Positions 1 through 64,000 of a stretch of 64,000 bases of DNA are shown here, piece by piece. Position 1 is the stretch's first letter; the number at the start of each line of letters is the position of its first letter. Origin of the DNA: an uncultured Burkholderiales bacterium (GTDB lineage Bacteria > Pseudomonadota > Gammaproteobacteria > Burkholderiales > Burkholderiaceae_C). The notes beneath the pieces are model-generated. The model searched no databases, was not told where the DNA came from, and worked only from the letters and a program-made list of their open reading frames with translations. The position numbers and the translations under genes were made by a program. The stretch covers positions 62,001-126,000 of the forward strand of contig CAIMTJ010000018.1 of assembly GCA_903844385.1 (NCBI GenBank), written 5' to 3'.

Positions 1-1
1 A

Positions 2-1447
2 GGACGACTCGATCACGGTCAAATTCACCGAACCGAGTACATCAAGGAAACGGTGAGACAAGGCAATGGCCTGGATGAAAACCGAAATCTGACGCAAGAA
101 GCCATGCAGCGCGGCTGGGACTGCCTGGCCCGCTTTGCAGAGAGGATGGCTGGCCTCAAAAAAACCAATGTCAGGGCTGTCGCGACTCAGACCCTTAGAG
201 AGGCCAGAAACCGCGACTTTTTCATTGAACATGCCCAGAAAATTTTGGGTTTCCCCATTGAGATCATCTCCGGACGTGAAGAAGCTCGACTCATCTATGT
301 CGGCGTCTCCCATTACTTGCCGCAATCGAGCGAGCGTCGCTTGGTGATTGACATTGGCGGGCGCTCGACAGAAATCATTTTGGGTCAATACCTGGAGCCC
401 AAAGTGATGGAGTCCTATCGCACGGGAAGCGTGGCGTGGAGTATGAAATACTTCAACAATGGTGAGTTCACTGCAGCCGCTTTTGACCGCGCAGAGATTG
501 CCGCCAAAGCCGTACTCGATGAAGCATTGAGTCTTTACCCCAAAGGCGAATGGGATCAGGCCTATGGGTCATCAGGCACAGTGGGGGCAGTCGTCGATAT
601 TTTGGCTGCAAATGGCTGGCCCAATGACGAGATCACGCCTGAAGGCCTGCAATGGCTGCAAAAGACTTTGATTCGCTCTCAAAGCCCTGAACGTTTGAAG
701 CTTGAAGGCCTCAAAGAAGACAGAAAAGCTGTGATTGGTGGTGGCATCGGCGTTTTGAAGGCGCTTTTTGACCTCTTGAAAATTGATAAGCTGCATTGTG
801 CTCAAGGCGCACTTCGTCACGGGGTTTTGTTCGACTTGATAGAGCGTGATGATCTGACCCAAGACACCAGAGAACTCACCGTAAAACGACTCCAAAAAAC
901 GTTTGCTGTCGATTTGAATCAATCGGCGAGGGTGACCGATGTCTCTCAATTCCTCATGAGCCAGATCTCCACCCAGACACTGGACAAGGACCACTTGATC
1001 AAGCTCAAAAAGAAACTTCAATGGGCTGCTCAGTTGCATGAAATCGGTAGCGTCATATCCCACAGTGACTATCATAAGCATGGCGCGTATATTTTGGATC
1101 AAAGCGACGCACCAGGCTTTAGTGTGTCTGAACTGCATCGACTCAGCTTGTTGGTATTGGGCCACCGTGGGAAACTCAGGAAACTCGACGTTGACTTTGA
1201 TGACCAAGATTTTTGTCATCAACTCATTTGTTTGAGGCTCGCTGTGATTTTGTGCCATGCCAGAAGAACACCGGAATTTGAAAAAATTCACCTCTTGATC
1301 GACCCAGACGATCAAAAGTGTTTTATCCTTGAAGTCTCAGCCAGTTGGAAAACCAGTTTCCCCCAGTCCGCTCACCTCTTGAATGAAGAGGTCCAAGCGT
1401 GGCTCAAAACCTCATGGCACTTAAAGCTTCAAGATCCGCTCCATTAA
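2..1447 (+). CDS. ppx: Exopolyphosphatase / pppGpp phosphohydrolase (5' end outside window)
   Basis: Ppx/GppA phosphatases release phosphate from the ends of polyphosphate or remove the 5' phosphate of pppGpp. The open frame runs to the left edge and the residues before the first possible internal start (GTG at 53) already match the family (DHGQIHRTEYIKETVRQG), so the N-terminus is cut off. The actin-like ATPase fold is recognisable by the glycine-rich VIDIGGRSTEI at about 343-375 and QGALRHGVLFDL at about 805-840. An HD-like C-terminal part follows (WAAQLHEIG around 1024). It is convergent with sixA/ppk1, the polyphosphate kinase unit, which fits a polyphosphate turnover role. Whether it prefers polyphosphate or pppGpp cannot be told from sequence alone. 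Confidence 0.93.
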   Translation, partial: GRLDHGQIHRTEYIKETVRQGNGLDENRNLTQEAMQRGWDCLARFAERMAGLKKTNVRAVATQTLREARNRDFFIEHAQKILGFPIEIISGREEARLIYVGVSHYLPQSSERRLVIDIGGRSTEIILGQYLEPKVMESYRTGSVAWSMKYFNNGEFTAAAFDRAEIAAKAVLDEALSLYPKGEWDQAYGSSGTVGAVVDILAANGWPNDEITPEGLQWLQKTLIRSQSPERLKLEGLKEDRKAVIGGGIGVLKALFDLLKIDKLHCAQGALRHGVLFDLIERDDLTQDTRELTVKRLQKTFAVDLNQSARVTDVSQFLMSQISTQTLDKDHLIKLKKKLQWAAQLHEIGSVISHSDYHKHGAYILDQSDAPGFSVSELHRLSLLVLGHRGKLRKLDVDFDDQDFCHQLICLRLAVILCHARRTPEFEKIHLLIDPDDQKCFILEVSASWKTSFPQSAHLLNEEVQAWLKTSWHLKLQDPLH

Positions 1448-1564
1448 AGCTCTGACCCATCCCAATCCGACCAATAGGTCTCTCACCTATTTCGACGAGT
1501 AGAAGGATCCGGTCGAAGTTCATAAAAAAATCGATTTGTAGCGAAATTTCTAGTTCAATCAGTG

Positions 1565-1580
1565 TGTGTCAAAAGACACA
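1565..1580. promoter_or_regulatory. Perfect inverted repeat upstream of DNA-binding protein gene
   Basis: TGTGTC-AAAA-GACACA forms a 6-bp perfect palindrome with a 4-bp spacer, 90 bp before the start of the lysine-rich DNA-binding protein. An AT-rich stretch with a TATATAG element lies downstream (about 1610-1618). It could be an operator, possibly autoregulatory; that is inference. Confidence 0.35.
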
Positions 1581-1669
1581 AATGGACAAAAATTGGTTTT
1601 AATAACCGTATATATAGTTTATGATCAATGAACCTACGATGGGTTCTTTTCTCAAAGGAGAATATTGAC

Positions 1670-2251
1670 ATGAGCACAGCCAAGAAAATATCAGAAAAAA
1701 AAGTTTTGACAAAGGCCATTGCAAACACAGCAACTGAGTCCGTGGCCAACGCCAAAGCCGCTCATACGCCAGTTACAAAAAAATCTGCTCCAAGCAAACG
1801 CGCTCGATCAACGGCCAAAACCCCCGCTCACAAAAGCTCTCGAGTCGGTGTCGCCCAAAAAAGCAGTTCCGCAAAAGTGACTACAACCACCAATGCCAAC
1901 ACGCCCCACAAATCCACTTCGAGCGCGCAAGCCGGGAAAACTGCAAAATCAAAGCCACCGACCTCACCATCCAAGTCGGTCTTAAAAGCGAAAAAAGTCA
2001 ATGATCAGGTGAAGTTGGCCTCAAAGCCAAAAAAGAATAAAGTCATTCGCGACAGCTTCACCATTCCAAAGGATGAATACCAAACCATCATCGACCTCAA
2101 AATGCGTTCTTCTAAATTGGGGCATGGGATGAAAAAAAGCGAGTTAATTCGCGCCGGCATCAAAGTTTTGAGCATGTTGTCGGACTCTGCTTTTACCCAA
2201 GCGATTGCACAAATCCCCATGATCAAAACGGGACGTCCAAAAACCAGTTGA
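1670..2251 (+). CDS. Lys/Ala-rich, histone H1-like DNA-binding protein with a C-terminal ribbon-helix-helix-like domain
   Basis: The first 130 or so residues are low-complexity and rich in Lys, Ala, Ser and Thr, like bacterial H1-like tails. The last 60 residues (from VIRDSFTIPKDEYQTI to the end) read as a compact beta-helix-helix unit with MKKSELIRAGIKVLSML, suggestive of a ribbon-helix-helix or related dimeric DNA-binding fold. The start at 1670 was chosen because AAAGGAG sits just upstream; an earlier in-frame ATG at 1628 lacks such a site. It lies between ppx and the convergent sixA and ends at a hairpin. Nucleoid binding is inferred from composition. A specific function is not known to me. 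Confidence 0.72.
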   Translation: MSTAKKISEKKVLTKAIANTATESVANAKAAHTPVTKKSAPSKRARSTAKTPAHKSSRVGVAQKSSSAKVTTTTNANTPHKSTSSAQAGKTAKSKPPTSPSKSVLKAKKVNDQVKLASKPKKNKVIRDSFTIPKDEYQTIIDLKMRSSKLGHGMKKSELIRAGIKVLSMLSDSAFTQAIAQIPMIKTGRPKTS

Positions 2252-2257
2252 ATGCAT

Positions 2258-2278
2258 GCGGGGCAAGCCCGGCCCCGC
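2258..2278. terminator. Bidirectional hairpin between convergent genes
   Basis: GCGGGGC and GCCCCGC form a 7-bp GC-only stem around a 7-base loop, in the 31-bp gap between the DNA-binding protein stop and the sixA stop. There is no clear T-run, so efficiency is uncertain. Confidence 0.55.
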
Positions 2279-2282
2279 GATC

Positions 2283-2744
2283 TCAGATCGTTTCCGGCGG
2301 GACAACGCAATAAATCGAACTCACCCAAGTTTCTTCTTTCTTTTTGGTTTTGATCCACCAAATTGAACCTTTCTTGAACGAGCACTCAGCGCTATTGGTT
2401 TGCAAAAGTTGCGCTACGGTTTGACCTAAAAACGGTTGATGCGCCACCACCAAAACAGGATTTTTGGCAACAGGCCACTGAACCAACTCCAGTAAACCCT
2501 GCGCGTCTCCATTGGGTGATAGCTCTTCGCGGGTCTTGTATCGACGCCCAAGGGCCAAAACCGTTTGCTCACAACGCTTGGCAGGACTTGAGAAAATTCT
2601 GGTGCCTTGCGGCAGCATGCGATCGAGCCAACGTGCCATACGCTGAGCTTGTCGCTCACCTCGCACCGTCAAATGGCGTTGCATGTCGTCACCCCCCATC
2701 TCTAAATCGATGGCTTCGGCGTGTCTCCAAAGAATTAAATCCAT
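2283..2744 (-). CDS. sixA: Phosphohistidine phosphatase SixA family
   Basis: SixA-type histidine phosphatases remove phosphate from histidine phosphotransfer domains. The catalytic RHAEA (residues 6-10 of MDLILWRHAEA) is at the N-terminus as expected, followed by the FSSPAKRCEQT segment and a second His region (VVAHQPFLG). The length of 153 aa is normal for the family. It follows ppk1 on the same strand with a 74-bp gap, a common pairing in betaproteobacteria, and may be co-transcribed with it. A general small-phosphoester phosphatase is the alternative. Confidence 0.88.
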   Translation of the reverse strand: MDLILWRHAEAIDLEMGGDDMQRHLTVRGERQAQRMARWLDRMLPQGTRIFSSPAKRCEQTVLALGRRYKTREELSPNGDAQGLLELVQWPVAKNPVLVVAHQPFLGQTVAQLLQTNSAECSFKKGSIWWIKTKKKEETWVSSIYCVVPPETI

Positions 2745-2818
2745 TGCACAGTCCTAGTCAAAAATTGAGGTTAAAAACACAAAATCATTCAGGATTGAGT
2801 TGTTGAGTGAAGAGAAAG

Positions 2819-4864
2819 TTATTTTTTGGCACGGTATCGATTCATCAATGCTTCTTGGGCACTGTGGGTCTTGTGGTTGAGCTGTAGCCGATCCTTCACT
2901 TGGTGATAAATGCCTTTACCATCCAATTCCCAGGCATCTTGCGTGTCGCCCAAATATGCCAATAAACACTCATCAACGATGCGTTGTCGAAGGGTGGGGT
3001 CATTGACAGGCCAAGCAATCTCAATGCGCCTGAGCATATTGCGATTCATCCAGTCGGCACTTGAGAGATACAAGCTCTCAACCTCCCCTTGCGCAAAATA
3101 AAAGACCCGAGAATGCTCCAAGAAGCGACCAATGATCGAGCGCACACGAATATTCTCAGAGTGTCCTGACACTTGTGCTGGCAAAATACAAGCACCACGC
3201 ACAATCACGTCAATTTTGGCACCCGCTCGACCCGCATGAACCAAAGCTTGGGCCAAACGCTCATCGGTCAATGAGTTCATTTTTAAAACAATTCTTGCGT
3301 GCTCACCTTTACGGGCAGACTCACCCACTTGCTCGATGGCGGAAACCAGATGATCATGCAGATAAAAAGGTGCCATCCAAAGATGATGAAGCTTTGGGAA
3401 TGGACTTTGACTGGCAAGATGGACAAATACCTGTTCGATATCAGACGTCATTTTGACGTCTGCCGTTAAAAAGCTCAAGTCGGTGTACAAGCGCGCAGTC
3501 TTGGCGTTGTAATTCCCAGTCGAGAGGTGAGCATAACGAACTAATTTTGTGCCTTCTCGACGGGTAACCAGCAACATTTTGGCATGCGTTTTAAGGCCCA
3601 CCACACCGTAAACCACTTGAGCGCCCACCGACTCCAATTGCTCAGCCCAATTGATATTGGCCTCTTCATCAAAACGTGCTTTGAGCTCGACCACCGCGGT
3701 CACCTCTTTGCCTCGTCGAACAGCCTCTCGCAACAGATCCATCAACTCAGAGTCTGCGCCGGTTCGGTATATCGTTTGCTTGATGGCCAAAACTTCTGGA
3801 TCCGCAACAGCTTCACGCAAAAAAGTTAACACCCCAGCAAATGATTCAAAGGGTTGATGGATGAGAATTTCTCGGCGCTTGAGTTGATCAAAGAGCAACT
3901 CGTTGGTAGCCATCTCAGAGGGGTAACTTGCTTCATAAGGCTTGAAGAGCAAATTGGGTGCATCAACCAAATCAATGAGTTGGGTCAATCGAACCAAATT
4001 CACAGGACCGTGAACGCGGTACAAGGCAGCCTCAGGCAACTGAAACTGTTTCAGTAAAAAATGATACAACTCTGAGGAACAACCCGATGAAACCTCGAGA
4101 CGCACAGCTTGCCCAAATTGACGGTGCTCCAATCCTTGTCGAAGAGCTGTTCGCAAGTTCTGCACATCCTCCTCGTCCACCATGAGCTCCGAGTCGCGGG
4201 TCACTCTAAACTGAGAGAACTGCCCGACATGACGACCAGGAAATAAATCACTCAAATGAGCTCGGATTACACTGCTGAGTGCCACAAACGAGGTTGACCG
4301 CCCTGCTACTTTGATGGGCAACTTGATAAAGCGCGGCAATACTCGTGGCACCTTGACGATGGCAATTTCATTCTCACGACCAAATGCGTCGTGTCCTGTC
4401 AACCTCACAATAAAATTGAGAGATTTATTGGCAACCAAGGGAAATGGATGAGCCGGATCCAAGCCCACAGGAACCAAGAGGGGTTTAACTTCTCGCTCAA
4501 AATACTGCTTAACCCACTTTTTTTGGGCGACATTTCTGTCAGCATGGGAGATGATACGGATTCCCGCATCATTGAAGGCCGGCATCAATGCATCATTGAA
4601 CAAGGCATATTGCTCATGCACCAATTGATGTGCAGCTTGGGATAAGGTGGTGTAAGTGTGAGAGCTGTAAAAAGCCTTCACATCATGATGAGAAACAGCT
4701 CTGAGATGCAAAGCCATGCGAACTTCGAAAAATTCGTCTAAATTAGAAGAGACAATGCACAAGTAACGCAAACGCTCAAGCATGGGCACATCAGCGCGCT
4801 TGGCCCAATCCAACACCCTGTCATTGAAAGCCAAAATACTGGCGTCACGAGCTAAAAACATCAT
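2819..4864 (-). CDS. ppk1: Polyphosphate kinase 1
   Basis: PPK1 makes polyphosphate reversibly from ATP through a phosphohistidine intermediate. The N-terminal signature (LERLRYLCIVSSNLDEFFEVRM) is followed by the head domain and two phospholipase D-like C-terminal domains. The autophosphorylated His is in LKTHAKMLL and the second essential His in FLEHSRVFYF; HLSTGNYN is also present. ATG 4864 was chosen; a TTG start at 4909 would add 15 residues (TYRRRIKNQTIQSLM) not typical of the family. Neither has a strong ribosome site. A single TTGTCAT half-site lies upstream (about 4943-4949), but no full Pho box was seen. Confidence 0.95.
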   Translation of the reverse strand: MMFLARDASILAFNDRVLDWAKRADVPMLERLRYLCIVSSNLDEFFEVRMALHLRAVSHHDVKAFYSSHTYTTLSQAAHQLVHEQYALFNDALMPAFNDAGIRIISHADRNVAQKKWVKQYFEREVKPLLVPVGLDPAHPFPLVANKSLNFIVRLTGHDAFGRENEIAIVKVPRVLPRFIKLPIKVAGRSTSFVALSSVIRAHLSDLFPGRHVGQFSQFRVTRDSELMVDEEDVQNLRTALRQGLEHRQFGQAVRLEVSSGCSSELYHFLLKQFQLPEAALYRVHGPVNLVRLTQLIDLVDAPNLLFKPYEASYPSEMATNELLFDQLKRREILIHQPFESFAGVLTFLREAVADPEVLAIKQTIYRTGADSELMDLLREAVRRGKEVTAVVELKARFDEEANINWAEQLESVGAQVVYGVVGLKTHAKMLLVTRREGTKLVRYAHLSTGNYNAKTARLYTDLSFLTADVKMTSDIEQVFVHLASQSPFPKLHHLWMAPFYLHDHLVSAIEQVGESARKGEHARIVLKMNSLTDERLAQALVHAGRAGAKIDVIVRGACILPAQVSGHSENIRVRSIIGRFLEHSRVFYFAQGEVESLYLSSADWMNRNMLRRIEIAWPVNDPTLRQRIVDECLLAYLGDTQDAWELDGKGIYHQVKDRLQLNHKTHSAQEALMNRYRAKK

Positions 4865-5056
4865 TAGACTTTGTATGGTTTGATTTTTGATGCGTCTGCG
4901 GTAAGTCAAAGAGCCACCAACAACGACATAAACCCCATTTTAATGACAAAGTTCGCACTTGAGTCCATCTTGCCAGAATATTGTCGGTGTGCACGCCACC
5001 CATCAGCTCAGACTCAAGTTTTACAGAACAATTGTTTCAAATCATCTTATTGAAGA

Positions 5057-5824
5057 TTAATTTTCAATCAATTCCTGAGCGGGATCTTCCATGGTCAAGG
5101 GATCCCAAAAAATCAACTCCAAATGACCATCATTGTGCTCAACCATGGCCGAACAACTCTCAACCCAGTCTCCATCGTTGCAATACAACATACCATTGAT
5201 TTCTCGAATTTGCGCACGGTGAATATGGCCACAAACCACGCCCTGAAGACCTCTTTTCTGGGCCTCGTTGGCCAAGGCATCTTCAAACGCTGTGGCGTGG
5301 TTGAGAGTTGACTTGACCTTGTGCTTTAGGTAAGCGGACAAAGACCAATAAGGCAGTCCAAAATGCGCACGAACTTTGGCCAGCAACCGATTCAATTGAA
5401 TGGTAAATTCGTAAAGTGTTCCGCCCACCACCGCGAGCCATTTGGCATACTTCACCACAACATCAAAGTAATCCCCATGGGTCACCCATAAAACCCGACC
5501 ATCGGCCAAGGTGTGGGTTGTTTCCGCCAGAATTGGAACATCACCAAACTGATGATTGACAAAATGCCTAGCAAACTCGTCATGATTGCCTGGAACGTAA
5601 GTGACTTTACAACCCTTTCTGGCCCGTCTGAGGAGCTTTTGAATGACATCGTTGTGGTCCTGGGGCCAATACCACTTCCGACGGAGTTGCCAACCGTCCA
5701 CCACGTCGCCCACCAGGTATAAAAAATCGCTGCTGTTGTGCCTTAAAAAACTGAGCAAGACGTTGGCTTGACAACCCGGAGTGCCCAAATGAAGGTCGGA
5801 GATAAAGATGGTACGGTAATGCAT
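5057..5824 (-). CDS. plcP: PlcP-like phospholipase C (metallophosphoesterase), copy 1
   Basis: A calcineurin-like metallophosphoesterase of 255 aa with all metal motifs: SDLHLG (near residue 8), GDVVDGW, GNHDE, THGDYFD and GHIHRA. The block LRRKWYWPQ plus LPYWSLS is what I associate with PlcP, the enzyme that in some alphaproteobacteria cleaves phosphatidylcholine or phosphatidylethanolamine to diacylglycerol under phosphate starvation. Databases often label this group UDP-2,3-diacylglucosamine diphosphatase (LpxH-like), which remains an alternative. Its ATG overlaps the stop of the upstream acyltransferase gene (TGATG), so translation is probably coupled. A second copy is at 21343-22110. Confidence 0.8.
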   Translation of the reverse strand: MHYRTIFISDLHLGTPGCQANVLLSFLRHNSSDFLYLVGDVVDGWQLRRKWYWPQDHNDVIQKLLRRARKGCKVTYVPGNHDEFARHFVNHQFGDVPILAETTHTLADGRVLWVTHGDYFDVVVKYAKWLAVVGGTLYEFTIQLNRLLAKVRAHFGLPYWSLSAYLKHKVKSTLNHATAFEDALANEAQKRGLQGVVCGHIHRAQIREINGMLYCNDGDWVESCSAMVEHNDGHLELIFWDPLTMEDPAQELIEN

Positions 5825-6666
5825 CAATGTCCCAAGAAATGCTTTCTGTAGCGGTTGGGCAAATCGCAAATACGCATCAGCATGGGTAAATCTGCGGTGT
5901 TGAAGTCTGGATCCCAGGCTGGCGCACCCAGTACTTTGGCGCCCAATTTTAGATAGCCTCGAATCAAAGCCGGAGGCTCAATGTGTTGTTGAGTGGTAAA
6001 TTGATCCACTGGCAAAGGCAACCAAGGTTTGACCTGAAGATCGAGAGGCGCCATTTGCGCTTCTTTAAGTTGAGAAAAAATACTGGCGGCGGCTTGGCCG
6101 CTGACCACTCCATTGTGCAACATCGGTATGCTCGCGCAACCAATCATGATGTCCAACTGATTTCTAACCATGAACTCAGCCAAGGCACCCCACAGTGACA
6201 AGATGACCGAACCTTGACGGTAGTTGGGATGCACACAAGACCTGCCGAGTTCCACCATTCGGTCTTCAATCCCTTGAAGATTTGACAAATCAAATTCGGT
6301 CTGGGTGTAGTTGCCACCCATGCGCTTGGCTTGAACAGGCGTTAATACCCGGTAGGTTCCCACCACTTCCAAGGTGTTTTGATCACGCACGATCAAATGC
6401 TCACAATAATCATCGAAGGAATCAATATCGTGTTCTTCAATCGGGGATTGGATTTTGGCGCCCATTTCACCTACAAAAATCGAATATCGCAATCGTTGCG
6501 CAGCACGTACCTCGTCAAGGTGGTGCGCCCAAGAGACGGATATTTGACCCCTTTGTGTTGGGGACGACAATTGAGATGCGGCTATCTCACTGGTTGATTG
6601 ATGAAGTACACCTGATGACATAACGGCAGGTGACAAATCGTGTATCAGCCCAGGAAACTCTTTCAT
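5824..6666 (-). CDS. OlsB-like N-acyltransferase (GNAT fold), copy 1
   Basis: 280 aa. The core reads as the OlsB/autoinducer-synthase-like acyltransferase family: RAAQRLRYSIFVGEMG, then DIDSFDDYCEHLIVRD, VVGTYRVL and VELGRSCVHPNYR. OlsB transfers a 3-hydroxyacyl chain from acyl carrier protein to ornithine, the first step of ornithine lipid synthesis; the partner O-acyltransferase OlsA is not in this window. ATG 6666 is preceded by GGAG at proper spacing; an upstream TTG (6687) was rejected. It heads a two-gene operon with plcP copy 1 and has a Pho box-like element upstream. The amino acceptor is not determinable. Confidence 0.75.
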   Translation of the reverse strand: MKEFPGLIHDLSPAVMSSGVLHQSTSEIAASQLSSPTQRGQISVSWAHHLDEVRAAQRLRYSIFVGEMGAKIQSPIEEHDIDSFDDYCEHLIVRDQNTLEVVGTYRVLTPVQAKRMGGNYTQTEFDLSNLQGIEDRMVELGRSCVHPNYRQGSVILSLWGALAEFMVRNQLDIMIGCASIPMLHNGVVSGQAAASIFSQLKEAQMAPLDLQVKPWLPLPVDQFTTQQHIEPPALIRGYLKLGAKVLGAPAWDPDFNTADLPMLMRICDLPNRYRKHFLGH

Positions 6667-6721
6667 GTTGACTCCATTGATGTTCAATGAAAGAAGTTTC
6701 GTGATTTGTCATGACGCAATC

Positions 6722-6750
6722 GTGTCAATTTAATGAAGATTTATTGACAA
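6722..6750 (-). promoter_or_regulatory. Pho box-like element for acyltransferase/plcP copy 1
   Basis: Read on the minus strand, three 7-mers lie in 11-bp phase: TTGTCAA, TCTTCAT and TTGACAC, separated twice by TAAA. The PhoB consensus is two CTGTCAT-type 7-mers spaced by 4 bp. It lies 56 bp before the chosen ATG at 6666. The -10 element is not obvious. Confidence 0.6.
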
Positions 6751-6931
6751 ACAAGAGTATCTGCCTCGAGGGATGAACCATCAACTAAATTAACTGAAGA
6801 ATTAACTTAAACCTCACGAATCAACAACATCATCAGACTTTATAGAGATCAAAGCTTTCAAAGCCACGCACGCAATGAAGCACCCATGAAATTCACCCAG
6901 TTCGCTCAAATGATGCACATCAATGCAAGCC

Positions 6932-6965
6932 CTGTCATCAAATAGTCACATCAGCAGGATAGATT
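6932..6965 (+). promoter_or_regulatory. Pho box with -10 element for porin-pstS operon
   Basis: CTGTCAT-CAAA-TAGTCAC at 6932-6949 is the best match in the window: the first 7-mer is perfect and the second has five of seven bases. TAGATT at 6960-6965 is a -10-like hexamer exactly 10 bp downstream, the spacing known from E. coli Pho promoters such as phoA. About 95 bp to the porin start. Confidence 0.7.
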
Positions 6966-7060
6966 AGAAACTTAAATTATTCAGATTCGTTGAGTGTTTG
7001 TGCAACTGGTAACTCATCAGTTAAGCCAACGACTAGGACCAACGAGGCAATCTTCCCACA

Positions 7061-8461
7061 ATGCTAGCTTTTCTCATACGGCTTTATTTCATTGTCGGAT
7101 TTTTCATTGCATTTCCAGCATTGGCTCAAAGGGTGGGATCGGACATTGATGATCAACTTTTGAAATCCAGAGTGAATACCGAGGTTAATTCATCGGTTTC
7201 CAGCGCAATGGATAGCCTCATGAGTGAACAAACCTGGTCAGCAAAAGGTCAGGCGACCATCGTCAATCAATCCCATCGAGGATTTCGTGCCAAATACTCT
7301 GGTGACAATAGTCTGACCAATGACAAGTCAAGCAAGGAAACCTTTGACGCCACGTTGTATCTAGGGCTCAAGCTATCGCGAGGTTTAGAAGCCTACGTCA
7401 ACCCAGAAATCGATCAAGGATTTGGTCTGAGCAACACATTAGGCGTTGCAGGTTATACAAGTGGTGAAGCTTATAAGGTGGGGCAACAAAATCCCTATTA
7501 CCGATTGCCTCGGGCATTCCTGCGTCAAACCATTGACCTTGGCGGAGAGATTTTTCAATTGGATGAACAACCGAACCAATTGGAAAAAACCATCACGAGC
7601 AACAATTTAACCTTGACTTTGGGCAAGTTCTCGGTCGTTGATATATTTGATACCAATACCTACGCCCATGACCCCAGATCGGATTTTTTTAATTGGTCAA
7701 TTCTGGATGCTGGCGCCTTTGACTATGCGGCCGATTCGTGGGGTTTCACACATGGCGCAGCACTCGAGTGGAACCAAGACTGGTGGGCTATAAGAGCAGG
7801 TTATTTTGCGCTATCGACACAACCCAACAAAGAGACCATTGATGCCTCATTCAAGCAAAATGAATGGGTGGCTGAGTTTGAAGAGCACCATCAAGTTGGA
7901 GTGCATCCTGGCAAATTGAAGCTTTTAACTTATATCAACCATGCAAATATGGGTTTGTACTCTGATGCATTGGCCATGAGCGCTTTAAGAGGTGGATCAC
8001 CAGATACATCACTGGTGAGGAAAATGAATCAAAAATCCGGCTGGGCATTGAACATTGAGCAAGAACTCACGAGTTCAATGGGGTACTTTTTAAAGTACAG
8101 CAAGAGTGATGGGACCAAAGAGGCATTTGATTTTACTGAAATCAATCACTCTCTTGCCACAGGAATCCTTTTGAAAGGAAACCCCTGGAAGCGTCACAAT
8201 GACAGCCTCGGCCTAGCTATTGTCAAGAACAACATCAGCCGCGATGGACAAGCTTATTTTGCTGCAGGTGGTATGGGTATTTTAATCGGCGACGGTGCCT
8301 TGAACTACGCAAGCGAGGAGATCATAGAGACTTTTTACAATGTGGTATTCAACCCCACATTCAACATGGCATTGAATTACCAAAACGTGAAAAATCCTGG
8401 CTATAACAAAGACCGTGGACCTGTGAACATTTTCGGAGTGCGTTTCCATGTCAATTTCTAA
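7061..8461 (+). CDS. OprB-like carbohydrate-selective porin family protein
   Basis: 466 aa with a signal peptide (hydrophobic residues 2-20, cleavage after ALAQ) and a beta-barrel ending in a C-terminal aromatic residue (RFHVNF). The pattern LTLGKFSVVDIFDTNTYAHDPRSDFFNW and the overall layout match the OprB family, outer-membrane porins usually tied to sugar uptake. The pstS start lies inside the 3' end of this gene (14-bp overlap) and a Pho box lies upstream, so a role in uptake of phosphate or organophosphate is more likely here than sugar uptake. Substrate is inferred only from context. Confidence 0.78.
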   Translation: MLAFLIRLYFIVGFFIAFPALAQRVGSDIDDQLLKSRVNTEVNSSVSSAMDSLMSEQTWSAKGQATIVNQSHRGFRAKYSGDNSLTNDKSSKETFDATLYLGLKLSRGLEAYVNPEIDQGFGLSNTLGVAGYTSGEAYKVGQQNPYYRLPRAFLRQTIDLGGEIFQLDEQPNQLEKTITSNNLTLTLGKFSVVDIFDTNTYAHDPRSDFFNWSILDAGAFDYAADSWGFTHGAALEWNQDWWAIRAGYFALSTQPNKETIDASFKQNEWVAEFEEHHQVGVHPGKLKLLTYINHANMGLYSDALAMSALRGGSPDTSLVRKMNQKSGWALNIEQELTSSMGYFLKYSKSDGTKEAFDFTEINHSLATGILLKGNPWKRHNDSLGLAIVKNNISRDGQAYFAAGGMGILIGDGALNYASEEIIETFYNVVFNPTFNMALNYQNVKNPGYNKDRGPVNIFGVRFHVNF

Positions 8462-9530
8462 GACAAAGGAGAGCCTCAGCAAGACCTGCCATCTAGGAAT
8501 CAGACTGGTTGCATTTGTTTGTGTTCTCGGATTGAACTCATTGAGTGTTCAAGCAAATTCTGATATTTTGGGCGCTGGCGCCACCTTTCCCCAACCCATC
8601 ATCGATACATGGCTCAAAGCGTTTCAAAAACAGCAAATACTCACCGCAGAATATGAAGCGTTGGGGTCAGCGGAAGGAATTAGACGAATCACTTCTCGCT
8701 CTGTTGATTTTGGAGTGACAGACATAGCCCTCACGCAGTCGGAATTGGCACATGACGATTTATTTCAGTTTCCACTGGTGGCGAGCGGAATCGCTCCTGT
8801 CATTAACTTGCCAGGTGTGGATGTCCAAGCTTTGAAACTCTCTGGACCGTTGCTGGCTCGCATCATGATGGGTCACGTTATTGTTTGGGATGACCCAGAA
8901 ATTAAAGCGCTGAACCCGAACTTGGAACTTCCTTCCATACCGATCTCGGTCATACACAGACAAGAAGGTTCTGGCACCACATTTACTTTCACACATTATT
9001 TATCCCAAATCAGCGCCGAATGGGATGCTCGGTTTGGAATTGGTTCTCAAGTGATGTGGCCCATCGGCCTATCAGTCAAAGGCAACCTCGGGATGGCCCA
9101 ACAAGTCAAATTGTTGCCCGGATCGATTGGTTACATCGAATTCATGTACGCCAAGCAATACCAATTGGGGACACCCAGCTTAGGAAATAGCGAAGGGCAG
9201 TACTTGCAACCATCATTGCAATCGTTTACACAAGCTACAAACCAAGCTCGATGGACACGCCCTTCTTTTTATCAAAGTCTCACCAACATGCCTGGCGCTG
9301 GAAGTTGGCCAATTATGGGAGTTTCCTACGTACTTCTTCACAAACTACAAAATGATTCAAAAGATGCGGCAGAAACATTAAAACTGTTAAACTGGATTTA
9401 CACCAACGGATCTGGACTTGCCAAGAGTCAGGACTACATTTTAATTGATGACATCACAGTTTTGACTCGCATTCGATCAGGTTGGGCCCAAATGCGTGAC
9501 ACCAAGGGTCAACTGATTCAGAAGCCTTGA
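8448..9530 (+). CDS. pstS: PstS-like phosphate-binding periplasmic protein
   Basis: 360 aa with a Sec signal (residues 1-36, VQA cleavage). The phosphate-binding loops are recognisable: LGAGATFPQP at the mature N-terminus, ALGSAEGIRRI, VDFGVTDIALTQSEL and RQEGSGTTFTFTHYLS. PstS captures inorganic phosphate for the PstCAB ABC transporter. No pstC, pstA, pstB or phoU is adjacent; it is instead fused by overlap to a porin gene. It could supply a transporter elsewhere or act as a scavenging or sensing protein. The following small secreted protein gene starts 8 bp after its stop. Confidence 0.9.
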   Translation: MSISKTKESLSKTCHLGIRLVAFVCVLGLNSLSVQANSDILGAGATFPQPIIDTWLKAFQKQQILTAEYEALGSAEGIRRITSRSVDFGVTDIALTQSELAHDDLFQFPLVASGIAPVINLPGVDVQALKLSGPLLARIMMGHVIVWDDPEIKALNPNLELPSIPISVIHRQEGSGTTFTFTHYLSQISAEWDARFGIGSQVMWPIGLSVKGNLGMAQQVKLLPGSIGYIEFMYAKQYQLGTPSLGNSEGQYLQPSLQSFTQATNQARWTRPSFYQSLTNMPGAGSWPIMGVSYVLLHKLQNDSKDAAETLKLLNWIYTNGSGLAKSQDYILIDDITVLTRIRSGWAQMRDTKGQLIQKP

Positions 9531-9538
9531 GAGGACAA

Positions 9539-9949
9539 ATGATGAAATCATTCCGTCGAATTTATCTAAATTTACCAATCATTGGGCTCTTGTTGACTTG
9601 TTCGTTGGCCTTTTCAAAAGGTGCTCCTATCACGCATCAAACCGCCAAAGATTTCAAGAATTTAATCATTCAAGGCGAACGGCCTGAAATTGTGGCCTGC
9701 ATGGCTGCCACTTTAAATGAGTTCAAACGCAATAAAACACTTGAAGCTTTTCAATGGAATGACTCGACCTCAAAAACAGCATTGATGCATGAGAAAGAAC
9801 TTGGCGGTCATTTGACCAGAGAAATCACCTTGCAAGCGCGTGCGGTTCAAAGTGGTAAATCATTTTTTGATGTCGTCTCGCCTTTGCAAATAGAGTGTAA
9901 GCAAATTGACGAAAGTTACCCCTCGGTCACAATCACCATCTTACCTTGA
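9539..9949 (+). CDS. Small secreted protein of unknown function
   Basis: 136 aa beginning MMKSFRRIYLNLPIIGLLL, a clear signal peptide (to about residue 27, AFSKGA). AGGAC precedes ATG 9539. Two cysteines remain in the mature part (VACMAAT, IECKQID), perhaps a disulfide. Third gene of the porin-pstS unit and thus likely phosphate-regulated. No family recognised. Confidence 0.65.
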   Translation: MMKSFRRIYLNLPIIGLLLTCSLAFSKGAPITHQTAKDFKNLIIQGERPEIVACMAATLNEFKRNKTLEAFQWNDSTSKTALMHEKELGGHLTREITLQARAVQSGKSFFDVVSPLQIECKQIDESYPSVTITILP

Positions 9950-10123
9950 TCGATCCTCTCGTTTTGGTTTCAGTGCATGGATAGCTAAGAGGATGGGTTC
10001 AATTTGAACTTGTACAGCATGACTCAATGCTGCAACCCCAATTTACATGTTGCCTCCAAACCCAAAATACACCCTTAGCGAATTAACGAGATTAAAAGCG
10101 TTGACTTTACTCAGGTGTAAAAA

Positions 10124-10150
10124 AAGCCAAGAATGTAATATTCTTGGCTT
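10124..10150. terminator. Bidirectional intrinsic terminator
   Basis: AAGCCAAGAAT pairs perfectly with ATTCTTGGCTT across a 5-base loop, flanked by A-run on the left and T-run on the right, between the convergent porin-pstS and TonB units. Confidence 0.85.
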
Positions 10151-10172
10151 TTCAATTTAAATACACTCGCAC

Positions 10173-10733
10173 TTAGAGTCTCAAAATTAACATTTTTAAA
10201 TGCTCGCCGATACGCTCATTGCGATCACTCAAGTAATTAAAAGCAAACAGTCCAACCAACGCAATTGAAATCCCCAAGGCTGTCGCATACAGAGCCGTAC
10301 CAATCCCTGCACTGACACCGGCAGGATCAGACATGCCAGACTTTGAGAGCGCCAAAAAGGTATCGACAATTCCAAATATCGTTCCCAGTAAACCCATCAA
10401 AGGTGCAGCAGTCACAATCGTATCCAAAATCCATAAACGCGCACTCAATTCATCTTTGGCATGAATAAATGCCGCGTCTGCACGGTCTTGCTGCACGGAT
10501 GGCGCATAATTTTTATTTTTATCGTCTATGAGCTTTTGAACCATCTCAGACACCACATCAGAACCCAACAGTGTACTGATTGGGATCTGAGTGGAATCAA
10601 AGCTGGTCATGATGAGCTTTGCACGTCGCAAATTCATACCAGAAAAGATAATTCTCTCGATACTCACCACAATCGCGATGATGGCCGAAAAAATCATCAA
10701 TCCAAAAGAAGCTTGGTGCAAAAATTCAGTCAT
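10173..10733 (-). CDS. exbB: ExbB/TolQ/MotA-type proton channel protein
   Basis: 186 aa with three membrane segments (FGLMIFSAIIAIVVSI near residue 10; TAAPLMGLLGTIFGIVDTF near 108; ALGISIALVGLFAFNYL near 150). The pattern TAAPLMGLLGTIFGIV is diagnostic of the ExbB/TolQ family. ExbB and ExbD use the proton gradient to energise TonB. It is shorter than typical ExbB (about 240) and closest to compact variants. It is the last gene of an exbD-tonB-receptor-exbB operon, 7 bp after the receptor stop, an unusual order with exbB and exbD at opposite ends. Confidence 0.88.
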   Translation of the reverse strand: MTEFLHQASFGLMIFSAIIAIVVSIERIIFSGMNLRRAKLIMTSFDSTQIPISTLLGSDVVSEMVQKLIDDKNKNYAPSVQQDRADAAFIHAKDELSARLWILDTIVTAAPLMGLLGTIFGIVDTFLALSKSGMSDPAGVSAGIGTALYATALGISIALVGLFAFNYLSDRNERIGEHLKMLILRL

Positions 10734-10740
10734 GATTTAC

Positions 10741-13131
10741 TTAAAATTCGGAACTAAAGGTCATACTGACGAAACGTGGAGCACTCACATAATATGTGGG
10801 TATACCACCGCCTGGAGCGCTGGTGTTGACCGTTGTGGTGATGCTGGAGCCACTACCTGAGTTAGCCAACAAATACTTCGCGTTGAAGATATTGGACATA
10901 TTCAAGCGAACTGTAGGTTGCTTAAAGAATGTTCCAGAATCAAAGCGATAACCAGCATTGAAGTCAAACACGGTGAAAGCGTCCAAGTACTCATCATTGA
11001 CGAGCGTGGTGTAACGCTTGCCCGTGTATTTACCGTTCAAAGCAGCCATGAATGGCCCACTGCTGTACTGCATGGATGCACCATACATCCACAATGGTGT
11101 ATCAGGGAAAGCAGAACCAGCAGTCGGTAATGTTGTTGAGACTGATGCTTGGAAATTATTCAAGATCGTGCTTCTGGTGTATGTAGCCGATCCAAATACA
11201 CTCCAGCCATTGACGGGCTTGCTGCCCAATTGCATCTCAAGACCTTTAACTCTGGAGTCACCCACGTTGTAGTCGGTGTAAGAGTTGGTGTCAGGGTTAT
11301 AGCTTTGCGCAATTCGATTCTTAAACTCGACATCAAACAAAGCCACCGAACCTTTGACTGCGTCGGTATTGAAGCGCATACCAGCTTCATAGGACGTGGA
11401 TGTCTCAGGCTGAACAGTTGGGGTGAGCAATTTGTAGCCCGTTAAAGCACCATTCACGAATGAGCCACCAGACACCAGACCCGACAACACAAAGTTGGCA
11501 GGGTCTTTTTGGTTTTGGGACATATTGCCATAGATTTGCAAGTCATCGTTGACTTTGTATTTGGCGCCCAAAGAAGCCAATGGTTTGCTGTAAGTGGTAG
11601 AGATGCCATAGTTTGCGCCCATACCGGAACCACTTGAAGCGTAGTTGGTGAAGTCACGCTTCAAAGAATTGAGGCGCACACCTGGAACAATGTCAAGTTT
11701 ACCAATGGAGATGGTGTCAGTTACAAATGCTGAGTAGGCCGTATTTTGAGTCAAATAGTTACGACCTTGATACAAACTGCCATCATTGTATTTGATCAAA
11801 TTGGTAGCCAACCAAATGTCGCCGATAGCACCGTTGTTATCAACAGTTGTCGCTGGTTGTGTTTGACGATGGTTGGCTTGCTCAATCCAAAGACCTGCCA
11901 AAATCTTTTGGTTCTCCAATGTGTAATTGGCTTTGAACGTGATGCCAGGACGCTTGGTTTCAGTGACGCTACCACGGTAGACGCCAACCGTATCGGTGAG
12001 CTTACCGTTGCGATTGATATCAGCAATGCCGCCGTGGATACCTGTGGTGCCTTCAGCCAAAGTGGTTTGTAAATTGCCACCAGTGCCATAACCATACCAA
12101 TAATAGGGCTCAGCACTGAGGGTCAACTTGTCATCAATTCGAGTTTGCAAACGCGATGTGAATAGGTAGTTCACAAAGGGGTTCAAAGAATAACCGTAAT
12201 ACACATTGGTAGCCCTGACACCTGTCGCAGTTGCACTGCTGGTTCCAAAGTTAGCCGTCGTGTTCTCAGCTCCAGCGGCCAAATGTTGTGGAACATTACC
12301 AGAAAAATCCAGACTTGGATTTTGTGCAAATTCAGCCTTCGTGAGAGTTAAATAGTTGTTGTTGAGCTGATAGTTGTAGAGCAAATTGGTCGTGAGAGAG
12401 GTGTCGTCTGTGAGCTTCCACTCAAAACCCGTATCCACGTGAGACTTGTTACCCTGACCAAAACCTTTGAACTTATTCACCGTTGCGTTGGAGTATGAAA
12501 CATAGGCCTTAAAGGGATGCTCTTTACCAATCACGCCTGTATCCAAGCGCAAGTATGTTCTTTTGAAGGACAAGTCACCCAAAGTCTCAGAAATTCTTCC
12601 GCCAAATTTATCTTTGGGTGAACAACTCACCATACCCACGTTGCCGCCGGATGCTCCTACGTGAGGAGACTCTGTGTCTACAGATCCTTGTGTGATCGAG
12701 ATTTCACAAAGATTTTCTACGTCAGCGTACTCTTGGGGATAGATGGCAAAGTTACCTGAATCATTCACGGGTGCGCCATTGATGGTGTAACCCATCTCAT
12801 CGCTATTAAAACCGCGAACACGCATATTGCCACCAAAAATACCCGTCGAATCGTAGCTGTAAGCATTAACGCCAGGCTCCAAGTTCAACAACTGGAATGG
12901 GTTAGCCGTTGGACGCTCTTTATCAATAGCAGTTTTGGTCACTGTGCTTTTATTTTTTACACCATCTTCATCAATCAACAGGCCATTGCCGACTTGATCA
13001 CCTACACCAGAAATTTTCACGGTTCCAACATTCGTGGGCGCAGATTGTGCCCACGATTGAGAGATGCAACCCGCTCCAATGAGCGCCAAGCTCAATACAG
13101 AGAGTTGAAACACTTGATTCGATTTTTTCAT
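10741..13131 (-). CDS. TonB-dependent outer-membrane receptor
   Basis: 796 aa with signal peptide (SWAQ cleavage near residue 29), a plug domain (NPFQLLNLEPGVNAY, then GNMRVRGFNSDEMGYTINGAPV around residues 75-120) and a large beta-barrel ending FSSEF, the usual terminal aromatic. AGGAG precedes the ATG. Such receptors import scarce substrates (siderophores, cobalamin, and in some bacteria organophosphates). Embedded in its own energising operon next to a phosphate-binding protein, it may handle a phosphorus compound, but sequence alone does not give the substrate. Confidence 0.9.
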   Translation of the reverse strand: MKKSNQVFQLSVLSLALIGAGCISQSWAQSAPTNVGTVKISGVGDQVGNGLLIDEDGVKNKSTVTKTAIDKERPTANPFQLLNLEPGVNAYSYDSTGIFGGNMRVRGFNSDEMGYTINGAPVNDSGNFAIYPQEYADVENLCEISITQGSVDTESPHVGASGGNVGMVSCSPKDKFGGRISETLGDLSFKRTYLRLDTGVIGKEHPFKAYVSYSNATVNKFKGFGQGNKSHVDTGFEWKLTDDTSLTTNLLYNYQLNNNYLTLTKAEFAQNPSLDFSGNVPQHLAAGAENTTANFGTSSATATGVRATNVYYGYSLNPFVNYLFTSRLQTRIDDKLTLSAEPYYWYGYGTGGNLQTTLAEGTTGIHGGIADINRNGKLTDTVGVYRGSVTETKRPGITFKANYTLENQKILAGLWIEQANHRQTQPATTVDNNGAIGDIWLATNLIKYNDGSLYQGRNYLTQNTAYSAFVTDTISIGKLDIVPGVRLNSLKRDFTNYASSGSGMGANYGISTTYSKPLASLGAKYKVNDDLQIYGNMSQNQKDPANFVLSGLVSGGSFVNGALTGYKLLTPTVQPETSTSYEAGMRFNTDAVKGSVALFDVEFKNRIAQSYNPDTNSYTDYNVGDSRVKGLEMQLGSKPVNGWSVFGSATYTRSTILNNFQASVSTTLPTAGSAFPDTPLWMYGASMQYSSGPFMAALNGKYTGKRYTTLVNDEYLDAFTVFDFNAGYRFDSGTFFKQPTVRLNMSNIFNAKYLLANSGSGSSITTTVNTSAPGGGIPTYYVSAPRFVSMTFSSEF

Positions 13132-13186
13132 AATAACTCCTGGTAATTTACAATCAAAATAAAATGGGAAAATACTAGCAATACGG

Positions 13187-13897
13187 TCATTGTTCGGTTA
13201 GGGTGTAATTCATATTCACTGAAAATTCGTGAGAATCCTCACCCATAAACGCCTCTTTGGGAAACGCTGGAAAGTTGGCAGTTTTGATGCTCTTGACGGC
13301 TTCTGAATCTAAAATATTGGAGTGAGAAGTGGTGAGCACACGCACTTCCAACAATTGTCCTGACCGAGTGATCAGCAAAGATAGCGTGACTGTGCCCTGG
13401 GGGCGAGATAGCCTGGCCTCTCTTGATGAAGGATATTTTTTGATCTTTTCCAGATAAGCTTTCAATTCACTGACATAGCTTGCATCAAGAGAGACTGTTT
13501 GCAGCTTGGGTGCAGGTGCAACGATGGGCGGGGCTTGCACAGGAATAGGTGTGGGTGAAGGAGCCTGAACAATGGGCTGCTGAATAGGAGGTTGGGCCTT
13601 GACTTCCTGAGTTTTGGGTGACTCTGGAATATCAACTGGACTAGGGGTCTTGGACGTGGATAATTTGAGCGGTTCTTGCTTAATGATGGGTTGGGGTTGA
13701 ACCTTTTGAACAGGCTCCACTTTAGGAGGTGGTGGCACAGGCGTATCCAAGAAGGCCGCCATTTCATTGATATCGGGCGGCGGTGATGAAATCGGCGCAA
13801 AGTTGATGAGCAGGAGCACGAATGCGCATACCAGCATAGCGCCCGTGTAAGAAATGGGGTCCCGCTTTTCGTAAGTCCAGTTGACGACGGCGTTCAT
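13187..13897 (-). CDS. tonB: TonB energy-transducing protein
   Basis: 236 aa with one N-terminal membrane anchor (GAMLVCAFVLLLINF), a long Pro-rich periplasmic linker (about residues 40-140, PPPPKVEPV and PVQAPPIVAPAP) and a C-terminal TonB domain (YLEKIKKYPSSREARLSRPQ, then LLEVRVLTTSHSNILDSEAV). It couples ExbB/ExbD to the receptor encoded next. ATG 13897 lies 5 bp past the exbD stop; an upstream in-frame extension overlaps exbD and lacks ATG. Confidence 0.93.
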   Translation of the reverse strand: MNAVVNWTYEKRDPISYTGAMLVCAFVLLLINFAPISSPPPDINEMAAFLDTPVPPPPKVEPVQKVQPQPIIKQEPLKLSTSKTPSPVDIPESPKTQEVKAQPPIQQPIVQAPSPTPIPVQAPPIVAPAPKLQTVSLDASYVSELKAYLEKIKKYPSSREARLSRPQGTVTLSLLITRSGQLLEVRVLTTSHSNILDSEAVKSIKTANFPAFPKEAFMGEDSHEFSVNMNYTLTEQ

Positions 13898-13901
13898 GAC
13901 A

Positions 13902-14336
13902 TCATTTCTTTTTAGAAGCAATGGTCATGGAGTCGATCCCATTGGATTTCAACAAGTCCATCACATCGACCAACTGTTGTAGCCTGGAATGCTCATCACC
14001 ATTGATGATGATCACCAAATTCTTTTTCACATCCTCAGGATTCTCACCCGCTTGTGTTTTGAGTCTGATCAATTCAGGCTGCATGGCGCCTAAATTGGGA
14101 TAGGTTTTACCGTCCAGTTGAAACTCGCCATCTTCGGCAATTCCTAAGATGACACGCTTGGGCGGATGGTCTTCGCGCGCTTGGGACGATTGCGGCAACC
14201 GCATTTTTAATCCCAGTGCTGGAATCACATTGATACTGATCAACACAAAAAACACAAGCAAAAACATCATCACATCAATCATGGGGATGATCTCGATGCG
14301 TGTGCGTTTGCGCGCTTGGGTTGGGAATCTTCGCAT
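13902..14336 (-). CDS. exbD: ExbD/TolR biopolymer transport protein
   Basis: 144 aa with the family hallmark IEIIPMIDVMMFLLVFFVL (residues 14-32), including the membrane Asp that carries protons, and a periplasmic domain. First gene of the TonB operon. No ribosome site precedes the ATG; a Pho box-like sequence and a TAAACT -10 place the transcription start at or near the ATG itself, suggesting a leaderless transcript. Confidence 0.93.
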   Translation of the reverse strand: MRRFPTQARKRTRIEIIPMIDVMMFLLVFFVLISINVIPALGLKMRLPQSSQAREDHPPKRVILGIAEDGEFQLDGKTYPNLGAMQPELIRLKTQAGENPEDVKKNLVIIINGDEHSRLQQLVDVMDLLKSNGIDSMTIASKKK

Positions 14337-14342
14337 GCATAA

Positions 14343-14376
14343 AGTTTAGTAAAACCATATGACAAATTCAAGACAC
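14343..14376 (-). promoter_or_regulatory. Pho box-like element and -10 for exbD operon
   Basis: On the minus strand GTGTCTT-GAAT-TTGTCAT (14376-14359) is followed after 10 bp by TAAACT (14348-14343). The predicted transcript would begin at about the exbD ATG, so either translation is leaderless or the site is coincidental. Confidence 0.42.
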
Positions 14377-14954
14377 AATCGCATTTAAGGCGCACCAAAT
14401 CTGTGCACAACCGGGGAATTGATCATCAAGACTAGGGGCTTATTTTTACAAGCGTTCCTCATGTTGCCTTGACAACGAACCTGCTGCTCAAGTCATGTTC
14501 ACCGCTACCCAAACAAGTCCCTGAGCGTTGCAATGGTCATGATCGATTGGTGGTGCTTTGCGACAACAGGCAAGAAAGCTACAAAACCCGACTCGAATGT
14601 TTGAGTTCCTAATAGGATGAACCCAATGGTTGAGGGAGTCCATGATCACTTCAATCAACCGATCCGAGTCTTTCGCCCACGATCAACTGAAAATGGACGG
14701 TGATCCTTGATGAAACAACTGACAACTGTATTTCTCTTCAAAAAACGCTTGCGGTTGAGAGAATGAACGCCTTTTATTTTTTTAATTAGAATACAACTCA
14801 CCATAGCCCTTACGGACAAGGTGTTTGTCACCATATAGGTGCATCAAATGCCGCCTTGAGAGCCGCCATCAAATGCTGAAAACAAACCAGGCCACCCCCG
14901 CCCAGTTTGATGAATTTGTACCGTAATCATCCATTGCGCATTAAAAATACCCCT

Positions 14955-14972
14955 TTGTCATCAAAGTTTCAT
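14955..14972 (+). promoter_or_regulatory. Pho box-like element for Mpo1-like gene
   Basis: TTGTCAT-CAAA-GTTTCAT: two 7-mers at the 4-bp spacing, six and five matches of seven to CTGTCAT. CATAAT at 14994-14999 resembles a -10 but is 21 bp away, farther than usual. Confidence 0.5.
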
Positions 14973-15079
14973 CAAATCAGAGCACATTCATAACATAATT
15001 TCCCGCTGAGCCCATTGCTGAAGACTCACCGAATTGAAAGCCTAAGCTCAATACCAACCCCCTCTAAAAAAGGACAGAG

Positions 15080-15709
15080 ATGAATCATTTTTTTGAAACC
15101 CTGAGAATTCAACGCTGGGATGATCACCGTTATTATCATCACAGCCGAATCAATCAGTCATTGCATTTCATCAGTGCTCTGTCTTTTTTGGTGGCCTATG
15201 TGTATCTCTTCATTGATCCCGTTATTTCTGGACTCATTGGTTGGCTGATCTCTATGGTGACTCGCCAAGCAGGTCATTTCTTCTTTGAACCCAAAGATTA
15301 CGACGTTGTCAACCAAGCCACCAACGATCACAAAGAGTTCATCAAGGTAGGCTACAACATCAAGCGTAAAATCGTATTGATGTCTATTTGGGCTGCAGTT
15401 CCTTTGGCCATTTGGCTTGAGCCTTCTGTTTTCAGCTGGGCGATTCCTGAAGATGACCAAGACAGCTTTGTTCGCATGGTCGGCTTTTATTGGCTTGCCT
15501 TGGGCGTTGCTGGTCTCCTATTTAGAGTAGCGCAATTGATTATTCAAGACAATTTTGTGGTCGCGTTCTCTTGGGCATTTAAGATCATCACCGATCCATT
15601 CCATGACTTGGTACTCTATGCCAAATCACCTGTGTATTTGCTCAAGGGCCAGTTGATTGACCCCATGGAGCACATTCAGATCAACAGCGCGGACGCATCT
15701 CAAGGATGA
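15080..15709 (+). CDS. Mpo1-like (DUF962-type) membrane protein
   Basis: 209 aa with several membrane segments. The N-terminal pattern YYHHSRINQSLHFISAL and the later QAGHFFFEPKD recall the His/Asn-containing blocks of Mpo1/DUF962 proteins, which in yeast oxidise 2-hydroxy fatty acids in alpha-oxidation. A ribosome site (AGGACAGAG) precedes the ATG. It is monocistronic, with a Pho box-like element upstream and a strong terminator downstream. A role in recycling hydroxy-fatty acids freed from lipids would fit the neighbourhood; the family assignment is from motif memory and moderately sure. Confidence 0.55.
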   Translation: MNHFFETLRIQRWDDHRYYHHSRINQSLHFISALSFLVAYVYLFIDPVISGLIGWLISMVTRQAGHFFFEPKDYDVVNQATNDHKEFIKVGYNIKRKIVLMSIWAAVPLAIWLEPSVFSWAIPEDDQDSFVRMVGFYWLALGVAGLLFRVAQLIIQDNFVVAFSWAFKIITDPFHDLVLYAKSPVYLLKGQLIDPMEHIQINSADASQG

Positions 15710-15801
15710 TGATAAGAGTGCTGATAGTTTGATGGGGAGCTGGATCATGATCGCCCCACACTCTCAGCCTAGCGTGATCAACATACAGCCTCAATTTTGA
15801 T

Positions 15802-15837
15802 AGCGGTGAGTCCATCTGGACTCACCGCTTATTTTTT
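15802..15837 (+). terminator. Strong intrinsic terminator
   Basis: A 13-bp perfect stem (AGCGGTGAGTCCA with TGGACTCACCGCT) followed by an ATTTTTTAT tract, located between the Mpo1-like gene and the convergent aminotransferase. Confidence 0.9.
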
Positions 15838-15851
15838 ATCAACTGGCAAAA

Positions 15852-17522
15852 TCAACTGGCAAATCGAGCTCTTAGCAACTCTTTGAGAATGCCTCGACGT
15901 ATGCTCTTGTTGGTTTGGGCTTCGGGTTTCCAAAACCAACCATCCGCCATCATCTTTTGCCCAGCCAAGATCAAGCGACGGGACAATTCCTCAAACTCAT
16001 GTTCACCATAGTTCAAGCTGAAGATCAATCTTCCAGAGCCTACCCAACTCAATGCAATGCCTTCGCGGCGCATATAGTACTGAAGCAACCAATTGAACCG
16101 CGTGGGCGAGTCATACAAAATGGTCCACACGGTCGACATGTTGGCAACTTGAATGGGCAAATTGTGGGCTTGAAGACTCGCGTTGAGCTGATTTGCACGG
16201 TCATCCCAGCATTGGTCCAATCGGGCATACAGCTCCAATACCTCAGGCGTGTCCAAGCGCTTCAAAAACACATTCATCGCCCCCATCACGTAGGGGTGCG
16301 CATTGAAAGTCCCCCTGGCAAAACAGATGTCTGCAGGTCGTTGGGGGTTAAAGCGTTTCATCAATTCAGCTTTGCCACAAATCACTCCAACGGGCAAGCC
16401 ACCCCCCAGGGTTTTGCCATAGGTCACCATATCGGCTTGGATGCCAAAGTACTCCTGAGCACCACCTCTGGCCAGGCGAAAGCCCAAAAAAACCTCATCA
16501 AAAATCAGCACAATGCCTTTGTCGGTACAAACCTGACGCAAGGCTTGCAGCCACGCCGTGTAGGCAGCACGGTCGTAGTGGACATGGCGCGATCCGTCCA
16601 CCAATGTGGAGTCTGTGGGTGCCGCTTGATTGGGATGGAGTGCTTGCAAGGGGTTGATGAGCACGCAGGCGATGTCGGTGCGATTTCTCAGCACTTTGAG
16701 GGTGGACTCGTGCATTTCTCTGAGCGTCAAGGTGTGCTTGGCTGGTGGCATCGGGTTGCCAGGTCCGGGCTGGACATCATCCCACCAACCGTGATACGCA
16801 CCCGTGAAGCGAACAATTTTTTTGCGCGCCGTGTGGTATCTCGCCAGCCTCACCGCTTGCATCACAGCTTCAGTGCCCGACATGTGAAAAGACACTTCAT
16901 CTTTGCCAGAGAGACGGCACAGTCGCTCAACGTTGTCCAAAACACAAGGGTGAAAGGAACCAAGGCTGGGACCCAAGTCGCTTGCAAGCTCACTGCCCTG
17001 GGCGATATTGGACTTGTAAAAATCCAATCCAAACAAATTCACACCATAAGAGCCTGTCACATCCATGAAGCGGTTGCCGTCCATGTCAGTGAGCCAAACC
17101 CCATCGCTGGATTGCCAAAAGGCACCCATTTGGATGTGTTTCAAAATCACCGACTTGAACTGAAAGGGAACACGGTAGTTGCTGGTGAACTGAAGATCCG
17201 AGATCATGGGTTTGGCTTTTTCAGTATGGGCCAAGGTGACGGGGCTTTGTCCCACCAGGTCAGATCCCAAGGCGCTCAAAGCTTGGCGACGGGTATCTTG
17301 AACCGTTTGGGGGGCAGCATCGCACCCAAACCATTGGGACTCATCGTAGGAATAAGAAGGGATTTGACTGGCAAAACGCTTGGACCATCGCACATGCCCT
17401 CCAAGGGATGGGTTTTTGGCAAACGACAATTCCAGCCTCTCCTTGGCCTTGAGCAAACCCCAAGTCACCACAGCCAGACCAATGACGGATTCACTCATCG
17501 TGAGTGGAAAATCTGGGATCAT
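15852..17522 (-). CDS. PLP-dependent class III aminotransferase (GSAM-like) with N-terminal extension
   Basis: 556 aa. The last 430 residues follow the glutamate-1-semialdehyde aminomutase-like pattern: MSGTEAVMQAVRLARYHT, FTGAYHGWWDD, the cofactor Asp in IFDEVFLGFRLARGG, and the Schiff-base Lys in TYGKTLGGGLPVGVI. About 110 residues before it (ending near MISDLQFTSNYR) have no domain I recognise and make it longer than hemL (about 430). AAGGA precedes the ATG. It diverges from the phosphatidylserine decarboxylase with 50 bp between starts. True hemL function is unlikely given the extension and location; a role in an amine-containing lipid head group is speculation. Confidence 0.75.
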   Translation of the reverse strand: MIPDFPLTMSESVIGLAVVTWGLLKAKERLELSFAKNPSLGGHVRWSKRFASQIPSYSYDESQWFGCDAAPQTVQDTRRQALSALGSDLVGQSPVTLAHTEKAKPMISDLQFTSNYRVPFQFKSVILKHIQMGAFWQSSDGVWLTDMDGNRFMDVTGSYGVNLFGLDFYKSNIAQGSELASDLGPSLGSFHPCVLDNVERLCRLSGKDEVSFHMSGTEAVMQAVRLARYHTARKKIVRFTGAYHGWWDDVQPGPGNPMPPAKHTLTLREMHESTLKVLRNRTDIACVLINPLQALHPNQAAPTDSTLVDGSRHVHYDRAAYTAWLQALRQVCTDKGIVLIFDEVFLGFRLARGGAQEYFGIQADMVTYGKTLGGGLPVGVICGKAELMKRFNPQRPADICFARGTFNAHPYVMGAMNVFLKRLDTPEVLELYARLDQCWDDRANQLNASLQAHNLPIQVANMSTVWTILYDSPTRFNWLLQYYMRREGIALSWVGSGRLIFSLNYGEHEFEELSRRLILAGQKMMADGWFWKPEAQTNKSIRRGILKELLRARFAS

Positions 17523-17572
17523 GTAGATTCCTTTTGTTGAAAAGTTCAGTTTTATTACGTTTGGATGAAGAA

Positions 17573-18442
17573 ATGATGAAAAACGGCTCGATGGGTCTAA
17601 AAATATTCAATTCTGAAGATTTGAATTTTTTGCTGACCAACCGCATCCCTCGAATTGCACTCACCCACCTCATGGGACGCTTGAGTCAAATCAAAAGCCC
17701 TCTTTTTGCCCGCTTGGCCATTGGGGTCTGGAAACTCTTTACGGATTTGGAACTCGACGACACCCAAAACTCGGGCTTTGAGAGCGTTCATGCCTGTTTT
17801 ATCCGCTCATTGAAACCAGGTAGCCGCCCCATCAACACGAGTGAGGAGGTGCTCACCAGCCCATGCGATGGCATCATTGGCGAATTTGGCAAGATTGTAG
17901 AAGGTCAACTCTTTCAAGCCAAGGGTTTCCCCTATACTTTAAGGGACTTACTGGGTGACGAGCACCTCAACCACCATTGGCAAAATGGCACTTATGTCAC
18001 CATTCGGATCACGTCGGCCATGTACCACCGCTTTCATGCGCCCTATAAAGGTGAAGTTAAAAGGATGCGTTACTTCTCAGGCGACACCTGGAATGTCAAC
18101 CCCATCGCTTTAAAACGGGTTGAAAAACTGTTTTGTAAAAACGAGCGTGCACTCTTGCAATTTGACATTGGCGAGGGTCGTCACACCTTGGCGCTCATCC
18201 CCGTGGCAGCCGTGCTGGTGGCCAGCATCAAGGTGCACGGCATTGAGCCCGTTTTGAGTCTGAACTACACAGGTCCTGTTGAAATGGACTGCCAACTCCA
18301 TTTCGACAAGGGCCAAGAAATGGGCTGGTTCCAGCATGGCTCGACCATTCTGATGTTTGCGCCTCAAGGCTTTGAGATGCTCCCGACTTGGTCGGTGGGA
18401 GACCGAGTGCGCATGGGCCAAGGCCTGATGCGCTTGCCCTAG
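17573..18442 (+). CDS. psd: Phosphatidylserine decarboxylase family protein
   Basis: 289 aa from ATG 17573. The proenzyme motif at the self-cleavage site is QHGSTILMF near the C-terminus (HGST instead of the common LGST; the Ser that becomes the pyruvoyl group is kept). YHRFHAPYKGEV contains the expected His region and SPCDGIIGEFG the conserved Asp segment. The enzyme converts phosphatidylserine to phosphatidylethanolamine, the substrate a PlcP would later consume. An ATG at 17591 is an alternative start. It is followed by UDP-glucose dehydrogenase on the same strand after 230 bp. Confidence 0.87.
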   Translation: MMKNGSMGLKIFNSEDLNFLLTNRIPRIALTHLMGRLSQIKSPLFARLAIGVWKLFTDLELDDTQNSGFESVHACFIRSLKPGSRPINTSEEVLTSPCDGIIGEFGKIVEGQLFQAKGFPYTLRDLLGDEHLNHHWQNGTYVTIRITSAMYHRFHAPYKGEVKRMRYFSGDTWNVNPIALKRVEKLFCKNERALLQFDIGEGRHTLALIPVAAVLVASIKVHGIEPVLSLNYTGPVEMDCQLHFDKGQEMGWFQHGSTILMFAPQGFEMLPTWSVGDRVRMGQGLMRLP

Positions 18443-18553
18443 CCCTCTGGCCTCAAGCGACCCAGCGTTCATCCAGACCGATCAGGGTTAAAATTAGAAC
18501 GCTTGGCGCTTTAACCCACGGGTGTGCTCTTGAGGTTGATGTCAAAGCCAGCA

Positions 18554-18609
18554 CTGTCAACGAAATGACATCCATTTGTCATCATATCTTCACCCTTGGA
18601 CTTCACAAT
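18554..18609 (+). promoter_or_regulatory. Extended Pho box array and -10 for UDP-glucose dehydrogenase
   Basis: Four 7-mers in 11-bp phase: CTGTCAA (18554), ATGACAT (18565), TTGTCAT (18576) and TCTTCAC (18587). CACAAT at 18604-18609 lies 10 bp after the last one. The leader to the ugd ATG is about 55 bp. Confidence 0.6.
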
Positions 18610-18672
18610 TTCCTACAACGCTAGGTCGCTTTTGGTTTCGGCGTAACACCATCACAATCAGGGAGTCTTTCA

Positions 18673-20106
18673 ATGCGCATCACCGTCATGGGAACAGGTT
18701 ATGTCGGCTTGGTCACGGGCACGTGCTTGGCCGATTTGGGCAACGATGTCCACGGATTTGACATTGATGAGGCCAAAGTGGCTCGCATCATTGCAGGAGA
18801 CATCCCCATCTATGAACCCGGCCTTGATGCACTGATTCTTAAAAACGTCGAGACAGGGCGCCTCACCTTCAGCGCCGATTTAAAGCGCAGCGTGGAGACG
18901 GCAGACATTATCTTCATCGCCGTTGGAACGCCCTCCAATGATGACGGCTCGGCCGATACTCGACAAGTCATTGCCGCAGCCAAGAGCATTGGTCAACTGA
19001 TGAATGATTTCAAGGTGGTGGTCAACAAGTCGACTGTGCCCATTGGCATGGCCGACATTGTCAAGGCGACCATTGAGCACGAACTCGATCTTCGCTTTGG
19101 CAAGCAAGCGCACACACAACGACCTGCTTTTGCAGTGATCTCCAACCCCGAGTTCTTGAAAGAGGGCTCGGCTGTGGATGACTTCATGCGACCCGATCGC
19201 ATTGTTTTGGGCATTGAAGACAATGAGTCGGGCACTCGCGCCAAAGAGATGATGCGTCAGCTCTACGCACCCTTCAATAGAAATCATGAAAGAACATTGG
19301 TGATGAACGTGCGCTCGGCCGAATTCACCAAATATGCTGCCAACGCGATGCTGGCGACTCGCATCTCTTTCATGAACGAAATGGCCAATTTGGCAGAGCG
19401 AGTCGGTGCAGACATCGATTCCGTGCGACAAGGCATCGGTTCAGACCCGCGCATTGGTTACAGCTTTTTATATGCAGGAACCGGCTATGGCGGATCGTGT
19501 TTCCCCAAAGACGTTCAAGCCCTGCAATACACGGCCAACTCCCATGGGCTTCCATTTCGGATTTTGTCGGCAGTGGAGTCAGTGAACCAACGTCAAAAAC
19601 ATGTCATTGCAGAAAAAATCACAGCCTACTTTGACAACAACTTGACAGGACTGACCTTTGCGGTTTGGGGACTGGCGTTCAAGCCCAACACCGACGACAT
19701 GCGCGAAGCGCCCTCACGCGTCTTGATCAAAGAGCTGCTCAGCCGTGGAGCCAAGGTCGTGGCCCACGACCCCGTGGCCATGCAAGCAGCTGAGCATGCC
19801 TTCAAGGAGGACTTGGCCGAGCACCCCGAGTACCTGAGCCGTTTGAGCTTTTCCAGCCACGCGATGGACAACCTCAAAGGTGCAGACGCCTTGATAGTGC
19901 TCACCGAATGGAAAGAGTACAAGAGCCCCAACTTTGCCACCATCAAAGCCTCTTTGAAGAAAGCCATCATTTTTGATGGTCGCAATTTGTACGAGCCTCT
20001 TGCCATGGCGCAAGCGGGTTTTGTGTACGAGGGCATTGGACGCAGAAGCTCAGATGTGCTTTGGCCTAGTCCTAGCACCCCGGTCACGGCGAGCACCACA
20101 CCGTAA
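18673..20106 (+). CDS. ugd: UDP-glucose 6-dehydrogenase
   Basis: 477 aa. The NAD-binding motif [17 protein letters not shown] is at the N-terminus, the catalytic Cys lies in YGGSCFPKD near residue 275, and the UDP-binding C-terminal domain follows. It oxidises UDP-glucose to UDP-glucuronate. GGGAG precedes the ATG. It is convergent with a GT4 glycosyltransferase, so the product could feed glucuronosyl-diacylglycerol synthesis; capsule or exopolysaccharide use is the alternative, but no such genes are nearby. The upstream Pho box array supports a phosphate-stress role. Confidence 0.93.
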
Positions 20107-20173
20107 GACCACCAAGGCCCTAGCGCCTGCGATTTTGCCCAGCGCCTTGACGAAAGCCTCGTCGATGACTTGG

Positions 20174-21178
20174 CTAAGTCTTAGGCAATGGGCGCAAAGC
20201 CCCGAGAAACTGTGCCGAAGCCGCTGCCCAACTGAAGGTCATGGCATGCGCCAAGACGCCTGGGCGTGGGATCTCCAAGGCCGCCAAGCAAGCCGCCTTC
20301 AAGTCACGATCGAGCACCCCAGACACCCCCTGCTTGACCACATCAATGGGCCCAGGCACCGGCAGCGCTGCCACGGGTGTGCCACAGGCCATGGCTTCGA
20401 GCATCACCAATCCAAAGGTATCGGTCACACTGGTAAAGACAAACACATCGGCCGCCCTGTAAAGGCTGGCGAGTTGCTGGGCATTTTGCATCCCAAACCA
20501 TCGCACTTGAGGGTAAGCTTGTCGCAAACGTTCCCCCTCAGGACCGTCTCCGGCGACCCACTTTTCTCCGGGCAAATCGAGCTTTAAAAACTCATCGACT
20601 TGTTTTTCCACAGCCAAGCGACCCACATGCAAAAAGATCGGACCCTTGCCCCTGGCAAGGGTCTCGCCTTGTGGGCTAAAACGCGCAAAATCCACCCCTC
20701 GACTCCAAACTTGTGGAGAGCGAAACCCTCGAGCCAACAGATCGTTGACGATGGCTGGGGTGGGCGCCAAATTGGCCTGAGCCGCATTGTGAAATCGACG
20801 CAGCAGTGCATAACTCCAAGAGACGGGCAATTTGAAACGCAAGTTGACGTACTCTGGGAAACGGCTGTGATAGGACGTGGTGAAAGGCCATCCACGCTCC
20901 ATGGCCACACCCCTTGCCGCCCAGCCCAAGGGGCCCTCGGTGGCAATGTGTAGGCAGTCTGGTGCGAATCGATCAATCAAGCGCTTGACCGCGGCTTTGC
21001 CCGCCCAAGCCAAGGTGATCTCTGGATAGGTTGGGCAGGGAAAGGACTTGAAGAGCTGGGGCGTGATGAGCTCCACCTCGTGGCCCAAAGCTCGCAACTC
21101 CTGGGTGGTCATGGTGAGCGTGCGAACCACCCCATTAACTTGGGGGTCCCAGGCGTCAGTGACGATGAGAATTTTCAT
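20174..21178 (-). CDS. GT4 glycosyltransferase, candidate diacylglycerol glycosyltransferase (Agt-like)
   Basis: 334 aa with a GT-B fold: N-terminal MKILIVTDAWDPQVNGVVRT, and C-terminal FTSVTDTFGLVMLEAMACGTPVAALPV holding the retaining-GT4 EX7E-type donor motif. The start follows plcP copy 2 after 164 bp on the same strand. In marine alphaproteobacteria PlcP is paired with Agt, which glycosylates the diacylglycerol it releases using UDP-glucose or UDP-glucuronate; the same partnership is likely here, with ugd supplying UDP-glucuronate. Acceptor and sugar are inferred. Mannosyltransferases of the same family are the alternative. Confidence 0.8.
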   Translation of the reverse strand: MKILIVTDAWDPQVNGVVRTLTMTTQELRALGHEVELITPQLFKSFPCPTYPEITLAWAGKAAVKRLIDRFAPDCLHIATEGPLGWAARGVAMERGWPFTTSYHSRFPEYVNLRFKLPVSWSYALLRRFHNAAQANLAPTPAIVNDLLARGFRSPQVWSRGVDFARFSPQGETLARGKGPIFLHVGRLAVEKQVDEFLKLDLPGEKWVAGDGPEGERLRQAYPQVRWFGMQNAQQLASLYRAADVFVFTSVTDTFGLVMLEAMACGTPVAALPVPGPIDVVKQGVSGVLDRDLKAACLAALEIPRPGVLAHAMTFSWAAASAQFLGALRPLPKT

Positions 21179-21342
21179 GAGTTGTCCGTTTCAGCTTAAT
21201 GGCTCAATGTTCAAAGGGGCAGGTGATGACACCGAGCAAGGAGACGTGGATTTCAATGTCCACAGCAATCAAAATTCTTCAACAGTCCATCTCACCAAGA
21301 CTTTGATGACTGAGGGGATCCAAGAACCCAACAGCTTCAATT

Positions 21343-22110
21343 CTAAGAGACGACCGGGGTCAAGGCCTTGACGTGTTCGACCAGTTGATCCCAATACACA
21401 ATCTCCAAGCGGCCGTCCATGTGTTCGACCAAGGCGGTGCGACTCTCCACCCAGTCACCATCGTTGCAGTAAAGGATGCCATCGATGTCTCTGATTTCAG
21501 CGTGATGGATGTGACCACACACCACACCTTGGTAGCCCCGACGCTTGGCCTCTTTGGCCACCGCCACCTCGAACTCATTGATGAAACCCACCGCTTGTTT
21601 GACCTTGTGTTTCAAAAAGGCAGACAGTGACCAGTACGGTAGACCCAATTTTGCTCGCAAAAGGTTGTAGTACCGGTTGAGCTTCAAGGTGAGTTCATAC
21701 AAGTAGTCCCCCACATAGGCCAGCCACTTGGCGTATTTCACCACCGCATCAAAGAAGTCGCCATGGATGAGCCACAGCACTTTGCCGCTGGCCGTGGTGT
21801 GGGTGGTCTCTTTGAGCACCTCCACCCCGCCAAAATGATGCTGCACAAAATTGCGAGCAAACTCATCGTGGTTGCCGGGCACATACACCACATGACAGCC
21901 TTTTCTGGCCATGCGCAGCAGTTTTTGAATCACATCGTTGTGAGCTTGCGGCCAGTACCACTTGCGCCGCAATTGCCAACCATCGACGATGTCGCCAATC
22001 AAGTACATGTGCTCACAGTCGTTTTCACGCAGAAAGTCAAGCAGCGACTCAGCCTGACAGCCTTGGGTTCCTAGGTGAACGTCGGAGATGAAGATGGCGC
22101 GGTAATGCAT
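21343..22110 (-). CDS. plcP: PlcP-like phospholipase C (metallophosphoesterase), copy 2
   Basis: 255 aa, closely similar to copy 1 along its length, with SDVHLG, GDIVDGW, GNHDE, IHGDFFD and GHIHHA, and the same LRRKWYWPQ and LPYWSLS blocks. ATG 22110 overlaps the upstream acyltransferase stop as TGATG; a GTG one codon earlier also exists. The two copies keep the same partner and the same overlap, so the pair was duplicated as a unit. Likely role: release of diacylglycerol from phospholipids for the neighbouring glycosyltransferase. Confidence 0.8.
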   Translation of the reverse strand: MHYRAIFISDVHLGTQGCQAESLLDFLRENDCEHMYLIGDIVDGWQLRRKWYWPQAHNDVIQKLLRMARKGCHVVYVPGNHDEFARNFVQHHFGGVEVLKETTHTTASGKVLWLIHGDFFDAVVKYAKWLAYVGDYLYELTLKLNRYYNLLRAKLGLPYWSLSAFLKHKVKQAVGFINEFEVAVAKEAKRRGYQGVVCGHIHHAEIRDIDGILYCNDGDWVESRTALVEHMDGRLEIVYWDQLVEHVKALTPVVS

Positions 22111-23174
22111 CACGTTCTCAATGCGCGGTTAGAGTGGACCATCAAGTCTTGTGTGCGCATCATCAAAGCCCAGTGGATGGCACCGTGCTCGCGACTCCAA
22201 CAAGGCTGCCCCATCACCTTGGCACCCCAGCGCAAATAGGTCCTGAGCGGCTCAGACAGCGTGACCTGCGCAGCTCGTTGACTTGCTGAGCCGCAGTGCT
22301 CAGTGAGCACCCCCTCGTTGGAGCTAGACGAATCCTCTTTGAGTGCATTCAACGGGTAACGGGCACGCAAATGGAATTCAAACGGGCTCAAATGCTCATC
22401 TCGAATGTGCTGCCAAACAGCGCGAGTGTCCACGCTAGAGGGTCGCTTCAAGGCCTGCCCTGCACCGGCGTGCAACTCGATGTCCTGCGCGACGAGCTCT
22501 TGGGACATGCAAACCACCATCAAGAGTTGATTGCTTTGGACAAAGCCCAAGATTTGGTCTTGCAACAAACGCAAGATTCGCCTTTGAACAGAAATTTTCA
22601 AGCGAGGATCAATGCAGACTCGACCCAATTCAAGAACTTTTGCGCGCCAAGCGCGAATCCGAGTCAAATCAAAATCATGCTCCAACTCAAGACCACCGAC
22701 TCGCTTGGCTTGGGCTGGGGTCAATAAGCGACAAGCCGCCAAGATCTGCCCCGATAAACCATCCTTGACCATGATGTGTTCACAATACTCGTCAAAGATA
22801 TCTTGCACCACGCCTTGGGGCTCAAACCCATCCATGGGGCTTGGCATCGACGAGAAGGACGCAGGGGTGGTGTCTCGGTGTTGGCGCAATTGGCCCAATT
22901 GGCCCAACTGGGCTCGATGTGCGAACGCGAAGAGGTGGCAGACTTGAGCGCGAAAAACTTGAATGTCGCGCAATTGCTCTTCTTGCCTGACCCAACACAC
23001 AGACATTGGCGGCTGGGGCAAAGTGGCTTCAGAAATCATCGGCTGAGCAACGCTTTGTGCAGCAGAGCTGTTGCTAAAAATCGATTCGGTCTGGCTCTTG
23101 GGTGGGGTGGGCGAATGCAACGGGGAAAAGTGAGGATGGGGATCAAAACCGTGGGGGTCAGGGATGGGTAACAT
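22110..23174 (-). CDS. OlsB-like N-acyltransferase (GNAT fold), copy 2, diverged
   Basis: 354 aa, about 75 longer than copy 1, through a Pro/Ser-rich N-terminus and a loop with LGQLGQL made by a 9-bp tandem repeat (22881-22907). The block FDEYCEHIMVKDG, AACRLLTPAQAKRVGG and LELGRVCIDPRLK matches copy 1, but the RLRYSIF substrate-tunnel motif is replaced by FRAQVCHLF, so activity or specificity may differ. It heads the operon acyltransferase-plcP-glycosyltransferase and is preceded by a good Pho box. Confidence 0.65.
   Translation of the reverse strand: MLPIPDPHGFDPHPHFSPLHSPTPPKSQTESIFSNSSAAQSVAQPMISEATLPQPPMSVCWVRQEEQLRDIQVFRAQVCHLFAFAHRAQLGQLGQLRQHRDTTPASFSSMPSPMDGFEPQGVVQDIFDEYCEHIMVKDGLSGQILAACRLLTPAQAKRVGGLELEHDFDLTRIRAWRAKVLELGRVCIDPRLKISVQRRILRLLQDQILGFVQSNQLLMVVCMSQELVAQDIELHAGAGQALKRPSSVDTRAVWQHIRDEHLSPFEFHLRARYPLNALKEDSSSSNEGVLTEHCGSASQRAAQVTLSEPLRTYLRWGAKVMGQPCWSREHGAIHWALMMRTQDLMVHSNRALRT
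22881..22907. repeat. Coding 9-bp tandem repeat
   Basis: Three near-perfect copies of TTGGCCCAA (first copy TTGGCGCAA) in frame in acyltransferase copy 2, encoding repeated Leu-Gly-Gln on the minus strand. Confidence 0.85.
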
Positions 23175-23205
23175 GCAGTGGATGATGGTGTATAAGCTTA
23201 CAAAA

Positions 23206-23239
23206 ATTATCTTGGCACAGTGTGAAAGTATGATGTCAC
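23206..23239 (-). promoter_or_regulatory. Pho box and -10 for acyltransferase-plcP-glycosyltransferase operon
   Basis: Minus strand: GTGACAT-CATA-CTTTCAC (23239-23222), then 10 bp, then GATAAT (23211-23206). Transcription would start near 23199, 25 bp before the gene. Box, spacing and -10 all agree with the E. coli phoA layout. Confidence 0.65.
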
Positions 23240-23334
23240 AACTGTCTTTGAGCGCTTGATGCCCGCATAGGCTTTAGAGAGAAAACATCCCCCAGCGCAT
23301 TGGCTCAGCACGAACAAAAACCGCTGGGTGGTCA

Positions 23335-23838
23335 TCATGGGTTGGAGCGAATCCATTGAATGGGGTATTGCTGAGGCGCTGGTGTCCAAGTGGGGGGCTC
23401 CACCCCAACAACGGTGTAGCTGGGGCAGGCGTAACGCTCAATGTCGCGTGCGTCCAGTGGAAACGAGTTGCAATTGGAAAAACGCCGAAACGGCGAGTGA
23501 TAGATACCGCATTGGAATTCCTCTTCGCTCGTTTGCTCCAGAAATACACATCGCTTGTCCAAGCAACAGTTCCCGCACTTGATGCACTCGCCCTCGATGG
23601 TGGGTGGGATCACCGCCTCAATGGAGACAACGTCGTTGAAATAATGTTCAATGGGGCCTTCACGCAAGGCTTGGATGTAGACCGTGAGCTTTTTAAGGGT
23701 TTGCCAATATTGCAAAACAAAGCGGGGTTTCAAAAATGCCAAGCTGATCAACAAGGGGAGAATGGGCATCAGAACGTAAAAAACGCCGATACTGAGTTTG
23801 GTGGCCAAATAAGCCAGTCTATTTTTGAAAATTTCCAC
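23335..23838 (-). CDS. Cysteine-cluster (YkgJ/CxxCxxCC-type) membrane-anchored protein
   Basis: 167 aa from GTG 23838. An N-terminal membrane segment (SIGVFYVLMPILPLLISLAFL) precedes a cysteine cluster: ECIKCGNCCLDKRCVF, QCGIYH, SNCNSF and YACPSY. Such clusters in the YkgJ-type family are thought to bind a metal, zinc or an iron-sulfur cluster. A longer start at ATG 23877 is possible but would lie upstream of the transcription start predicted from the Pho box. No strong ribosome site supports either. It sits between two lipid operons with its own promoter; function unknown. Confidence 0.6.
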   Translation of the reverse strand: MEIFKNRLAYLATKLSIGVFYVLMPILPLLISLAFLKPRFVLQYWQTLKKLTVYIQALREGPIEHYFNDVVSIEAVIPPTIEGECIKCGNCCLDKRCVFLEQTSEEEFQCGIYHSPFRRFSNCNSFPLDARDIERYACPSYTVVGVEPPTWTPAPQQYPIQWIRSNP

Positions 23839-23864
23839 ACCTACATATCTATGATTTAGGCTGA

Positions 23865-23898
23865 ACTTTATGCACATTTGGTGACAATTGTGTGAATA
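23865..23898 (-). promoter_or_regulatory. Pho box-like element and -10 for Cys-cluster gene
   Basis: Minus strand TATTCAC-ACAA-TTGTCAC (23898-23881), then 10 bp, then TAAAGT (23870-23865). The second 7-mer is strong, the first weak. Confidence 0.45.
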
Positions 23899-23947
23899 TT
23901 CACACCAAATCGACACCCAATCTCAAGCCTACCCCTTCCAACGGACT

Positions 23948-24982
23948 TCAAGCCCCCCAAGCCATCAAGTCCTCATGGCTCAAGCCAGCGCTTGATCTCT
24001 CCAAGCACTTGAAGAGTTGGGCCTTCCAATTCAAGCAACTCAAGGGCGGCTTGACCAAGGTGTATTCCAAGTGGGGCTGCCCTCCTCTTTTGCGCTTGAA
24101 GTCACCCGCTCCGGAGCTGAAGTTGAGTAGCAACTTGTGCGCCAAGGTGTAGCGATAAATATCCACAAAGAGTGCGCGGTACAAACCCTTGCCTTCATCG
24201 TCGAGCGCGTATCCAAGAGCCGGCACGGTCAGTGTGCGGGCGACTTGGTACAACAGCGCAAAGGCCCGGATGTGCCCTTGGGGGCTCCTTAAGACCAAGC
24301 ATTTCATTGAGCCCGTGTTGACCATGTCGGCAAAAAAATGCGGCGTGTATTGGGCATTGAAGGGGCCGTGCTTGAGGACATAAATCAGGTCATAAAGCGC
24401 TTTTATTTGCGCAGCCTCTTGGGGCGTGATCGCCGTGAGCACCTCACTTTGGAGTTCCAGTTGTTGTCTGCCCTTCATATCCCGCATCAATTGGGAGGAT
24501 TTTTTGGGGGCTGCGTCACGCAAATCGAACTCATAAACCACTCTGGCTGGAAGCGCATAAAACCCCAAAGTTTTGAGCTGCTGGCGCAACTCGGTGTGGT
24601 GCTGAGCATGCACGTTTCTCACGAACACAAAACGCTTGGGCTGGTCTTGGACAACCCGCTCACAAAGAGCGGGGATGTGTTTTAACTCGGCGGGTGTCCA
24701 CACATTGGTCGAGACCGGGTAGTTCGCCACCACACACTGGTGACTCAAACCGACCACATCGGCCAAGCGTCCCATCGCGCCCAGCGCCCAAGATACCCCT
24801 GGGCGGTGCTGCGTCTCTAAGGCCGCATAGTCAAACCAGCCGATCTTGGGAGAGGTGATAAAACATGGGGCCTTGGGGAGGGTTGGGTGCGAACACGTCA
24901 CAGGCAGTGAGACCCCAAGTTCATGCCACGTCAAAGTCGCCCCCGCGTTTTGCATCCAGTCGCTCAAGAGCCAAGAGCGCAT
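23948..24982 (-). CDS. CelD/FemAB-like acyltransferase (GNAT superfamily)
   Basis: 344 aa. The C-terminal half (LVLRSPQGHIRAFALLYQ, then LGYALDDEGKGLYRALF and NFSSGAGDFKRKRGGQPH) has the layout of CelD/BioF2-like GNAT acyltransferases, where a final Gly-x-x-x-Phe/Tyr-Lys motif is typical. It follows the BtaA-like gene after 17 bp, so the two form an operon. BtaA normally pairs with the methyltransferase BtaB; this protein takes that position and may instead acylate the homoserine-type head group or another amine. That is a hypothesis; the substrate is unknown. Confidence 0.6.
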   Translation of the reverse strand: MRSWLLSDWMQNAGATLTWHELGVSLPVTCSHPTLPKAPCFITSPKIGWFDYAALETQHRPGVSWALGAMGRLADVVGLSHQCVVANYPVSTNVWTPAELKHIPALCERVVQDQPKRFVFVRNVHAQHHTELRQQLKTLGFYALPARVVYEFDLRDAAPKKSSQLMRDMKGRQQLELQSEVLTAITPQEAAQIKALYDLIYVLKHGPFNAQYTPHFFADMVNTGSMKCLVLRSPQGHIRAFALLYQVARTLTVPALGYALDDEGKGLYRALFVDIYRYTLAHKLLLNFSSGAGDFKRKRGGQPHLEYTLVKPPLSCLNWKAQLFKCLERSSAGLSHEDLMAWGA

Positions 24983-24999
24983 CGACGAGCTCTCGCGCT

Positions 25000-26241
25000 T
25001 TAGGCTTGCAAGCGATACAGATGAAACGCGCCGTAAACACCGGAGCGATCCAGGGGCCCCAAGGCGTCACTCACCTGATCGTCTCGTTTCCAGCGCTGCA
25101 CCAACTCTGGCGTGAGATTGGCGTCCACTGGCGAGACTTCCCCTGCCGTTCTAAAGATGACTCGAGCACCCGGTTTGGCCGCTTTCGTGATGGCTTGCCA
25201 AAGCACGGTGACCTCGCTGGGTGACATCCAGTCTTGGGCGTCGAGCAAATTCACAATGTCCACCGATTCTGCGCCCAACTGGTTCAATTTATCGCGGATA
25301 TTGTTGTGCTCGATGTCCAACTTGGTCATTGAGGCGCGCAAAGAAGGGTAGTTCTCCCGCTTCAAATAAGCGGGCAAAGGACCGCGTGCAGACTCATCGT
25401 ATTTTCTGGCAAAAGCTTGCCAAGCAAAGTAATTATCCGCCACCGGCACCACGGTGGCCAAGTGGCGCGCGCGCTGCTTTAAGATCTCAGACATGTTTTG
25501 GGGAATGTTGTTACAAAGCACCGTGTGCTGACTCGGTGGAATACCGAGGTTATAAAGCGCATAGGGGCTGCTACAAATCTTGGCGACCAAGCGGTTGTCA
25601 AATATCTTGGCCACATGTTGATCAAACCACTGGGCTTGGTCTTCGACGGTTTTTTGCAGCAACAAGTCCGACAACTTCACCCGGTGGAGTTTGGCCCCCA
25701 AATGAATGACCCCAATGATTTGCCCCAACAGCCCAAACTTATAAAACCCCTTGGCAAACATTTGAATGCGCTTAAAGCCAAAGGTGGCATGCTCCCAGTA
25801 GGCACGACTGGTTTGATCGAGCTGTGTGCTGATGATGTTGTGATAAATCCGAACATTGCTGCTGGACTTGGCCACACCAAAAAACCGATAAAAGTCCTCG
25901 TGCGAATCAAGCGTCTTGATGGCAGCGCGCTTTAATTGAATGAGAGCAATGTGTGCATGGTTCAAGTCCACCACGGAGACCTTGGCAGGATGCTCCAACA
26001 GATAACTCAATGCGTTGCAACCCCCACTGGCAATGGTGAGCATGTGGTCGGTGCTTTTGATCTCGAGCGCTTGGATGTCGATTTGTGGGTCTTCCCATAT
26101 TTGGGTATACACCAAACGGTCAAACCACATGGCAAACAGCTTGTCCTTCAAAGTGGTCTTGTCTTTGTGGCCAAAAACCGCATTGTTGACCAAGGACTTT
26201 GATTTTTTCAAACTCAACGGTGGATTTGAAAGCATGTTCAT
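25000..26241 (-). CDS. btaA: BtaA-like S-adenosylmethionine:diacylglycerol 3-amino-3-carboxypropyltransferase (DUF3419)
   Basis: 413 aa. DKLFAMWFDRLVYTQIWEDPQID near residue 35 and the AdoMet motif MLTIASGGCNALSYLLEHPAKVSVVDLN near residue 70 are characteristic of DUF3419/BtaA. BtaA transfers the aminobutyrate group of AdoMet to diacylglycerol, the first step to the phosphorus-free betaine lipid DGTS. BtaB, the N-methyltransferase for later steps, is not next to it or in the window. GAAAGGAC precedes the ATG. A Pho box-like cluster is located upstream. BtaA family proteins with other functions exist, so DGTS itself is not assured. Confidence 0.85.
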   Translation of the reverse strand: MNMLSNPPLSLKKSKSLVNNAVFGHKDKTTLKDKLFAMWFDRLVYTQIWEDPQIDIQALEIKSTDHMLTIASGGCNALSYLLEHPAKVSVVDLNHAHIALIQLKRAAIKTLDSHEDFYRFFGVAKSSSNVRIYHNIISTQLDQTSRAYWEHATFGFKRIQMFAKGFYKFGLLGQIIGVIHLGAKLHRVKLSDLLLQKTVEDQAQWFDQHVAKIFDNRLVAKICSSPYALYNLGIPPSQHTVLCNNIPQNMSEILKQRARHLATVVPVADNYFAWQAFARKYDESARGPLPAYLKRENYPSLRASMTKLDIEHNNIRDKLNQLGAESVDIVNLLDAQDWMSPSEVTVLWQAITKAAKPGARVIFRTAGEVSPVDANLTPELVQRWKRDDQVSDALGPLDRSGVYGAFHLYRLQA

Positions 26242-26290
26242 GGCCTGACACAGTCCTTTCGCAATGAATGCAAAAGTAAATTATCAGCAC

Positions 26291-26335
26291 TTTATGTTTC
26301 AAAGCCATGAAGCTTGAGTGACGCTTTCATGACCC
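26291..26335 (-). promoter_or_regulatory. Pho box-like cluster and -10 for btaA operon
   Basis: Minus strand: three 7-mers in 11-bp phase, GGGTCAT (26335), GCGTCAC (26324) and GCTTCAT (26313), spaced by GAAA and TCAA; 10 bp later CATAAA (26296-26291). Confidence 0.5.
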
Positions 26336-26407
26336 CCCGACTCAGCTCTCTAAAAGACCCATGCGTTCAATCACACCCCAACACATCACCACGGGTGGCC
26401 CATGAAA

Positions 26408-27748
26408 TCAGGCCACCCAAAGGCTCAACGCTTGCGCGGTTTCTTGAGCCACCTGCAGCTCCGACGCCTCGACCATCACCCTCACCAAGGGCTCCGTGCC
26501 GCTTGGGCGTATGAGCACCCGGCCCTTGTTACCCAAGCGCTTGATGGCTTCTTGCTGGGCCTCTAGGAGCTGGGCGCTGGGCGTCCAGGGCACTGAGGCG
26601 GGCAACTTCACGTTCAAGAGCACCTGCGGGAAAAGATCAATGCCTTGGAGCAACTGCGATGGGGATTTTTCAGCGCGGATGCAGGACTCGAGCACTTGCA
26701 GCGCACTGATCATGCCGTCTCCCGTGGAGTGCTTGTCCAGCACCAACAAGTGACCCGAACCCTCGCCACCCAAAACCCAGCCTTTTTCATGCAAGGCTTC
26801 CAGCACATAGCGGTCGCCCACTTGGGTGCGAATAAACTCAAGCCCCAAGCCTTTGATGGCGTTTTCAATGGCCATATTGGTCATGAGAGTGCCAGCCACC
26901 CCGTGGAGTGTTTCCCCAGACGCCACACGTTGCGAGGCAATGAGGTAGAGCAGCTCATCGCCATCAAAGAGCCGCCCCGATGCATCCACCATTTGGAGGC
27001 GATCGGCGTCGCCATCGAGTGCAATACCAAAGTCGGCATGGTGCGCTCGCACCGCCTCAATCAGTGCTTCGGGGTGGGTCGCGCCCACGCCATCGTTGAT
27101 ATTGAGCCCATTGGGCGTGCAGCCCAAGGAAATCACTTGGGCGCCCAACTCATGGAACACATTGGGTGCAATTTGGTAGGCCGCGCCGTGGGCCGCGTCG
27201 ACCACGATCTTGAGCCCCTTTAAGGTCAAGTCGCTGCCAAAATTGGACTTGCAAAACTCGATATAGCGCCCTTGGGCATCGTTCAATCGCCGCGTTTTAC
27301 CCAGGGATGCAGAGTCCACCCATTGCGGGGCTTCGTTCAAGAGGCTCTCGACCTCGAGCTCCCACTCATCGCTCAACTTGTTGCCCTTACTGGAAAAGAA
27401 CTTGATGCCGTTGTCGTCGAACTTGTTGTGACTCGCACTGATCACGACCCCCAGACTTGCTCGTTGCGCTCGCGTCAAATACGCCACACCTGGCGTGGGC
27501 AAGGGACCCAAGAGGAGCACATCCACACCGGCCGAGTTAAAGCCCGACTCGAGTGCAGACTCGAGCATGTAGCCCGAAATTCGGGTGTCTTTGCCGATGA
27601 GCACCGTGGGTCTGGCGTCGGTTTTTTTCAGCACCCGTCCCACACAATGCGCCAGCTTCAAGATGAAATCTGGGGTAATGGGCGACTGACCCACCCGCCC
27701 ACGGATGCCATCGGTGCCAAAGTATTGGCGTTTATTGTTTGTATTCAT
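26408..27748 (-). CDS. glmM: Phosphoglucosamine mutase
   Basis: 446 aa, normal length. Start [17 protein letters not shown] is the family N-terminus; the phosphoserine active site is in [19 protein letters not shown], the metal loop in [15 protein letters not shown], and the sugar-binding loop in GEGSGHLLV. GlmM converts glucosamine-6-phosphate to glucosamine-1-phosphate for peptidoglycan and LPS precursors. Order rlmE-ftsH-folP-glmM is standard in Burkholderiales, where pstSCAB-phoU-phoBR often follows; here the btaA operon follows instead. Confidence 0.97.
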
Positions 27749-27815
27749 GGCTTTGATTTTAGCCCTGCCCGAGTTGGGCTTTTTGCGTTGGGGCTCGCAA
27801 GCTCTGTGGACTGCC

Positions 27816-28661
27816 TCAGCGCGTGAGTCTTTGAGCCAACCACACGGCTTTGGCCGCCAGCGTTTCTTTCACATCGTGCACACGCAGCACCTGCGCGCCT
27901 TTGTCCATGGCAAGGACTGCCGCGGTCACACTCGCAATGAGCCGCTCACCCACGGCCAGTCCCGTGACAACGCCCAAGGAGGACTTTCTGGACCAACCCA
28001 CCAACAACGGCAAGCCCCTCACATGCAATTGCCCTTGGTGAGCCAAGAGCTCAAAGTTTTGCTCAGGGGTTTTGCCAAACCCAATGCCTGGATCCAACAT
28101 CAAGCGAGAAAGCCCGATGCCTTGCCCCAAACAGGCCTCAATGCGTTCGCCCAGGAAGGCCTGAACCTGCGGCACAACCAGGCCTTGCAGGGGGGTGACT
28201 TGCATGGTTTGGGGCTCGCCGTGCATGTGCATCAAACACACCCCACAGCGGTGCTCACCGAGCACAGCCAAAGCCCCCGCTTGTCGGGCAGCAAACACAT
28301 CGTTGATGATGTCGACCCCCATTGCCAAGGCCCGCTTCATGATGCCGGGCTTGTAGGTATCGACGGAGATGGGCAGACCCCACCCCAGCACCTCGTGGAG
28401 GACGGGTTCGAGCCGGGACCACTCGGCTTGTTCAGCCAAAGCCTGGGCGCCTGGGCGGGTGGATTCAGCACCCAAATCCAAAATCTGGGCACCGCTTTTG
28501 AGTTGCGTTTGGGCAAGCTCAATGGCTGCGCGTGTCAAGGCGTGGCTGGACTCGCCGTGCAGGGGTGTCGAAAAAGAGTCTGGGGTGATGTTGACGATCC
28601 CCATCACCAAGGGGGTGGACAAGTCCAGCTCAAAACGGGTGGTTTGCCAGTACTGCGCCAT
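27816..28661 (-). CDS. folP: Dihydropteroate synthase
   Basis: 281 aa TIM barrel. [15 protein letters not shown] near residue 20, [11 protein letters not shown] near 62, and [16 protein letters not shown] near 185 are the pterin and pyrophosphate-binding segments. It joins para-aminobenzoate to dihydropterin pyrophosphate in folate synthesis, the sulfonamide target. It ends 67 bp before glmM and follows ftsH, probably one transcript. Confidence 0.97.
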
Positions 28662-28744
28662 GGCTCAAAGCCCCCCGCTGGAAGTCCCTGGCCACCGACT
28701 CACACTCCCCCAGGCCGCCCAAGTGTTGACTCGGGCAGCGCGGC

Positions 28745-30685
28745 TCAAGCGTCCAGACCCGAACGCGCCGCAGAAGGCGCTGTCACGACGGCCGGTGTGC
28801 CGCCGCTAGAGCCATCGCTTGAGGGTGGAATACGCGGTGTCCAGTCTTTGGGCGGCTGGGGCGTGCGTCCGGCCATGATGTCGTTGATCTGATCGCTGTC
28901 GATCGTCTCCCACTCCAAGAGCGCTTTGGCCATGGCGTGCATCTGATCGGCATGGTCCTCAATCAAGGTTCTCGCCATGTAGTATTGGGTGTCGATGATG
29001 CTTCTCACCTCGTCATCGACTTTTTGCATGGTCGACTCGGACATGTTGGTGGTTTTGGTCACCGAGCGGCCCAAAAACACCTCGCCCTCGTTTTCTGCAT
29101 AAACCATGGGGCCCAGGGCCTGGGTCATGCCGTAGCGCATGACCATGTCACGGGCAATTTGAGTCGCACGCTCAAAGTCGTTGCTCGCCCCGGTGGTCAT
29201 TTGGTTCATGAACACCTCTTCGGCAATGCGACCGCCAAAGAGCATGCTGATTTGATTGAGCATGTACTCGCGGTCGTAGCTGTAACGGTCCTTCTCGGGC
29301 AAACTCATCGTGACACCCAAAGCGCGTCCACGCGGAATGATGGTGACTTTGTGCACAGGATCACACTTGGGCAGGAGTTTACCAATCAAGGCGTGACCCG
29401 ACTCGTGGTAGGCGGTGTTGCGACGCTCCTCCTCGGGCATGACCATGCTTTTGCGCTCGGGGCCCATCAAAATTTTGTCTTTGGCTTTCTCAAAGTCCAC
29501 CATCTCGACCACGCGAGCATTTCTTCTAGCCGCCATCAAGGCCGCTTCATTGCACAAATTGGCCAAATCAGCACCACTCATGCCGGGTGTGCCACGGGCA
29601 ATGACGCCCGCTGCCACGTCTTGGCCGATGGGCACTTTTCTCATGTGCACATTCAAAATTTGTTCTCTGCCACGGATATCGGGCAAGGTCACATAGACTT
29701 GGCGATCAAAACGGCCTGGGCGCAAGAGCGCCGCGTCCAAAATATCTGGCCGGTTGGTGGCCGCCACCACAATGACTCCCAAATTGGTCTCAAAGCCGTC
29801 CATCTCCACGAGCATTTGGTTCAAGGTCTGCTCGCGCTCATCGTTACCGCCACCGAGACCGGCGCCACGTTGGCGACCCACGGCATCAATCTCGTCAATG
29901 AAAATGATGCAAGGCGCATTCTTTTTGGCGTTTTCAAACATGTCGCGCACGCGAGCCGCGCCCACACCCACAAACATCTCCACAAAATCCGAGCCCGAGA
30001 TGCTGAAAAAAGGCACCTTGGCTTCACCGGCAATGCCTTTGGCGAGCAAAGTTTTACCCGTTCCTGGCGGCCCCACGAGGAGTAAGCCGCGGGGAATTCG
30101 CCCACCGAGCTTTTGAAAGCGTTGCGGATCCTTGAGGAAATCCACCACTTCCTTCACCTCTTCCTTGGCCTCGTCGCAGCCTGCGACGTCGGCAAAGGTG
30201 ACGGTGTTGTTGTTTTCATCGAGCATGCGCGCTTTGCTCTTGCCAAAACTGAAGGCGCCTCCCTTGCCCCCGCCTTGCATTTGACGCATGAAGTAGACCC
30301 ACACCCCAATGAGGAGCAGCATGGGCCCCCAGCTGACCAAGAGGGTCATCAAGAGCGAGCCCTCTTCGCGAGGCTTGACATCAAATTTGACGCCATTGGC
30401 AATCAAGTCGCCCACCAAGCCACGATCGAGATAGGTTGCATTGGTGCGCACTTTTCGCTCATCGTAGGTGATGGCGACAATTTCTGTGCCCGACTGGCCT
30501 TCTTGAATGGTGGCGGTTTTGATGCGTTTGGCTCGGACTTCTTCCAAAAAGTCAGAGTAACCCATGTAGCTCGCGCTGCCGGTGGAGTTTTTGTCAAATT
30601 GCTTGAATACGGTGAAGAGCACCAAGGCAATAACGAGCCATACGGCCACTTTTGAGAACCATTGATTGTTCAATGCCAGCTCCAA
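28745..30685 (-). CDS. ftsH: ATP-dependent zinc metalloprotease FtsH
   Basis: 646 aa inner-membrane AAA+ protease. Two N-terminal membrane segments ([34 protein letters not shown]), Walker A GPPGTGKT, Walker [17 protein letters not shown], and the zinc site HESGH with later Glu. It degrades misfolded membrane proteins and, in enterobacteria, LpxC and sigma-32. It lies between rlmE and folP as in most betaproteobacteria. The C-terminal tail is Pro/Ser-rich. Confidence 0.98.
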
Positions 30686-30820
30686 TCGATTAAGGGGACA
30701 CAGTGATCACAACAGTGATATGAGAGCCATTTTATGCTTTTCAAGACGCGGAGGGTTATTTTCCCTCAAATGAGGCCAAAACGCGAAGAGGTATTGCCGT
30801 TTTGCCCCAACTTCAACCCA

Positions 30821-31537
30821 TCAAGCCTCGTTTTGGGGGGATAAATCGTTGTTTTCAGTCGAATTCGAACCCACCACCTTGCTCTCTTTGAGGCCCAAAC
30901 CGATCAAAAAGGTCTCGGAGGACTTGTCCCGGCTCGCTTTGGGCTTCAAGGGCTTGACCCGCACAAAATGGTCCTTAAAGAGCTTGACGAGTTGGCTGTA
31001 GCCGCTGCCGTGAAACACTTTGACCACCAAGGCACCTTCGGGCTTCATGTGCGTTTGGCTGAACTCCAAGGCGAGCTCAATCAAGTGGGCAATGCGAGCG
31101 GCATCGGCCGACTCAATGCCCGACAAATTGGGGGCCATGTCTGAGACCACCACATCGGCGAGCCGCCCCGACATCGCCACACTCAGGAGAGTGGCGACTG
31201 CAGGCTCGCGAAAGTCGCCCTGAATGAACTCCACACCTTCAATGGGCTCCATGGGCAAGATATCCAAGGCCAAGATCACGCCATTGAGCTCGCCCACGGC
31301 AGCGCCATCGGGCGAGAGTTTTCGTCTCACATACTGGCTCCATGCACCCGGGGCCGAGCCCAAATCCACCACCAAGTCGCCAGGCTTGATGAGTCGCAAC
31401 TGCTCATCGATTTCTTTCAATTTGTAGGCCGCTCTGGCGCGATAGCCCTCTTTTTTGGCCAATTTGACGTAGGTGTCATTGGCATGGTCATTGAGCCAGG
31501 CTTTGTTGACTTTTTTACTTTTTGTCTTGATCTTCAA
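30821..31537 (-). CDS. rlmE: 23S rRNA (uridine-2'-O-) methyltransferase RlmE/FtsJ
   Basis: 238 aa. [35 protein letters not shown] at the N-terminus and the AdoMet motif [13 protein letters not shown] (near residue 60), plus [11 protein letters not shown] with the catalytic Asp, identify RlmE. A TTG start at 31537 preceded by GGAAG was chosen because no ATG fits; the open frame upstream is only non-coding read-through across the divergent yhbY. It 2'-O-methylates 23S rRNA in the peptidyl transferase loop. Confidence 0.93.
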
Positions 31538-31573
31538 TACATTCTTCCATGTTAAAGAGGGATAATACCCTTT

Positions 31574-32056
31574 ATGCCTGCAGTTATCCTCTCCCCCACC
31601 GTTCGCAAAGAGCACCGCGCCCTTGCCCACCACCTCAACCCCGTTGTCATGATCGGCTCCGAGGGCCTGAGCGAGTCCGTCATCAAAGAAGTCGACCACG
31701 CCTTGAGCGCACACGGCTTGATCAAGGTGAGGGTTCATGGTGACGACCGCACGGCGCGAGAAGCCATGCTGCTGAGCTTGACCGATCAGCTGAACGCGGC
31801 GGCCATCCAACACATCGGCAAGCTTTTTGTGCTCTGGCGCGAAAAACCTGAAAAAAGCGCCGAACGCGAGATCGACCCCGAGCGCAAAGCCGCTCCTCGC
31901 GACTTCAAAGTCCTCAAATACTCCTCTCGCGGGGGTCAACGCCCTGAGGTGCGCACCCTCACGGTCCTTGGTAACCAGCGCTTGAGTGCAGGCGGCCAAG
32001 TCAAGCGCGCCAAACCCAAACAAAAGTCAGTGAAAAAATCTTCACAAAAATCCTGA
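31574..32056 (+). CDS. yhbY: YhbY-type CRM-domain RNA-binding protein
   Basis: 160 aa. The first 95 residues are a CRM domain ([38 protein letters not shown]) as in YhbY, a pre-50S ribosomal subunit-associated protein. The last 60 residues are a basic, Lys-rich extension not found in the 97-aa E. coli protein but common in betaproteobacteria. Divergent from rlmE with 36 bp between starts, the usual arrangement. Confidence 0.92.
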
Positions 32057-32080
32057 GTGAGCCAGACCTCTAAGGAGGCG

Positions 32081-32599
32081 CTAGCTCCAAAAACGGCGCG
32101 ACTTGAGTAAGAGCACACTCGCCAAGATCCACATCAAAGCATAGGTCAAAGTGCCCACACTGTGCCAAGTCGCGCGCTCGAGTCCGAGCGTGATGTGAGG
32201 GATCACCACCGTGAGCATCCCGAGCGCCAAAGCGGCGCTGCCACCCAGACCCCATAGGCTCAAGCGCCAGTGTCTTGAGATGACACTCTCGTGCGCCGAC
32301 TCTAGTTCGCCGCCACCCGCACTTTCACGACTTGGCCCTGGTGAGCCCAAGGCCCAACCCCAGTCCCGCTCCTGGGGGCCATGAGGCGAGAGCGGATTGA
32401 GGACTCGCGCCAAGACCCACAGCAGCACAGGAGCGAGCAAGCTCACCCAACTCGCCCACTCAAACAAATGCCCAGCCACCAGACCGGCCAAGGCCTTGGG
32501 GCTCACCCAAACAAAGAGGAGAGGCACCACAACAAAGCCAATGGTGGTGAGACTGCCCCACCACAAAGCGCCAATAAAAAAACCCACAGAGCCAAGCAT
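32081..32599 (-). CDS. DUF4149-type four-helix membrane protein
   Basis: 172 aa from ATG 32599 (an earlier in-frame ATG at 32632 has no ribosome site). Four hydrophobic segments: VGFFIGALWWGSLTTIGFVVVPLLF, WVSLLAPVLLWVLARVL, LSLWGLGGSAALALGMLTVVI and TLTYALMWILASVLLL. The middle loop has a Gly/Ser/Glu-rich insert. Its position between yhbY and greA is conserved in Burkholderiales. Function unknown. Confidence 0.75.
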   Translation of the reverse strand: MLGSVGFFIGALWWGSLTTIGFVVVPLLFVWVSPKALAGLVAGHLFEWASWVSLLAPVLLWVLARVLNPLSPHGPQERDWGWALGSPGPSRESAGGGELESAHESVISRHWRLSLWGLGGSAALALGMLTVVIPHITLGLERATWHSVGTLTYALMWILASVLLLKSRRFWS

Positions 32600-32662
32600 A
32601 GTAAGCCCTCCCCCCTTGTTGAGAGTCAACACGCGTCAACCCAGCCACCCCCAAGCGTGACT

Positions 32663-33139
32663 TTACCGATAAGACACGGACACAATTTCGTAGCGTTTTT
32701 CTCCACCCGGGGCTTGCACCACGGCCATGTCACCGTCTTCTTTGCCAATCAAGGCCCGCGCAATGGGTGAGCTCACGTTGATGAGTCCGAGCTTCAAGTC
32801 CGCCTCGTCTTCACCCACAATTTGATAGGTCACCTCCTCCGAGGTGCTCTGGTCTTGCAAGACCACCGTCGAGCCAAACACCACCTTGCCATCGGCATCC
32901 AGGGCACTGGGATCAATGACTTGAGACATGGACAGTTTGCTCTCGATTTCTTGAATTCGACCCTCAATAAAGCCTTGGCGATCTTTGGCCGCGTCGTACT
33001 CGGCGTTCTCGCTCAAGTCGCCTTGCGCTCGGGCCTCGGCAATGGCGTTGATGACCGAGGGTCTATCGACTGTTTTTAAGCGGTGCAACTCTTCTTTGAG
33101 CTTTTCGGCGCCTCGTTTGGTAATCGGTATCGTGGCCAT
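32663..33139 (-). CDS. greA: Transcription elongation factor GreA
   Basis: 158 aa, standard length. N-terminal coiled coil with the acidic tip [16 protein letters not shown], followed by the FKBP-like C-terminal domain ([36 protein letters not shown]). GreA stimulates RNA polymerase to cleave backtracked transcripts. It follows carB by 190 bp, a common order. Confidence 0.97.
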
Positions 33140-33329
33140 GCTAAAAATCCTCGTTGTAAAACATCCCCGATCGGCTCAGGGAACCATCGGTCATCATAAT
33201 GGACAAAGGCGAGTGCGCTGCCCAAGCGCGGGCTGGCCAACCCCAGACGCTGGGTGGGCGAGGCAGTGGCTTGGCGAGATGCATGCGACTGGGCACAGGG
33301 GTGTTCATGTCAAGCGTGCCCCATGGATC

Positions 33330-36300
33330 TCAAGCCTGGTGGTGGAGTTGCGCGTGCAGCTCTTGCAAGGAATAAACCTTCAAGTCGTCCATGTGGCGCA
33401 TGCCTTGCACGGCGGCTTGCGCGCCGGCCATGGTGGTGAACGTGGTCACGCGAGCGAGCAAGGCGGAGGTGCGAATCTGGCGCGAATCGGCAATGGCGTT
33501 GCGCCTCTCCTCCACCGTGTTGATCACCAGCGCGACCTCTTGGTTTTTGATCATATCGACCACATGGGGGCGACCTTCGGTCACTTTGTTGACCACTTGG
33601 ACCGCAATGCCAGCACTCGCAATGGCCGCGGCCGTGCCCTTGGTGGCCACCAGCTCAAAGCCGAGGGCGACCAACTCCTGGGCGATCGACACCGCGCGGG
33701 GTTTGTCACTGTTTTTGACCGTGAGAAACACCTTCTTCACCGCAGCCTTGGCACTGGGCAACTGGGTGCCAGCGGCAATTTGGCTCTTGACAAAGGCTTC
33801 ACCAAAGGTGTGGCCCACCCCCATGACTTCGCCCGTGGATTTCATCTCTGGCCCCAAGATGGTGTCAACACCGGGGAACTTCACAAAGGGAAACACCGCC
33901 TCTTTGACGCTGAAGTAAGGTGGGGTCACTTCACTCACAATGCCCTGAGACGCCAGTGATTGGCCCACCATGCAGCGAGCCGCGACCTTGGCGAGTTGAA
34001 TACCGGTGGCCTTGGAGACAAAGGGGACGGTTCTGGAGGCACGGGGGTTGACCTCCAGCACAAAAATCACATCCTGGCCGTCTTGGTGTTGGATGGCGAA
34101 CTGCACATTCATGAGCCCCACCACCTGCAGGGCTTGGGCCATGGCGGCAGTTTGGCGCTTGATCTCTTGCACCGTCTGGGTTGACAAGGAATAGGGTGGC
34201 AAAGAGCAAGCCGAGTCGCCGCTGTGCACGCCGGCTTGCTCAATGTGCTCCATCACCCCACCAATGAAGGTGACCGAGCCGTCGCGCAAACAGTCGACAT
34301 CACACTCGATGGCGTCGTTCAAGAAACGGTCGAGCAGCACAGGCGAGTCATGCGAGACTTTGACCGCTTCACGCATGTAGCGCTCCAAATCGCGCTCCTC
34401 GTGCACGATCTCCATGGCGCGACCACCGAGCACGTAGCTCGGGCGCACGACCAAGGGGTAGCCCAAATCGCGGGCCTTGGCCAAGGCCTCCTCCTCGGTT
34501 CGGGCGGTGGCGTTGGGGGGTTGTCTGAGTCCCAAGTCTTGGAGGACTTTTTGAAAGCGCTCACGGTCCTCGGCCGCATCGATCATGTCGGGGCTCGTGC
34601 CAATGATGGGCACGCCTGCGGCTTCAAGCCCCAAGGCCAACTTGAGCGGGGTTTGCCCACCATACTGCACAATCACCCCCAGGGGCTTTTCGCGGTCCAC
34701 AATCTCCAGCACATCCTCCAGCGTCAAGGGCTCAAAGTACAAGCGGTCACTCGTGTCGTAATCGGTCGAGACGGTCTCGGGGTTGCAGTTGACCATGATG
34801 GTTTCATAGCCATCTTCCCTGAGTGCCATGGCCGCGTGCACGCAGCAGTAATCAAACTCAATGCCTTGGCCGATGCGGTTGGGCCCACCGCCCAAGACCA
34901 TGATCTTTTTGGCGCTGCTCGGATTGGCCTCGCACTCTTGCTCATAGGTCGAGTAGAGGTAAGCGGTGTCGGTTTGAAACTCGGCTGCGCACGTGTCCAC
35001 CCGTTTATAGACCGGTCGCACACCGTGAGTGTGCCGGTAGGCTCTCACGTCTTGCTCGCTCACTTTGAGCAACTTGGCCATGCGCCGATCGGAAAACCCT
35101 TTTTGTTTGAGTTGTCTGAGCTCAACGGGGGTGATGGCCTGGAGCTCAGTGTTCTCCAACTCGAGCTCAATTTTGACAATCTCTTCGATTTGATCCAAAA
35201 ACCATGGATCGATGCGGGTGAGGGCATGGACTTCCTCAACACTCATGCCCAGCGCAAAGGCGTCTCCCACATACCAAATCCGCTCAGGCCCAGGGGCGCC
35301 GAGTTCGCGCTCGAGAACTTCTCGGTCTTGGGTCTTCTCGTTCATGCCGTCCACACCGACTTCGAGTCCGCGCAAGGCCTTTTGAAACGACTCTTGGAAG
35401 GTTCGTCCCATGGCCATCACCTCGCCCACCGATTTCATTTGGGTGGTGAGGCGTGAATCGGCCTGGGGGAATTTCTCAAATGCAAAGCGTGGAATCTTGG
35501 TCACCACGTAGTCAATACTGGGCTCAAAGGAGGCCGGCGTTTGGCCAGAGGTGATGTCGTTCTTGAGCTCATCCAAGGTGTAGCCCACGGCCAACTTGGC
35601 CGCCACTTTGGCAATCGGAAAGCCCGTCGCTTTGGAGGCCAAGGCCGAGGAGCGAGACACGCGAGGGTTCATCTCAATCACCACCATGCGTCCGTCCTTG
35701 GGGTTGATGGAGAACTGCACGTTCGAGCCGCCCGTGTCCACCCCAATTTCTCTGAGCACCGCCAGGGACGCGTTTCTCAAAATTTGGTACTCTTTGTCGG
35801 TGAGGGTCTGCGCTGGTGCAACCGTGATCGAGTCACCCGTGTGTACCCCCATGGGGTCCAAATTCTCAATCGAGCACACGATGATGCAGTTGTCGGCCTT
35901 GTCGCGCACGACCTCCATCTCGTACTCTTTCCACCCCAGCAGCGACTCTTCAATCAAGAGCTCGTGTGTTGGGGAAGCCTCCAAGCCGCGTTTGCAAATC
36001 GTCTCAAACTCTTCAGCGTTGTAGGCGATGCCCCCGCCGGTGCCCCCGAGCGTGAAACTGGGCCGTATGACGACTGGAAAACCCAGGCCCTTTTGCACGC
36101 CCCAGGCCTCCTCCAAACTGTGGGCAATGCCCGATTTGGCTGAACCCAGACCAATGCGGGTCATCGCGTCCTTGAATTTCAAGCGGTCTTCGGCCATGTC
36201 GATGGCCTCGGGGGTTGCGCCAATCAACTCCACCTTGAAGCGTTCGAGCACACCGTGGTGCCACAAATCGAGGGCGCAATTGAGAGCGGTCTGTCCACCC

Positions 36301-36569
36301 ATGGTGGGAAGAATCGCATCCGGGCGCTCGCGCTCGATGATCTTCTCCACCGTCTGCCAAGTGATGGGCTCGATGTAGGTGACGTCGGCCGTGGCCGGGT
36401 CGGTCATGATGGTGGCAGGATTGGAGTTGATCAAAATCACCCGGTAGCCCTCTTCTCTGAGGGCCTTGCAAGCTTGCACGCCTGAGTAATCAAACTCACA
36501 CGCTTGTCCGATGATGATGGGGCCAGCCCCGATGATCAAAATACTCTTGAGGTCTAGGCGCTTAGGCAT
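33330..36569 (-). CDS. carB: Carbamoyl-phosphate synthase large subunit
   Basis: 1079 aa with two homologous ATP-grasp halves (each beginning [21 protein letters not shown] or [20 protein letters not shown]) and a C-terminal methylglyoxal synthase-like allosteric domain. It makes carbamoyl phosphate from bicarbonate, ammonia and two ATP for arginine and pyrimidine synthesis. The start overlaps the end of carA by 8 bp, indicating coupled translation. Confidence 0.98.
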
Positions 36570-37743
36570 GGGGGTGGGTCTCCATCAGGTGGATGAAGCG
36601 ATCAAAAAGGTAGGCGATGTCTTGTGGCCCGGGCGAGGCCTCGGGGTGGCCTTGAAAGGAAAAGGCTGGGCAGTCGACTCTCTCGAGTCCTTGCAAGGAG
36701 CCATCGAACAAGGAGACGTGGGTGGTGCGCAAATGCGCGGGCAGACTCTGTGGGTTCACGGCAAAGCCATGGTTTTGAGAGGTGATGCACACGCGACCGC
36801 TATCAAGGTCCTTGACCGGATGGTTGGCGCCGTGGTGGCCAAACTTCATCTTGAACGTCTTGGCGCCACTGGCCAAGGCCATGATTTGGTGGCCCAAGCA
36901 AATGCCAAAGAGCGGCACTTTGCGCGCCATGAACTCGCGCGCTGCGTCAATGGCATAGTCACACGGCTCAGGGTCTCCAGGGCCGTTGGAGAGAAAAACG
37001 CCTTGGGGTGACATGGCCAACACCTCGGCCACTGGGGTTTTAGCGCTCACCACCGTGATCTTGGCGCCTCGTGAGTGGAGCATGCGCAAAATGTTGTGCT
37101 TGACCCCAAAATCATAGGCCACCACGTGTAAGGGTGGGCCCACGCGAGAGACGCCCTGCGCGTAACCCGAGCCCAAGGCCCATTCGCCCTCGCTCCAATC
37201 GTAGGGCTTGGCCGTGGTGACGGTTTGTGCCAAATCGAGTCCGGCCATGCTCGGCGCCGATTTGGCGAGTTCACACGCCGCTTGGACGTGGGCATCGGTG
37301 AGGGCCTCGCCGGGCTTGAGCGCAAGAATTGCGCCGTTTTGAGCGCCATGGGTGCGCAAGAGGCGAGTCAAGCGTCGGGTATCGAGCCCCATGATCCCAA
37401 TCTTGCCTTGTGCCGCGAGATAGGACTGCAAAGTCTGGGTGCTTCTGAAGTTGCTGGGCGCGATCGGCAAGGCCTTGATGATGAGGCCCGCAGCCTGAAT
37501 GGACGCGGACTCGACATCTTCGGGGTTGATGCCATAGTTGCCAATGTGGGGATAGGTGAAGGTGACGAGTTGCTGGGCATAGCTCGCATCGGTCAAAATT
37601 TCTTGGTAGCCGGTCATGGAGGTGTTAAAGACCACCTCCCCGACACTGGAGCCCGCAGCACCCACGGATTCCCCGAGAAAGACACTGGCGTCAGCAAGCG
37701 CCAAGACGGCGCGAGGATGTTTCCCCTGAAGAGACAAAAGCAC
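36562..37743 (-). CDS. carA: Carbamoyl-phosphate synthase small subunit
   Basis: 393 aa glutamine amidotransferase. Nucleophile Cys lies in [12 protein letters not shown], with partner His and Glu in [17 protein letters not shown] start follows GGAG at proper distance; the N-terminus [21 protein letters not shown] fits the family. It supplies ammonia to CarB. A leader of about 190 nt from the likely promoter leaves room for attenuation-type control, unseen as yet. Confidence 0.97.
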
Positions 37744-37940
37744 TGGGTTCTCCGTAAAAGGTCGGTGGCGCCCCAGGGTGGCACAAAGCCCGTGTGTGTC
37801 AAAACAAGCGTGGCAAAGCGTTGTGCGGTCATGCGCCTATCGCGGCCTCGGTGTGCCTCAGGGGTTGAGGCGATTTGGGTCTTGGGGCAGGGCTTTTGCT
37901 GGGAACGCGCGAAGTCGAAATTGACTCTTAAAAGCCACCC

Positions 37941-37946
37941 ATTATA
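37941..37946 (-). promoter_or_regulatory. Likely carAB promoter -10
   Basis: A perfect TATAAT on the minus strand, followed by GGG, about 195 bp before carA. The -35 element is unclear. Confidence 0.4.
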
Positions 37947-37990
37947 GTCCACGACAACGTTGCGCCCTCAGGCGTCGAGCGCGCGCCGCA

Positions 37991-38839
37991 TCAGGCGCTT
38001 GTTGGGTCTGCCAAACTGGCACTGGTGTACAAACAAATCGAAGCCGCCACCGCCACATTCAAGGACTCTTGTCCCGAGGGCTGCCAGATGCGCACGCTCA
38101 TGAAGGCCTTGCTCTGCAGCGCCTGCGACAAGCCTTGTCCCTCGTGACCCATGGCCCAGGCACAGGGGTTGGGCAGCGCGCGCGATGCGGCCAAGACATG
38201 CAAAAACTCGCCTTGGTGTGAGCTCGTGGCCAACAGCGGGACCTCCAGGGCATCGAGCGCTGGGGGCTCCAAGCCCTCCATCAACGCGAGCCCAAAATGC
38301 GCCCCCATGCCCGAGCGCATCACCTTGGGAGACCACAGCGCCACGGTGCCTTTCATGGCCAAGACTTGGGTGCAACCAAAGGCGGCGGCACTTCTGAGCA
38401 AGGTGCCCACGTTGCCCGCGTCTTGCAATCGGTCAAGCACCAAGGTGTTGGCGCGGGGGTTGATGCTGGGATTGGAGGGCAGCGCACATTCAAAGCCAAA
38501 GCCAGCGCTTGACTCAAGCGCCGAGAGACTGGCAAACAAACTGGGCGTGAGCAGCACGACGCGCTCGCACAGGGGCTGCCAACGCGCACCCAAGCGCGCC
38601 CAAGCCTCGGGGGTGAAGACGCCCGTGTGGATGACAACGCCCGCACTTTGGGCGGCCTCGCACAAATGCTCCCCCTCAATCCAAAAACGCTGGGCCAAGC
38701 GGTAGGCTGAGCTCTCATGGGCCAAGCGCCGCCAAGCTTTGAGACTGGCGTTGTCTTTGGAGCTGATGAGCTCGGGCTCGCGTGGCTGAGGGTTCGGGTG
38801 CGGGTGTGTGGGGGGCGTATCCATCGAAGGGGGTTTCAT
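37991..38839 (-). CDS. SpoU/TrmH-family RNA 2'-O-methyltransferase
   Basis: 282 aa. The C-terminal SPOUT domain shows the trefoil-knot motifs: [39 protein letters not shown] and [14 protein letters not shown]. An N-terminal substrate-binding domain ([16 protein letters not shown]) matches the RNA methyltransferases that act on rRNA. Overlaps rnhB by 4 bp (ATGA). The target nucleotide cannot be told. Confidence 0.9.
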
Positions 38840-39645
38840 GGCAAGGGGGAGACTTTGCGAGCGGGTTGCAAGGGGGCAAGACGGGGCTCAAGACTTGGAT
38901 GAAGCCGATGGGCCTGCAGGCCTTGCGCCAGGTGCGGATTGGGGCCCAGCGCCAAGCGCTTGGCCACGGGCGCAAAGCTCAAGCGGTGCCAAGGCGTCAC
39001 CCCCAGGCGCTCGAGAGCGTCTTGGTGCTCAGCGGTGCCATAGCCTTTGTGGGCTGCAAAGCCGTAGCCTGGGTACTCCTGGTCCAAGGCATCGCACCAC
39101 GCATCGCGGTGGACTTTGGCCAAGATGGACGCGGCTTGGATGCTAGGCACGCGGGTGTCTCCCCCCACCAAGGCAAAGGCGCGTTGGCGCAAGGTGGGCA
39201 GGCGGTTACCGTCGACCAGCACTTGCAGCGGCTCAGGCTGCAAGCCGTCCACGGCGCGGCGCATGGCCAACAGGGTCGCTTGCAAGATATTGAGTCGGTC
39301 GATCTCCTCAACACTGGCTTGGCCGATGGCAAAGCACAAGGCCTTGGCGCGAATCTCCTCACTCAAGCGAGCCCTCACTTGGGGTTTGAGCTTTTTTGAG
39401 TCATTGAGCCCCCTCACCTCTTGGTGGGGGTCCAAGATCACGGCGGCGGCCACCACAGGACCCACCCAGGGGCCTCGACCCGCTTCATCGACACCGGCAG
39501 TGAGCACGAGGGTGGCGTCCCAGGTGATGAGGCCAGTGGGATGAAGGTGGGAGTGCTCCTCGGACTGAGCCTGAGAGCGCTTGAGGCGCTCTGCGCCGCT
39601 GGGTCTGTGGGACTTGGACTTGGACTTGGACTTGGGCATGGGCAT
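38836..39645 (-). CDS. rnhB: Ribonuclease HII
   Basis: 269 aa, longer than the usual 200-210. The core motifs are [22 protein letters not shown] with the first catalytic Asp-Glu, and later VDGNRLPTL and SILAKVHRD. It removes RNA from RNA-DNA hybrids and single ribonucleotides from DNA. The first 50 residues are an added low-complexity stretch begun by a hexanucleotide repeat ([12 protein letters not shown]). A later start near the core is possible. Lies 4 bp after lpxB, as in most proteobacteria. Confidence 0.93.
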
Positions 39646-39646
39646 G
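39611..39646. repeat. Coding hexanucleotide repeats at rnhB start
   Basis: Four copies of GACTTG (39611-39634) and two of GGCATG (39635-39646), in frame; minus-strand product Met-Pro twice, then Lys-Ser four times. Confidence 0.9.
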
Positions 39647-39649
39647 GGC

Positions 39650-40837
39650 CTAGTGTTCGCTCGGTGTGGGGGCCATGAGGCGACTCAAGACCTCCACACA
39701 AAGGGCCGGGGTGTCGCGTGTCAAGGCCAGGTGCAGCTCGTGCATGCGGGTGCGGTAGCGCTCAACACGCTCGCTGTCATCCAACCACGCCAAGGTCTCG
39801 AGGGCCAAGGCCTGGGGCTGAGCGCGCGACTGAAGCAACTCCGGCACCACAAAGTCTTGGCACAAGATGTTGGGCAATCCGACCCAGGGCTGGAGCTTTT
39901 GGCGCTTCATGATGAGCCAACTGAGCCCATTCATGTGGTAAGCGATCACCATGGGCCGCTTCAAGAGCGCAGCCTCCAAGGTGGCTGTGCCACTGGCAAT
40001 CAAACTGACACTGCAAGCGGCCAAGGCCAAGTGGGACTGCCCAACCAGCACTTGGCAATCAGCAGCGAGCCCCAATTGAGCGACCATGGCTTGCAGTCTG
40101 GCTTGGTGCACAGGCAAGGTGGGCAAGACAAATTGAAGGTCAGGCTCGCGCTCGCGCATGATCACGGCCGCCCTTAAAAAGCGAAGCGCCAAATGATCGA
40201 TCTCGCTCGTGCGCGAACCGGGCATCAAGGCCACCACCCGCTGAGTGGGGGTGAATCCAAGCGTTGCACGCGCCGCCAGGCCATCGACCTCCAGTGGGAT
40301 GGTGGCGGCCAAGGGGTGGCCTACGTAGGTCGCAGGAATGCCGTGAGACTGCAGCAAAGCGGGCTCAAAAGGAAAGAGGCACAGCACATGGTCAACGCTT
40401 TGCGCCAAGACGGGTATGCGGTGTGCACGCCATGCCCACACCGAGGGGCAGACAAACTGCACGCTTGGGATACCCTGGCTGCGCAAGGTTTTGGCCAACG
40501 ACAAGTTGAAGTCCGGCGCGTCCACACCGATGAAGAGCTGCGGGGGCTTTGCAAGACAGCGGCGAGCCAGCTCGCGCCGAATGCCCACAATGCGGCGGTA
40601 GTGGCGCAAGACTTCCACATAGCCCCTCACCGCCAACTCCTTGGCCGGCCACCAAGCGTCAAACCCCAAGGCCACCATGCGCTCGCCACCGATGCCATAC
40701 AACTTGAGGCCCGGCCAGTGCGCTTGGAGCTGAGGGATGAGCAGGGCTGCGAGCAAGTCACCCGAGGCCTCCCCCACCACCATCGCCATGGTGGTGGGGG
40801 AGGTCTGGGTCTGGATGAACTCGGGCAATCCTGGCAT
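39650..40837 (-). CDS. lpxB: Lipid-A-disaccharide synthase
   Basis: 395 aa from ATG 40837, chosen because it follows the lpxA stop by 7 bp; a longer frame overlaps lpxA. Motifs: [17 protein letters not shown] at the N-terminus, [15 protein letters not shown] in the middle and [24 protein letters not shown] near residue 310. It condenses UDP-diacylglucosamine with lipid X to form the lipid A disaccharide at the inner membrane. Confidence 0.97.
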
Positions 40838-40844
40838 GGCGGCG

Positions 40845-41639
40845 TCAGCGCACGATGCCGCGGTCTTTGGGCGTGTGCGACAAAAAGGTGAGCATGTCGC
40901 CCACATCCTGGGCGGCCTCGGGGTGATCGACACCCAATTGAGCAATGCGCTCCATGGCCGATTGCAAGGTGAGGTCGTCTCGGTACAAGGCCTTGTGCAT
41001 GTCTTTGACGACCTTGATGCGCGCGGGTGAAAAACCCCGCCGCTTCAAGCCCTCAAAATTCATCGACCGCGCCTTGGCAGGCTGCCCTTGGCACATGACA
41101 AAGGGGGGGAGATCGGCAAAGAGGAGCGCATTCATGGACGTGAAACTGTGCGCACCAATGCGACAAAATTGGTGCACGACGGTGAACCCGCCCAAAATCA
41201 CCCAGTCTTGCACTTCAACGTGACCGGCAAGCTGGGTGTTGTTGGCAAAAATGGTGTGACTGCCCACTTGGCAGTCGTGGGCCAAATGCACATAGGCCAT
41301 GATCCAGTTGTCGTCACCGAGTCGCGTGACCCCCTTGTCAAGCGCAGTACCAATGTTGAAGGTGCAAAACTCACGGATGACATTGCGCTGACCAATCACG
41401 AGTTGAGTGGGCTCGCCAGCATATTTCTTGTCTTGCGGCACGGCGCCCAAGGAGTTGAACTGAAAGATCTGGTTGTCTTCACCGATGGTGGTGTGACCTT
41501 CGAGCACGCAATGTGCTGCAATGGAGGTGCCACGCGCAATGCGCACGTGCGGACCGATGGTGGTGTAGGGGCCCACCCGAACGCTGCTGTCCAACTCAGC
41601 CTTGGGGTCAACGAGGGCGCTTGGGTGAATGAGGGTCAT
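40845..41639 (-). CDS. lpxA: UDP-N-acetylglucosamine O-acyltransferase
   Basis: 264 aa left-handed beta-helix with hexapeptide repeats. The catalytic His lies in YVHLAHDCQVGSHTIFAN near residue 122. C-terminal helices (GLKRRGFSPARIKVVKDMHKALYRDDL) complete the fold. First committed step of lipid A synthesis; part of the lpxD-fabZ-lpxA-lpxB run. Confidence 0.97.
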   Translation of the reverse strand: MTLIHPSALVDPKAELDSSVRVGPYTTIGPHVRIARGTSIAAHCVLEGHTTIGEDNQIFQFNSLGAVPQDKKYAGEPTQLVIGQRNVIREFCTFNIGTALDKGVTRLGDDNWIMAYVHLAHDCQVGSHTIFANNTQLAGHVEVQDWVILGGFTVVHQFCRIGAHSFTSMNALLFADLPPFVMCQGQPAKARSMNFEGLKRRGFSPARIKVVKDMHKALYRDDLTLQSAMERIAQLGVDHPEAAQDVGDMLTFLSHTPKDRGIVR

Positions 41640-41775
41640 GGGCTAGAACTCAAAAAGAAAGAAAGGTCAACGTCTGCAAATCAATTTCTAAAGATCAATG
41701 GCTTAGAGCCCATTGCGCGCTGCAGTCTAGCGCCCCCAAGGACCCCAGCCAGCGCTCCAGGCTTGGGGCCCACTC

Positions 41776-42234
41776 TCACGCGGGCTTGGTCGGCTCGATG
41801 GCTCTGGAGGTGCACATCAACTGCGCCTCGCACACCAAATCCGAGGCCACCCAGGCTTTGGCGTTGAATTTAAAAATACCGGCTCGCATGCGGTCGAGCT
41901 CCACATCCAGGATCAACTGATCCCCAGGCTCCACGGGTCGTTTAAAGCGCGCCCCATCAATGCCAGCGAAATAATAAACCGACTCCGAGTCGCTCGAGGT
42001 TTGAAGAATATCAAAACTCAGCAGCGCTGCCGCTTGCGCCAAGGCTTCCAAGATCAACACCCCAGGCATCACTGGACGGTGGGGGAAGTGACCGACAAAA
42101 TAGGGCTCGTTGATGGAGACGTTTTTGAGCGCTTTGATGCGTTTACCGCTCTCGAGCTCGAGCACCCGATCGACCAGCAAAATCGGATATCGGTGGGGGA
42201 GTTGTTTGAGAATGTGGTGGATGTCCATGATCAT
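41776..42234 (-). CDS. fabZ: 3-hydroxyacyl-ACP dehydratase FabZ
   Basis: 152 aa hot-dog fold. [15 protein letters not shown] near residue 10 and the active-site segment [24 protein letters not shown] with catalytic His and Glu. It dehydrates 3-hydroxyacyl-ACP in fatty-acid elongation, competing with LpxA/LpxD for the same substrate. 4-bp overlap with lpxD. Confidence 0.97.
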
Positions 42235-43259
42235 GCTGGGGGTCCCTTGCGCAAAGCGTTCTCACGCTCGAGTGTCAAAATTCGTTGTCGCAGTCGGTGA
42301 AGCTGCTTTAAGGCGGCGGCATTTTTCTCCCACTGGGCGTTGTCATCGAGCGGGAAAAATCCACTGTAGTGCCCCGCCGCAGCAATGGAGCGCGTGACCA
42401 CACTCGCTGCCGAGATGTGCACCGAGTCGGCCAAGCTCAAGTGACCCAAAATCACCGCCCCGCCGCCCACCGTGCAATGCCGCCCGATGGTGGCGCTCCC
42501 AGCCACACCCACACAGCCGGCCAAGGCAGAATGCGCACCGATGTGCACATTGTGACCGATTTGAATGAGGTTATCCAATTTCACACCGTCTTCAATGACC
42601 GTGTCGACCAAGGCACCGCGGTCGATGCACGTGTTGGCCCCGATCTCCACGCCGTCGCCAATGCGCACGGCAGCGAGTTGTTCGATTTTGATCCAATGCC
42701 CCTGGGAGTCTTGGGCAAACCCAAAACCGTCTGCGCCCACCACGACCCCAGCGTGCAAGATGCAGTCGCGCCCTATGACACAGCCTTCGCCCACGCTCAC
42801 GTGGGATTTGAGCCAGGTGCCCTCACCGACCACGGCGCCACGCTCGATCACACACAGTGGCCCCACGCGTGCACTGGCCGCGACCTGAGCCTGGGGGTGC
42901 ACGACGCTGCTGGGGTGAATCTGGGCCGGCTCGGGCGCACCACGCTCGCCGTCGGCGAGGCGGTCATGCTCGCGCGCTCTCTTGGCCCACCACTGTGACA
43001 ATCGGGCATAGTACAAATAGGGCTGGGCGGTCACGATCAAGGCCTGCTCGGGGCGTGCCAAGGCAGCGGATTCGCCAGAGACGATGACAGCGCCGGCTTG
43101 GGTGGTTTGCAGCTCCTGGGCGTAGCGCGCATGGCTTAAAAAGCTGAGCGCCTCAGGTGTCGCCTGGGCCAGGGGCTTGATCGACGACAAGACCGTGTCT
43201 GGCGAGCCACGCAACTGCCCCCCCAGGGCTTGAATGATGTCAGCGAGCTTGGCCTGCAC
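42231..43259 (-). CDS. lpxD: UDP-3-O-(3-hydroxyacyl)glucosamine N-acyltransferase
   Basis: 342 aa. N-terminal uridine-binding domain ([23 protein letters not shown]), then hexapeptide repeats forming a beta-helix, with the catalytic His near [20 protein letters not shown], and a C-terminal helix that ends in [12 protein letters not shown]. Adds the second acyl chain in lipid A synthesis. Starts 15 bp after ompH. Confidence 0.97.
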
Positions 43260-43274
43260 GTAGACCTTGGGCGA

Positions 43275-43865
43275 TTATTTGCTGCTCGGACCGGGCCCTG
43301 GCCCTGGAGCTGGCGACAAACCCGAGCCGTTGGTGTTGCCAAACGCGGGGCTTGAGCCGCCCGCATTGGCGTTGATGGCCTTGATCACTTTGTCGGTGAT
43401 GTCGTGCTTGGGGTTGATGTAGACAGCCTCTTGGAGCACGAGGTCGTATTTTTCACTCTCAGCGACTTGGCGCACCACGCGGTTGGCTTTTTCCAAGACT
43501 TGTTGGAATTCTTCGTTTTTGCGGGTGTTCAAATCTTCTTGAAATTCGCGGCGTTTTCTCTGGAAATCACGATCGAGCTCAATCACCGCTTTTTGCCGGC
43601 TCATGCGCTGGGACTCGGGCAGTGTGGGGCCGTCGCGGTCGAGTTTTTCCGAGGCACTCTTGAGACTGTTGCCCATGTCGACCAAATCGCGCTCACGCTT
43701 GGAGAACTCTTGTTCGAGCTTGGATTGGGCGGCCTTGGCGGTGTTGGCTTCGCGGAAAATTCGGTCGGTGTTGACGTAGCCCACTCGAAACTCTTGCGCG
43801 TGAGCGGCCCAAACGGCGCCCAGCATGATGAGGGAGAAAAAAATGTGACGCAAAATAGTGTTCAT
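43275..43865 (-). CDS. skp: OmpH/Skp-family periplasmic chaperone
   Basis: 196 aa with signal peptide (to about AAHA at residue 22) and the long coiled coil typical of Skp (LEQEFSKRERDLVDMGNSLKS, FQRKRREFQEDLNTRKNEEF). It holds unfolded outer-membrane proteins. The C-terminus has an unusual Gly/Pro-rich tail (PGPGPGP) beyond the family end. Its ATG overlaps the last base of bamA. Confidence 0.93.
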   Translation of the reverse strand: MNTILRHIFFSLIMLGAVWAAHAQEFRVGYVNTDRIFREANTAKAAQSKLEQEFSKRERDLVDMGNSLKSASEKLDRDGPTLPESQRMSRQKAVIELDRDFQRKRREFQEDLNTRKNEEFQQVLEKANRVVRQVAESEKYDLVLQEAVYINPKHDITDKVIKAINANAGGSSPAFGNTNGSGLSPAPGPGPGPSSK

Positions 43866-46162
43866 TAAAACGATGTCCCAATTTGGAATTGCAATTTCTG
43901 GATTCTATCTCCAGGAAGGATGTGTACGGGGTTGGCGATGGCAAATCGCAGTGGGCCCATGGGAGAGACCCAACTGATCCCCAGGCCGTAGGAGCTCCTC
44001 AAGCTTTGGAGCTTGATGGGTTCAAACTCACCAAAGACGTTACCGATGTCAAAGAAGCTGTACAAGCGCAGCGATTTGTCGTTCCCAGCTCCCGGGAAAG
44101 GGAGGTAAAACTCGGCGTTGCCCACAACTTTTTTAGCCCCCCCCACCACCAAGCCAGTGATGTCACGCGGCCCCAGTGAGCCCTGGTCAAAGCCTCGCAC
44201 CGAGCCCAAGCCCCCCACGTAATAGTCTTTGAAGATGGGAAAGGGCTGGCCTTGGAGACCACGACCGGCTCCCACCTCGCCATTCAAAGCGATGCTGTAC
44301 TGCTTGGACAAGGGGATGAAGTACTGGTACTGGGAGCCCGCGCGCACATAGCGAAGCGCGCCTTGGAAAGACACATCGGAATAGGCCCGCGCAAAGGTGC
44401 CTCGGGTGGGCGCCATCACGCTGTCTCTGGAGTCGCGAATCCAGCCCAAGTTCATCGGAAACGATGTCGTGGTGAAGCCAAAACGGTTGGCGTAATCCAA
44501 GTAAGAGGCCGGAATGCTGGTGCCAGGCACAATTTGCGTTTGCTCAGCCGTGATGCCCGCCACCACCCGGTCGAGCTCGGTCACTGGAACGCCAAAACGC
44601 ATCCCCAGGCCTGAGGTGACCATGCGGTAATTCCCCGCCTCGTCGTTGTAGGGGCGCTGAGAGCGGTGAGAAAACTCAAACGTTCTGGAGATACCATCCT
44701 CGGTGAAATACGGATTGGTGGTGTTGATGGTGAAGACTTGGTTGTACTTGCTGGTGCTCACCTGGGTGCCCAAAAAGTTACCCGTACCAAAGATATTGTC
44801 TTGGGTGATGCCAAAGGTGACGAAGAGCTTTTCATAAGACGAAAAACCAGCCCCCAACTGCAAGGATCCTGTGGGCTTTTCCACCACGTTGACGAGCAAA
44901 TCGACTTGGTCTTGCGAGCCGGGGACGTCTTGGGTCTCGATGTTCACCTCTTTGAAGTAGCCCAAGCGCTCGACGCGGTCGCGCGAGAGGCGAATGCGGT
45001 CGCCGTCGTACCAGGCCGACTCCATTTGTCTGAATTCGCGGCGAATGATCTCATCGCGCGTCCTGGTGTTGCCCGCCAAGTTGATGCGCCGCACGTAGGC
45101 ACGTCGAGACGGATCGGCTTGGAGCACGAGTTTGACCTGGTTGGTGCTGCGGTCTATCTCGGTGCGAGGCTCCACGCGTGCGAATGCAAAACCAAAGTTG
45201 CCAAAGTAATCGGTGAACGCCTTGGTGGTGAGGCTCACGTCGTTGGCGTTGTAGGTCTGCCCGGCCTTGACGGTGATCAAGGCCTTGAACTCATCCTCAC
45301 GCCCCAAATAGTAGCCCTCCAAAGAGATGTCAGACACGACAAAACGATCGCCCTCGGTGATGTTGACGGTGATCACAATGCTTTGACGGTCGGGTGAAAT
45401 CGACACCTGGGTGGAGTCGATGCGAAACTCCAAAAATCCTCGCGAGAGGTAAAAAGACTTCAAAGTTTCCAAATCGGCGTTGAGCTTGGTGCGCGAATAG
45501 CGATCGGACTTGGTGTACCACGACAGCCAGTTACCGGTGTTCAAATCGAGCTGTTTTCTCAAATCCGATTCGCTGAAAAAATGGTTTCCTTGCAAGCGTA
45601 TTTCTTTGATCTTGGCGACATCGCCCTCGATCACGCTGAAGGTGAGGTTCACGCGGTTTCTCTCAATGGGGGTGATGGTGCTGGTGATCTCCGCGCCGTA
45701 AAGACTCTTGTTGATGTACTGGCGCTTGATTTCTTGCTCGGCACGGTCGGCCAAGGCTTTATCAAAGGGGCGACCATCGGAGAGTCCAATTTCACGCAGG
45801 GCTTTTTTGAGGGTGTCTTTGTCAAACTCTTTGGTGCCCACGAATTCGACGCTGGAGATGATGGGCCGCTCCTCCACGATCACGAGCACCACCGCTTGCA
45901 GTGTTTGGATGCGCACGTCCTTAAAGAGTCCCAAGGAAAAAAGCGAACGAATGGCCGCTGTGCCTTTTTCATCCGAATACGTCTCGCCCACTTTGAAGGG
46001 CAAGGAGGCGAACACCGTGCCGGGCTCCACGCGCTGCAAGCCTTCCACGCGGATATCGGTCATCACAAATGGCTCAGTGGCGTGCACGCTCAAAGGCGTG
46101 AGCACCATGGCACCCAAGACCACGATCAGGGAAGCAAAAAAACGCGTAAAAAGTGAGGGCAT
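43865..46162 (-). CDS. bamA: Outer membrane assembly factor BamA
   Basis: 765 aa from ATG 46162; a longer frame to 46252 has no support. Signal peptide ends at VHATEP. Five POTRA domains (FVMTDIRVEGLQRVEPGTVFASLP starts the first) and a 16-strand barrel. The lid-loop hallmark VRGF appears in GSVRGFDQGS; the protein ends with FQIGTSF. It inserts beta-barrel proteins into the outer membrane. Confidence 0.98.
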   Translation of the reverse strand: MPSLFTRFFASLIVVLGAMVLTPLSVHATEPFVMTDIRVEGLQRVEPGTVFASLPFKVGETYSDEKGTAAIRSLFSLGLFKDVRIQTLQAVVLVIVEERPIISSVEFVGTKEFDKDTLKKALREIGLSDGRPFDKALADRAEQEIKRQYINKSLYGAEITSTITPIERNRVNLTFSVIEGDVAKIKEIRLQGNHFFSESDLRKQLDLNTGNWLSWYTKSDRYSRTKLNADLETLKSFYLSRGFLEFRIDSTQVSISPDRQSIVITVNITEGDRFVVSDISLEGYYLGREDEFKALITVKAGQTYNANDVSLTTKAFTDYFGNFGFAFARVEPRTEIDRSTNQVKLVLQADPSRRAYVRRINLAGNTRTRDEIIRREFRQMESAWYDGDRIRLSRDRVERLGYFKEVNIETQDVPGSQDQVDLLVNVVEKPTGSLQLGAGFSSYEKLFVTFGITQDNIFGTGNFLGTQVSTSKYNQVFTINTTNPYFTEDGISRTFEFSHRSQRPYNDEAGNYRMVTSGLGMRFGVPVTELDRVVAGITAEQTQIVPGTSIPASYLDYANRFGFTTTSFPMNLGWIRDSRDSVMAPTRGTFARAYSDVSFQGALRYVRAGSQYQYFIPLSKQYSIALNGEVGAGRGLQGQPFPIFKDYYVGGLGSVRGFDQGSLGPRDITGLVVGGAKKVVGNAEFYLPFPGAGNDKSLRLYSFFDIGNVFGEFEPIKLQSLRSSYGLGISWVSPMGPLRFAIANPVHILPGDRIQKLQFQIGTSF

Positions 46163-46297
46163 GATCGGGCTAGGGGTTTGGGGTCGTTCAAATTGCTGAT
46201 GAGGGTGTGCTGCTGCGAGTATAAATGACCAAGACGCCTCACAAACACCCAAGCGTGACTCAATTGCACACCGCCCAAGGTTTCAAGGGGCCACTTT

Positions 46298-47902
46298 TCA
46301 CCCTATCCACCAGCGCACGATGTCGTTTCTCAAAGCCAAGAGCGTCAAAATCAACACCACCATCAGCCCCAAGCGTTGGATTTTGCCCCACAAAGCAGCG
46401 CCAATGACTCGACCCGTCAAGGCTTGCCAGGCATAGGCGAGCAAGTGGCCACCATCGAGCACCGGTATGGGGAGCAAATTAAAAATACCCAAATTGACGC
46501 TCACCAGACCCAAATACGCCAAATACGCCGACAGCCCCAAACCCGCAGACTGCCCAGCATACTTGGCCAAAGTCAATGGCCCGCCCAAATTGGACCAAGA
46601 CTCAGAGGTGGCAAAGAGTTGACCCATGGCCTTCAAGGTTTGGCCCATCCAGTCAAGGCTCGTGTGCAGCGCACGAGTGAAGGCTCGCCACGGACCCGAT
46701 TGAACCGTCACACGCTCCTCTTTGCCGCCTAAGTAAATGCCCACCCGAGCAGAAAAGACCCCAGCACGATCCTCGTGTGGGGTCGCGCGCAGCGTGAAGT
46801 TGAGGGTTTGCTCAAGCGACTCGGGCCGAATGCGAGAGCGGTGTTCACCGATCTCACCGATCTCACCGGGCTCAGAGCGCACGGCTGGTTCACCCCCACC
46901 CCCTTGAACACCCTCAGGCCCTGCCTCGCGAACGATCTGCCAAGCCATGTCTTGAGCCTGAGTGCCCTGCAAGCTTTGTGCAATTCGTCGCCTCAAGTCG
47001 GCCGCATCGCTCACGGCCACCCCGTCCACCGAGATCACCCGGTCTTGGGGCTTCAAGCCGGCGCGCTCTGCGGGGCTGGCGGCACTGACACTTTGAATCA
47101 CCGCTGCGCGGTAAGGACCTTGAAAGCCCAGGGCTTCCAAGTTGTCGGGCACGTCCTCCAAAGACCAAGGCAGATCATGGCGTTGTTGGACCCCTGGGGC
47201 CTGTGCCTTTTGCGTCCACACCACGGCATCGAGGTGCTCGCGCCTGAGTGACTCGAGTTGCTCCTCAAAATCCTCCAAGCTCTCGACTTGGTGCGGCGCA
47301 CGCCCTCCAATCCCCACCGAGAGCACACGCTCACCGGCCTCAAAGCCCAGTTTTTGAGCCACCGATGCGGGCACGGGACTGGCCAACACCGGCGCCATTT
47401 GCTCCACGCCCCAAAGATACATGACCCAAGTGAGCAGCACGCACAGCAGTAAATTGGCCAGGGGGCCTGCCAGCACGATCAAACTCCTCTTGAACAAGCT
47501 TTGCGACTCAAAAAGAGCCGCTCGGTCGTGATCACTCAAGGGCTCGGTGAGAGCGCGCTCTTGCACATGGGCCTCATCCCAAAACGACACATAGCCGCCC
47601 AGCGGGATCAAGCTCAACACAAATTCGCTGCGCTCCAGAGTGCCTTGGCGACGGCTGCTGCTGCCCCCAAGCGCTTGGTCAGCTTGAGCCTCACCTTCCC
47701 CGTCACGGTGACTGGCTGGCTCTCTTGAGGGGCCCAGCGCAAACGCTGGACCAAAGGGGCGGCGATAAAGCACGGGACCAAAGCCCAGCGAGAAGCGCAG
47801 CACACGCACACCACAAAGCACCGCCACTTTGTAGTGGCCGTACTCGTGCACAGCCACCAGCACAGCCAGCGCGGCTAAAAAAGCCCATAAACTTTGCATC
47901 AA
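46298..47902 (-). CDS. rseP: Site-2 protease RseP (sigma-E pathway)
   Basis: 534 aa, about 80 longer than typical. Zinc site HEYGH near residue 19 and the second metal motif LPIPVLDGGHLL near residue 475, with PDZ domains between (FEAGERVLSVGI, LKPQDRVISVDGV). It cleaves the anti-sigma factor RseA inside the membrane. Extra length comes from two low-complexity inserts, one rich in Gln/Ser/Arg after the first membrane helix and one with GEIGEIGE in the second PDZ. Confidence 0.95.
   Translation of the reverse strand: MMQSLWAFLAALAVLVAVHEYGHYKVAVLCGVRVLRFSLGFGPVLYRRPFGPAFALGPSREPASHRDGEGEAQADQALGGSSSRRQGTLERSEFVLSLIPLGGYVSFWDEAHVQERALTEPLSDHDRAALFESQSLFKRSLIVLAGPLANLLLCVLLTWVMYLWGVEQMAPVLASPVPASVAQKLGFEAGERVLSVGIGGRAPHQVESLEDFEEQLESLRREHLDAVVWTQKAQAPGVQQRHDLPWSLEDVPDNLEALGFQGPYRAAVIQSVSAASPAERAGLKPQDRVISVDGVAVSDAADLRRRIAQSLQGTQAQDMAWQIVREAGPEGVQGGGGEPAVRSEPGEIGEIGEHRSRIRPESLEQTLNFTLRATPHEDRAGVFSARVGIYLGGKEERVTVQSGPWRAFTRALHTSLDWMGQTLKAMGQLFATSESWSNLGGPLTLAKYAGQSAGLGLSAYLAYLGLVSVNLGIFNLLPIPVLDGGHLLAYAWQALTGRVIGAALWGKIQRLGLMVVLILTLLALRNDIVRWWIG
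46845..46871. repeat. Coding 9-bp tandem repeat in rseP
   Basis: TCACCGATC twice then TCACCGGGC, in frame, encoding Gly-Glu-Ile repeats. Confidence 0.85.
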
Positions 47903-47940
47903 AAGTTCCCTGCGTTAAACCCAACGGTGAGAAGGAGGAC

Positions 47941-49137
47941 TCAAGACCTTGAGCCCCAGCGCGCGATGATTTGCTGGGCCACACGCCTGGCTTCGTGGTC
48001 AATGGCGATCAAATCGTCCAAGGTGTGGGCCACAGCTGGAGCGAAAGCACCCAAGGTCTCGGTGTTGAGGTGGTGAATTTGTAAAAACCCAATCTCCCCC
48101 GACAAGAACGCCCCCACACCCACCTCATTGGCCGCGTTGAGCACCGCGGTGCTCCCGCTCGGCGCTTGGAGCACGTGCCAAGCGAGCGCAAGACCCGGGT
48201 AGCGCCTGAGGTGGTCACGATCTTCAAAGGATTCAAAGCTCAAGGCCGAGAGGGTGGAGAAGTTGATCGCCTTGGCCCCCGAGGCGATGCGATCGGGCCA
48301 ACTCAAGCCATAGGCAATGGGCACGCGCATGTCGGGTGTGCCCAATTGCGCCACGACCGAGGCGTCCACATACTCCACCATCGAGTGGATGACACTTTGG
48401 GGATGGATGACGACTTCGAGTTTCTCGGGGGGCAGGCCAAACAAATAATGCGCCTCGATCACCTCCAAAGCTTTGTTCATCATGGTGGCAGAGTCCACGG
48501 AAATTTTTCGCCCCATCACCCAAGTGGGGTGGGCACACGCCTCTTCAACAGTGACCGAGTGCAAGGTGTCAGGATCTCGCGTTCGAAAGGGGCCACCCGA
48601 GGCCGTCAAAATGATTTTTTGCACACGCGTGGACCACGTGCTCTGGTCCTCTGGCAAGGACTGGAACACGGCCGAGTGCTCACTGTCAATGGGCAAGAGC
48701 GAAGCTTTGCCTTCTTGCACCGCGTCCATGAAAACCCGCGCGCCCACCACCAAGGCTTCCTTGTTGGCCAACAAGAGGCGCTTGCCCGCTCGAGCCGCGG
48801 CCAGGCAAGAAGACAAACCGGCCGCCCCCACAATGGCAGCCATCACCACATCCACCGCGGAGTCGCTGGCCACTTGGTCCAAGGCCTGGGGGCCGCACAG
48901 CACCTCGGTGCGCAGACCCTGCTTGTTCAATGCCTGGGCCAAAGCCTGGGCCTTGGCGCTGTCCATCAAGACGGCATAGACGGGTTCAAAGGCCTGGCAC
49001 TGCGCGAGCAACTTGTCCACATTGTCCTTGGCACTCAAGGCAAACACGGCAAAGCGCTCAGGGTGGCGAGACACCACATCCAAGGTGCTTTGACCAATGG
49101 AGCCGGTGCTACCCAAGATGGTGATGTTTTGTGTCAT
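47941..49137 (-). CDS. dxr: 1-deoxy-D-xylulose-5-phosphate reductoisomerase
   Basis: 398 aa. NADPH-binding ILGSTGSIGQSTLDVV at the start, active-site LLPIDSEHSAVFQ near residue 150, VDSATMMNKALEVIEAHYLF near 220. Second enzyme of the MEP isoprenoid pathway, the fosmidomycin target. Located between cdsA and rseP as usual. Confidence 0.98.
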   Translation of the reverse strand: MTQNITILGSTGSIGQSTLDVVSRHPERFAVFALSAKDNVDKLLAQCQAFEPVYAVLMDSAKAQALAQALNKQGLRTEVLCGPQALDQVASDSAVDVVMAAIVGAAGLSSCLAAARAGKRLLLANKEALVVGARVFMDAVQEGKASLLPIDSEHSAVFQSLPEDQSTWSTRVQKIILTASGGPFRTRDPDTLHSVTVEEACAHPTWVMGRKISVDSATMMNKALEVIEAHYLFGLPPEKLEVVIHPQSVIHSMVEYVDASVVAQLGTPDMRVPIAYGLSWPDRIASGAKAINFSTLSALSFESFEDRDHLRRYPGLALAWHVLQAPSGSTAVLNAANEVGVGAFLSGEIGFLQIHHLNTETLGAFAPAVAHTLDDLIAIDHEARRVAQQIIARWGSRS

Positions 49138-49190
49138 GGCTCAAGCTCAGGTGAAATTCGTGGCACCATTCTAGGGGGTCTTCACCCGTC

Positions 49191-50126
49191 TTAGCGCAAG
49201 TAAGCCATCATCGTGACGGCCAAGGGCAGTGTCGGCAGCAACGCGTCGACGCGGTCCAATACACCGCCGTGGCCTGGCAACAAATGGCTGCTGTCCTTCA
49301 AACCCGAACTGCGCTTGACCAAGGACTCGAACAAATCGCCCATCACACTCACCGCCACCAAGACCGTCAAACCAAGCCCTGTCGTCCATGCCCCATGGCG
49401 CCACAGCAAGGCAAAGAGGCTGTCTTCGCCCCTGTGCAGGATGGGCGCTGCTTGGAGCCATGCATAGGCCAACAAGCCCACCCCCACCACTCCGGAGGCC
49501 ACCCCCTCCCAAGTCTTGCCCGGCGAGAGCTGGGGCGCGAGCTTGTGCCGACCCAAAGCCTTGCCGCCAAAATAAGCACAGACATCGGCCACCCAAACCA
49601 CACACAAGATGGAGAGCAAAAAGGCACTCCCCACCTCTTGGGCCACGGCAATGGACCACCACGTCCCAAGCAGCACACACCACCCCGCCATGGCCTTGAA
49701 CCACAGCGGCGCGCGCGCCCAACGCGCGAGCCCACCCATGAACAACAAGGAGAAAAAATAAATCCACAACAGCCCCAAAAGGACCGAGGCCCACGTGGGC
49801 AAGATTTCAAACCCATTGGCCACCCAAATGCAGCCGCCACCCAGGGCCGTGAGCGCTGCTAGGGCATAGCTCAAGACAGCGTTGGGCGCGGACTCACCCA
49901 GGGGCAGGGGTGGGTTGCCCGCTGAGAATGACTCTGGTGCTGGTGCTGGTGCTGGTGCTGGGTCTTGTGTCTGGGCTTGGGCTTGGATGGCACGTCCCCA
50001 TTCCCAAGCGGCCAGGACCATCAACACCAAGGTGAGCATGAGCCAGGGCTCATGGCGCTCGATCAGCAAGGCGGGAATGAACAAGAGTAAGAGCACCACG
50101 GCGGTCAAGATGCGAGTCTTGAGCAT
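49191..50126 (-). CDS. cdsA: Phosphatidate cytidylyltransferase
   Basis: 311 aa, somewhat long. Multi-pass membrane enzyme with signature LVKRSSGLKDSSHLLPGHGGVLDRVDALL near the C-terminus. It makes CDP-diacylglycerol for all phospholipids. The added length is an Ala-Pro run from four copies of a 6-bp repeat (49935-49958). The ATG at 50126 was chosen over 50156 because residues from MLKTRILTAVVLLLLF match the family. uppS, usually directly upstream, is missing. Confidence 0.95.
   Translation of the reverse strand: MLKTRILTAVVLLLLFIPALLIERHEPWLMLTLVLMVLAAWEWGRAIQAQAQTQDPAPAPAPAPESFSAGNPPLPLGESAPNAVLSYALAALTALGGGCIWVANGFEILPTWASVLLGLLWIYFFSLLFMGGLARWARAPLWFKAMAGWCVLLGTWWSIAVAQEVGSAFLLSILCVVWVADVCAYFGGKALGRHKLAPQLSPGKTWEGVASGVVGVGLLAYAWLQAAPILHRGEDSLFALLWRHGAWTTGLGLTVLVAVSVMGDLFESLVKRSSGLKDSSHLLPGHGGVLDRVDALLPTLPLAVTMMAYLR
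49935..49958. repeat. Coding hexanucleotide repeat in cdsA
   Basis: Four perfect copies of TGGTGC, in frame, giving an Ala-Pro run on the minus strand. Confidence 0.9.
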
Positions 50127-50282
50127 CAGTTTTGTCCTCCATGAAGCGCATTCCAAGACAGCGGGCCATCCACCGCGTGTTGACCCAGCGCGAGCGAAGC
50201 CTCAGGCCGTGACAAGGCGTGCAAACGGCTTAAGCTCGGTGAGCTTGGCCGGCCGATGGGCCACCCATAATGCTTCAAGCGA

Positions 50283-50846
50283 TCAGACCGCCAAGATCTC
50301 TTGCTCTTTGGCCGCCACCAGTTTGTCGACTTCGACAATGTATTTGTCGGTCATTTTTTGGATATCGGCTTCAGCGCGTTTTTGATCGTCTTCGCTGGCC
50401 AGTTTGTCTTTGACGAGTTTTTTGATGGACTCATTGGCATCTCGGCGCAAGTTTCTCACCGCCACTTTGGCACCCTCGCCATCGTTGCGCACGACCTTGG
50501 TCATCTCGCGGCGGCGCTCTTCGCTCATGGCGGGCATGGGCACGCGGATCAAGTCGCCCATGCTCGCTGGGTTGAGCCCCAAGTCGCTGTCGCGGATGGC
50601 TTTTTCAATTTTGGCGCCCATGCCCTTCTCCCAAGGCTGCACGCTGATGGTGCGCGCGTCGAGCAGCGACACATTGGCCACTTGGCCAATGGGGGTGGGG
50701 TTGCCGTAGTAGTCAACCATCACCGAGTCCAACAGCCCTGGATTGGCGCGACCGGTTCGGATTTTGCTCAGCGCCGAGCCCAGTGCCGACATGGATTGGG
50801 TCATTTTGGTTTCAGTTTGGGTTTTGATCTCAGCAATGGTGCTCAT
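50283..50846 (-). CDS. frr: Ribosome recycling factor
   Basis: 187 aa, normal length. [33 protein letters not shown] and the C-terminal [34 protein letters not shown] are diagnostic. With EF-G it splits post-termination ribosomes. It follows pyrH in the standard rpsB-tsf-pyrH-frr order. Confidence 0.98.
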
Positions 50847-51011
50847 GATGAATCGGATCCTCTTGTGTCTTTGGGCAGCCCAGGCCTTGGACTGCGCTCA
50901 TTTTTTTTGGGGGGGGTCAATGGCAAGGGGTGAACAAGTCGGCCTCACCGTCCATGCAAAGTCTCCACGACCCGGGCCAACCCACCAGAAGGCGCGAGTA
51001 GGCTTGAACCT

Positions 51012-51734
51012 TCAAGCATACACCAAGGTGCCCTCATCCTCACCCATCACGACTCTTTTAAGGGCCCCATTTTTGAAGATGGAGAACACTTTGACCGGCA
51101 GCTTTTGATCGCGGCACAGGGCAAAAGCGGTGGCATCCATGATGCCGAGGTTTTTTTGAATCGCCTCATCGAAACTGATTTTATGGTACAGCGTAGCGTG
51201 CGGGTCTTTTTTCGGGTCGGCCGAGTAAACGCCATCAACCTTGGTGGCCTTCAAGACCAATTCGGCACCGATCTCAGCGCCCCTCAAAGCAGCCGCGGTG
51301 TCGGTGGTGAAAAATGGGTTTCCCGTCCCAGCGGCAAAGACCACCACCTTGCCCTCTTCCAAGTACTGAAGGGCCTTGGGGCGCACATAAGGCTCCACGA
51401 CTTGCTCAATACCAATGGCCGACATCACCCGAGCGGTGAGTCCGGCCTTGTTCATGGTGTCGGCCAAGGCCAAAGCGTTCATGACCGTGGCCAGCATCCC
51501 CATGTAGTCGGCCGTGGCGCGGTCCATGCCCACTGCGCCGCCGGCCACGCCGCGAAAAATATTGCCCCCACCGATCACCACAGCCACCTCCACGCCCAGG
51601 CGCGTGACCTCGGCGATTTCCTCCACGATGCGAACAATGGTGGCGCGGTTGATGCCAAAAGCATCGTCCCCCATCAAAGCTTCACCGGACAACTTGAGCA
51701 AAATACGTTGGTGGGCAGGCTTTGGCATGGACAT
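51012..51734 (-). CDS. pyrH: UMP kinase
   Basis: 240 aa. [26 protein letters not shown] and [20 protein letters not shown] are the conserved ATP and UMP segments of bacterial UMP kinase. It forms UDP in pyrimidine metabolism. A terminator lies between tsf and this gene. Confidence 0.98.
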
Positions 51735-51829
51735 GGGGGTGGTGCTCCTCTAGGGTTGATGGGATGAAAGTGTAGCGTGTCTGAGGCCCCCCATGCATTG
51801 GAGGGGGTCAGAGCCGCGCTTGGGGCCAT

Positions 51830-51853
51830 AAAAAAGGGGACTCTCAGTCCCCT
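51830..51853 (-). terminator. Terminator after tsf
   Basis: Minus strand: AGGGGACT-gag-AGTCCCCT followed by a TTTTTT run. Placed between tsf and pyrH. Confidence 0.85.
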
Positions 51854-51870
51854 GTTGATGGTTGCCGTCT

Positions 51871-52764
51871 TTAATGAGCTTGTTTGGCCGCGGCGACTTG
51901 GGCGGCCACCTCGGCCGCAAAGTCATCGACCTTTTTCTCGATGCCCTCACCCACCACATACATGGTGAAGGATTTCACTTGAGTGTTGGCGGCCTTGAGC
52001 ATTTGCTCGACCGTTTGTTTGTCGTTTTTGACAAAGGTCTGGTCAAACAAGGAGACTTCTTTCAAATACTTTTGCACCGCGCCGTCGATCATCTTTTGCA
52101 CAATCTCGGCGGGCTTGCCGGACTCGGCGGCCTTGGCCGCAGCCACCGATTTCTCGCGCTCGATCAACTCTGCGGGCACCTCGGCCGAAGTCAATGCCAC
52201 GGGCTTCATTGCGGCCACATGCATGGCCACGTCGCGCGCGGGCGCCTCTTGACCGCTGTACTCCACGAGCACACCGATGCGCGTGCCGTGCAAATAAGAG
52301 GTCACCTGATGGGCGCCAGAGATGATTTTGAAGCGGCGAAAACTCATGTTCTCACCGATCTTGCCAATGAGGCCTTTTCTGACGTCTTCCAAAGTCGGGC
52401 CAAAGCCGTCTTGTGAATAAGCCAGTGCCGATAAGGCTTCCAAGCTCTGGGGTTGGTGGTGGGCGAGCAACTCGGCCGCCCCCTTGGCCAAGGCCAAGAA
52501 GCTGTCATTTTTGGTCACAAAATCGGTCTCGCAGTTGACCTCGATCAAGGCGCCTGTTTGGCCATGCATATGGGCAAAAACCACGCCCTCGGCCGTGACT
52601 CGAGAAGCGGCTTTGCCGGCTTTGGAGCCGAGTTTGACGCGCAAGATTTCCTCGGCCTTGACCATATCGCCGTCGGACTCGGTCAGGGCTTTCTTGCACT
52701 CCATCATGGGGGCATCGGTTTTGGCTCTGAGTTCGGCCACCATGCTTGCTGTGATTGTTGCCAT
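51871..52764 (-). CDS. tsf: Elongation factor Ts
   Basis: 297 aa. [34 protein letters not shown] at the N-terminus (UBA-like plus EF-Tu-binding motif) and [11 protein letters not shown] are signature regions. It exchanges GDP on EF-Tu. Preceded by an rpsB-tsf intergenic terminator hairpin. Confidence 0.98.
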
Positions 52765-52865
52765 CTTGTCTGTACTCCAGTTTGTGGTTTGGATCTTATC
52801 GATCTAATTTTTCAGTTTGGTGAAGCCTCTTGCCCAAGGAGCCAGGTTCAGCTGCATTCGCTCGC

Positions 52866-52890
52866 TAAAAAGGGGCTACGCATAGCCCCT
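52866..52890 (-). terminator. rpsB-tsf intergenic terminator/attenuator
   Basis: Minus strand AGGGGCTA-tgcg-TAGCCCCT with TTTTT following. A partial terminator at this position would set the rpsB to tsf ratio. Confidence 0.8.
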
Positions 52891-52981
52891 GGGGTATCTG
52901 ACAGCGGGGCATCAAAGGCTCAAAGGCCTGGTGCAACCCGAGTGATCAGCGCCTGCGCCAGTGCCCAAGCCCTGGGGCGTT

Positions 52982-53749
52982 TTAGGCCGCTGGGGTCGCG
53001 GCATCGTGCTCGTCATGAGCATGCTCGTGGTCCTCGCGGGCCTCAGCGATGGCGGTGACGACGTCATTGACCGCATTGGCTCGGCCTTCAAGAATGGCGT
53101 CCGCAATGGCTCTGGCGTACAAGGTGACCGCTTTGGAGGAGTCGTCGTTGCCTGGAATCACAAAATCAATGCCTTCTGGAGAGTGGTTGGAGTCCACCAC
53201 TCCAATCAAAGGAATACCGAGCTTTTTGGCTTCGGCCACAGCGATCTTGTGGTAGCCCACGTCAATGATGAAGATGGCGTCGGGCAAGGTGGCCATGTCT
53301 TGGATGCCGCCAATGTCTTTTTCCAATTTCTCGATTTCACGGGTGAAGGTCAATTGTTCTTTTTTGCTCATGGCGTCAAGTCCCGCTTCTTGCTGGACTT
53401 TCATCTCTTTGAGACGCTTGATGGAGGATTTGACAGTTTTGAAGTTGGTGAGCATGCCACCGAGCCAACGCTGCTCGACAAAAGGCACGCCCGCGCGGTG
53501 CGCCTCAGTGGCCACAATCTCGCGCGCTTGGCGCTTGGTGCCCACCATCAATATCGTGCCACGGTTGGCTGACAATTGACGTGCAAACTTCACAGCCTCT
53601 TCAAACATGGGCTGCGTTTTTTCCAAATTGATGATGTGAATTTTGTTGCGGTGACCAAAGATGAAGGGGGCCATCTTGGGATTCCAAAAGCGTGTTTGGT
53701 GTCCAAAGTGAACACCCGCTTCCAACATTTCGCGCATAGATACTGACAT
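52982..53749 (-). CDS. rpsB: 30S ribosomal protein S2
   Basis: 255 aa. Begins [26 protein letters not shown] and contains [16 protein letters not shown] and [25 protein letters not shown], all conserved in S2. The C-terminal tail is His/Asp/Ala-rich. First gene of the rpsB-tsf-pyrH-frr run, with a leader of about 150 nt. Confidence 0.98.
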
Positions 53750-54087
53750 GGTGATTTCCTAAAAGGTTGGGACTAAAATCCATCTCGAAATCAAGGTCCT
53801 TGAAGAGTCGCCCCAAAATGGGGTAAGCTCTGAGACACCTTGACACCTTGGATGAGATGGTTTGAGATTAACCCAGGCGTGACTTTCGTCCCCGCCTGAG
53901 CCCATCAATTGTAGCACAATTCGTCCCTCAACACTCAAGTCCCACCCCCCACCGACCCCACGGCTTTGTCTCATTTCGCCCCCCTTCACTGCTCGCGAGC
54001 GGCCACTTTGATCCCCTTGATGCCCCACTTATTGCCAAAACCACTCCCTCATCGCGGCCAATGCCCTTGCAGCCTGGTGCGTCCTTC
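53750..54087. other. Divergent intergenic region, rpsB leader and dadA upstream
   Basis: 338 bp. On the minus strand it has the rpsB leader with a direct repeat (AAGGTGTC twice, about 53838-53854). No additional gene seen. Confidence 0.55.
53908..53913 (-). promoter_or_regulatory. rpsB promoter, extended -10
   Basis: Minus strand TACAAT preceded by TGC, an extended -10, with TTGAGT/TTGAGG candidates for a weak -35 upstream. Gives a leader of about 155 nt, consistent with known S2 leader length in other proteobacteria. Confidence 0.5.
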
Positions 54088-55329
54088 ATGACGCACCAAC
54101 ACATTGCCGTCATTGGTGCAGGCGTCATTGGGGTCACGACGGCCTTTGAGCTCGCCTTGAGAGGCCACCATGTGACGGTGTTTGAGAAAAACCAAACCTG
54201 TGCCGAAGAGTCGAGTTTTGCCAACGCGGGGGTGATTTCCGCTGGCTACGTGACGCCCTGGGCCGAGCCGGGCATGCCTGGGCGACTGCTCAGAGATTGT
54301 TTTTCCAAAAACGCCAGTTTTTTGATGCATTTCCCCAACGCCGAAGAGCTCCAATGGATGGCTCAGAGCTGGAAGGCCTCCAAGCCCGACCCCTACTGGC
54401 TGCACCGCAGCGCCATGCAGCGATTGGCCTTGATGAGCCAAGCGCGCATGAAAGAGATCTCCAACTTGTTTCGCCTGGAGTACGAGCAAGTGCAAGGCTA
54501 CAACTTGCTCTACCGCGACGCCAAAGCTTGGGAGCAAGCGCTCTTGGCCCTGCCCTACTTGAGCGCCCAAGCCATCCCCTACCAGTTGCTCACGCCGCAA
54601 GAGCTCCTGAACAAAGAGCCCGCACTGGAGAGCTCCACCACCTTGGCTGGCGCCATCCACTTGCCCCAAGATCAAGTCGCCAATTGCCGGCAATTCACCA
54701 TGGCCATTCGAGATGAGGCGGAAAAGCTCGGCGTTGAGTTTCGCTTCAAGGCCGATGTGCAAGCCCTGGACCCGAACAACCCGCGTGAACTCGTGTGTGG
54801 CTCAGAGAAACTGCATTTCGATGCCACGGTGGTCTGTGCGGGCACCCTGAGCGAGACGGTTTTGAGAAATTTCAAGCTCAACACCGGCATCATGCCCGTT
54901 CATGGCTACTCTTTGACGGCCATGATCAAGGAGCCACTGGATGCGCCGCGCTGCGGCTTGATGGACGACAAGTACAAAGTGACCATCACGCGCCAAGGCA
55001 ACCGTGTCAGAGTCGCGGGTGTCATGGAGCTTGGGGGAGCGACAAAAGAGCACAACCCCAAGGCCATCAAGACACTGTACAAAGTGCTTGAAGATTGGTT
55101 TCCCAAAGCGAGTGACTGGAGCCAACAAGTCCAGGTGTGGAAAGGCTCGCGCCCCATGCGGGCCAAAGGCACGCCTTTGATCTGCCCGACACCCGTGAGC
55201 GGCGTGTGGCTCAACGTCGGGCATGGTTCGAGCGGCTGGGCTCTGAGTTGCGCGAGCGCCCAACTGCTCGCCGCCATGATGGACCAAGAAGTCTCGCCAG
55301 CTCAATGGCCCGAGCTCATGCTGAGCTGA
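54088..55329 (+). CDS. dadA: D-amino acid dehydrogenase-type FAD oxidoreductase
   Basis: 413 aa from ATG 54088. FAD-binding HIAVIGAGVIGVTTAFELALRGHHVTVFEKN at the start, NAGVISAGYVTPWAEPGMP and the C-terminal NVGHGSSGWALSCASAQLLA match the DadA family. It deaminates D-amino acids, passing electrons to the respiratory chain. An in-frame ATG at 54061 adds nine residues without ribosome site. dadX is not adjacent. Confidence 0.88.
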   Translation: MTHQHIAVIGAGVIGVTTAFELALRGHHVTVFEKNQTCAEESSFANAGVISAGYVTPWAEPGMPGRLLRDCFSKNASFLMHFPNAEELQWMAQSWKASKPDPYWLHRSAMQRLALMSQARMKEISNLFRLEYEQVQGYNLLYRDAKAWEQALLALPYLSAQAIPYQLLTPQELLNKEPALESSTTLAGAIHLPQDQVANCRQFTMAIRDEAEKLGVEFRFKADVQALDPNNPRELVCGSEKLHFDATVVCAGTLSETVLRNFKLNTGIMPVHGYSLTAMIKEPLDAPRCGLMDDKYKVTITRQGNRVRVAGVMELGGATKEHNPKAIKTLYKVLEDWFPKASDWSQQVQVWKGSRPMRAKGTPLICPTPVSGVWLNVGHGSSGWALSCASAQLLAAMMDQEVSPAQWPELMLS

Positions 55330-55346
55330 TGGTTTAAAAGACCATC
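55328..55346. terminator. Hairpin between convergent dadA and rnr
   Basis: GATGGT and ACCATC pair around a 7-base loop, followed by CTTT. Short, moderate strength. Confidence 0.45.
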
Positions 55347-55398
55347 CTTTCCTCAAGCCCGCTCTAAACCACGCCAATGCTTGCGAGCTCTGGGGGGC

Positions 55399-57793
55399 TT
55401 AGCGTTTGCTTTTTTTACTTTTCTTTTTGGCCGCGGCTTTTTTAACGGCCCCTTTGAGCGAGTCCAAAGGAGAGCGAGCCAACTCAGTGCGCAAGCCCAT
55501 GCCGGCTCCAGCCCCCGTGACCGAGCCTGAGGTGAGGCCGCGCGGGGTCTTTTGAGCACTGGCTTTGGCGCCTTTGCCAAATCGTGCGCCTTGCAGCGGT
55601 GCGCCACCCAAGGCCGGCAAGAGGGAAGGCTTGGCGCCATGGCTGGGCTTTGCCGAGGATGCGCCTGCCATTTTTTTACGCGCAGACTTGGAAGGAATGG
55701 GCTCTTTGGCAGAACGAGCTTTTTCAATATCGTCGCGCACGAGTCTGAAATCAATTTTTCGACCATCAAGATCAACGCGGCTCACCTGCACATGCACCCG
55801 TGTGCCAATGGCGTAGCGAATGCCCGTTCTCTCACCACGCAATTCTTGGCGCGCTTCGTCAAAGCGGAAATACTCACCGCCAAGCTCCGTGATGTGAACC
55901 ATCCCTTCGACGTACAAATTGTCCAGGGTCACAAAAATCCCAAAACCCATGGCAGCGGTCACGACGCCGCTGTATTCCTCACCCAAGTGCTCACGCATGA
56001 ATTTGCACTTGAGCCACGCTTCCACGTCTCTGGAAGCCTCATCGGCACGACGCTCATTGGCCGAGCAGTGCAGTCCAGCCGCTTGCCAAGCCAGTGTCTC
56101 GGGGCTTAAATTGTCTTGGGACTCAACGGGCTTTTTGGCCGTGTTCGCCGATTTGCTGGCCATGCGCCGAGCCAGCCTGGCGTGGGACTCACCGGGCGTG
56201 GGAAGGGCCGGCAACTGGTAGCGTTTTTTCTCCAAAATGGCCTTGATCACACGGTGCACCAAGAGGTCAGGGTAGCGCCGGATGGGGCTGGTGAAATGGG
56301 TATAGGCCTCAAATGCCAAGCCAAAATGCCCACTGTTGATGGGCGTGTAGATGGCTTGCTGCATGGAGCGCAGCAGCATGCTGTGAATTTGCTGCGCGTC
56401 GGGGCGTTCTTGGGTCGCCTTGGCGATGGCTTGGTACTCGCCTGGCTTGGGGTCTTCGCTGATGGTGAGGCCCACGCCCACGGCTTTCAAGTACGTCTTC
56501 AAGGTCTCGCGTTTTTCTGGCGTGGGCCCTTCATGAACACGGTACAGGCCTGGGTTTTTGGAGCCCAAGATGAAGTCTGCGCTACAGAAATTGGCGGCGA
56601 GCATGGCCTCTTCTATCAAGCGGTGGGCTTCATTTCGCACGCGGGGAATGATTTTCTCAATGCGCCCATTTTCATCACAAACGATTTGTGTCTCGGTGGT
56701 TTCAAAGTCCACCGCACCGCGCACTTGACGCGACTTCAAGAGGGCCAAATAGACGTCGTGCAAATTGATCAAATGCGGCACCACCTCGCCTTGGGCCAAG
56801 GCTTGCGGGCCTCTGGTGTTGCCCAAAATCGCAGCCACGGCGGTGTAGGTCATGCGCGCTTTGCTGTGCATGACTGCTGGATAGAACTGGTAGGCGTAGA
56901 TCACACCCTCGGTGGTGATGAGCATGTCACACACCATGCACAAGCGGTCCAGATGTGGATTCAAAGAGCACAGCCCATTGGAGAGCTTTTCTGGCAGCAT
57001 GGGAATCACACGGCGTGGAAAGTAAACGCTCGTGGCCCGGTCATAGGCATCAATATCAACGGCAGAGCCCGTTTGCACGTAGTGACTCACATCGGCAATG
57101 GCCACGAGCAAACGCCAGCCCTTTTTGCGCCCCACTTTGGCCGGCTCACAATAAACCGCATCATCGAAGTCTCGGGCGTCTTCGCCGTCGATGGTGACAA
57201 ATCCCAGATCGGTCAAATCAATGCGGCCCAGGCTGTCTTGAGGCCGCACGTGGTCGGGGAGGGTTTTGACCAACTTCAAGCACTCAGCAGAGAACTCATG
57301 GGGGACACTGAATTTGCGCACCGCAATTTCAATCTCCATGCCCGGATCATCGACCTCACCCAAGACCTCTTTGATGCGGCCCACGGGTTGACCATAAAGA
57401 CTGGGGGGCTCGGTGAGTTCCACCACCACCACTTGACCCACTTTGGCGGCCCCCGTGGCCCCTTTGGGGATGATGACATCGTGGCCATAGCGCTTGTCTT
57501 CCGGGGCCACGAGCCAAACACCGTTTTCTTGCAACAATCTCCCAATCAGGGGATAGAGGGGGCGCTCGATGATTTCGGTGACGCGTCCCTCGGGCCTGCC
57601 TTTGCCATCGGTGCGGATGATCTTGACCTTGACGCGGTCTTTGTGCAAAACGGCGCGCATCTCGTTTTGAGCGAGATAGATGTCTGGCGCTCCGCTGTCG
57701 CGCTGCACAAAGCCGTGCCCGTCGCGGTGTCCTAGGACTGAGCCTTCAAATTCTTCCTGAATGGAGGCGCTGGGTTGGGCAATTTTTTTGATG
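55399..57793 (-). CDS. rnr: Ribonuclease R, start codon uncertain
   Basis: 3'-5' exoribonuclease of the RNase II family. Order of parts: cold-shock domain (SVLGHRDGHGF then DIYLAQNEMRAVLHKD), second cold-shock domain, RNB catalytic domain with TIDGEDARDFDDAVY and NFCSADFILGS, S1 domain (YSGVVTAAMGFGIFVTLDNLYVEGMVHI), and a Lys-rich tail. Coding similarity reaches 57751 or beyond, but the frame closes at 57808 with no ATG, GTG or TTG upstream of the first cold-shock domain; GTG 57708 falls inside it. ATC at 57793, after AGG, is a possible rare start and is what I used. The N-terminal helix-turn-helix domain of E. coli RNase R is absent. Confidence 0.85.
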
Positions 57794-57807
57794 ATCGGAC
57801 CTACTGG

Positions 57808-58212
57808 CTATGGAGAGTAACGTCAAGCACGGATAGGCTTGTCTTTAAAACATTCTATGCTTTTTAAATGAAGGTTCAAACACCGCTTTGGAGAAGCTTT
57901 GATTTGTACACTGGCACCTCTCACGCGAGCAGAGGATTCTTTGGCCGGCGCACTGAGTGCACTCAGTGCAATGCTCTTTGCGCCATGCTCGGGCGCGAGC
58001 CTGGTGCGACACCACGATCACCAAAGTCTCCCACGCTAGGGGTGACCCCAGCAAAACGTCTTGATCAGCCGCGTCTTCGCGGGGCTCAAACTTCTCAGAC
58101 ATTCATCAATTTGCACCAACACTTGAACTGCAACAACACAAAGACCAACACATTCAAGGCCATCAAGGCTTCCATGATTTGAAATGCCCACCGAACATGG
58201 CGATCTTGAGAC
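57808..58212. other. Junction region between core block and pilus segment
   Basis: About 400 bp with no gene supported. Contains the palindrome GAGTGCACTC near 57955-57964 within a longer inverted repeat ACTGAGTGCACTCAGT. It lies exactly between an RNase R gene with no proper start and a secretin gene that ends abruptly. A 40-codon minus frame starting near 58214 with one hydrophobic helix is seen but not supported as a gene. Confidence 0.5.
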
Positions 58213-59503
58213 TGCATCCAGGTGTCAACCCTGGAACACCTGATCCTCCCGCGACAGCACCGCCAACAGCAGGTGTGGTTTGCGCCAAAAAACCCTGGGT
58301 CGAGTAGTTACCCGACATCACGGGTACACGATTGGTGGTGTACAAAGTGGTTGCTGTATCTTGCACAATGTCACCAAACGCATTCAAAGCAGCCAGGGAA
58401 AAATTGGTGTTTGAATAGGGACTTGTCGTATCTGGGACTCTGAACGTGAGCGTACCCGCCGCTGTCGATGTGGTGGTGCTGGGAGGAATAGCAGCCAGTG
58501 TTTTGGTCGCAGCCGTCTGGGACGAATTCAAGGCGCTATACACCAATCCCAAGTTGACACCCAATTGCGACTCTTTGGACAGGCTCACTTGAATCACTCT
58601 GACCTCAATGGCCACTTGCTTGCCAAATGAAGCGTTTTCTTGATTCACAATTTTCTCAACTCGGGCAACATTCTCTTTGTTGTCTGTCACAGTCACACTG
58701 CCCAAAGAGTCGTTCACACTGAGCTTGCCCAATGGGCTCAAGACCGTATTGAGCTCGGCCAACAATGCTTTCCAGGGTGAGATAATGCCCTGCAGTGAAA
58801 TACTCGAACCGCTACTGAAATTTCCATTGCCTGTGACATTGATCACCCCTGTTGTTCCAGAACTCACCGACCCGCCTCTGTTCATGGAATCGGTCACTGA
58901 ATAATCCCCAGTGGTGATATTGGAGACCACAAAGGTTTTGGTGACCAAACGGTAAATGTAGATTCCCCCTTCACGCCAATCCCAATTGACCCCGCCTTGA
59001 ATACAAATGGTATTCAAGTAGTTGATCAAGCTGCCTGAATAGTCCAACGGAATGTTAATCAATCGATTGACGGATACAGCACTTGCGACAGCTTGACTCT
59101 GGACAGGCTCTAGTGAGACATATTGCGCTGCATTTTGAGAGGGAAGTTGAGTGGACAACTCCACATCAGGGTTCACGCGCACAGGCAGACCCGTCGCAAT
59201 TTGGATGTTGCGTGCAGCCTGGGCAATCGTTCCAAAACTAGCCCCACGTGAGCGCAAGGTCAGATTCTGAAAAAATAATGGAGGCAACTTGGACGAATAG
59301 GGTAAATCAATCGGTGTATCACCGAGGAAATTGCCTTGAACGTGTTTCATAAAACCCTCTTGTTCAAGCTGAAACTTGGCTTGATGGAGTAAATCAACAG
59401 CGATATCTTTTTTTTCTTGCGTAATTTGATTGGCTTCTTGCGTGGTGACGGCACACCCCGAAATCAAAACCATGAAAACCAGACCATAGAACTTAGTTTT
59501 CAC
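58163..59503 (-). pseudogene. pilN: Type IVb pilus secretin (PilN-like lipoprotein), 3'-truncated
   Basis: 446 codons from GTG 59503 (GGGAG upstream). Lipoprotein signal with lipobox LISGC, then the N-terminal secretin parts and the beginning of the secretin domain (VAIEVRVIQVSLSKESQLGVNLGLVY). PilN of R64-type thin pili and related secretins are about 550 aa. Here the frame leaves the family immediately after GVPGLTPG and ends with 16 unrelated residues, so the conserved barrel C-terminus is missing and neither other frame restores it. Overlaps the upstream TcpQ-like gene by 11 bp. Likely non-functional. Confidence 0.7.
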
Positions 59504-60287
59504 GTGTTGTCTCCCTCTCAGTCGCACGTTCACAAGGACTCGAAAGGGGCAAGACCCTCACCACCTTGTTGTTGTAAACACAGGTGTGCATGGGATAGTT
59601 GGTCTTGGCAATGTCATGCATGACGTTACCAACCGCAGCCAAATAGGTGCTATCGCTGTAGCTGGTTTGGATGGCTGGAAAATCTTTATCGACATCCCAA
59701 ACCAATTGATAGCCGTTCTCGCTCGACCATCTTCTGATGGCCAGCGACAAGGATTCGTCTTCTAAACGTATTTCAAAGCGCTTTTTTTCTTGAATCGGTT
59801 CGATCTCTTTGACTGAGAGACTCTTGCTAGCTTGGTCACCATATGCGCTGGTTCTCGTCGACAGGTCGACTGGGTTGGCGCTGTTATGCCCCAATTCAAT
59901 CAAGCCTTGATTGACACTTTTATCAGGAAGCTGAGCATTTTTCGCAACGATCAGTAATTTGTTATCGATGAGTTCCCAATTGAAACGATACTTCTTTGAA
60001 AAATCCGTGATCACGTTCAACACATACACATCGGAATAACTCCAACGCGTCACCGTGTTTGGATCCACATCCATGAACAACACCTTGATGTCATGCGGAA
60101 TCAACTTCTTCACTGCATTGGCCAAAGTCATTTGTCCAGATCCCGTGAATTTATCGCCCAAAAATGCAGGCGAACCATAGGACATTTGATTGGACGCCTT
60201 GGCGACATCAATGCAAGTGGTCAATATCAACAATAGAACGAGGGATGACTTTTGATTTTTATTGAAGCGAAATGTGCGCTTTTGCAT
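59493..60287 (-). CDS. TcpQ/PilL-like type IVb pilus biogenesis protein
   Basis: 264 aa. Signal peptide (residues 1-31, KSSLVLLLILTTCIDVAKA). The C-terminal 90 residues (KRFEIRLEDESLSLAIRRWSSENGYQLVWDVDKDFPA) are a TcpQ/PilL C-terminal domain, the unit that in type IVb pilus systems helps localise the secretin; the central part resembles the same fold (TLANAVKKLIPHDIKVLF). Directly precedes the secretin, as in pilL-pilN clusters. Rest of the pilus operon is not in the window. Confidence 0.72.
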   Translation of the reverse strand: MQKRTFRFNKNQKSSLVLLLILTTCIDVAKASNQMSYGSPAFLGDKFTGSGQMTLANAVKKLIPHDIKVLFMDVDPNTVTRWSYSDVYVLNVITDFSKKYRFNWELIDNKLLIVAKNAQLPDKSVNQGLIELGHNSANPVDLSTRTSAYGDQASKSLSVKEIEPIQEKKRFEIRLEDESLSLAIRRWSSENGYQLVWDVDKDFPAIQTSYSDSTYLAAVGNVMHDIAKTNYPMHTCVYNNKVVRVLPLSSPCERATERETTREN

Positions 60288-60736
60288 CCCTTAATCCCTT
60301 TAATATCAAATTCGCGGTGATTTAACTCAAGCTGATCGACTTCGATGGATGTGACCAAGCAACGCGAACTATTTTGACATTTAAGTAGTATATTTAATGC
60401 TTTAATTATCAATTAGTGGTACTTTTTACCGCTATTTACACCTGCTCATGCCATCAACAAAACCACCAATGCTTGAGGCATTCGAATGACACGATGACTG
60501 AGGGACATCGAGGGTGAGCTTGTTTTAAGCTCAACGGGTTGAGTCAATTGCTAATGAATACATTGAACCCACTGCTCAATGATAAAAGGCGAAATGAGAT
60601 GACTGATGGACTTGAGTAAATCAAGCTCGCCAAGAGTCAATCATGCGCTTAGAGTTTGAAGAAGGCGACTTCAATCACCATGGGACGAACAGCACTGCCC
60701 TTGGCTCTTGGATCAACAAGCCCAGGTCAAGAATGC
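60288..60736. other. Intergenic region upstream of pilus genes
   Basis: 449 bp without a gene. Holds the outward-facing 36-bp motif (60399-60434) and a small hairpin GAGCTT-GTTTT-AAGCTC at 60516-60532. Confidence 0.6.
60399..60434 (-). promoter_or_regulatory. 36-bp shared motif, copy 1 (minus orientation)
   Basis: Minus strand begins TAGCGGTAAAAA, core palindrome GGTA-AAAAG-TACC, then AT-rich TAATT and ATTAAA. 29 of 36 bases match copy 2 at 63921-63956. Located 112 bp upstream of the TcpQ-like gene. Confidence 0.6.
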
Positions 60737-61093
60737 TCAATAATGGAATAGATTCAATAAATCTTGGCGATTGATGGGTTTGATCAAGATGTCATCAAAG
60801 CCAGAGGACAGTATTTCTTTGGTTTGTGCCTTCATGGCATGTGCCGTGTAAGCAAAAACTTTGATGCCGACCAATTCTTGATTCGCGCGTATCGTTTTGC
60901 AAATGTCAATACCACTGATTTTGGGTAAAGAAATATCGAGCAAAACATAATCGTATTTATTTTGAGTCAACATCGTCAAAGCCTGAGTTCCGTCAGAGCA
61001 TTCACTCACCTGGTATCGCTCTTGACCCAATATCAAGCCTGGCAACATCCGGTTGGCCAAGTCATCATCCACCACCAATACACTTTTGATCAT
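60737..61093 (-). CDS. Single-domain response regulator (CheY-like)
   Basis: 118 aa REC domain with acidic pocket VVDDD, phosphoacceptor Asp in VLLDISLP near residue 53, Thr in AYTAH and Lys in LIKP. No output domain. Starts 3 bp after the kinase stop, so they form a pair. May act by protein-protein contact in a phosphorelay. Confidence 0.93.
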   Translation of the reverse strand: MIKSVLVVDDDLANRMLPGLILGQERYQVSECSDGTQALTMLTQNKYDYVLLDISLPKISGIDICKTIRANQELVGIKVFAYTAHAMKAQTKEILSSGFDDILIKPINRQDLLNLFHY

Positions 61094-61096
61094 GAT

Positions 61097-62842
61097 TTAG
61101 TCCACTTTTTGTAGAGGGATTGTGAAGTAAAAAGTACTGCCCACATGCTGCGCTGAGTTGAACTTGATTTCCCCCCCCATCAACGCAACCAATTTTTGTG
61201 TCAAAGCCAGTCCCATGCCAGAACCACCATGCACCCTAGTGATGAAATCTTCGTTTTGCCAAAACTTCTCAAACACGTGAGAGTGCATCTCCTCCGGAAT
61301 CCCGTGGCCATTGTCTTTGATGGAGAAATAGATGGAATCGATATCCCTCAGATAGTGGATAGACAGAGTGATTTCCCCACCCTCCTTGCTGAATTTGATG
61401 GCATTGTCAAGCAAGTTATTCATAATCCGTCTCAAATTGAGCTCGTCGAGACAAACCAGTTCGGGGCAGTTTTCATCGTTTTCAAACTTCAAGAGCAAGT
61501 TTTTAGCATGGGTTCGACTGCGGTGAGTTTGGCAAACATCATCAATGACTTGAGTCAAATTGAAGACTTCATTTTGTAAAATCATTCGGCCTGATTCAAC
61601 CAGGGTCAAATCAAGCAACATGTTGACCAATTTCAAAAGATGCCTGCTGCTCTCATTGATGATTTGAGCTGGAAACTGAATCATGGGCTCTTTGGAGGTG
61701 TAGTGGATGTACTCTGCATAACCAATGATTCCGTTCAAGGGCGTTCTCAGTTCATGGGAGATGGATGATAAAAAATCAGACTTGTGCTTATTGGCTTGCT
61801 TGACTTCATGATTACTTTTGATCAAATCCAAATTCAACAATGCCAGTCGATTCAAATACTCCACATTGGAAATTAAAAAACCACCTGTGATCAAGGTAAT
61901 CAATACGGCGATGCTGTAAAAAATAACTTTGTGCCAGTTTGAATCAGCACGGAGAACATCGACTTGTTGCCCCACAATGGTCACCAATGGTTGGTTAGAG
62001 ATACGCTCAAAGGCATAAACTCGATTGACCCCATCAAACAATTGATTGGAGGTGAAAGACCCCTCCATCTTGTCGTTGACGTCCATGGGTAAATTCACCA
62101 CAACATTTTCTTTCATGTTGACGACTTGAGTTCCGATTTGGATCACCCTCGAAACACGGTCCAATCCCACGAGCGCCACCACGCCTTTTTCACCCAGATC
62201 AATGCTTTTATAAAAATCCGTCAAATAATTGGGATTGAAGGAGACCACTGTGACGCCAGCAAAACCACCTCTGGAATCTTCAATTCTTCGGGTGAGTTGA
62301 ATTGACAACTTCTTGCTCACACGCCCTATCACGGGCTTACTGACAAAGACGCCATAGGGGTAATGCTCTTGGTGAATCTTAAAGTGCTCACGATCAGCCA
62401 AATTGACTTTGGGTGGATTGGGTAAGTTGGAGAACACATAATCACCCAATGGATCAATAATCCCGATCTGATTGATAAACCGAGTATCAATGACCCCATG
62501 GTCAAAGTAATTCTTGAGGGCCTTGTACTTCAAGTCACTGCCTTGCTCACGGTGGTAGTTGATGATCCTTAGCACTTGGTCGGAGGTGCTGATCGTTTGC
62601 TCGGTGTGGGCTTTGAAGCTTTTGGTGAGATTTTGGAGATTCAAGATCCCTTTTCTGAGCACCACTTGCTGGTCGGCATTCACCGCCACATAAGCGCCTC
62701 CCCATATGGCCATCAAAAGCAAAGCCGTGATGAAAAAGAGGACCCTCACTTTGGTCTGAGATACCAAATGGGTCAATTTAAAGGGAAAAGTTTTGATGCT
62801 TGGCTGTCCGCTGGCCAATTGCACAGTGATTTTCTCAAGCAT
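61097..62842 (-). CDS. Membrane sensor histidine kinase with periplasmic dCache-like domain
   Basis: 581 aa from ATG 62842. First membrane helix (VRVLFFITALLLMAIWGGAYVAV), a periplasmic region of about 260 residues with PAS/Cache-type pattern (HFKIHQEHYPYGVFVSKPVIGR), second helix (IFYSIAVLITLITGGFLI), then HisKA with phospho-His in SSISHELRTPLNGIIGYAE, and HATPase (N-box NLLDNAIKFSKEGG, G-box GGSGMGLALTQ). An upstream TTG start adds six residues. Signal unknown. Pairs with the regulator that follows. Confidence 0.93.
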   Translation of the reverse strand: MLEKITVQLASGQPSIKTFPFKLTHLVSQTKVRVLFFITALLLMAIWGGAYVAVNADQQVVLRKGILNLQNLTKSFKAHTEQTISTSDQVLRIINYHREQGSDLKYKALKNYFDHGVIDTRFINQIGIIDPLGDYVFSNLPNPPKVNLADREHFKIHQEHYPYGVFVSKPVIGRVSKKLSIQLTRRIEDSRGGFAGVTVVSFNPNYLTDFYKSIDLGEKGVVALVGLDRVSRVIQIGTQVVNMKENVVVNLPMDVNDKMEGSFTSNQLFDGVNRVYAFERISNQPLVTIVGQQVDVLRADSNWHKVIFYSIAVLITLITGGFLISNVEYLNRLALLNLDLIKSNHEVKQANKHKSDFLSSISHELRTPLNGIIGYAEYIHYTSKEPMIQFPAQIINESSRHLLKLVNMLLDLTLVESGRMILQNEVFNLTQVIDDVCQTHRSRTHAKNLLLKFENDENCPELVCLDELNLRRIMNNLLDNAIKFSKEGGEITLSIHYLRDIDSIYFSIKDNGHGIPEEMHSHVFEKFWQNEDFITRVHGGSGMGLALTQKLVALMGGEIKFNSAQHVGSTFYFTIPLQKVD

Positions 62843-62975
62843 AGCAAACTGATTTGGCAATTTGCATGCAGGCGATCCAACACAGTAAGTCGCAAGCAGT
62901 CATTTCAATTCGATGGATTGAATCAAAAATTATTTTTACACAGATCACTTTCTTTGCCACCTTATCGCTCCTTCG

Positions 62976-63545
62976 CTAAATTTGAAATGCGAACAAAGCA
63001 ACTCGCTCTGCTTTGGTCAGCAAGGCACTGGGCTTCATGAGTTTGGTTGCAGATTTGTTGTTCAAATAGTGCTGCAAGTTGTCAGTCAGTATTTGATGAT
63101 TTTGCTCGACGAGAGATATGGCGTTGTCTTTTACGCCTTGCTTGTCAACTTCTTGGTCTGCGATATCCACCAAATAGTAATGACTTCGAATGATGTAGTT
63201 CACTTGCTCGGCATAGTTGATAATTTTTCTGATCAATAAGTCAGTAGGAATTGCACATTTAGAGCGCATATCCTCACTCAGCGATACAAATTGAATCAAT
63301 CCGTCGGCATGAAAATCTTTTAATTTATTGCGAATCGATTTTTCACTGATTCGATCGGTCTGATAGATGCTCTTTAAAGGCGTTGAGTCCGATAGGGGGT
63401 TGGTCTGATTACAGAAATAGCTCAATAAATTCAAGAAAATGAACCGCCCACTGGACGTATCCAACTCCGGCAAATTTTCTGTCTCCCAATTGTGTATGGC
63501 CAAGACAATTTGTAGCATTGTTCTAATATTTTGGAATTGTTCCAC
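62976..63545 (-). CDS. Winged-helix-like regulatory protein
   Basis: 189 aa (GTG start; ATG 63518 possible). Predicted all-helical; residues 55-90 (DRISEKSIRNKLKDFHADGLIQFV) look like helix-turn-helix recognition helix and wing of a MarR-type winged helix. No ligand motif. Neighbour of the kinase-regulator pair, so possibly a local transcription regulator. Family not certain. Confidence 0.5.
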   Translation of the reverse strand: MEQFQNIRTMLQIVLAIHNWETENLPELDTSSGRFIFLNLLSYFCNQTNPLSDSTPLKSIYQTDRISEKSIRNKLKDFHADGLIQFVSLSEDMRSKCAIPTDLLIRKIINYAEQVNYIIRSHYYLVDIADQEVDKQGVKDNAISLVEQNHQILTDNLQHYLNNKSATKLMKPSALLTKAERVALFAFQI

Positions 63546-64000
63546 GACGATTCAAGTCTCTCTTTTTAGTTATCGCGACCACTCATAATCCTAATCAAAT
63601 CAATCAGTCAAATCAATATGATTGTTTATTTTTCGATAAAGAATCACCATCAACTAATTCTAAAAATCATATGCTTTTAGCTTTGAACATGATCAATGCA
63701 TGTTCTCATTCTGTCGCTTTTGACATAGCCTTTTCTAGAATTCATGTTGAGTAGCTTTAGCAAATTCCAACGAAGACGTCAATGAATTGCAACAACGCTC
63801 ATTTCTCAGAAACATTGAATACAAATAATTTTTATAACGACTTTGGCTGGCTGTACTCGATCTGACTCGTCGTGAATTTTGAATGCGAGGTATGCGATTT
63901 GATGGGGTAGATAGAACAATTAGCGGTAAAAATTACCATTAATTAACGATTAAACAATATTACTGTTTCTCCAGAGCAACTATATTGGCGCTACTTCATA
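63546..64000. other. AT-rich intergenic region to window edge
   Basis: 455 bp without gene. Holds the second shared motif near the right end; a plus-strand gene probably begins beyond the window. Confidence 0.55.
63921..63956 (+). promoter_or_regulatory. 36-bp shared motif, copy 2 (plus orientation)
   Basis: Begins TAGCGGTAAAAA, core palindrome GGTAA-AAA-TTACC, then TTAATT and ATTAAA. Faces right, opposite to copy 1. Confidence 0.6.

Follow-up and report, generated by a model that had tools for sequence, protein, structure and literature searches.

Which membrane lipids could be made by an island of lipid genes in which the gene that opens betaine-lipid synthesis is followed, in the place of its methyltransferase partner, by an uncharacterised GNAT-like gene? 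The island lies in the window, as we call the whole 64,000-nucleotide stretch of DNA that was analysed, and its host is a Limnohabitans-type bacterium represented by a MAG. It is bordered by ppk on one side and glmM on the other, with pst-phoU-phoB-phoR close by, beyond ppx (Table 1); folP and ftsH, named from their translations, follow the glmM gene. The locus had been read as a phosphate-starvation membrane-lipid remodelling island in which glycolipid, betaine-lipid and ornithine-lipid routes form one coordinated system, unusual for a betaproteobacterium. Every gene named in that original prediction was recovered by ORF and HMM searches. The interpretation as a whole is partly supported: PlcP, GT4 with UDP-glucose dehydrogenase, an excess of Pho-box-like sites and the nearby pst-pho genes back it computationally, and the island looks built for swapping phospholipids for phosphorus-free lipids under phosphate scarcity.

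Table 1 Features of the island and its borders, in window coordinates
Feature	Position	Strand	Evidence or remark
Polyphosphate kinase (ppk)	2819..4909	-	Left island border
PlcP1, predicted intracellular phospholipase C	5057..5869	-	HMM match; 69% identity to PlcP2
OlsB1, predicted amino-acid N-acyltransferase	5824..6687	-	PF13444 8.9e-35
Pho-box-like site	6933..6949	+	Between olsB1 and OprB-like porin gene
OprB-family porin	7061..8461	+	PF04966
PstS-like binding protein	8448..9530	+	PF12849
ExbD-TonB-receptor-ExbB set	10173..14336	-	Pho-box-like site at 14359-14375
Pho-box-like site	14956-14972		Upstream of Mpo1-like gene
Mpo1-like protein	15080..15709	+	Weak, below Pfam cut-off; Pho-box-like site upstream
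Class-III aminotransferase	15852..17522	-	PF00202 5.8e-38
Second phosphatidylserine decarboxylase (PSD)	17504..18442	+	PF02666 3.9e-58
Overlapping Pho-box-like matches	18554..18593	+	Upstream of ugd; 4/7 intergenic matches
UDP-glucose 6-dehydrogenase (ugd; predicted UDP-glucuronate supply)	18673..20106	+	NDP-sugDHase 435 bits, cut-off 189.8
GT4, Agt-like diacylglycerol glycosyltransferase candidate	20174..21178	-	PF13439/PF00534
PlcP2, predicted intracellular phospholipase C	21343..22113	-	PF12850/PF00149
OlsB2, fast-diverging OlsB paralogue	22110..23174	-	PF13444 2.7e-15
Cysteine-rich protein, 193 aa	23335..23916	-	No Pfam match
GNAT-like protein (earlier 'CelD-like'), in btaB place	23948..24982	-	17 bp downstream of btaA
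BtaA (DUF3419), predicted SAM:diacylglycerol 3-amino-3-carboxypropyl transferase	25000..26241	-	PF11899 6.3e-101
Weak Pho-box-like site	26318..26334	-	3 mismatches of 12; upstream of btaA
GlmM	26408..27748	-	Right border; named from translation

By their predicted activities, the PlcP enzymes would cut phospholipids to diacylglycerol (DAG), which the GT4 enzyme would convert into glycolipids using UDP-glucose and, through Ugd, UDP-glucuronate; OlsB would start an amino-acid lipid, and BtaA would move the 3-amino-3-carboxypropyl group of SAM onto DAG to give diacylglyceryl-homoserine (DGHS). The possibility that the PlcP-like proteins are LpxH, named beforehand as one that would count against the original prediction, was ruled out: they scored 37–48 bits against LpxH models with cut-offs of 134 and 190, and shared 25–26% identity (25% for PlcP2) with the LpxH candidate of the genome, another protein that scored 186.5 bits, just below the cut-off of 190.35. 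PlcP2 was 97–99% identical in two neighbours, with a dN/dS of 0.014. In the loci read, PlcP had GT4 or other genes for non-phosphorus lipids alongside, and PlcP was followed by GT4 in L026, L028–L030 and L086. OlsB2 (dN/dS 0.29–0.33) shares motifs and 25% identity with OlsB1; both missed the NCBIfam OlsB cut-off of 350 (best 160 bits for OlsB1 and 38 for OlsB2), and no PlsC-type (OlsA) protein was present among the island proteins scanned. The other PSD copy of the genome lies at G000:C18:16156-16665. Of the BtaA loci that were read, the three closest ones (L020–L022) alone carry the cysteine-rich protein.

Intergenic DNA of the island contained seven Pho-box-like matches, at four sites, against 0.45 matches expected. 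An excess of such sites was also present in relatives upstream of btaA, olsB, ugd and Mpo1-like genes. For btaA, 11 of 26 upstream regions had a site, compared with 1.1 expected, and 15 had none at ≤2 mismatches, in a count that left out L078 with its short upstream DNA. The weak site upstream of btaA in the window was found at the same position (−93) in L066–L068. Across the whole pst-pho stretch of L019, no excess was detected at ≤3 mismatches (16 versus 14.8). As part of the best explanation of these sequences, we propose that the island is PhoB-responsive.

The claims of rarity and of coordination did not hold up. PlcP was found in 64 of 101 relatives and OlsB in 60, so that these two routes are ordinary; ornithine lipids of Burkholderia have been published (excerpt of PMC7814305), and all three routes are encoded in Agrobacterium (excerpt of PMC3972451). 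The aminotransferase gene that lies beside PSD in the island is present in 44 of the 101 relatives, of which only six have a DUF3419 gene, which speaks against a single coordinated system and led us to reject PSD and the class-III aminotransferase as enzymes acting on DGHS. In several relatives (e.g. L023–L025), the btaA module also lies apart from the PlcP genes. The expectation of extra, uncharacterised steps fared better, the GNAT-like gene after btaA being one.

BtaA itself is well conserved, with a PF11899 score of 338.8 bits (cut-off 28.2) and 52 of the 54 positions that are invariant in both BtaB-partnered clades; 45 of the 54 are kept at ≥90% across 33 GNAT-partnered rows. A PDB sequence search with BtaA returned only five matches, all weak and to methyltransferases (lowest E 0.031). 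The established role of DGHS is that of an intermediate, which BtaB methylates to DGTS (PMC3972451, in part). A BtaB profile search found no BtaB in any of the 13 genomes with this BtaA type (best 46.8 bits); the best match in the genome of the window, G000 (88.6% complete), reached 39.7 bits. Three positive-control genomes gave 324, 333 and 346 bits, two of them having contributed rows to the profile and one (G124) not. Of the predicted betaine route, the BtaA-like first step has sequence support, and its completion to DGTS is not supported. Twelve rows of the first BtaB profile were phylum-sample loci, the misframed row L051 was left out of the BtaB profile, and some of the loci later counted with the BtaB and GNAT profiles had also supplied rows for them. 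An all-against-all BLAST, independent of the profile, clustered together the methyltransferases that adjoin BtaA in 22 phylum-sample loci.

We then considered how regularly the GNAT-like gene accompanies btaA. A GNAT profile scan yielded 29 loci, in 26 of which BtaA adjoins, the three exceptions being Bacillota; this proportion is biased towards that context because the profile was built from genes beside BtaA. In 25 of the 26 paired loci both genes were on the same strand, with the aligned start of GNAT 18–147 bp downstream of BtaA. GNAT occurred in 12 of the 101 relatives and was beside BtaA in all 12, with at least ten scan loci overlapping the relatives' genomes, so that the counts overlap. 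Partner adjacency within 1.5 kb was scored in two further samples: all 29 fetched non-own DUF3419 loci of the phylum sample had BtaB alongside and none had GNAT (of 31 non-own genomes with a match, two yielded no locus, each having only a partial match), and the 29 of the order sample comprised nine with GNAT, 19 with BtaB and one with neither (11 of 40 non-own matching genomes gave no locus). Distance matrices of btaA and GNAT were correlated (r = 0.85; 0 of 2000 permutations as high), as could arise from shared ancestry alone. Recurrent pairing, common strand and short spacing led us to reject chance adjacency.

GNAT is no strict substitute for BtaB, because both are present in two MAG loci labelled Rhizobium/Rhizobiales (alphaproteobacteria; L077 and L086), where they lie together with BtaA, and in three phylum-sample genomes with BtaA-BtaB and a GNAT homologue elsewhere (scored on at most five candidates per genome). 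The retention of BtaB beside GNAT in L077 and L086 would fit an ordinary betaine lipid, with DGHS made by BtaA, methylated to DGTS by an unrelated enzyme encoded elsewhere, and GNAT doing a separate job. Generic SAM methyltransferases, one of which could methylate DGHS, do give low-scoring matches to the BtaB profile in all genomes tested, at ≤46.8 bits in the 13, and Polynucleobacter L084 has a 37.5-bit match near its btaA-GNAT pair. Nevertheless, nothing near the BtaB level was found in any of the 13 genomes, five of which are listed as 99–100% complete, and the btaA-GNAT operon would be left unexplained, making this route distinctly unlikely. Less probable still is that DGHS is the final lipid and GNAT is only co-regulated, acting for example on an amino acid or a glycolipid. 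This would suit G010, where this BtaA type has neither GNAT nor BtaB found and a DAG kinase gene adjoins, but the operon is found repeatedly, across several families within the order as well as in MAGs labelled Rhizobiales.

The GNAT-like protein of the window had no Pfam match at E ≤ 1. PF13480 (Acetyltransf_6) matched 22 of 30 family members at that threshold (best 6.1e-8), and three of eight singly listed members reached its cut-off of 22 bits; the earlier 'CelD-like' label was thus a fair one. Homology to OlsB was rejected, profile comparison giving a probability of 0.1%. NCBIfam models produced six chance-level matches to the family and none to the window protein, and PDB sequence searches with the protein and with the family alignment gave no matches. 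The dN/dS of the GNAT gene was 0.17–0.32 in five pairs, values that are rough in the two with a GNAT dS of about 1 or more; they argue for constraint and against a decaying copy, and dN/dS was well below 1 for btaA and GNAT alike. Fourteen loci of distant homologues were read. Twelve belong to clusters typified by an OleD-like reductase, an adenylating enzyme and KAS III, the last being visible in 11. In three of the 14, the gene immediately before GNAT is a divergent DUF3419 gene; it keeps only 25–26 of the 54 BtaA positions and therefore may do other chemistry. Eleven GNAT loci on plasmids (11 of 12 hits read, H7 left out) were without BtaA of this type.

These homologies also bear on what GNAT might transfer. 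MprF-type enzymes transfer an amino acid from aminoacyl-tRNA, and GNAT could likewise act on DGHS by adding such an amino acid, or an acetyl group, in place of a long acyl chain. The PF13480 matches point this way, as do weak matches to LPG_synthase_C (the lysyl-PG synthase C-terminal domain) in three of 30 members (0.08 for L026). We regard this as unlikely: the matches to LPG_synthase_C are about what chance would give, and the homologues sit among fatty-acyl genes.

The reading that we favour, with a probability of roughly 55%, is that of a PhoB-responsive lipid-replacement island in which BtaA would supply DGHS and the GNAT-type enzyme, not BtaB, would most likely acylate its free alpha-amine. 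We infer this action on DGHS, the long-acyl donor and the activities of all the enzymes from gene content, the conserved btaA-GNAT pairing, BtaA conservation, the BtaB search and the Pho-box-like excess. The end product, N-acyl-DGHS, would be phosphorus-free and probably anionic, in place of zwitterionic DGTS. More tentatively, and at less than even odds, BtaA and GNAT may thereby produce a three-chain, anionic, phosphorus-free lipid class in phosphate-starved betaproteobacteria such as Limnohabitans and Polynucleobacter, standing in for phosphatidylglycerol or cardiolipin, not for phosphatidylcholine. If so, the amine that is trimethylated elsewhere would become an amide, and DGHS would become the point from which the route to an undescribed lipid branches off, through a phosphate-linked pair in which an acyltransferase-like enzyme replaces the methyltransferase. 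These lineages are described as abundant and widespread in freshwater habitats (PMC13101498, in part). The pair also warns against taking BtaA alone as a marker for betaine lipids in metagenomes. The novel point is an uncharacterised acyltransferase-like enzyme in the place of the betaine-lipid methyltransferase, whose position predicts a membrane lipid for which we found no description; in open-access literature, judged mostly by titles and the openings of abstracts, no report of the BtaA-GNAT pair or its lipid was found.

Several known systems resemble parts of the island. With the OlsB/OlsA ornithine-lipid pathway it shares PF13444 in OlsB1, but it has no olsA beside OlsB1 and falls below the NCBIfam OlsB cut-offs. 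The PF13444 aminolipid N-acyltransferases OlsB, GluB and GlsB would perform the same proposed chemistry, GNAT-type N-acyl transfer (excerpt of PMC11631085), whereas the family of the BtaA partner matches PF13480, not PF13444, and has no profile similarity to OlsB. The clusters of KAS III, OleD-like reductase, MBL, F390-type adenylating enzyme, ATP-grasp and GNAT carry a homologous GNAT, preceded by a DUF3419 gene in 3/14, but no KAS III, OleD-like or adenylating-enzyme homologues occur in the 26 BtaA-GNAT loci (L066–L091). PlcP-Agt glycolipid remodelling in Pelagibacter, Agrobacterium and Pseudomonas aeruginosa (PA3219-PA3218) has in common with the island PlcP followed by GT4, Pho-box-like sites and UDP-glucuronate supply (parts of PMC4796936, PMC8528852 and PMC5082522). 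In contrast to these systems, the window has two partly complete sets, and the island operon is headed by OlsB, as OlsB-PlcP-GT4 in relatives (tables were inspected by eye to count OlsB-PlcP adjacency and aminotransferase-PlcP distances). The BtaA-BtaB pathway of Rhodobacter and Sinorhizobium is alike in BtaA, with 52 of 54 positions, in a nearby PlcP and in phosphate regulation (parts of PMC3972451 and PMC4796936); the island differs from it in that no BtaB was found and a GNAT-like gene occupies the place of btaB.

The window derives from a metagenome-assembled genome of 2.83 Mb, 88.6% complete, and contains every gene named in the original prediction, which had proposed a coordinated PlcP, BtaA and OlsB island. 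Left of ppx lies pstS-pstC-pstA-pstB-phoU-phoB-phoR (Pfam). Module A has the order OlsB-PlcP-GT4-PPK in three comparison loci (L026, L028, L030). GC content is ~45–48% over the first 16 kb and 51–63% from 16 kb to 58 kb. OlsB2, which carries a variable insert, diverges fast (64% versus 97% for its almost invariant neighbour PlcP2, same two genomes compared). The class-III aminotransferase occurs in 44/101 relatives' genomes, often <10 kb from PlcP (by eye). Relatives of parts of the ExbD-TonB set, which possibly serves phosphate-compound uptake, lie near btaA in L069–L071, L073 and L074.

Features of the window and of two comparison loci that carry other diacylglycerol (DAG)-using genes beside the module
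Feature	Position (strand)	Content
Left border		ppk; ppx beyond ppk
Module A		olsB1-plcP1, adjoining ppk
Porin group	7061–9949	OprB-type porin, PstS-like protein and 140-aa protein, consecutive; Pho-box-like site at 6933
ExbD-TonB set	10173–14375	ExbD-TonB-TonB-dependent receptor-ExbB; upstream Pho-box-like site with 1 mismatch
Between modules		Ugd, phosphatidylserine decarboxylase (PSD), class-III aminotransferase, Mpo1-like gene
Mpo1-like group	15080–18442	Mpo1-like gene, class-III aminotransferase, second PSD; recur together in L029, L084
Module A'		second set, olsB2-plcP2-GT4; olsB2 strongly diverged
OlsB2	22110–23174
Module B		btaA and GNAT-like gene
GNAT-like protein	23948–24982 (−)
BtaA (DUF3419)	25000–26241 (−)
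Right border		glmM-folP-ftsH (names from translations)
GC shift	58000–64000	GC falls to 41–48%; perhaps a further acquired region
MGDG-synthase-type protein	L082, 4883–6070
DAG kinase	L029, 10608–11045	adjoins BtaA

PlcP was found in 64 of the 101 genomes (46 of the genus, the window's own included, and 18 others) and OlsB in 60, with the two genes abutting in 29 genus genomes (by eye from the two tables). Counts this high make the PlcP and OlsB routes ordinary in this group and do not support the rarity originally suggested for the combination in a betaproteobacterium. On two LpxH models with cut-offs of 134 and 190 bits, PlcP1 and PlcP2 scored 37–48 bits; a separate LpxH candidate in the genome reached 186.5 bits, slightly below the 190.35 cut-off. 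The PlcP-like proteins share 50–53% identity with a PlcP that neighbours GT4, BtaA and BtaB in L086, a Rhizobiales-labelled locus, versus 25–26% with the LpxH candidate. These scores and identities rule out LpxH, the objection that the prediction itself had raised.

The Pho-box consensus TGTCAT-N5-TGTCAT served as search pattern for phosphate control. At ≤2 mismatches, the whole window gave 13 matches versus 6.4 expected (0/100 shuffles had as many), seven of them in the island's intergenic DNA (3,629 bases) versus 0.45 expected (0/500 resamplings reached seven). These seven represent four separate sites, since four matches overlap on both strands before ugd. The pst-pho stretch (L019) had no overall excess at ≤3 mismatches (16 versus 14.8), with 4 of the 16 sitting in pairs before pstS and ppx. 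Among relatives, sites with ≤2 mismatches within 250 bases upstream were found for btaA (11/26 versus 1.1 expected), olsB (4/7 versus 0.32), ugd (3/3 versus 0.32), the Mpo1-like gene (3/3 versus 0.22), exbD (3/6 versus 0.35), plcP (4/12 versus 0.25) and the aminotransferase (1/3 versus 0.25), and for none of 23 GNAT genes (second in the operon), three glmM, two ftsH and five PSD genes. The window's own btaA has an upstream site with 3 mismatches, whose position, −93, recurs in its three closest relatives.

The gene 17 bases past btaA encodes a 344-aa GNAT-like protein. A profile built from 12 such proteins, every one from beside BtaA, detected 29 loci in named genomes: three in Bacillota without BtaA, and 26 (L066–L091; 25 labelled proteobacteria, one uncultured bacterium) all with BtaA. 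In 25 of the 26, GNAT lies downstream in the same orientation, with an aligned start 18–147 bases after BtaA; in L077 it is divergent. Fifteen of the 101 relatives carry a DUF3419 gene and 12 carry GNAT, adjoining BtaA in 12/12. Of those lacking GNAT, G076 and G089 have a more distant DUF3419 with BtaB, the N-methyltransferase partner in the known route, and in G010 neither GNAT nor BtaB was found. BtaB stood beside 29/29 fetched non-own DUF3419 loci of a phylum sample (398 genomes) and GNAT beside 0/29; in an order sample (399 genomes), the 29 such loci comprised 9 with GNAT, 19 with BtaB and one with neither. The BtaB profile scored 324, 333 and 346 bits on three control genomes, two of which had supplied rows to it (G124 had not), and at best 46.8 bits on 13 genomes with the window's BtaA type. 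L077 and L086 carry both partners; BtaB and GNAT can therefore coexist, perhaps as two branches. Searches of an open-access library found no description of the btaA-GNAT pair.

A tree built from 86 BtaA proteins joins those partnered by GNAT to the larger BtaB-partnered clade and places them far from a second DUF3419 clade. Partner labels needed six changes versus a mean of 29.9 in shuffles, and the GNAT label alone needed four, so it is clustered rather than confined to a single clade. Judged from its sequence, the window's BtaA looks intact, retaining 52/54 positions that both BtaB-partnered clades conserve. The distances of BtaA are correlated with those of GNAT (r = 0.85, 27 loci; 0/2000 permutations as high), although plain co-inheritance would give the same. 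Judging by dN/dS in five pairs (0.17–0.32 for GNAT versus 0.02–0.09 for BtaA), GNAT evolves faster than BtaA, yet is constrained.

Plasmids of Rhizobium, Shinella, Paraburkholderia, Roseateles, Paenibacillus and Deinococcus carry distant GNAT homologues (23–33% identity), as do Metabacillus/Bacillus contigs. We read 14 such loci (11 of 12 plasmid matches and three Bacillota loci). Twelve belong to a cluster that also encodes an OleD-like reductase, an MBL hydrolase and an F390-type adenylating enzyme, and in 11 of these the stretch read includes KAS III; the cluster is missing from the two Deinococcus loci, where an ATP-grasp protein precedes GNAT. In L141, L150 and L151 a DUF3419 gene, retaining only 25–26 of the 54 positions, directly precedes GNAT, with no ATP-grasp gene in view. 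The conserved cluster, KAS III - OleD-like reductase - MBL hydrolase - F390-type enzyme - ATP-grasp or DUF3419 - GNAT, spans Pseudomonadota and Bacillota (L141–L143, L145–L147, L149–L153, L092–L094; L152 and L153 are partial views), with a Rieske protein in some. It looks like a lipid pathway; a search of the literature found no description of it. Fatty-acyl genes of this type were absent near the 26 BtaA-GNAT loci. In the phylum sample, GNAT at E ≤ 1e-15 occurred in only four genomes: it adjoins BtaA in the window's own and lies away from a BtaA-BtaB pair in G155, G268 and G444, in two of these within the OleD-like/MBL/F390-type cluster.

We infer product, donor and coupling of the BtaA-GNAT pair as follows. 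The BtaA product, diacylglyceryl-homoserine, has a free alpha-amine that BtaB methylates, according to PMC3972451. Most simply, GNAT, standing in BtaB's place, would acylate this amine. Acylation would abolish the positive charge but not the carboxylate, which would make for an anionic product. We favour a long acyl chain as the donor, because the distant homologues keep fatty-acyl company. PF13480 (GNAT) matches 22 of 30 family members at E ≤ 1 (Pfam), its 22-bit cut-off being reached by three of eight members listed singly. The BtaA-partner family is not PF13444, which PMC11631085 describes as common to the known aminolipid enzymes.
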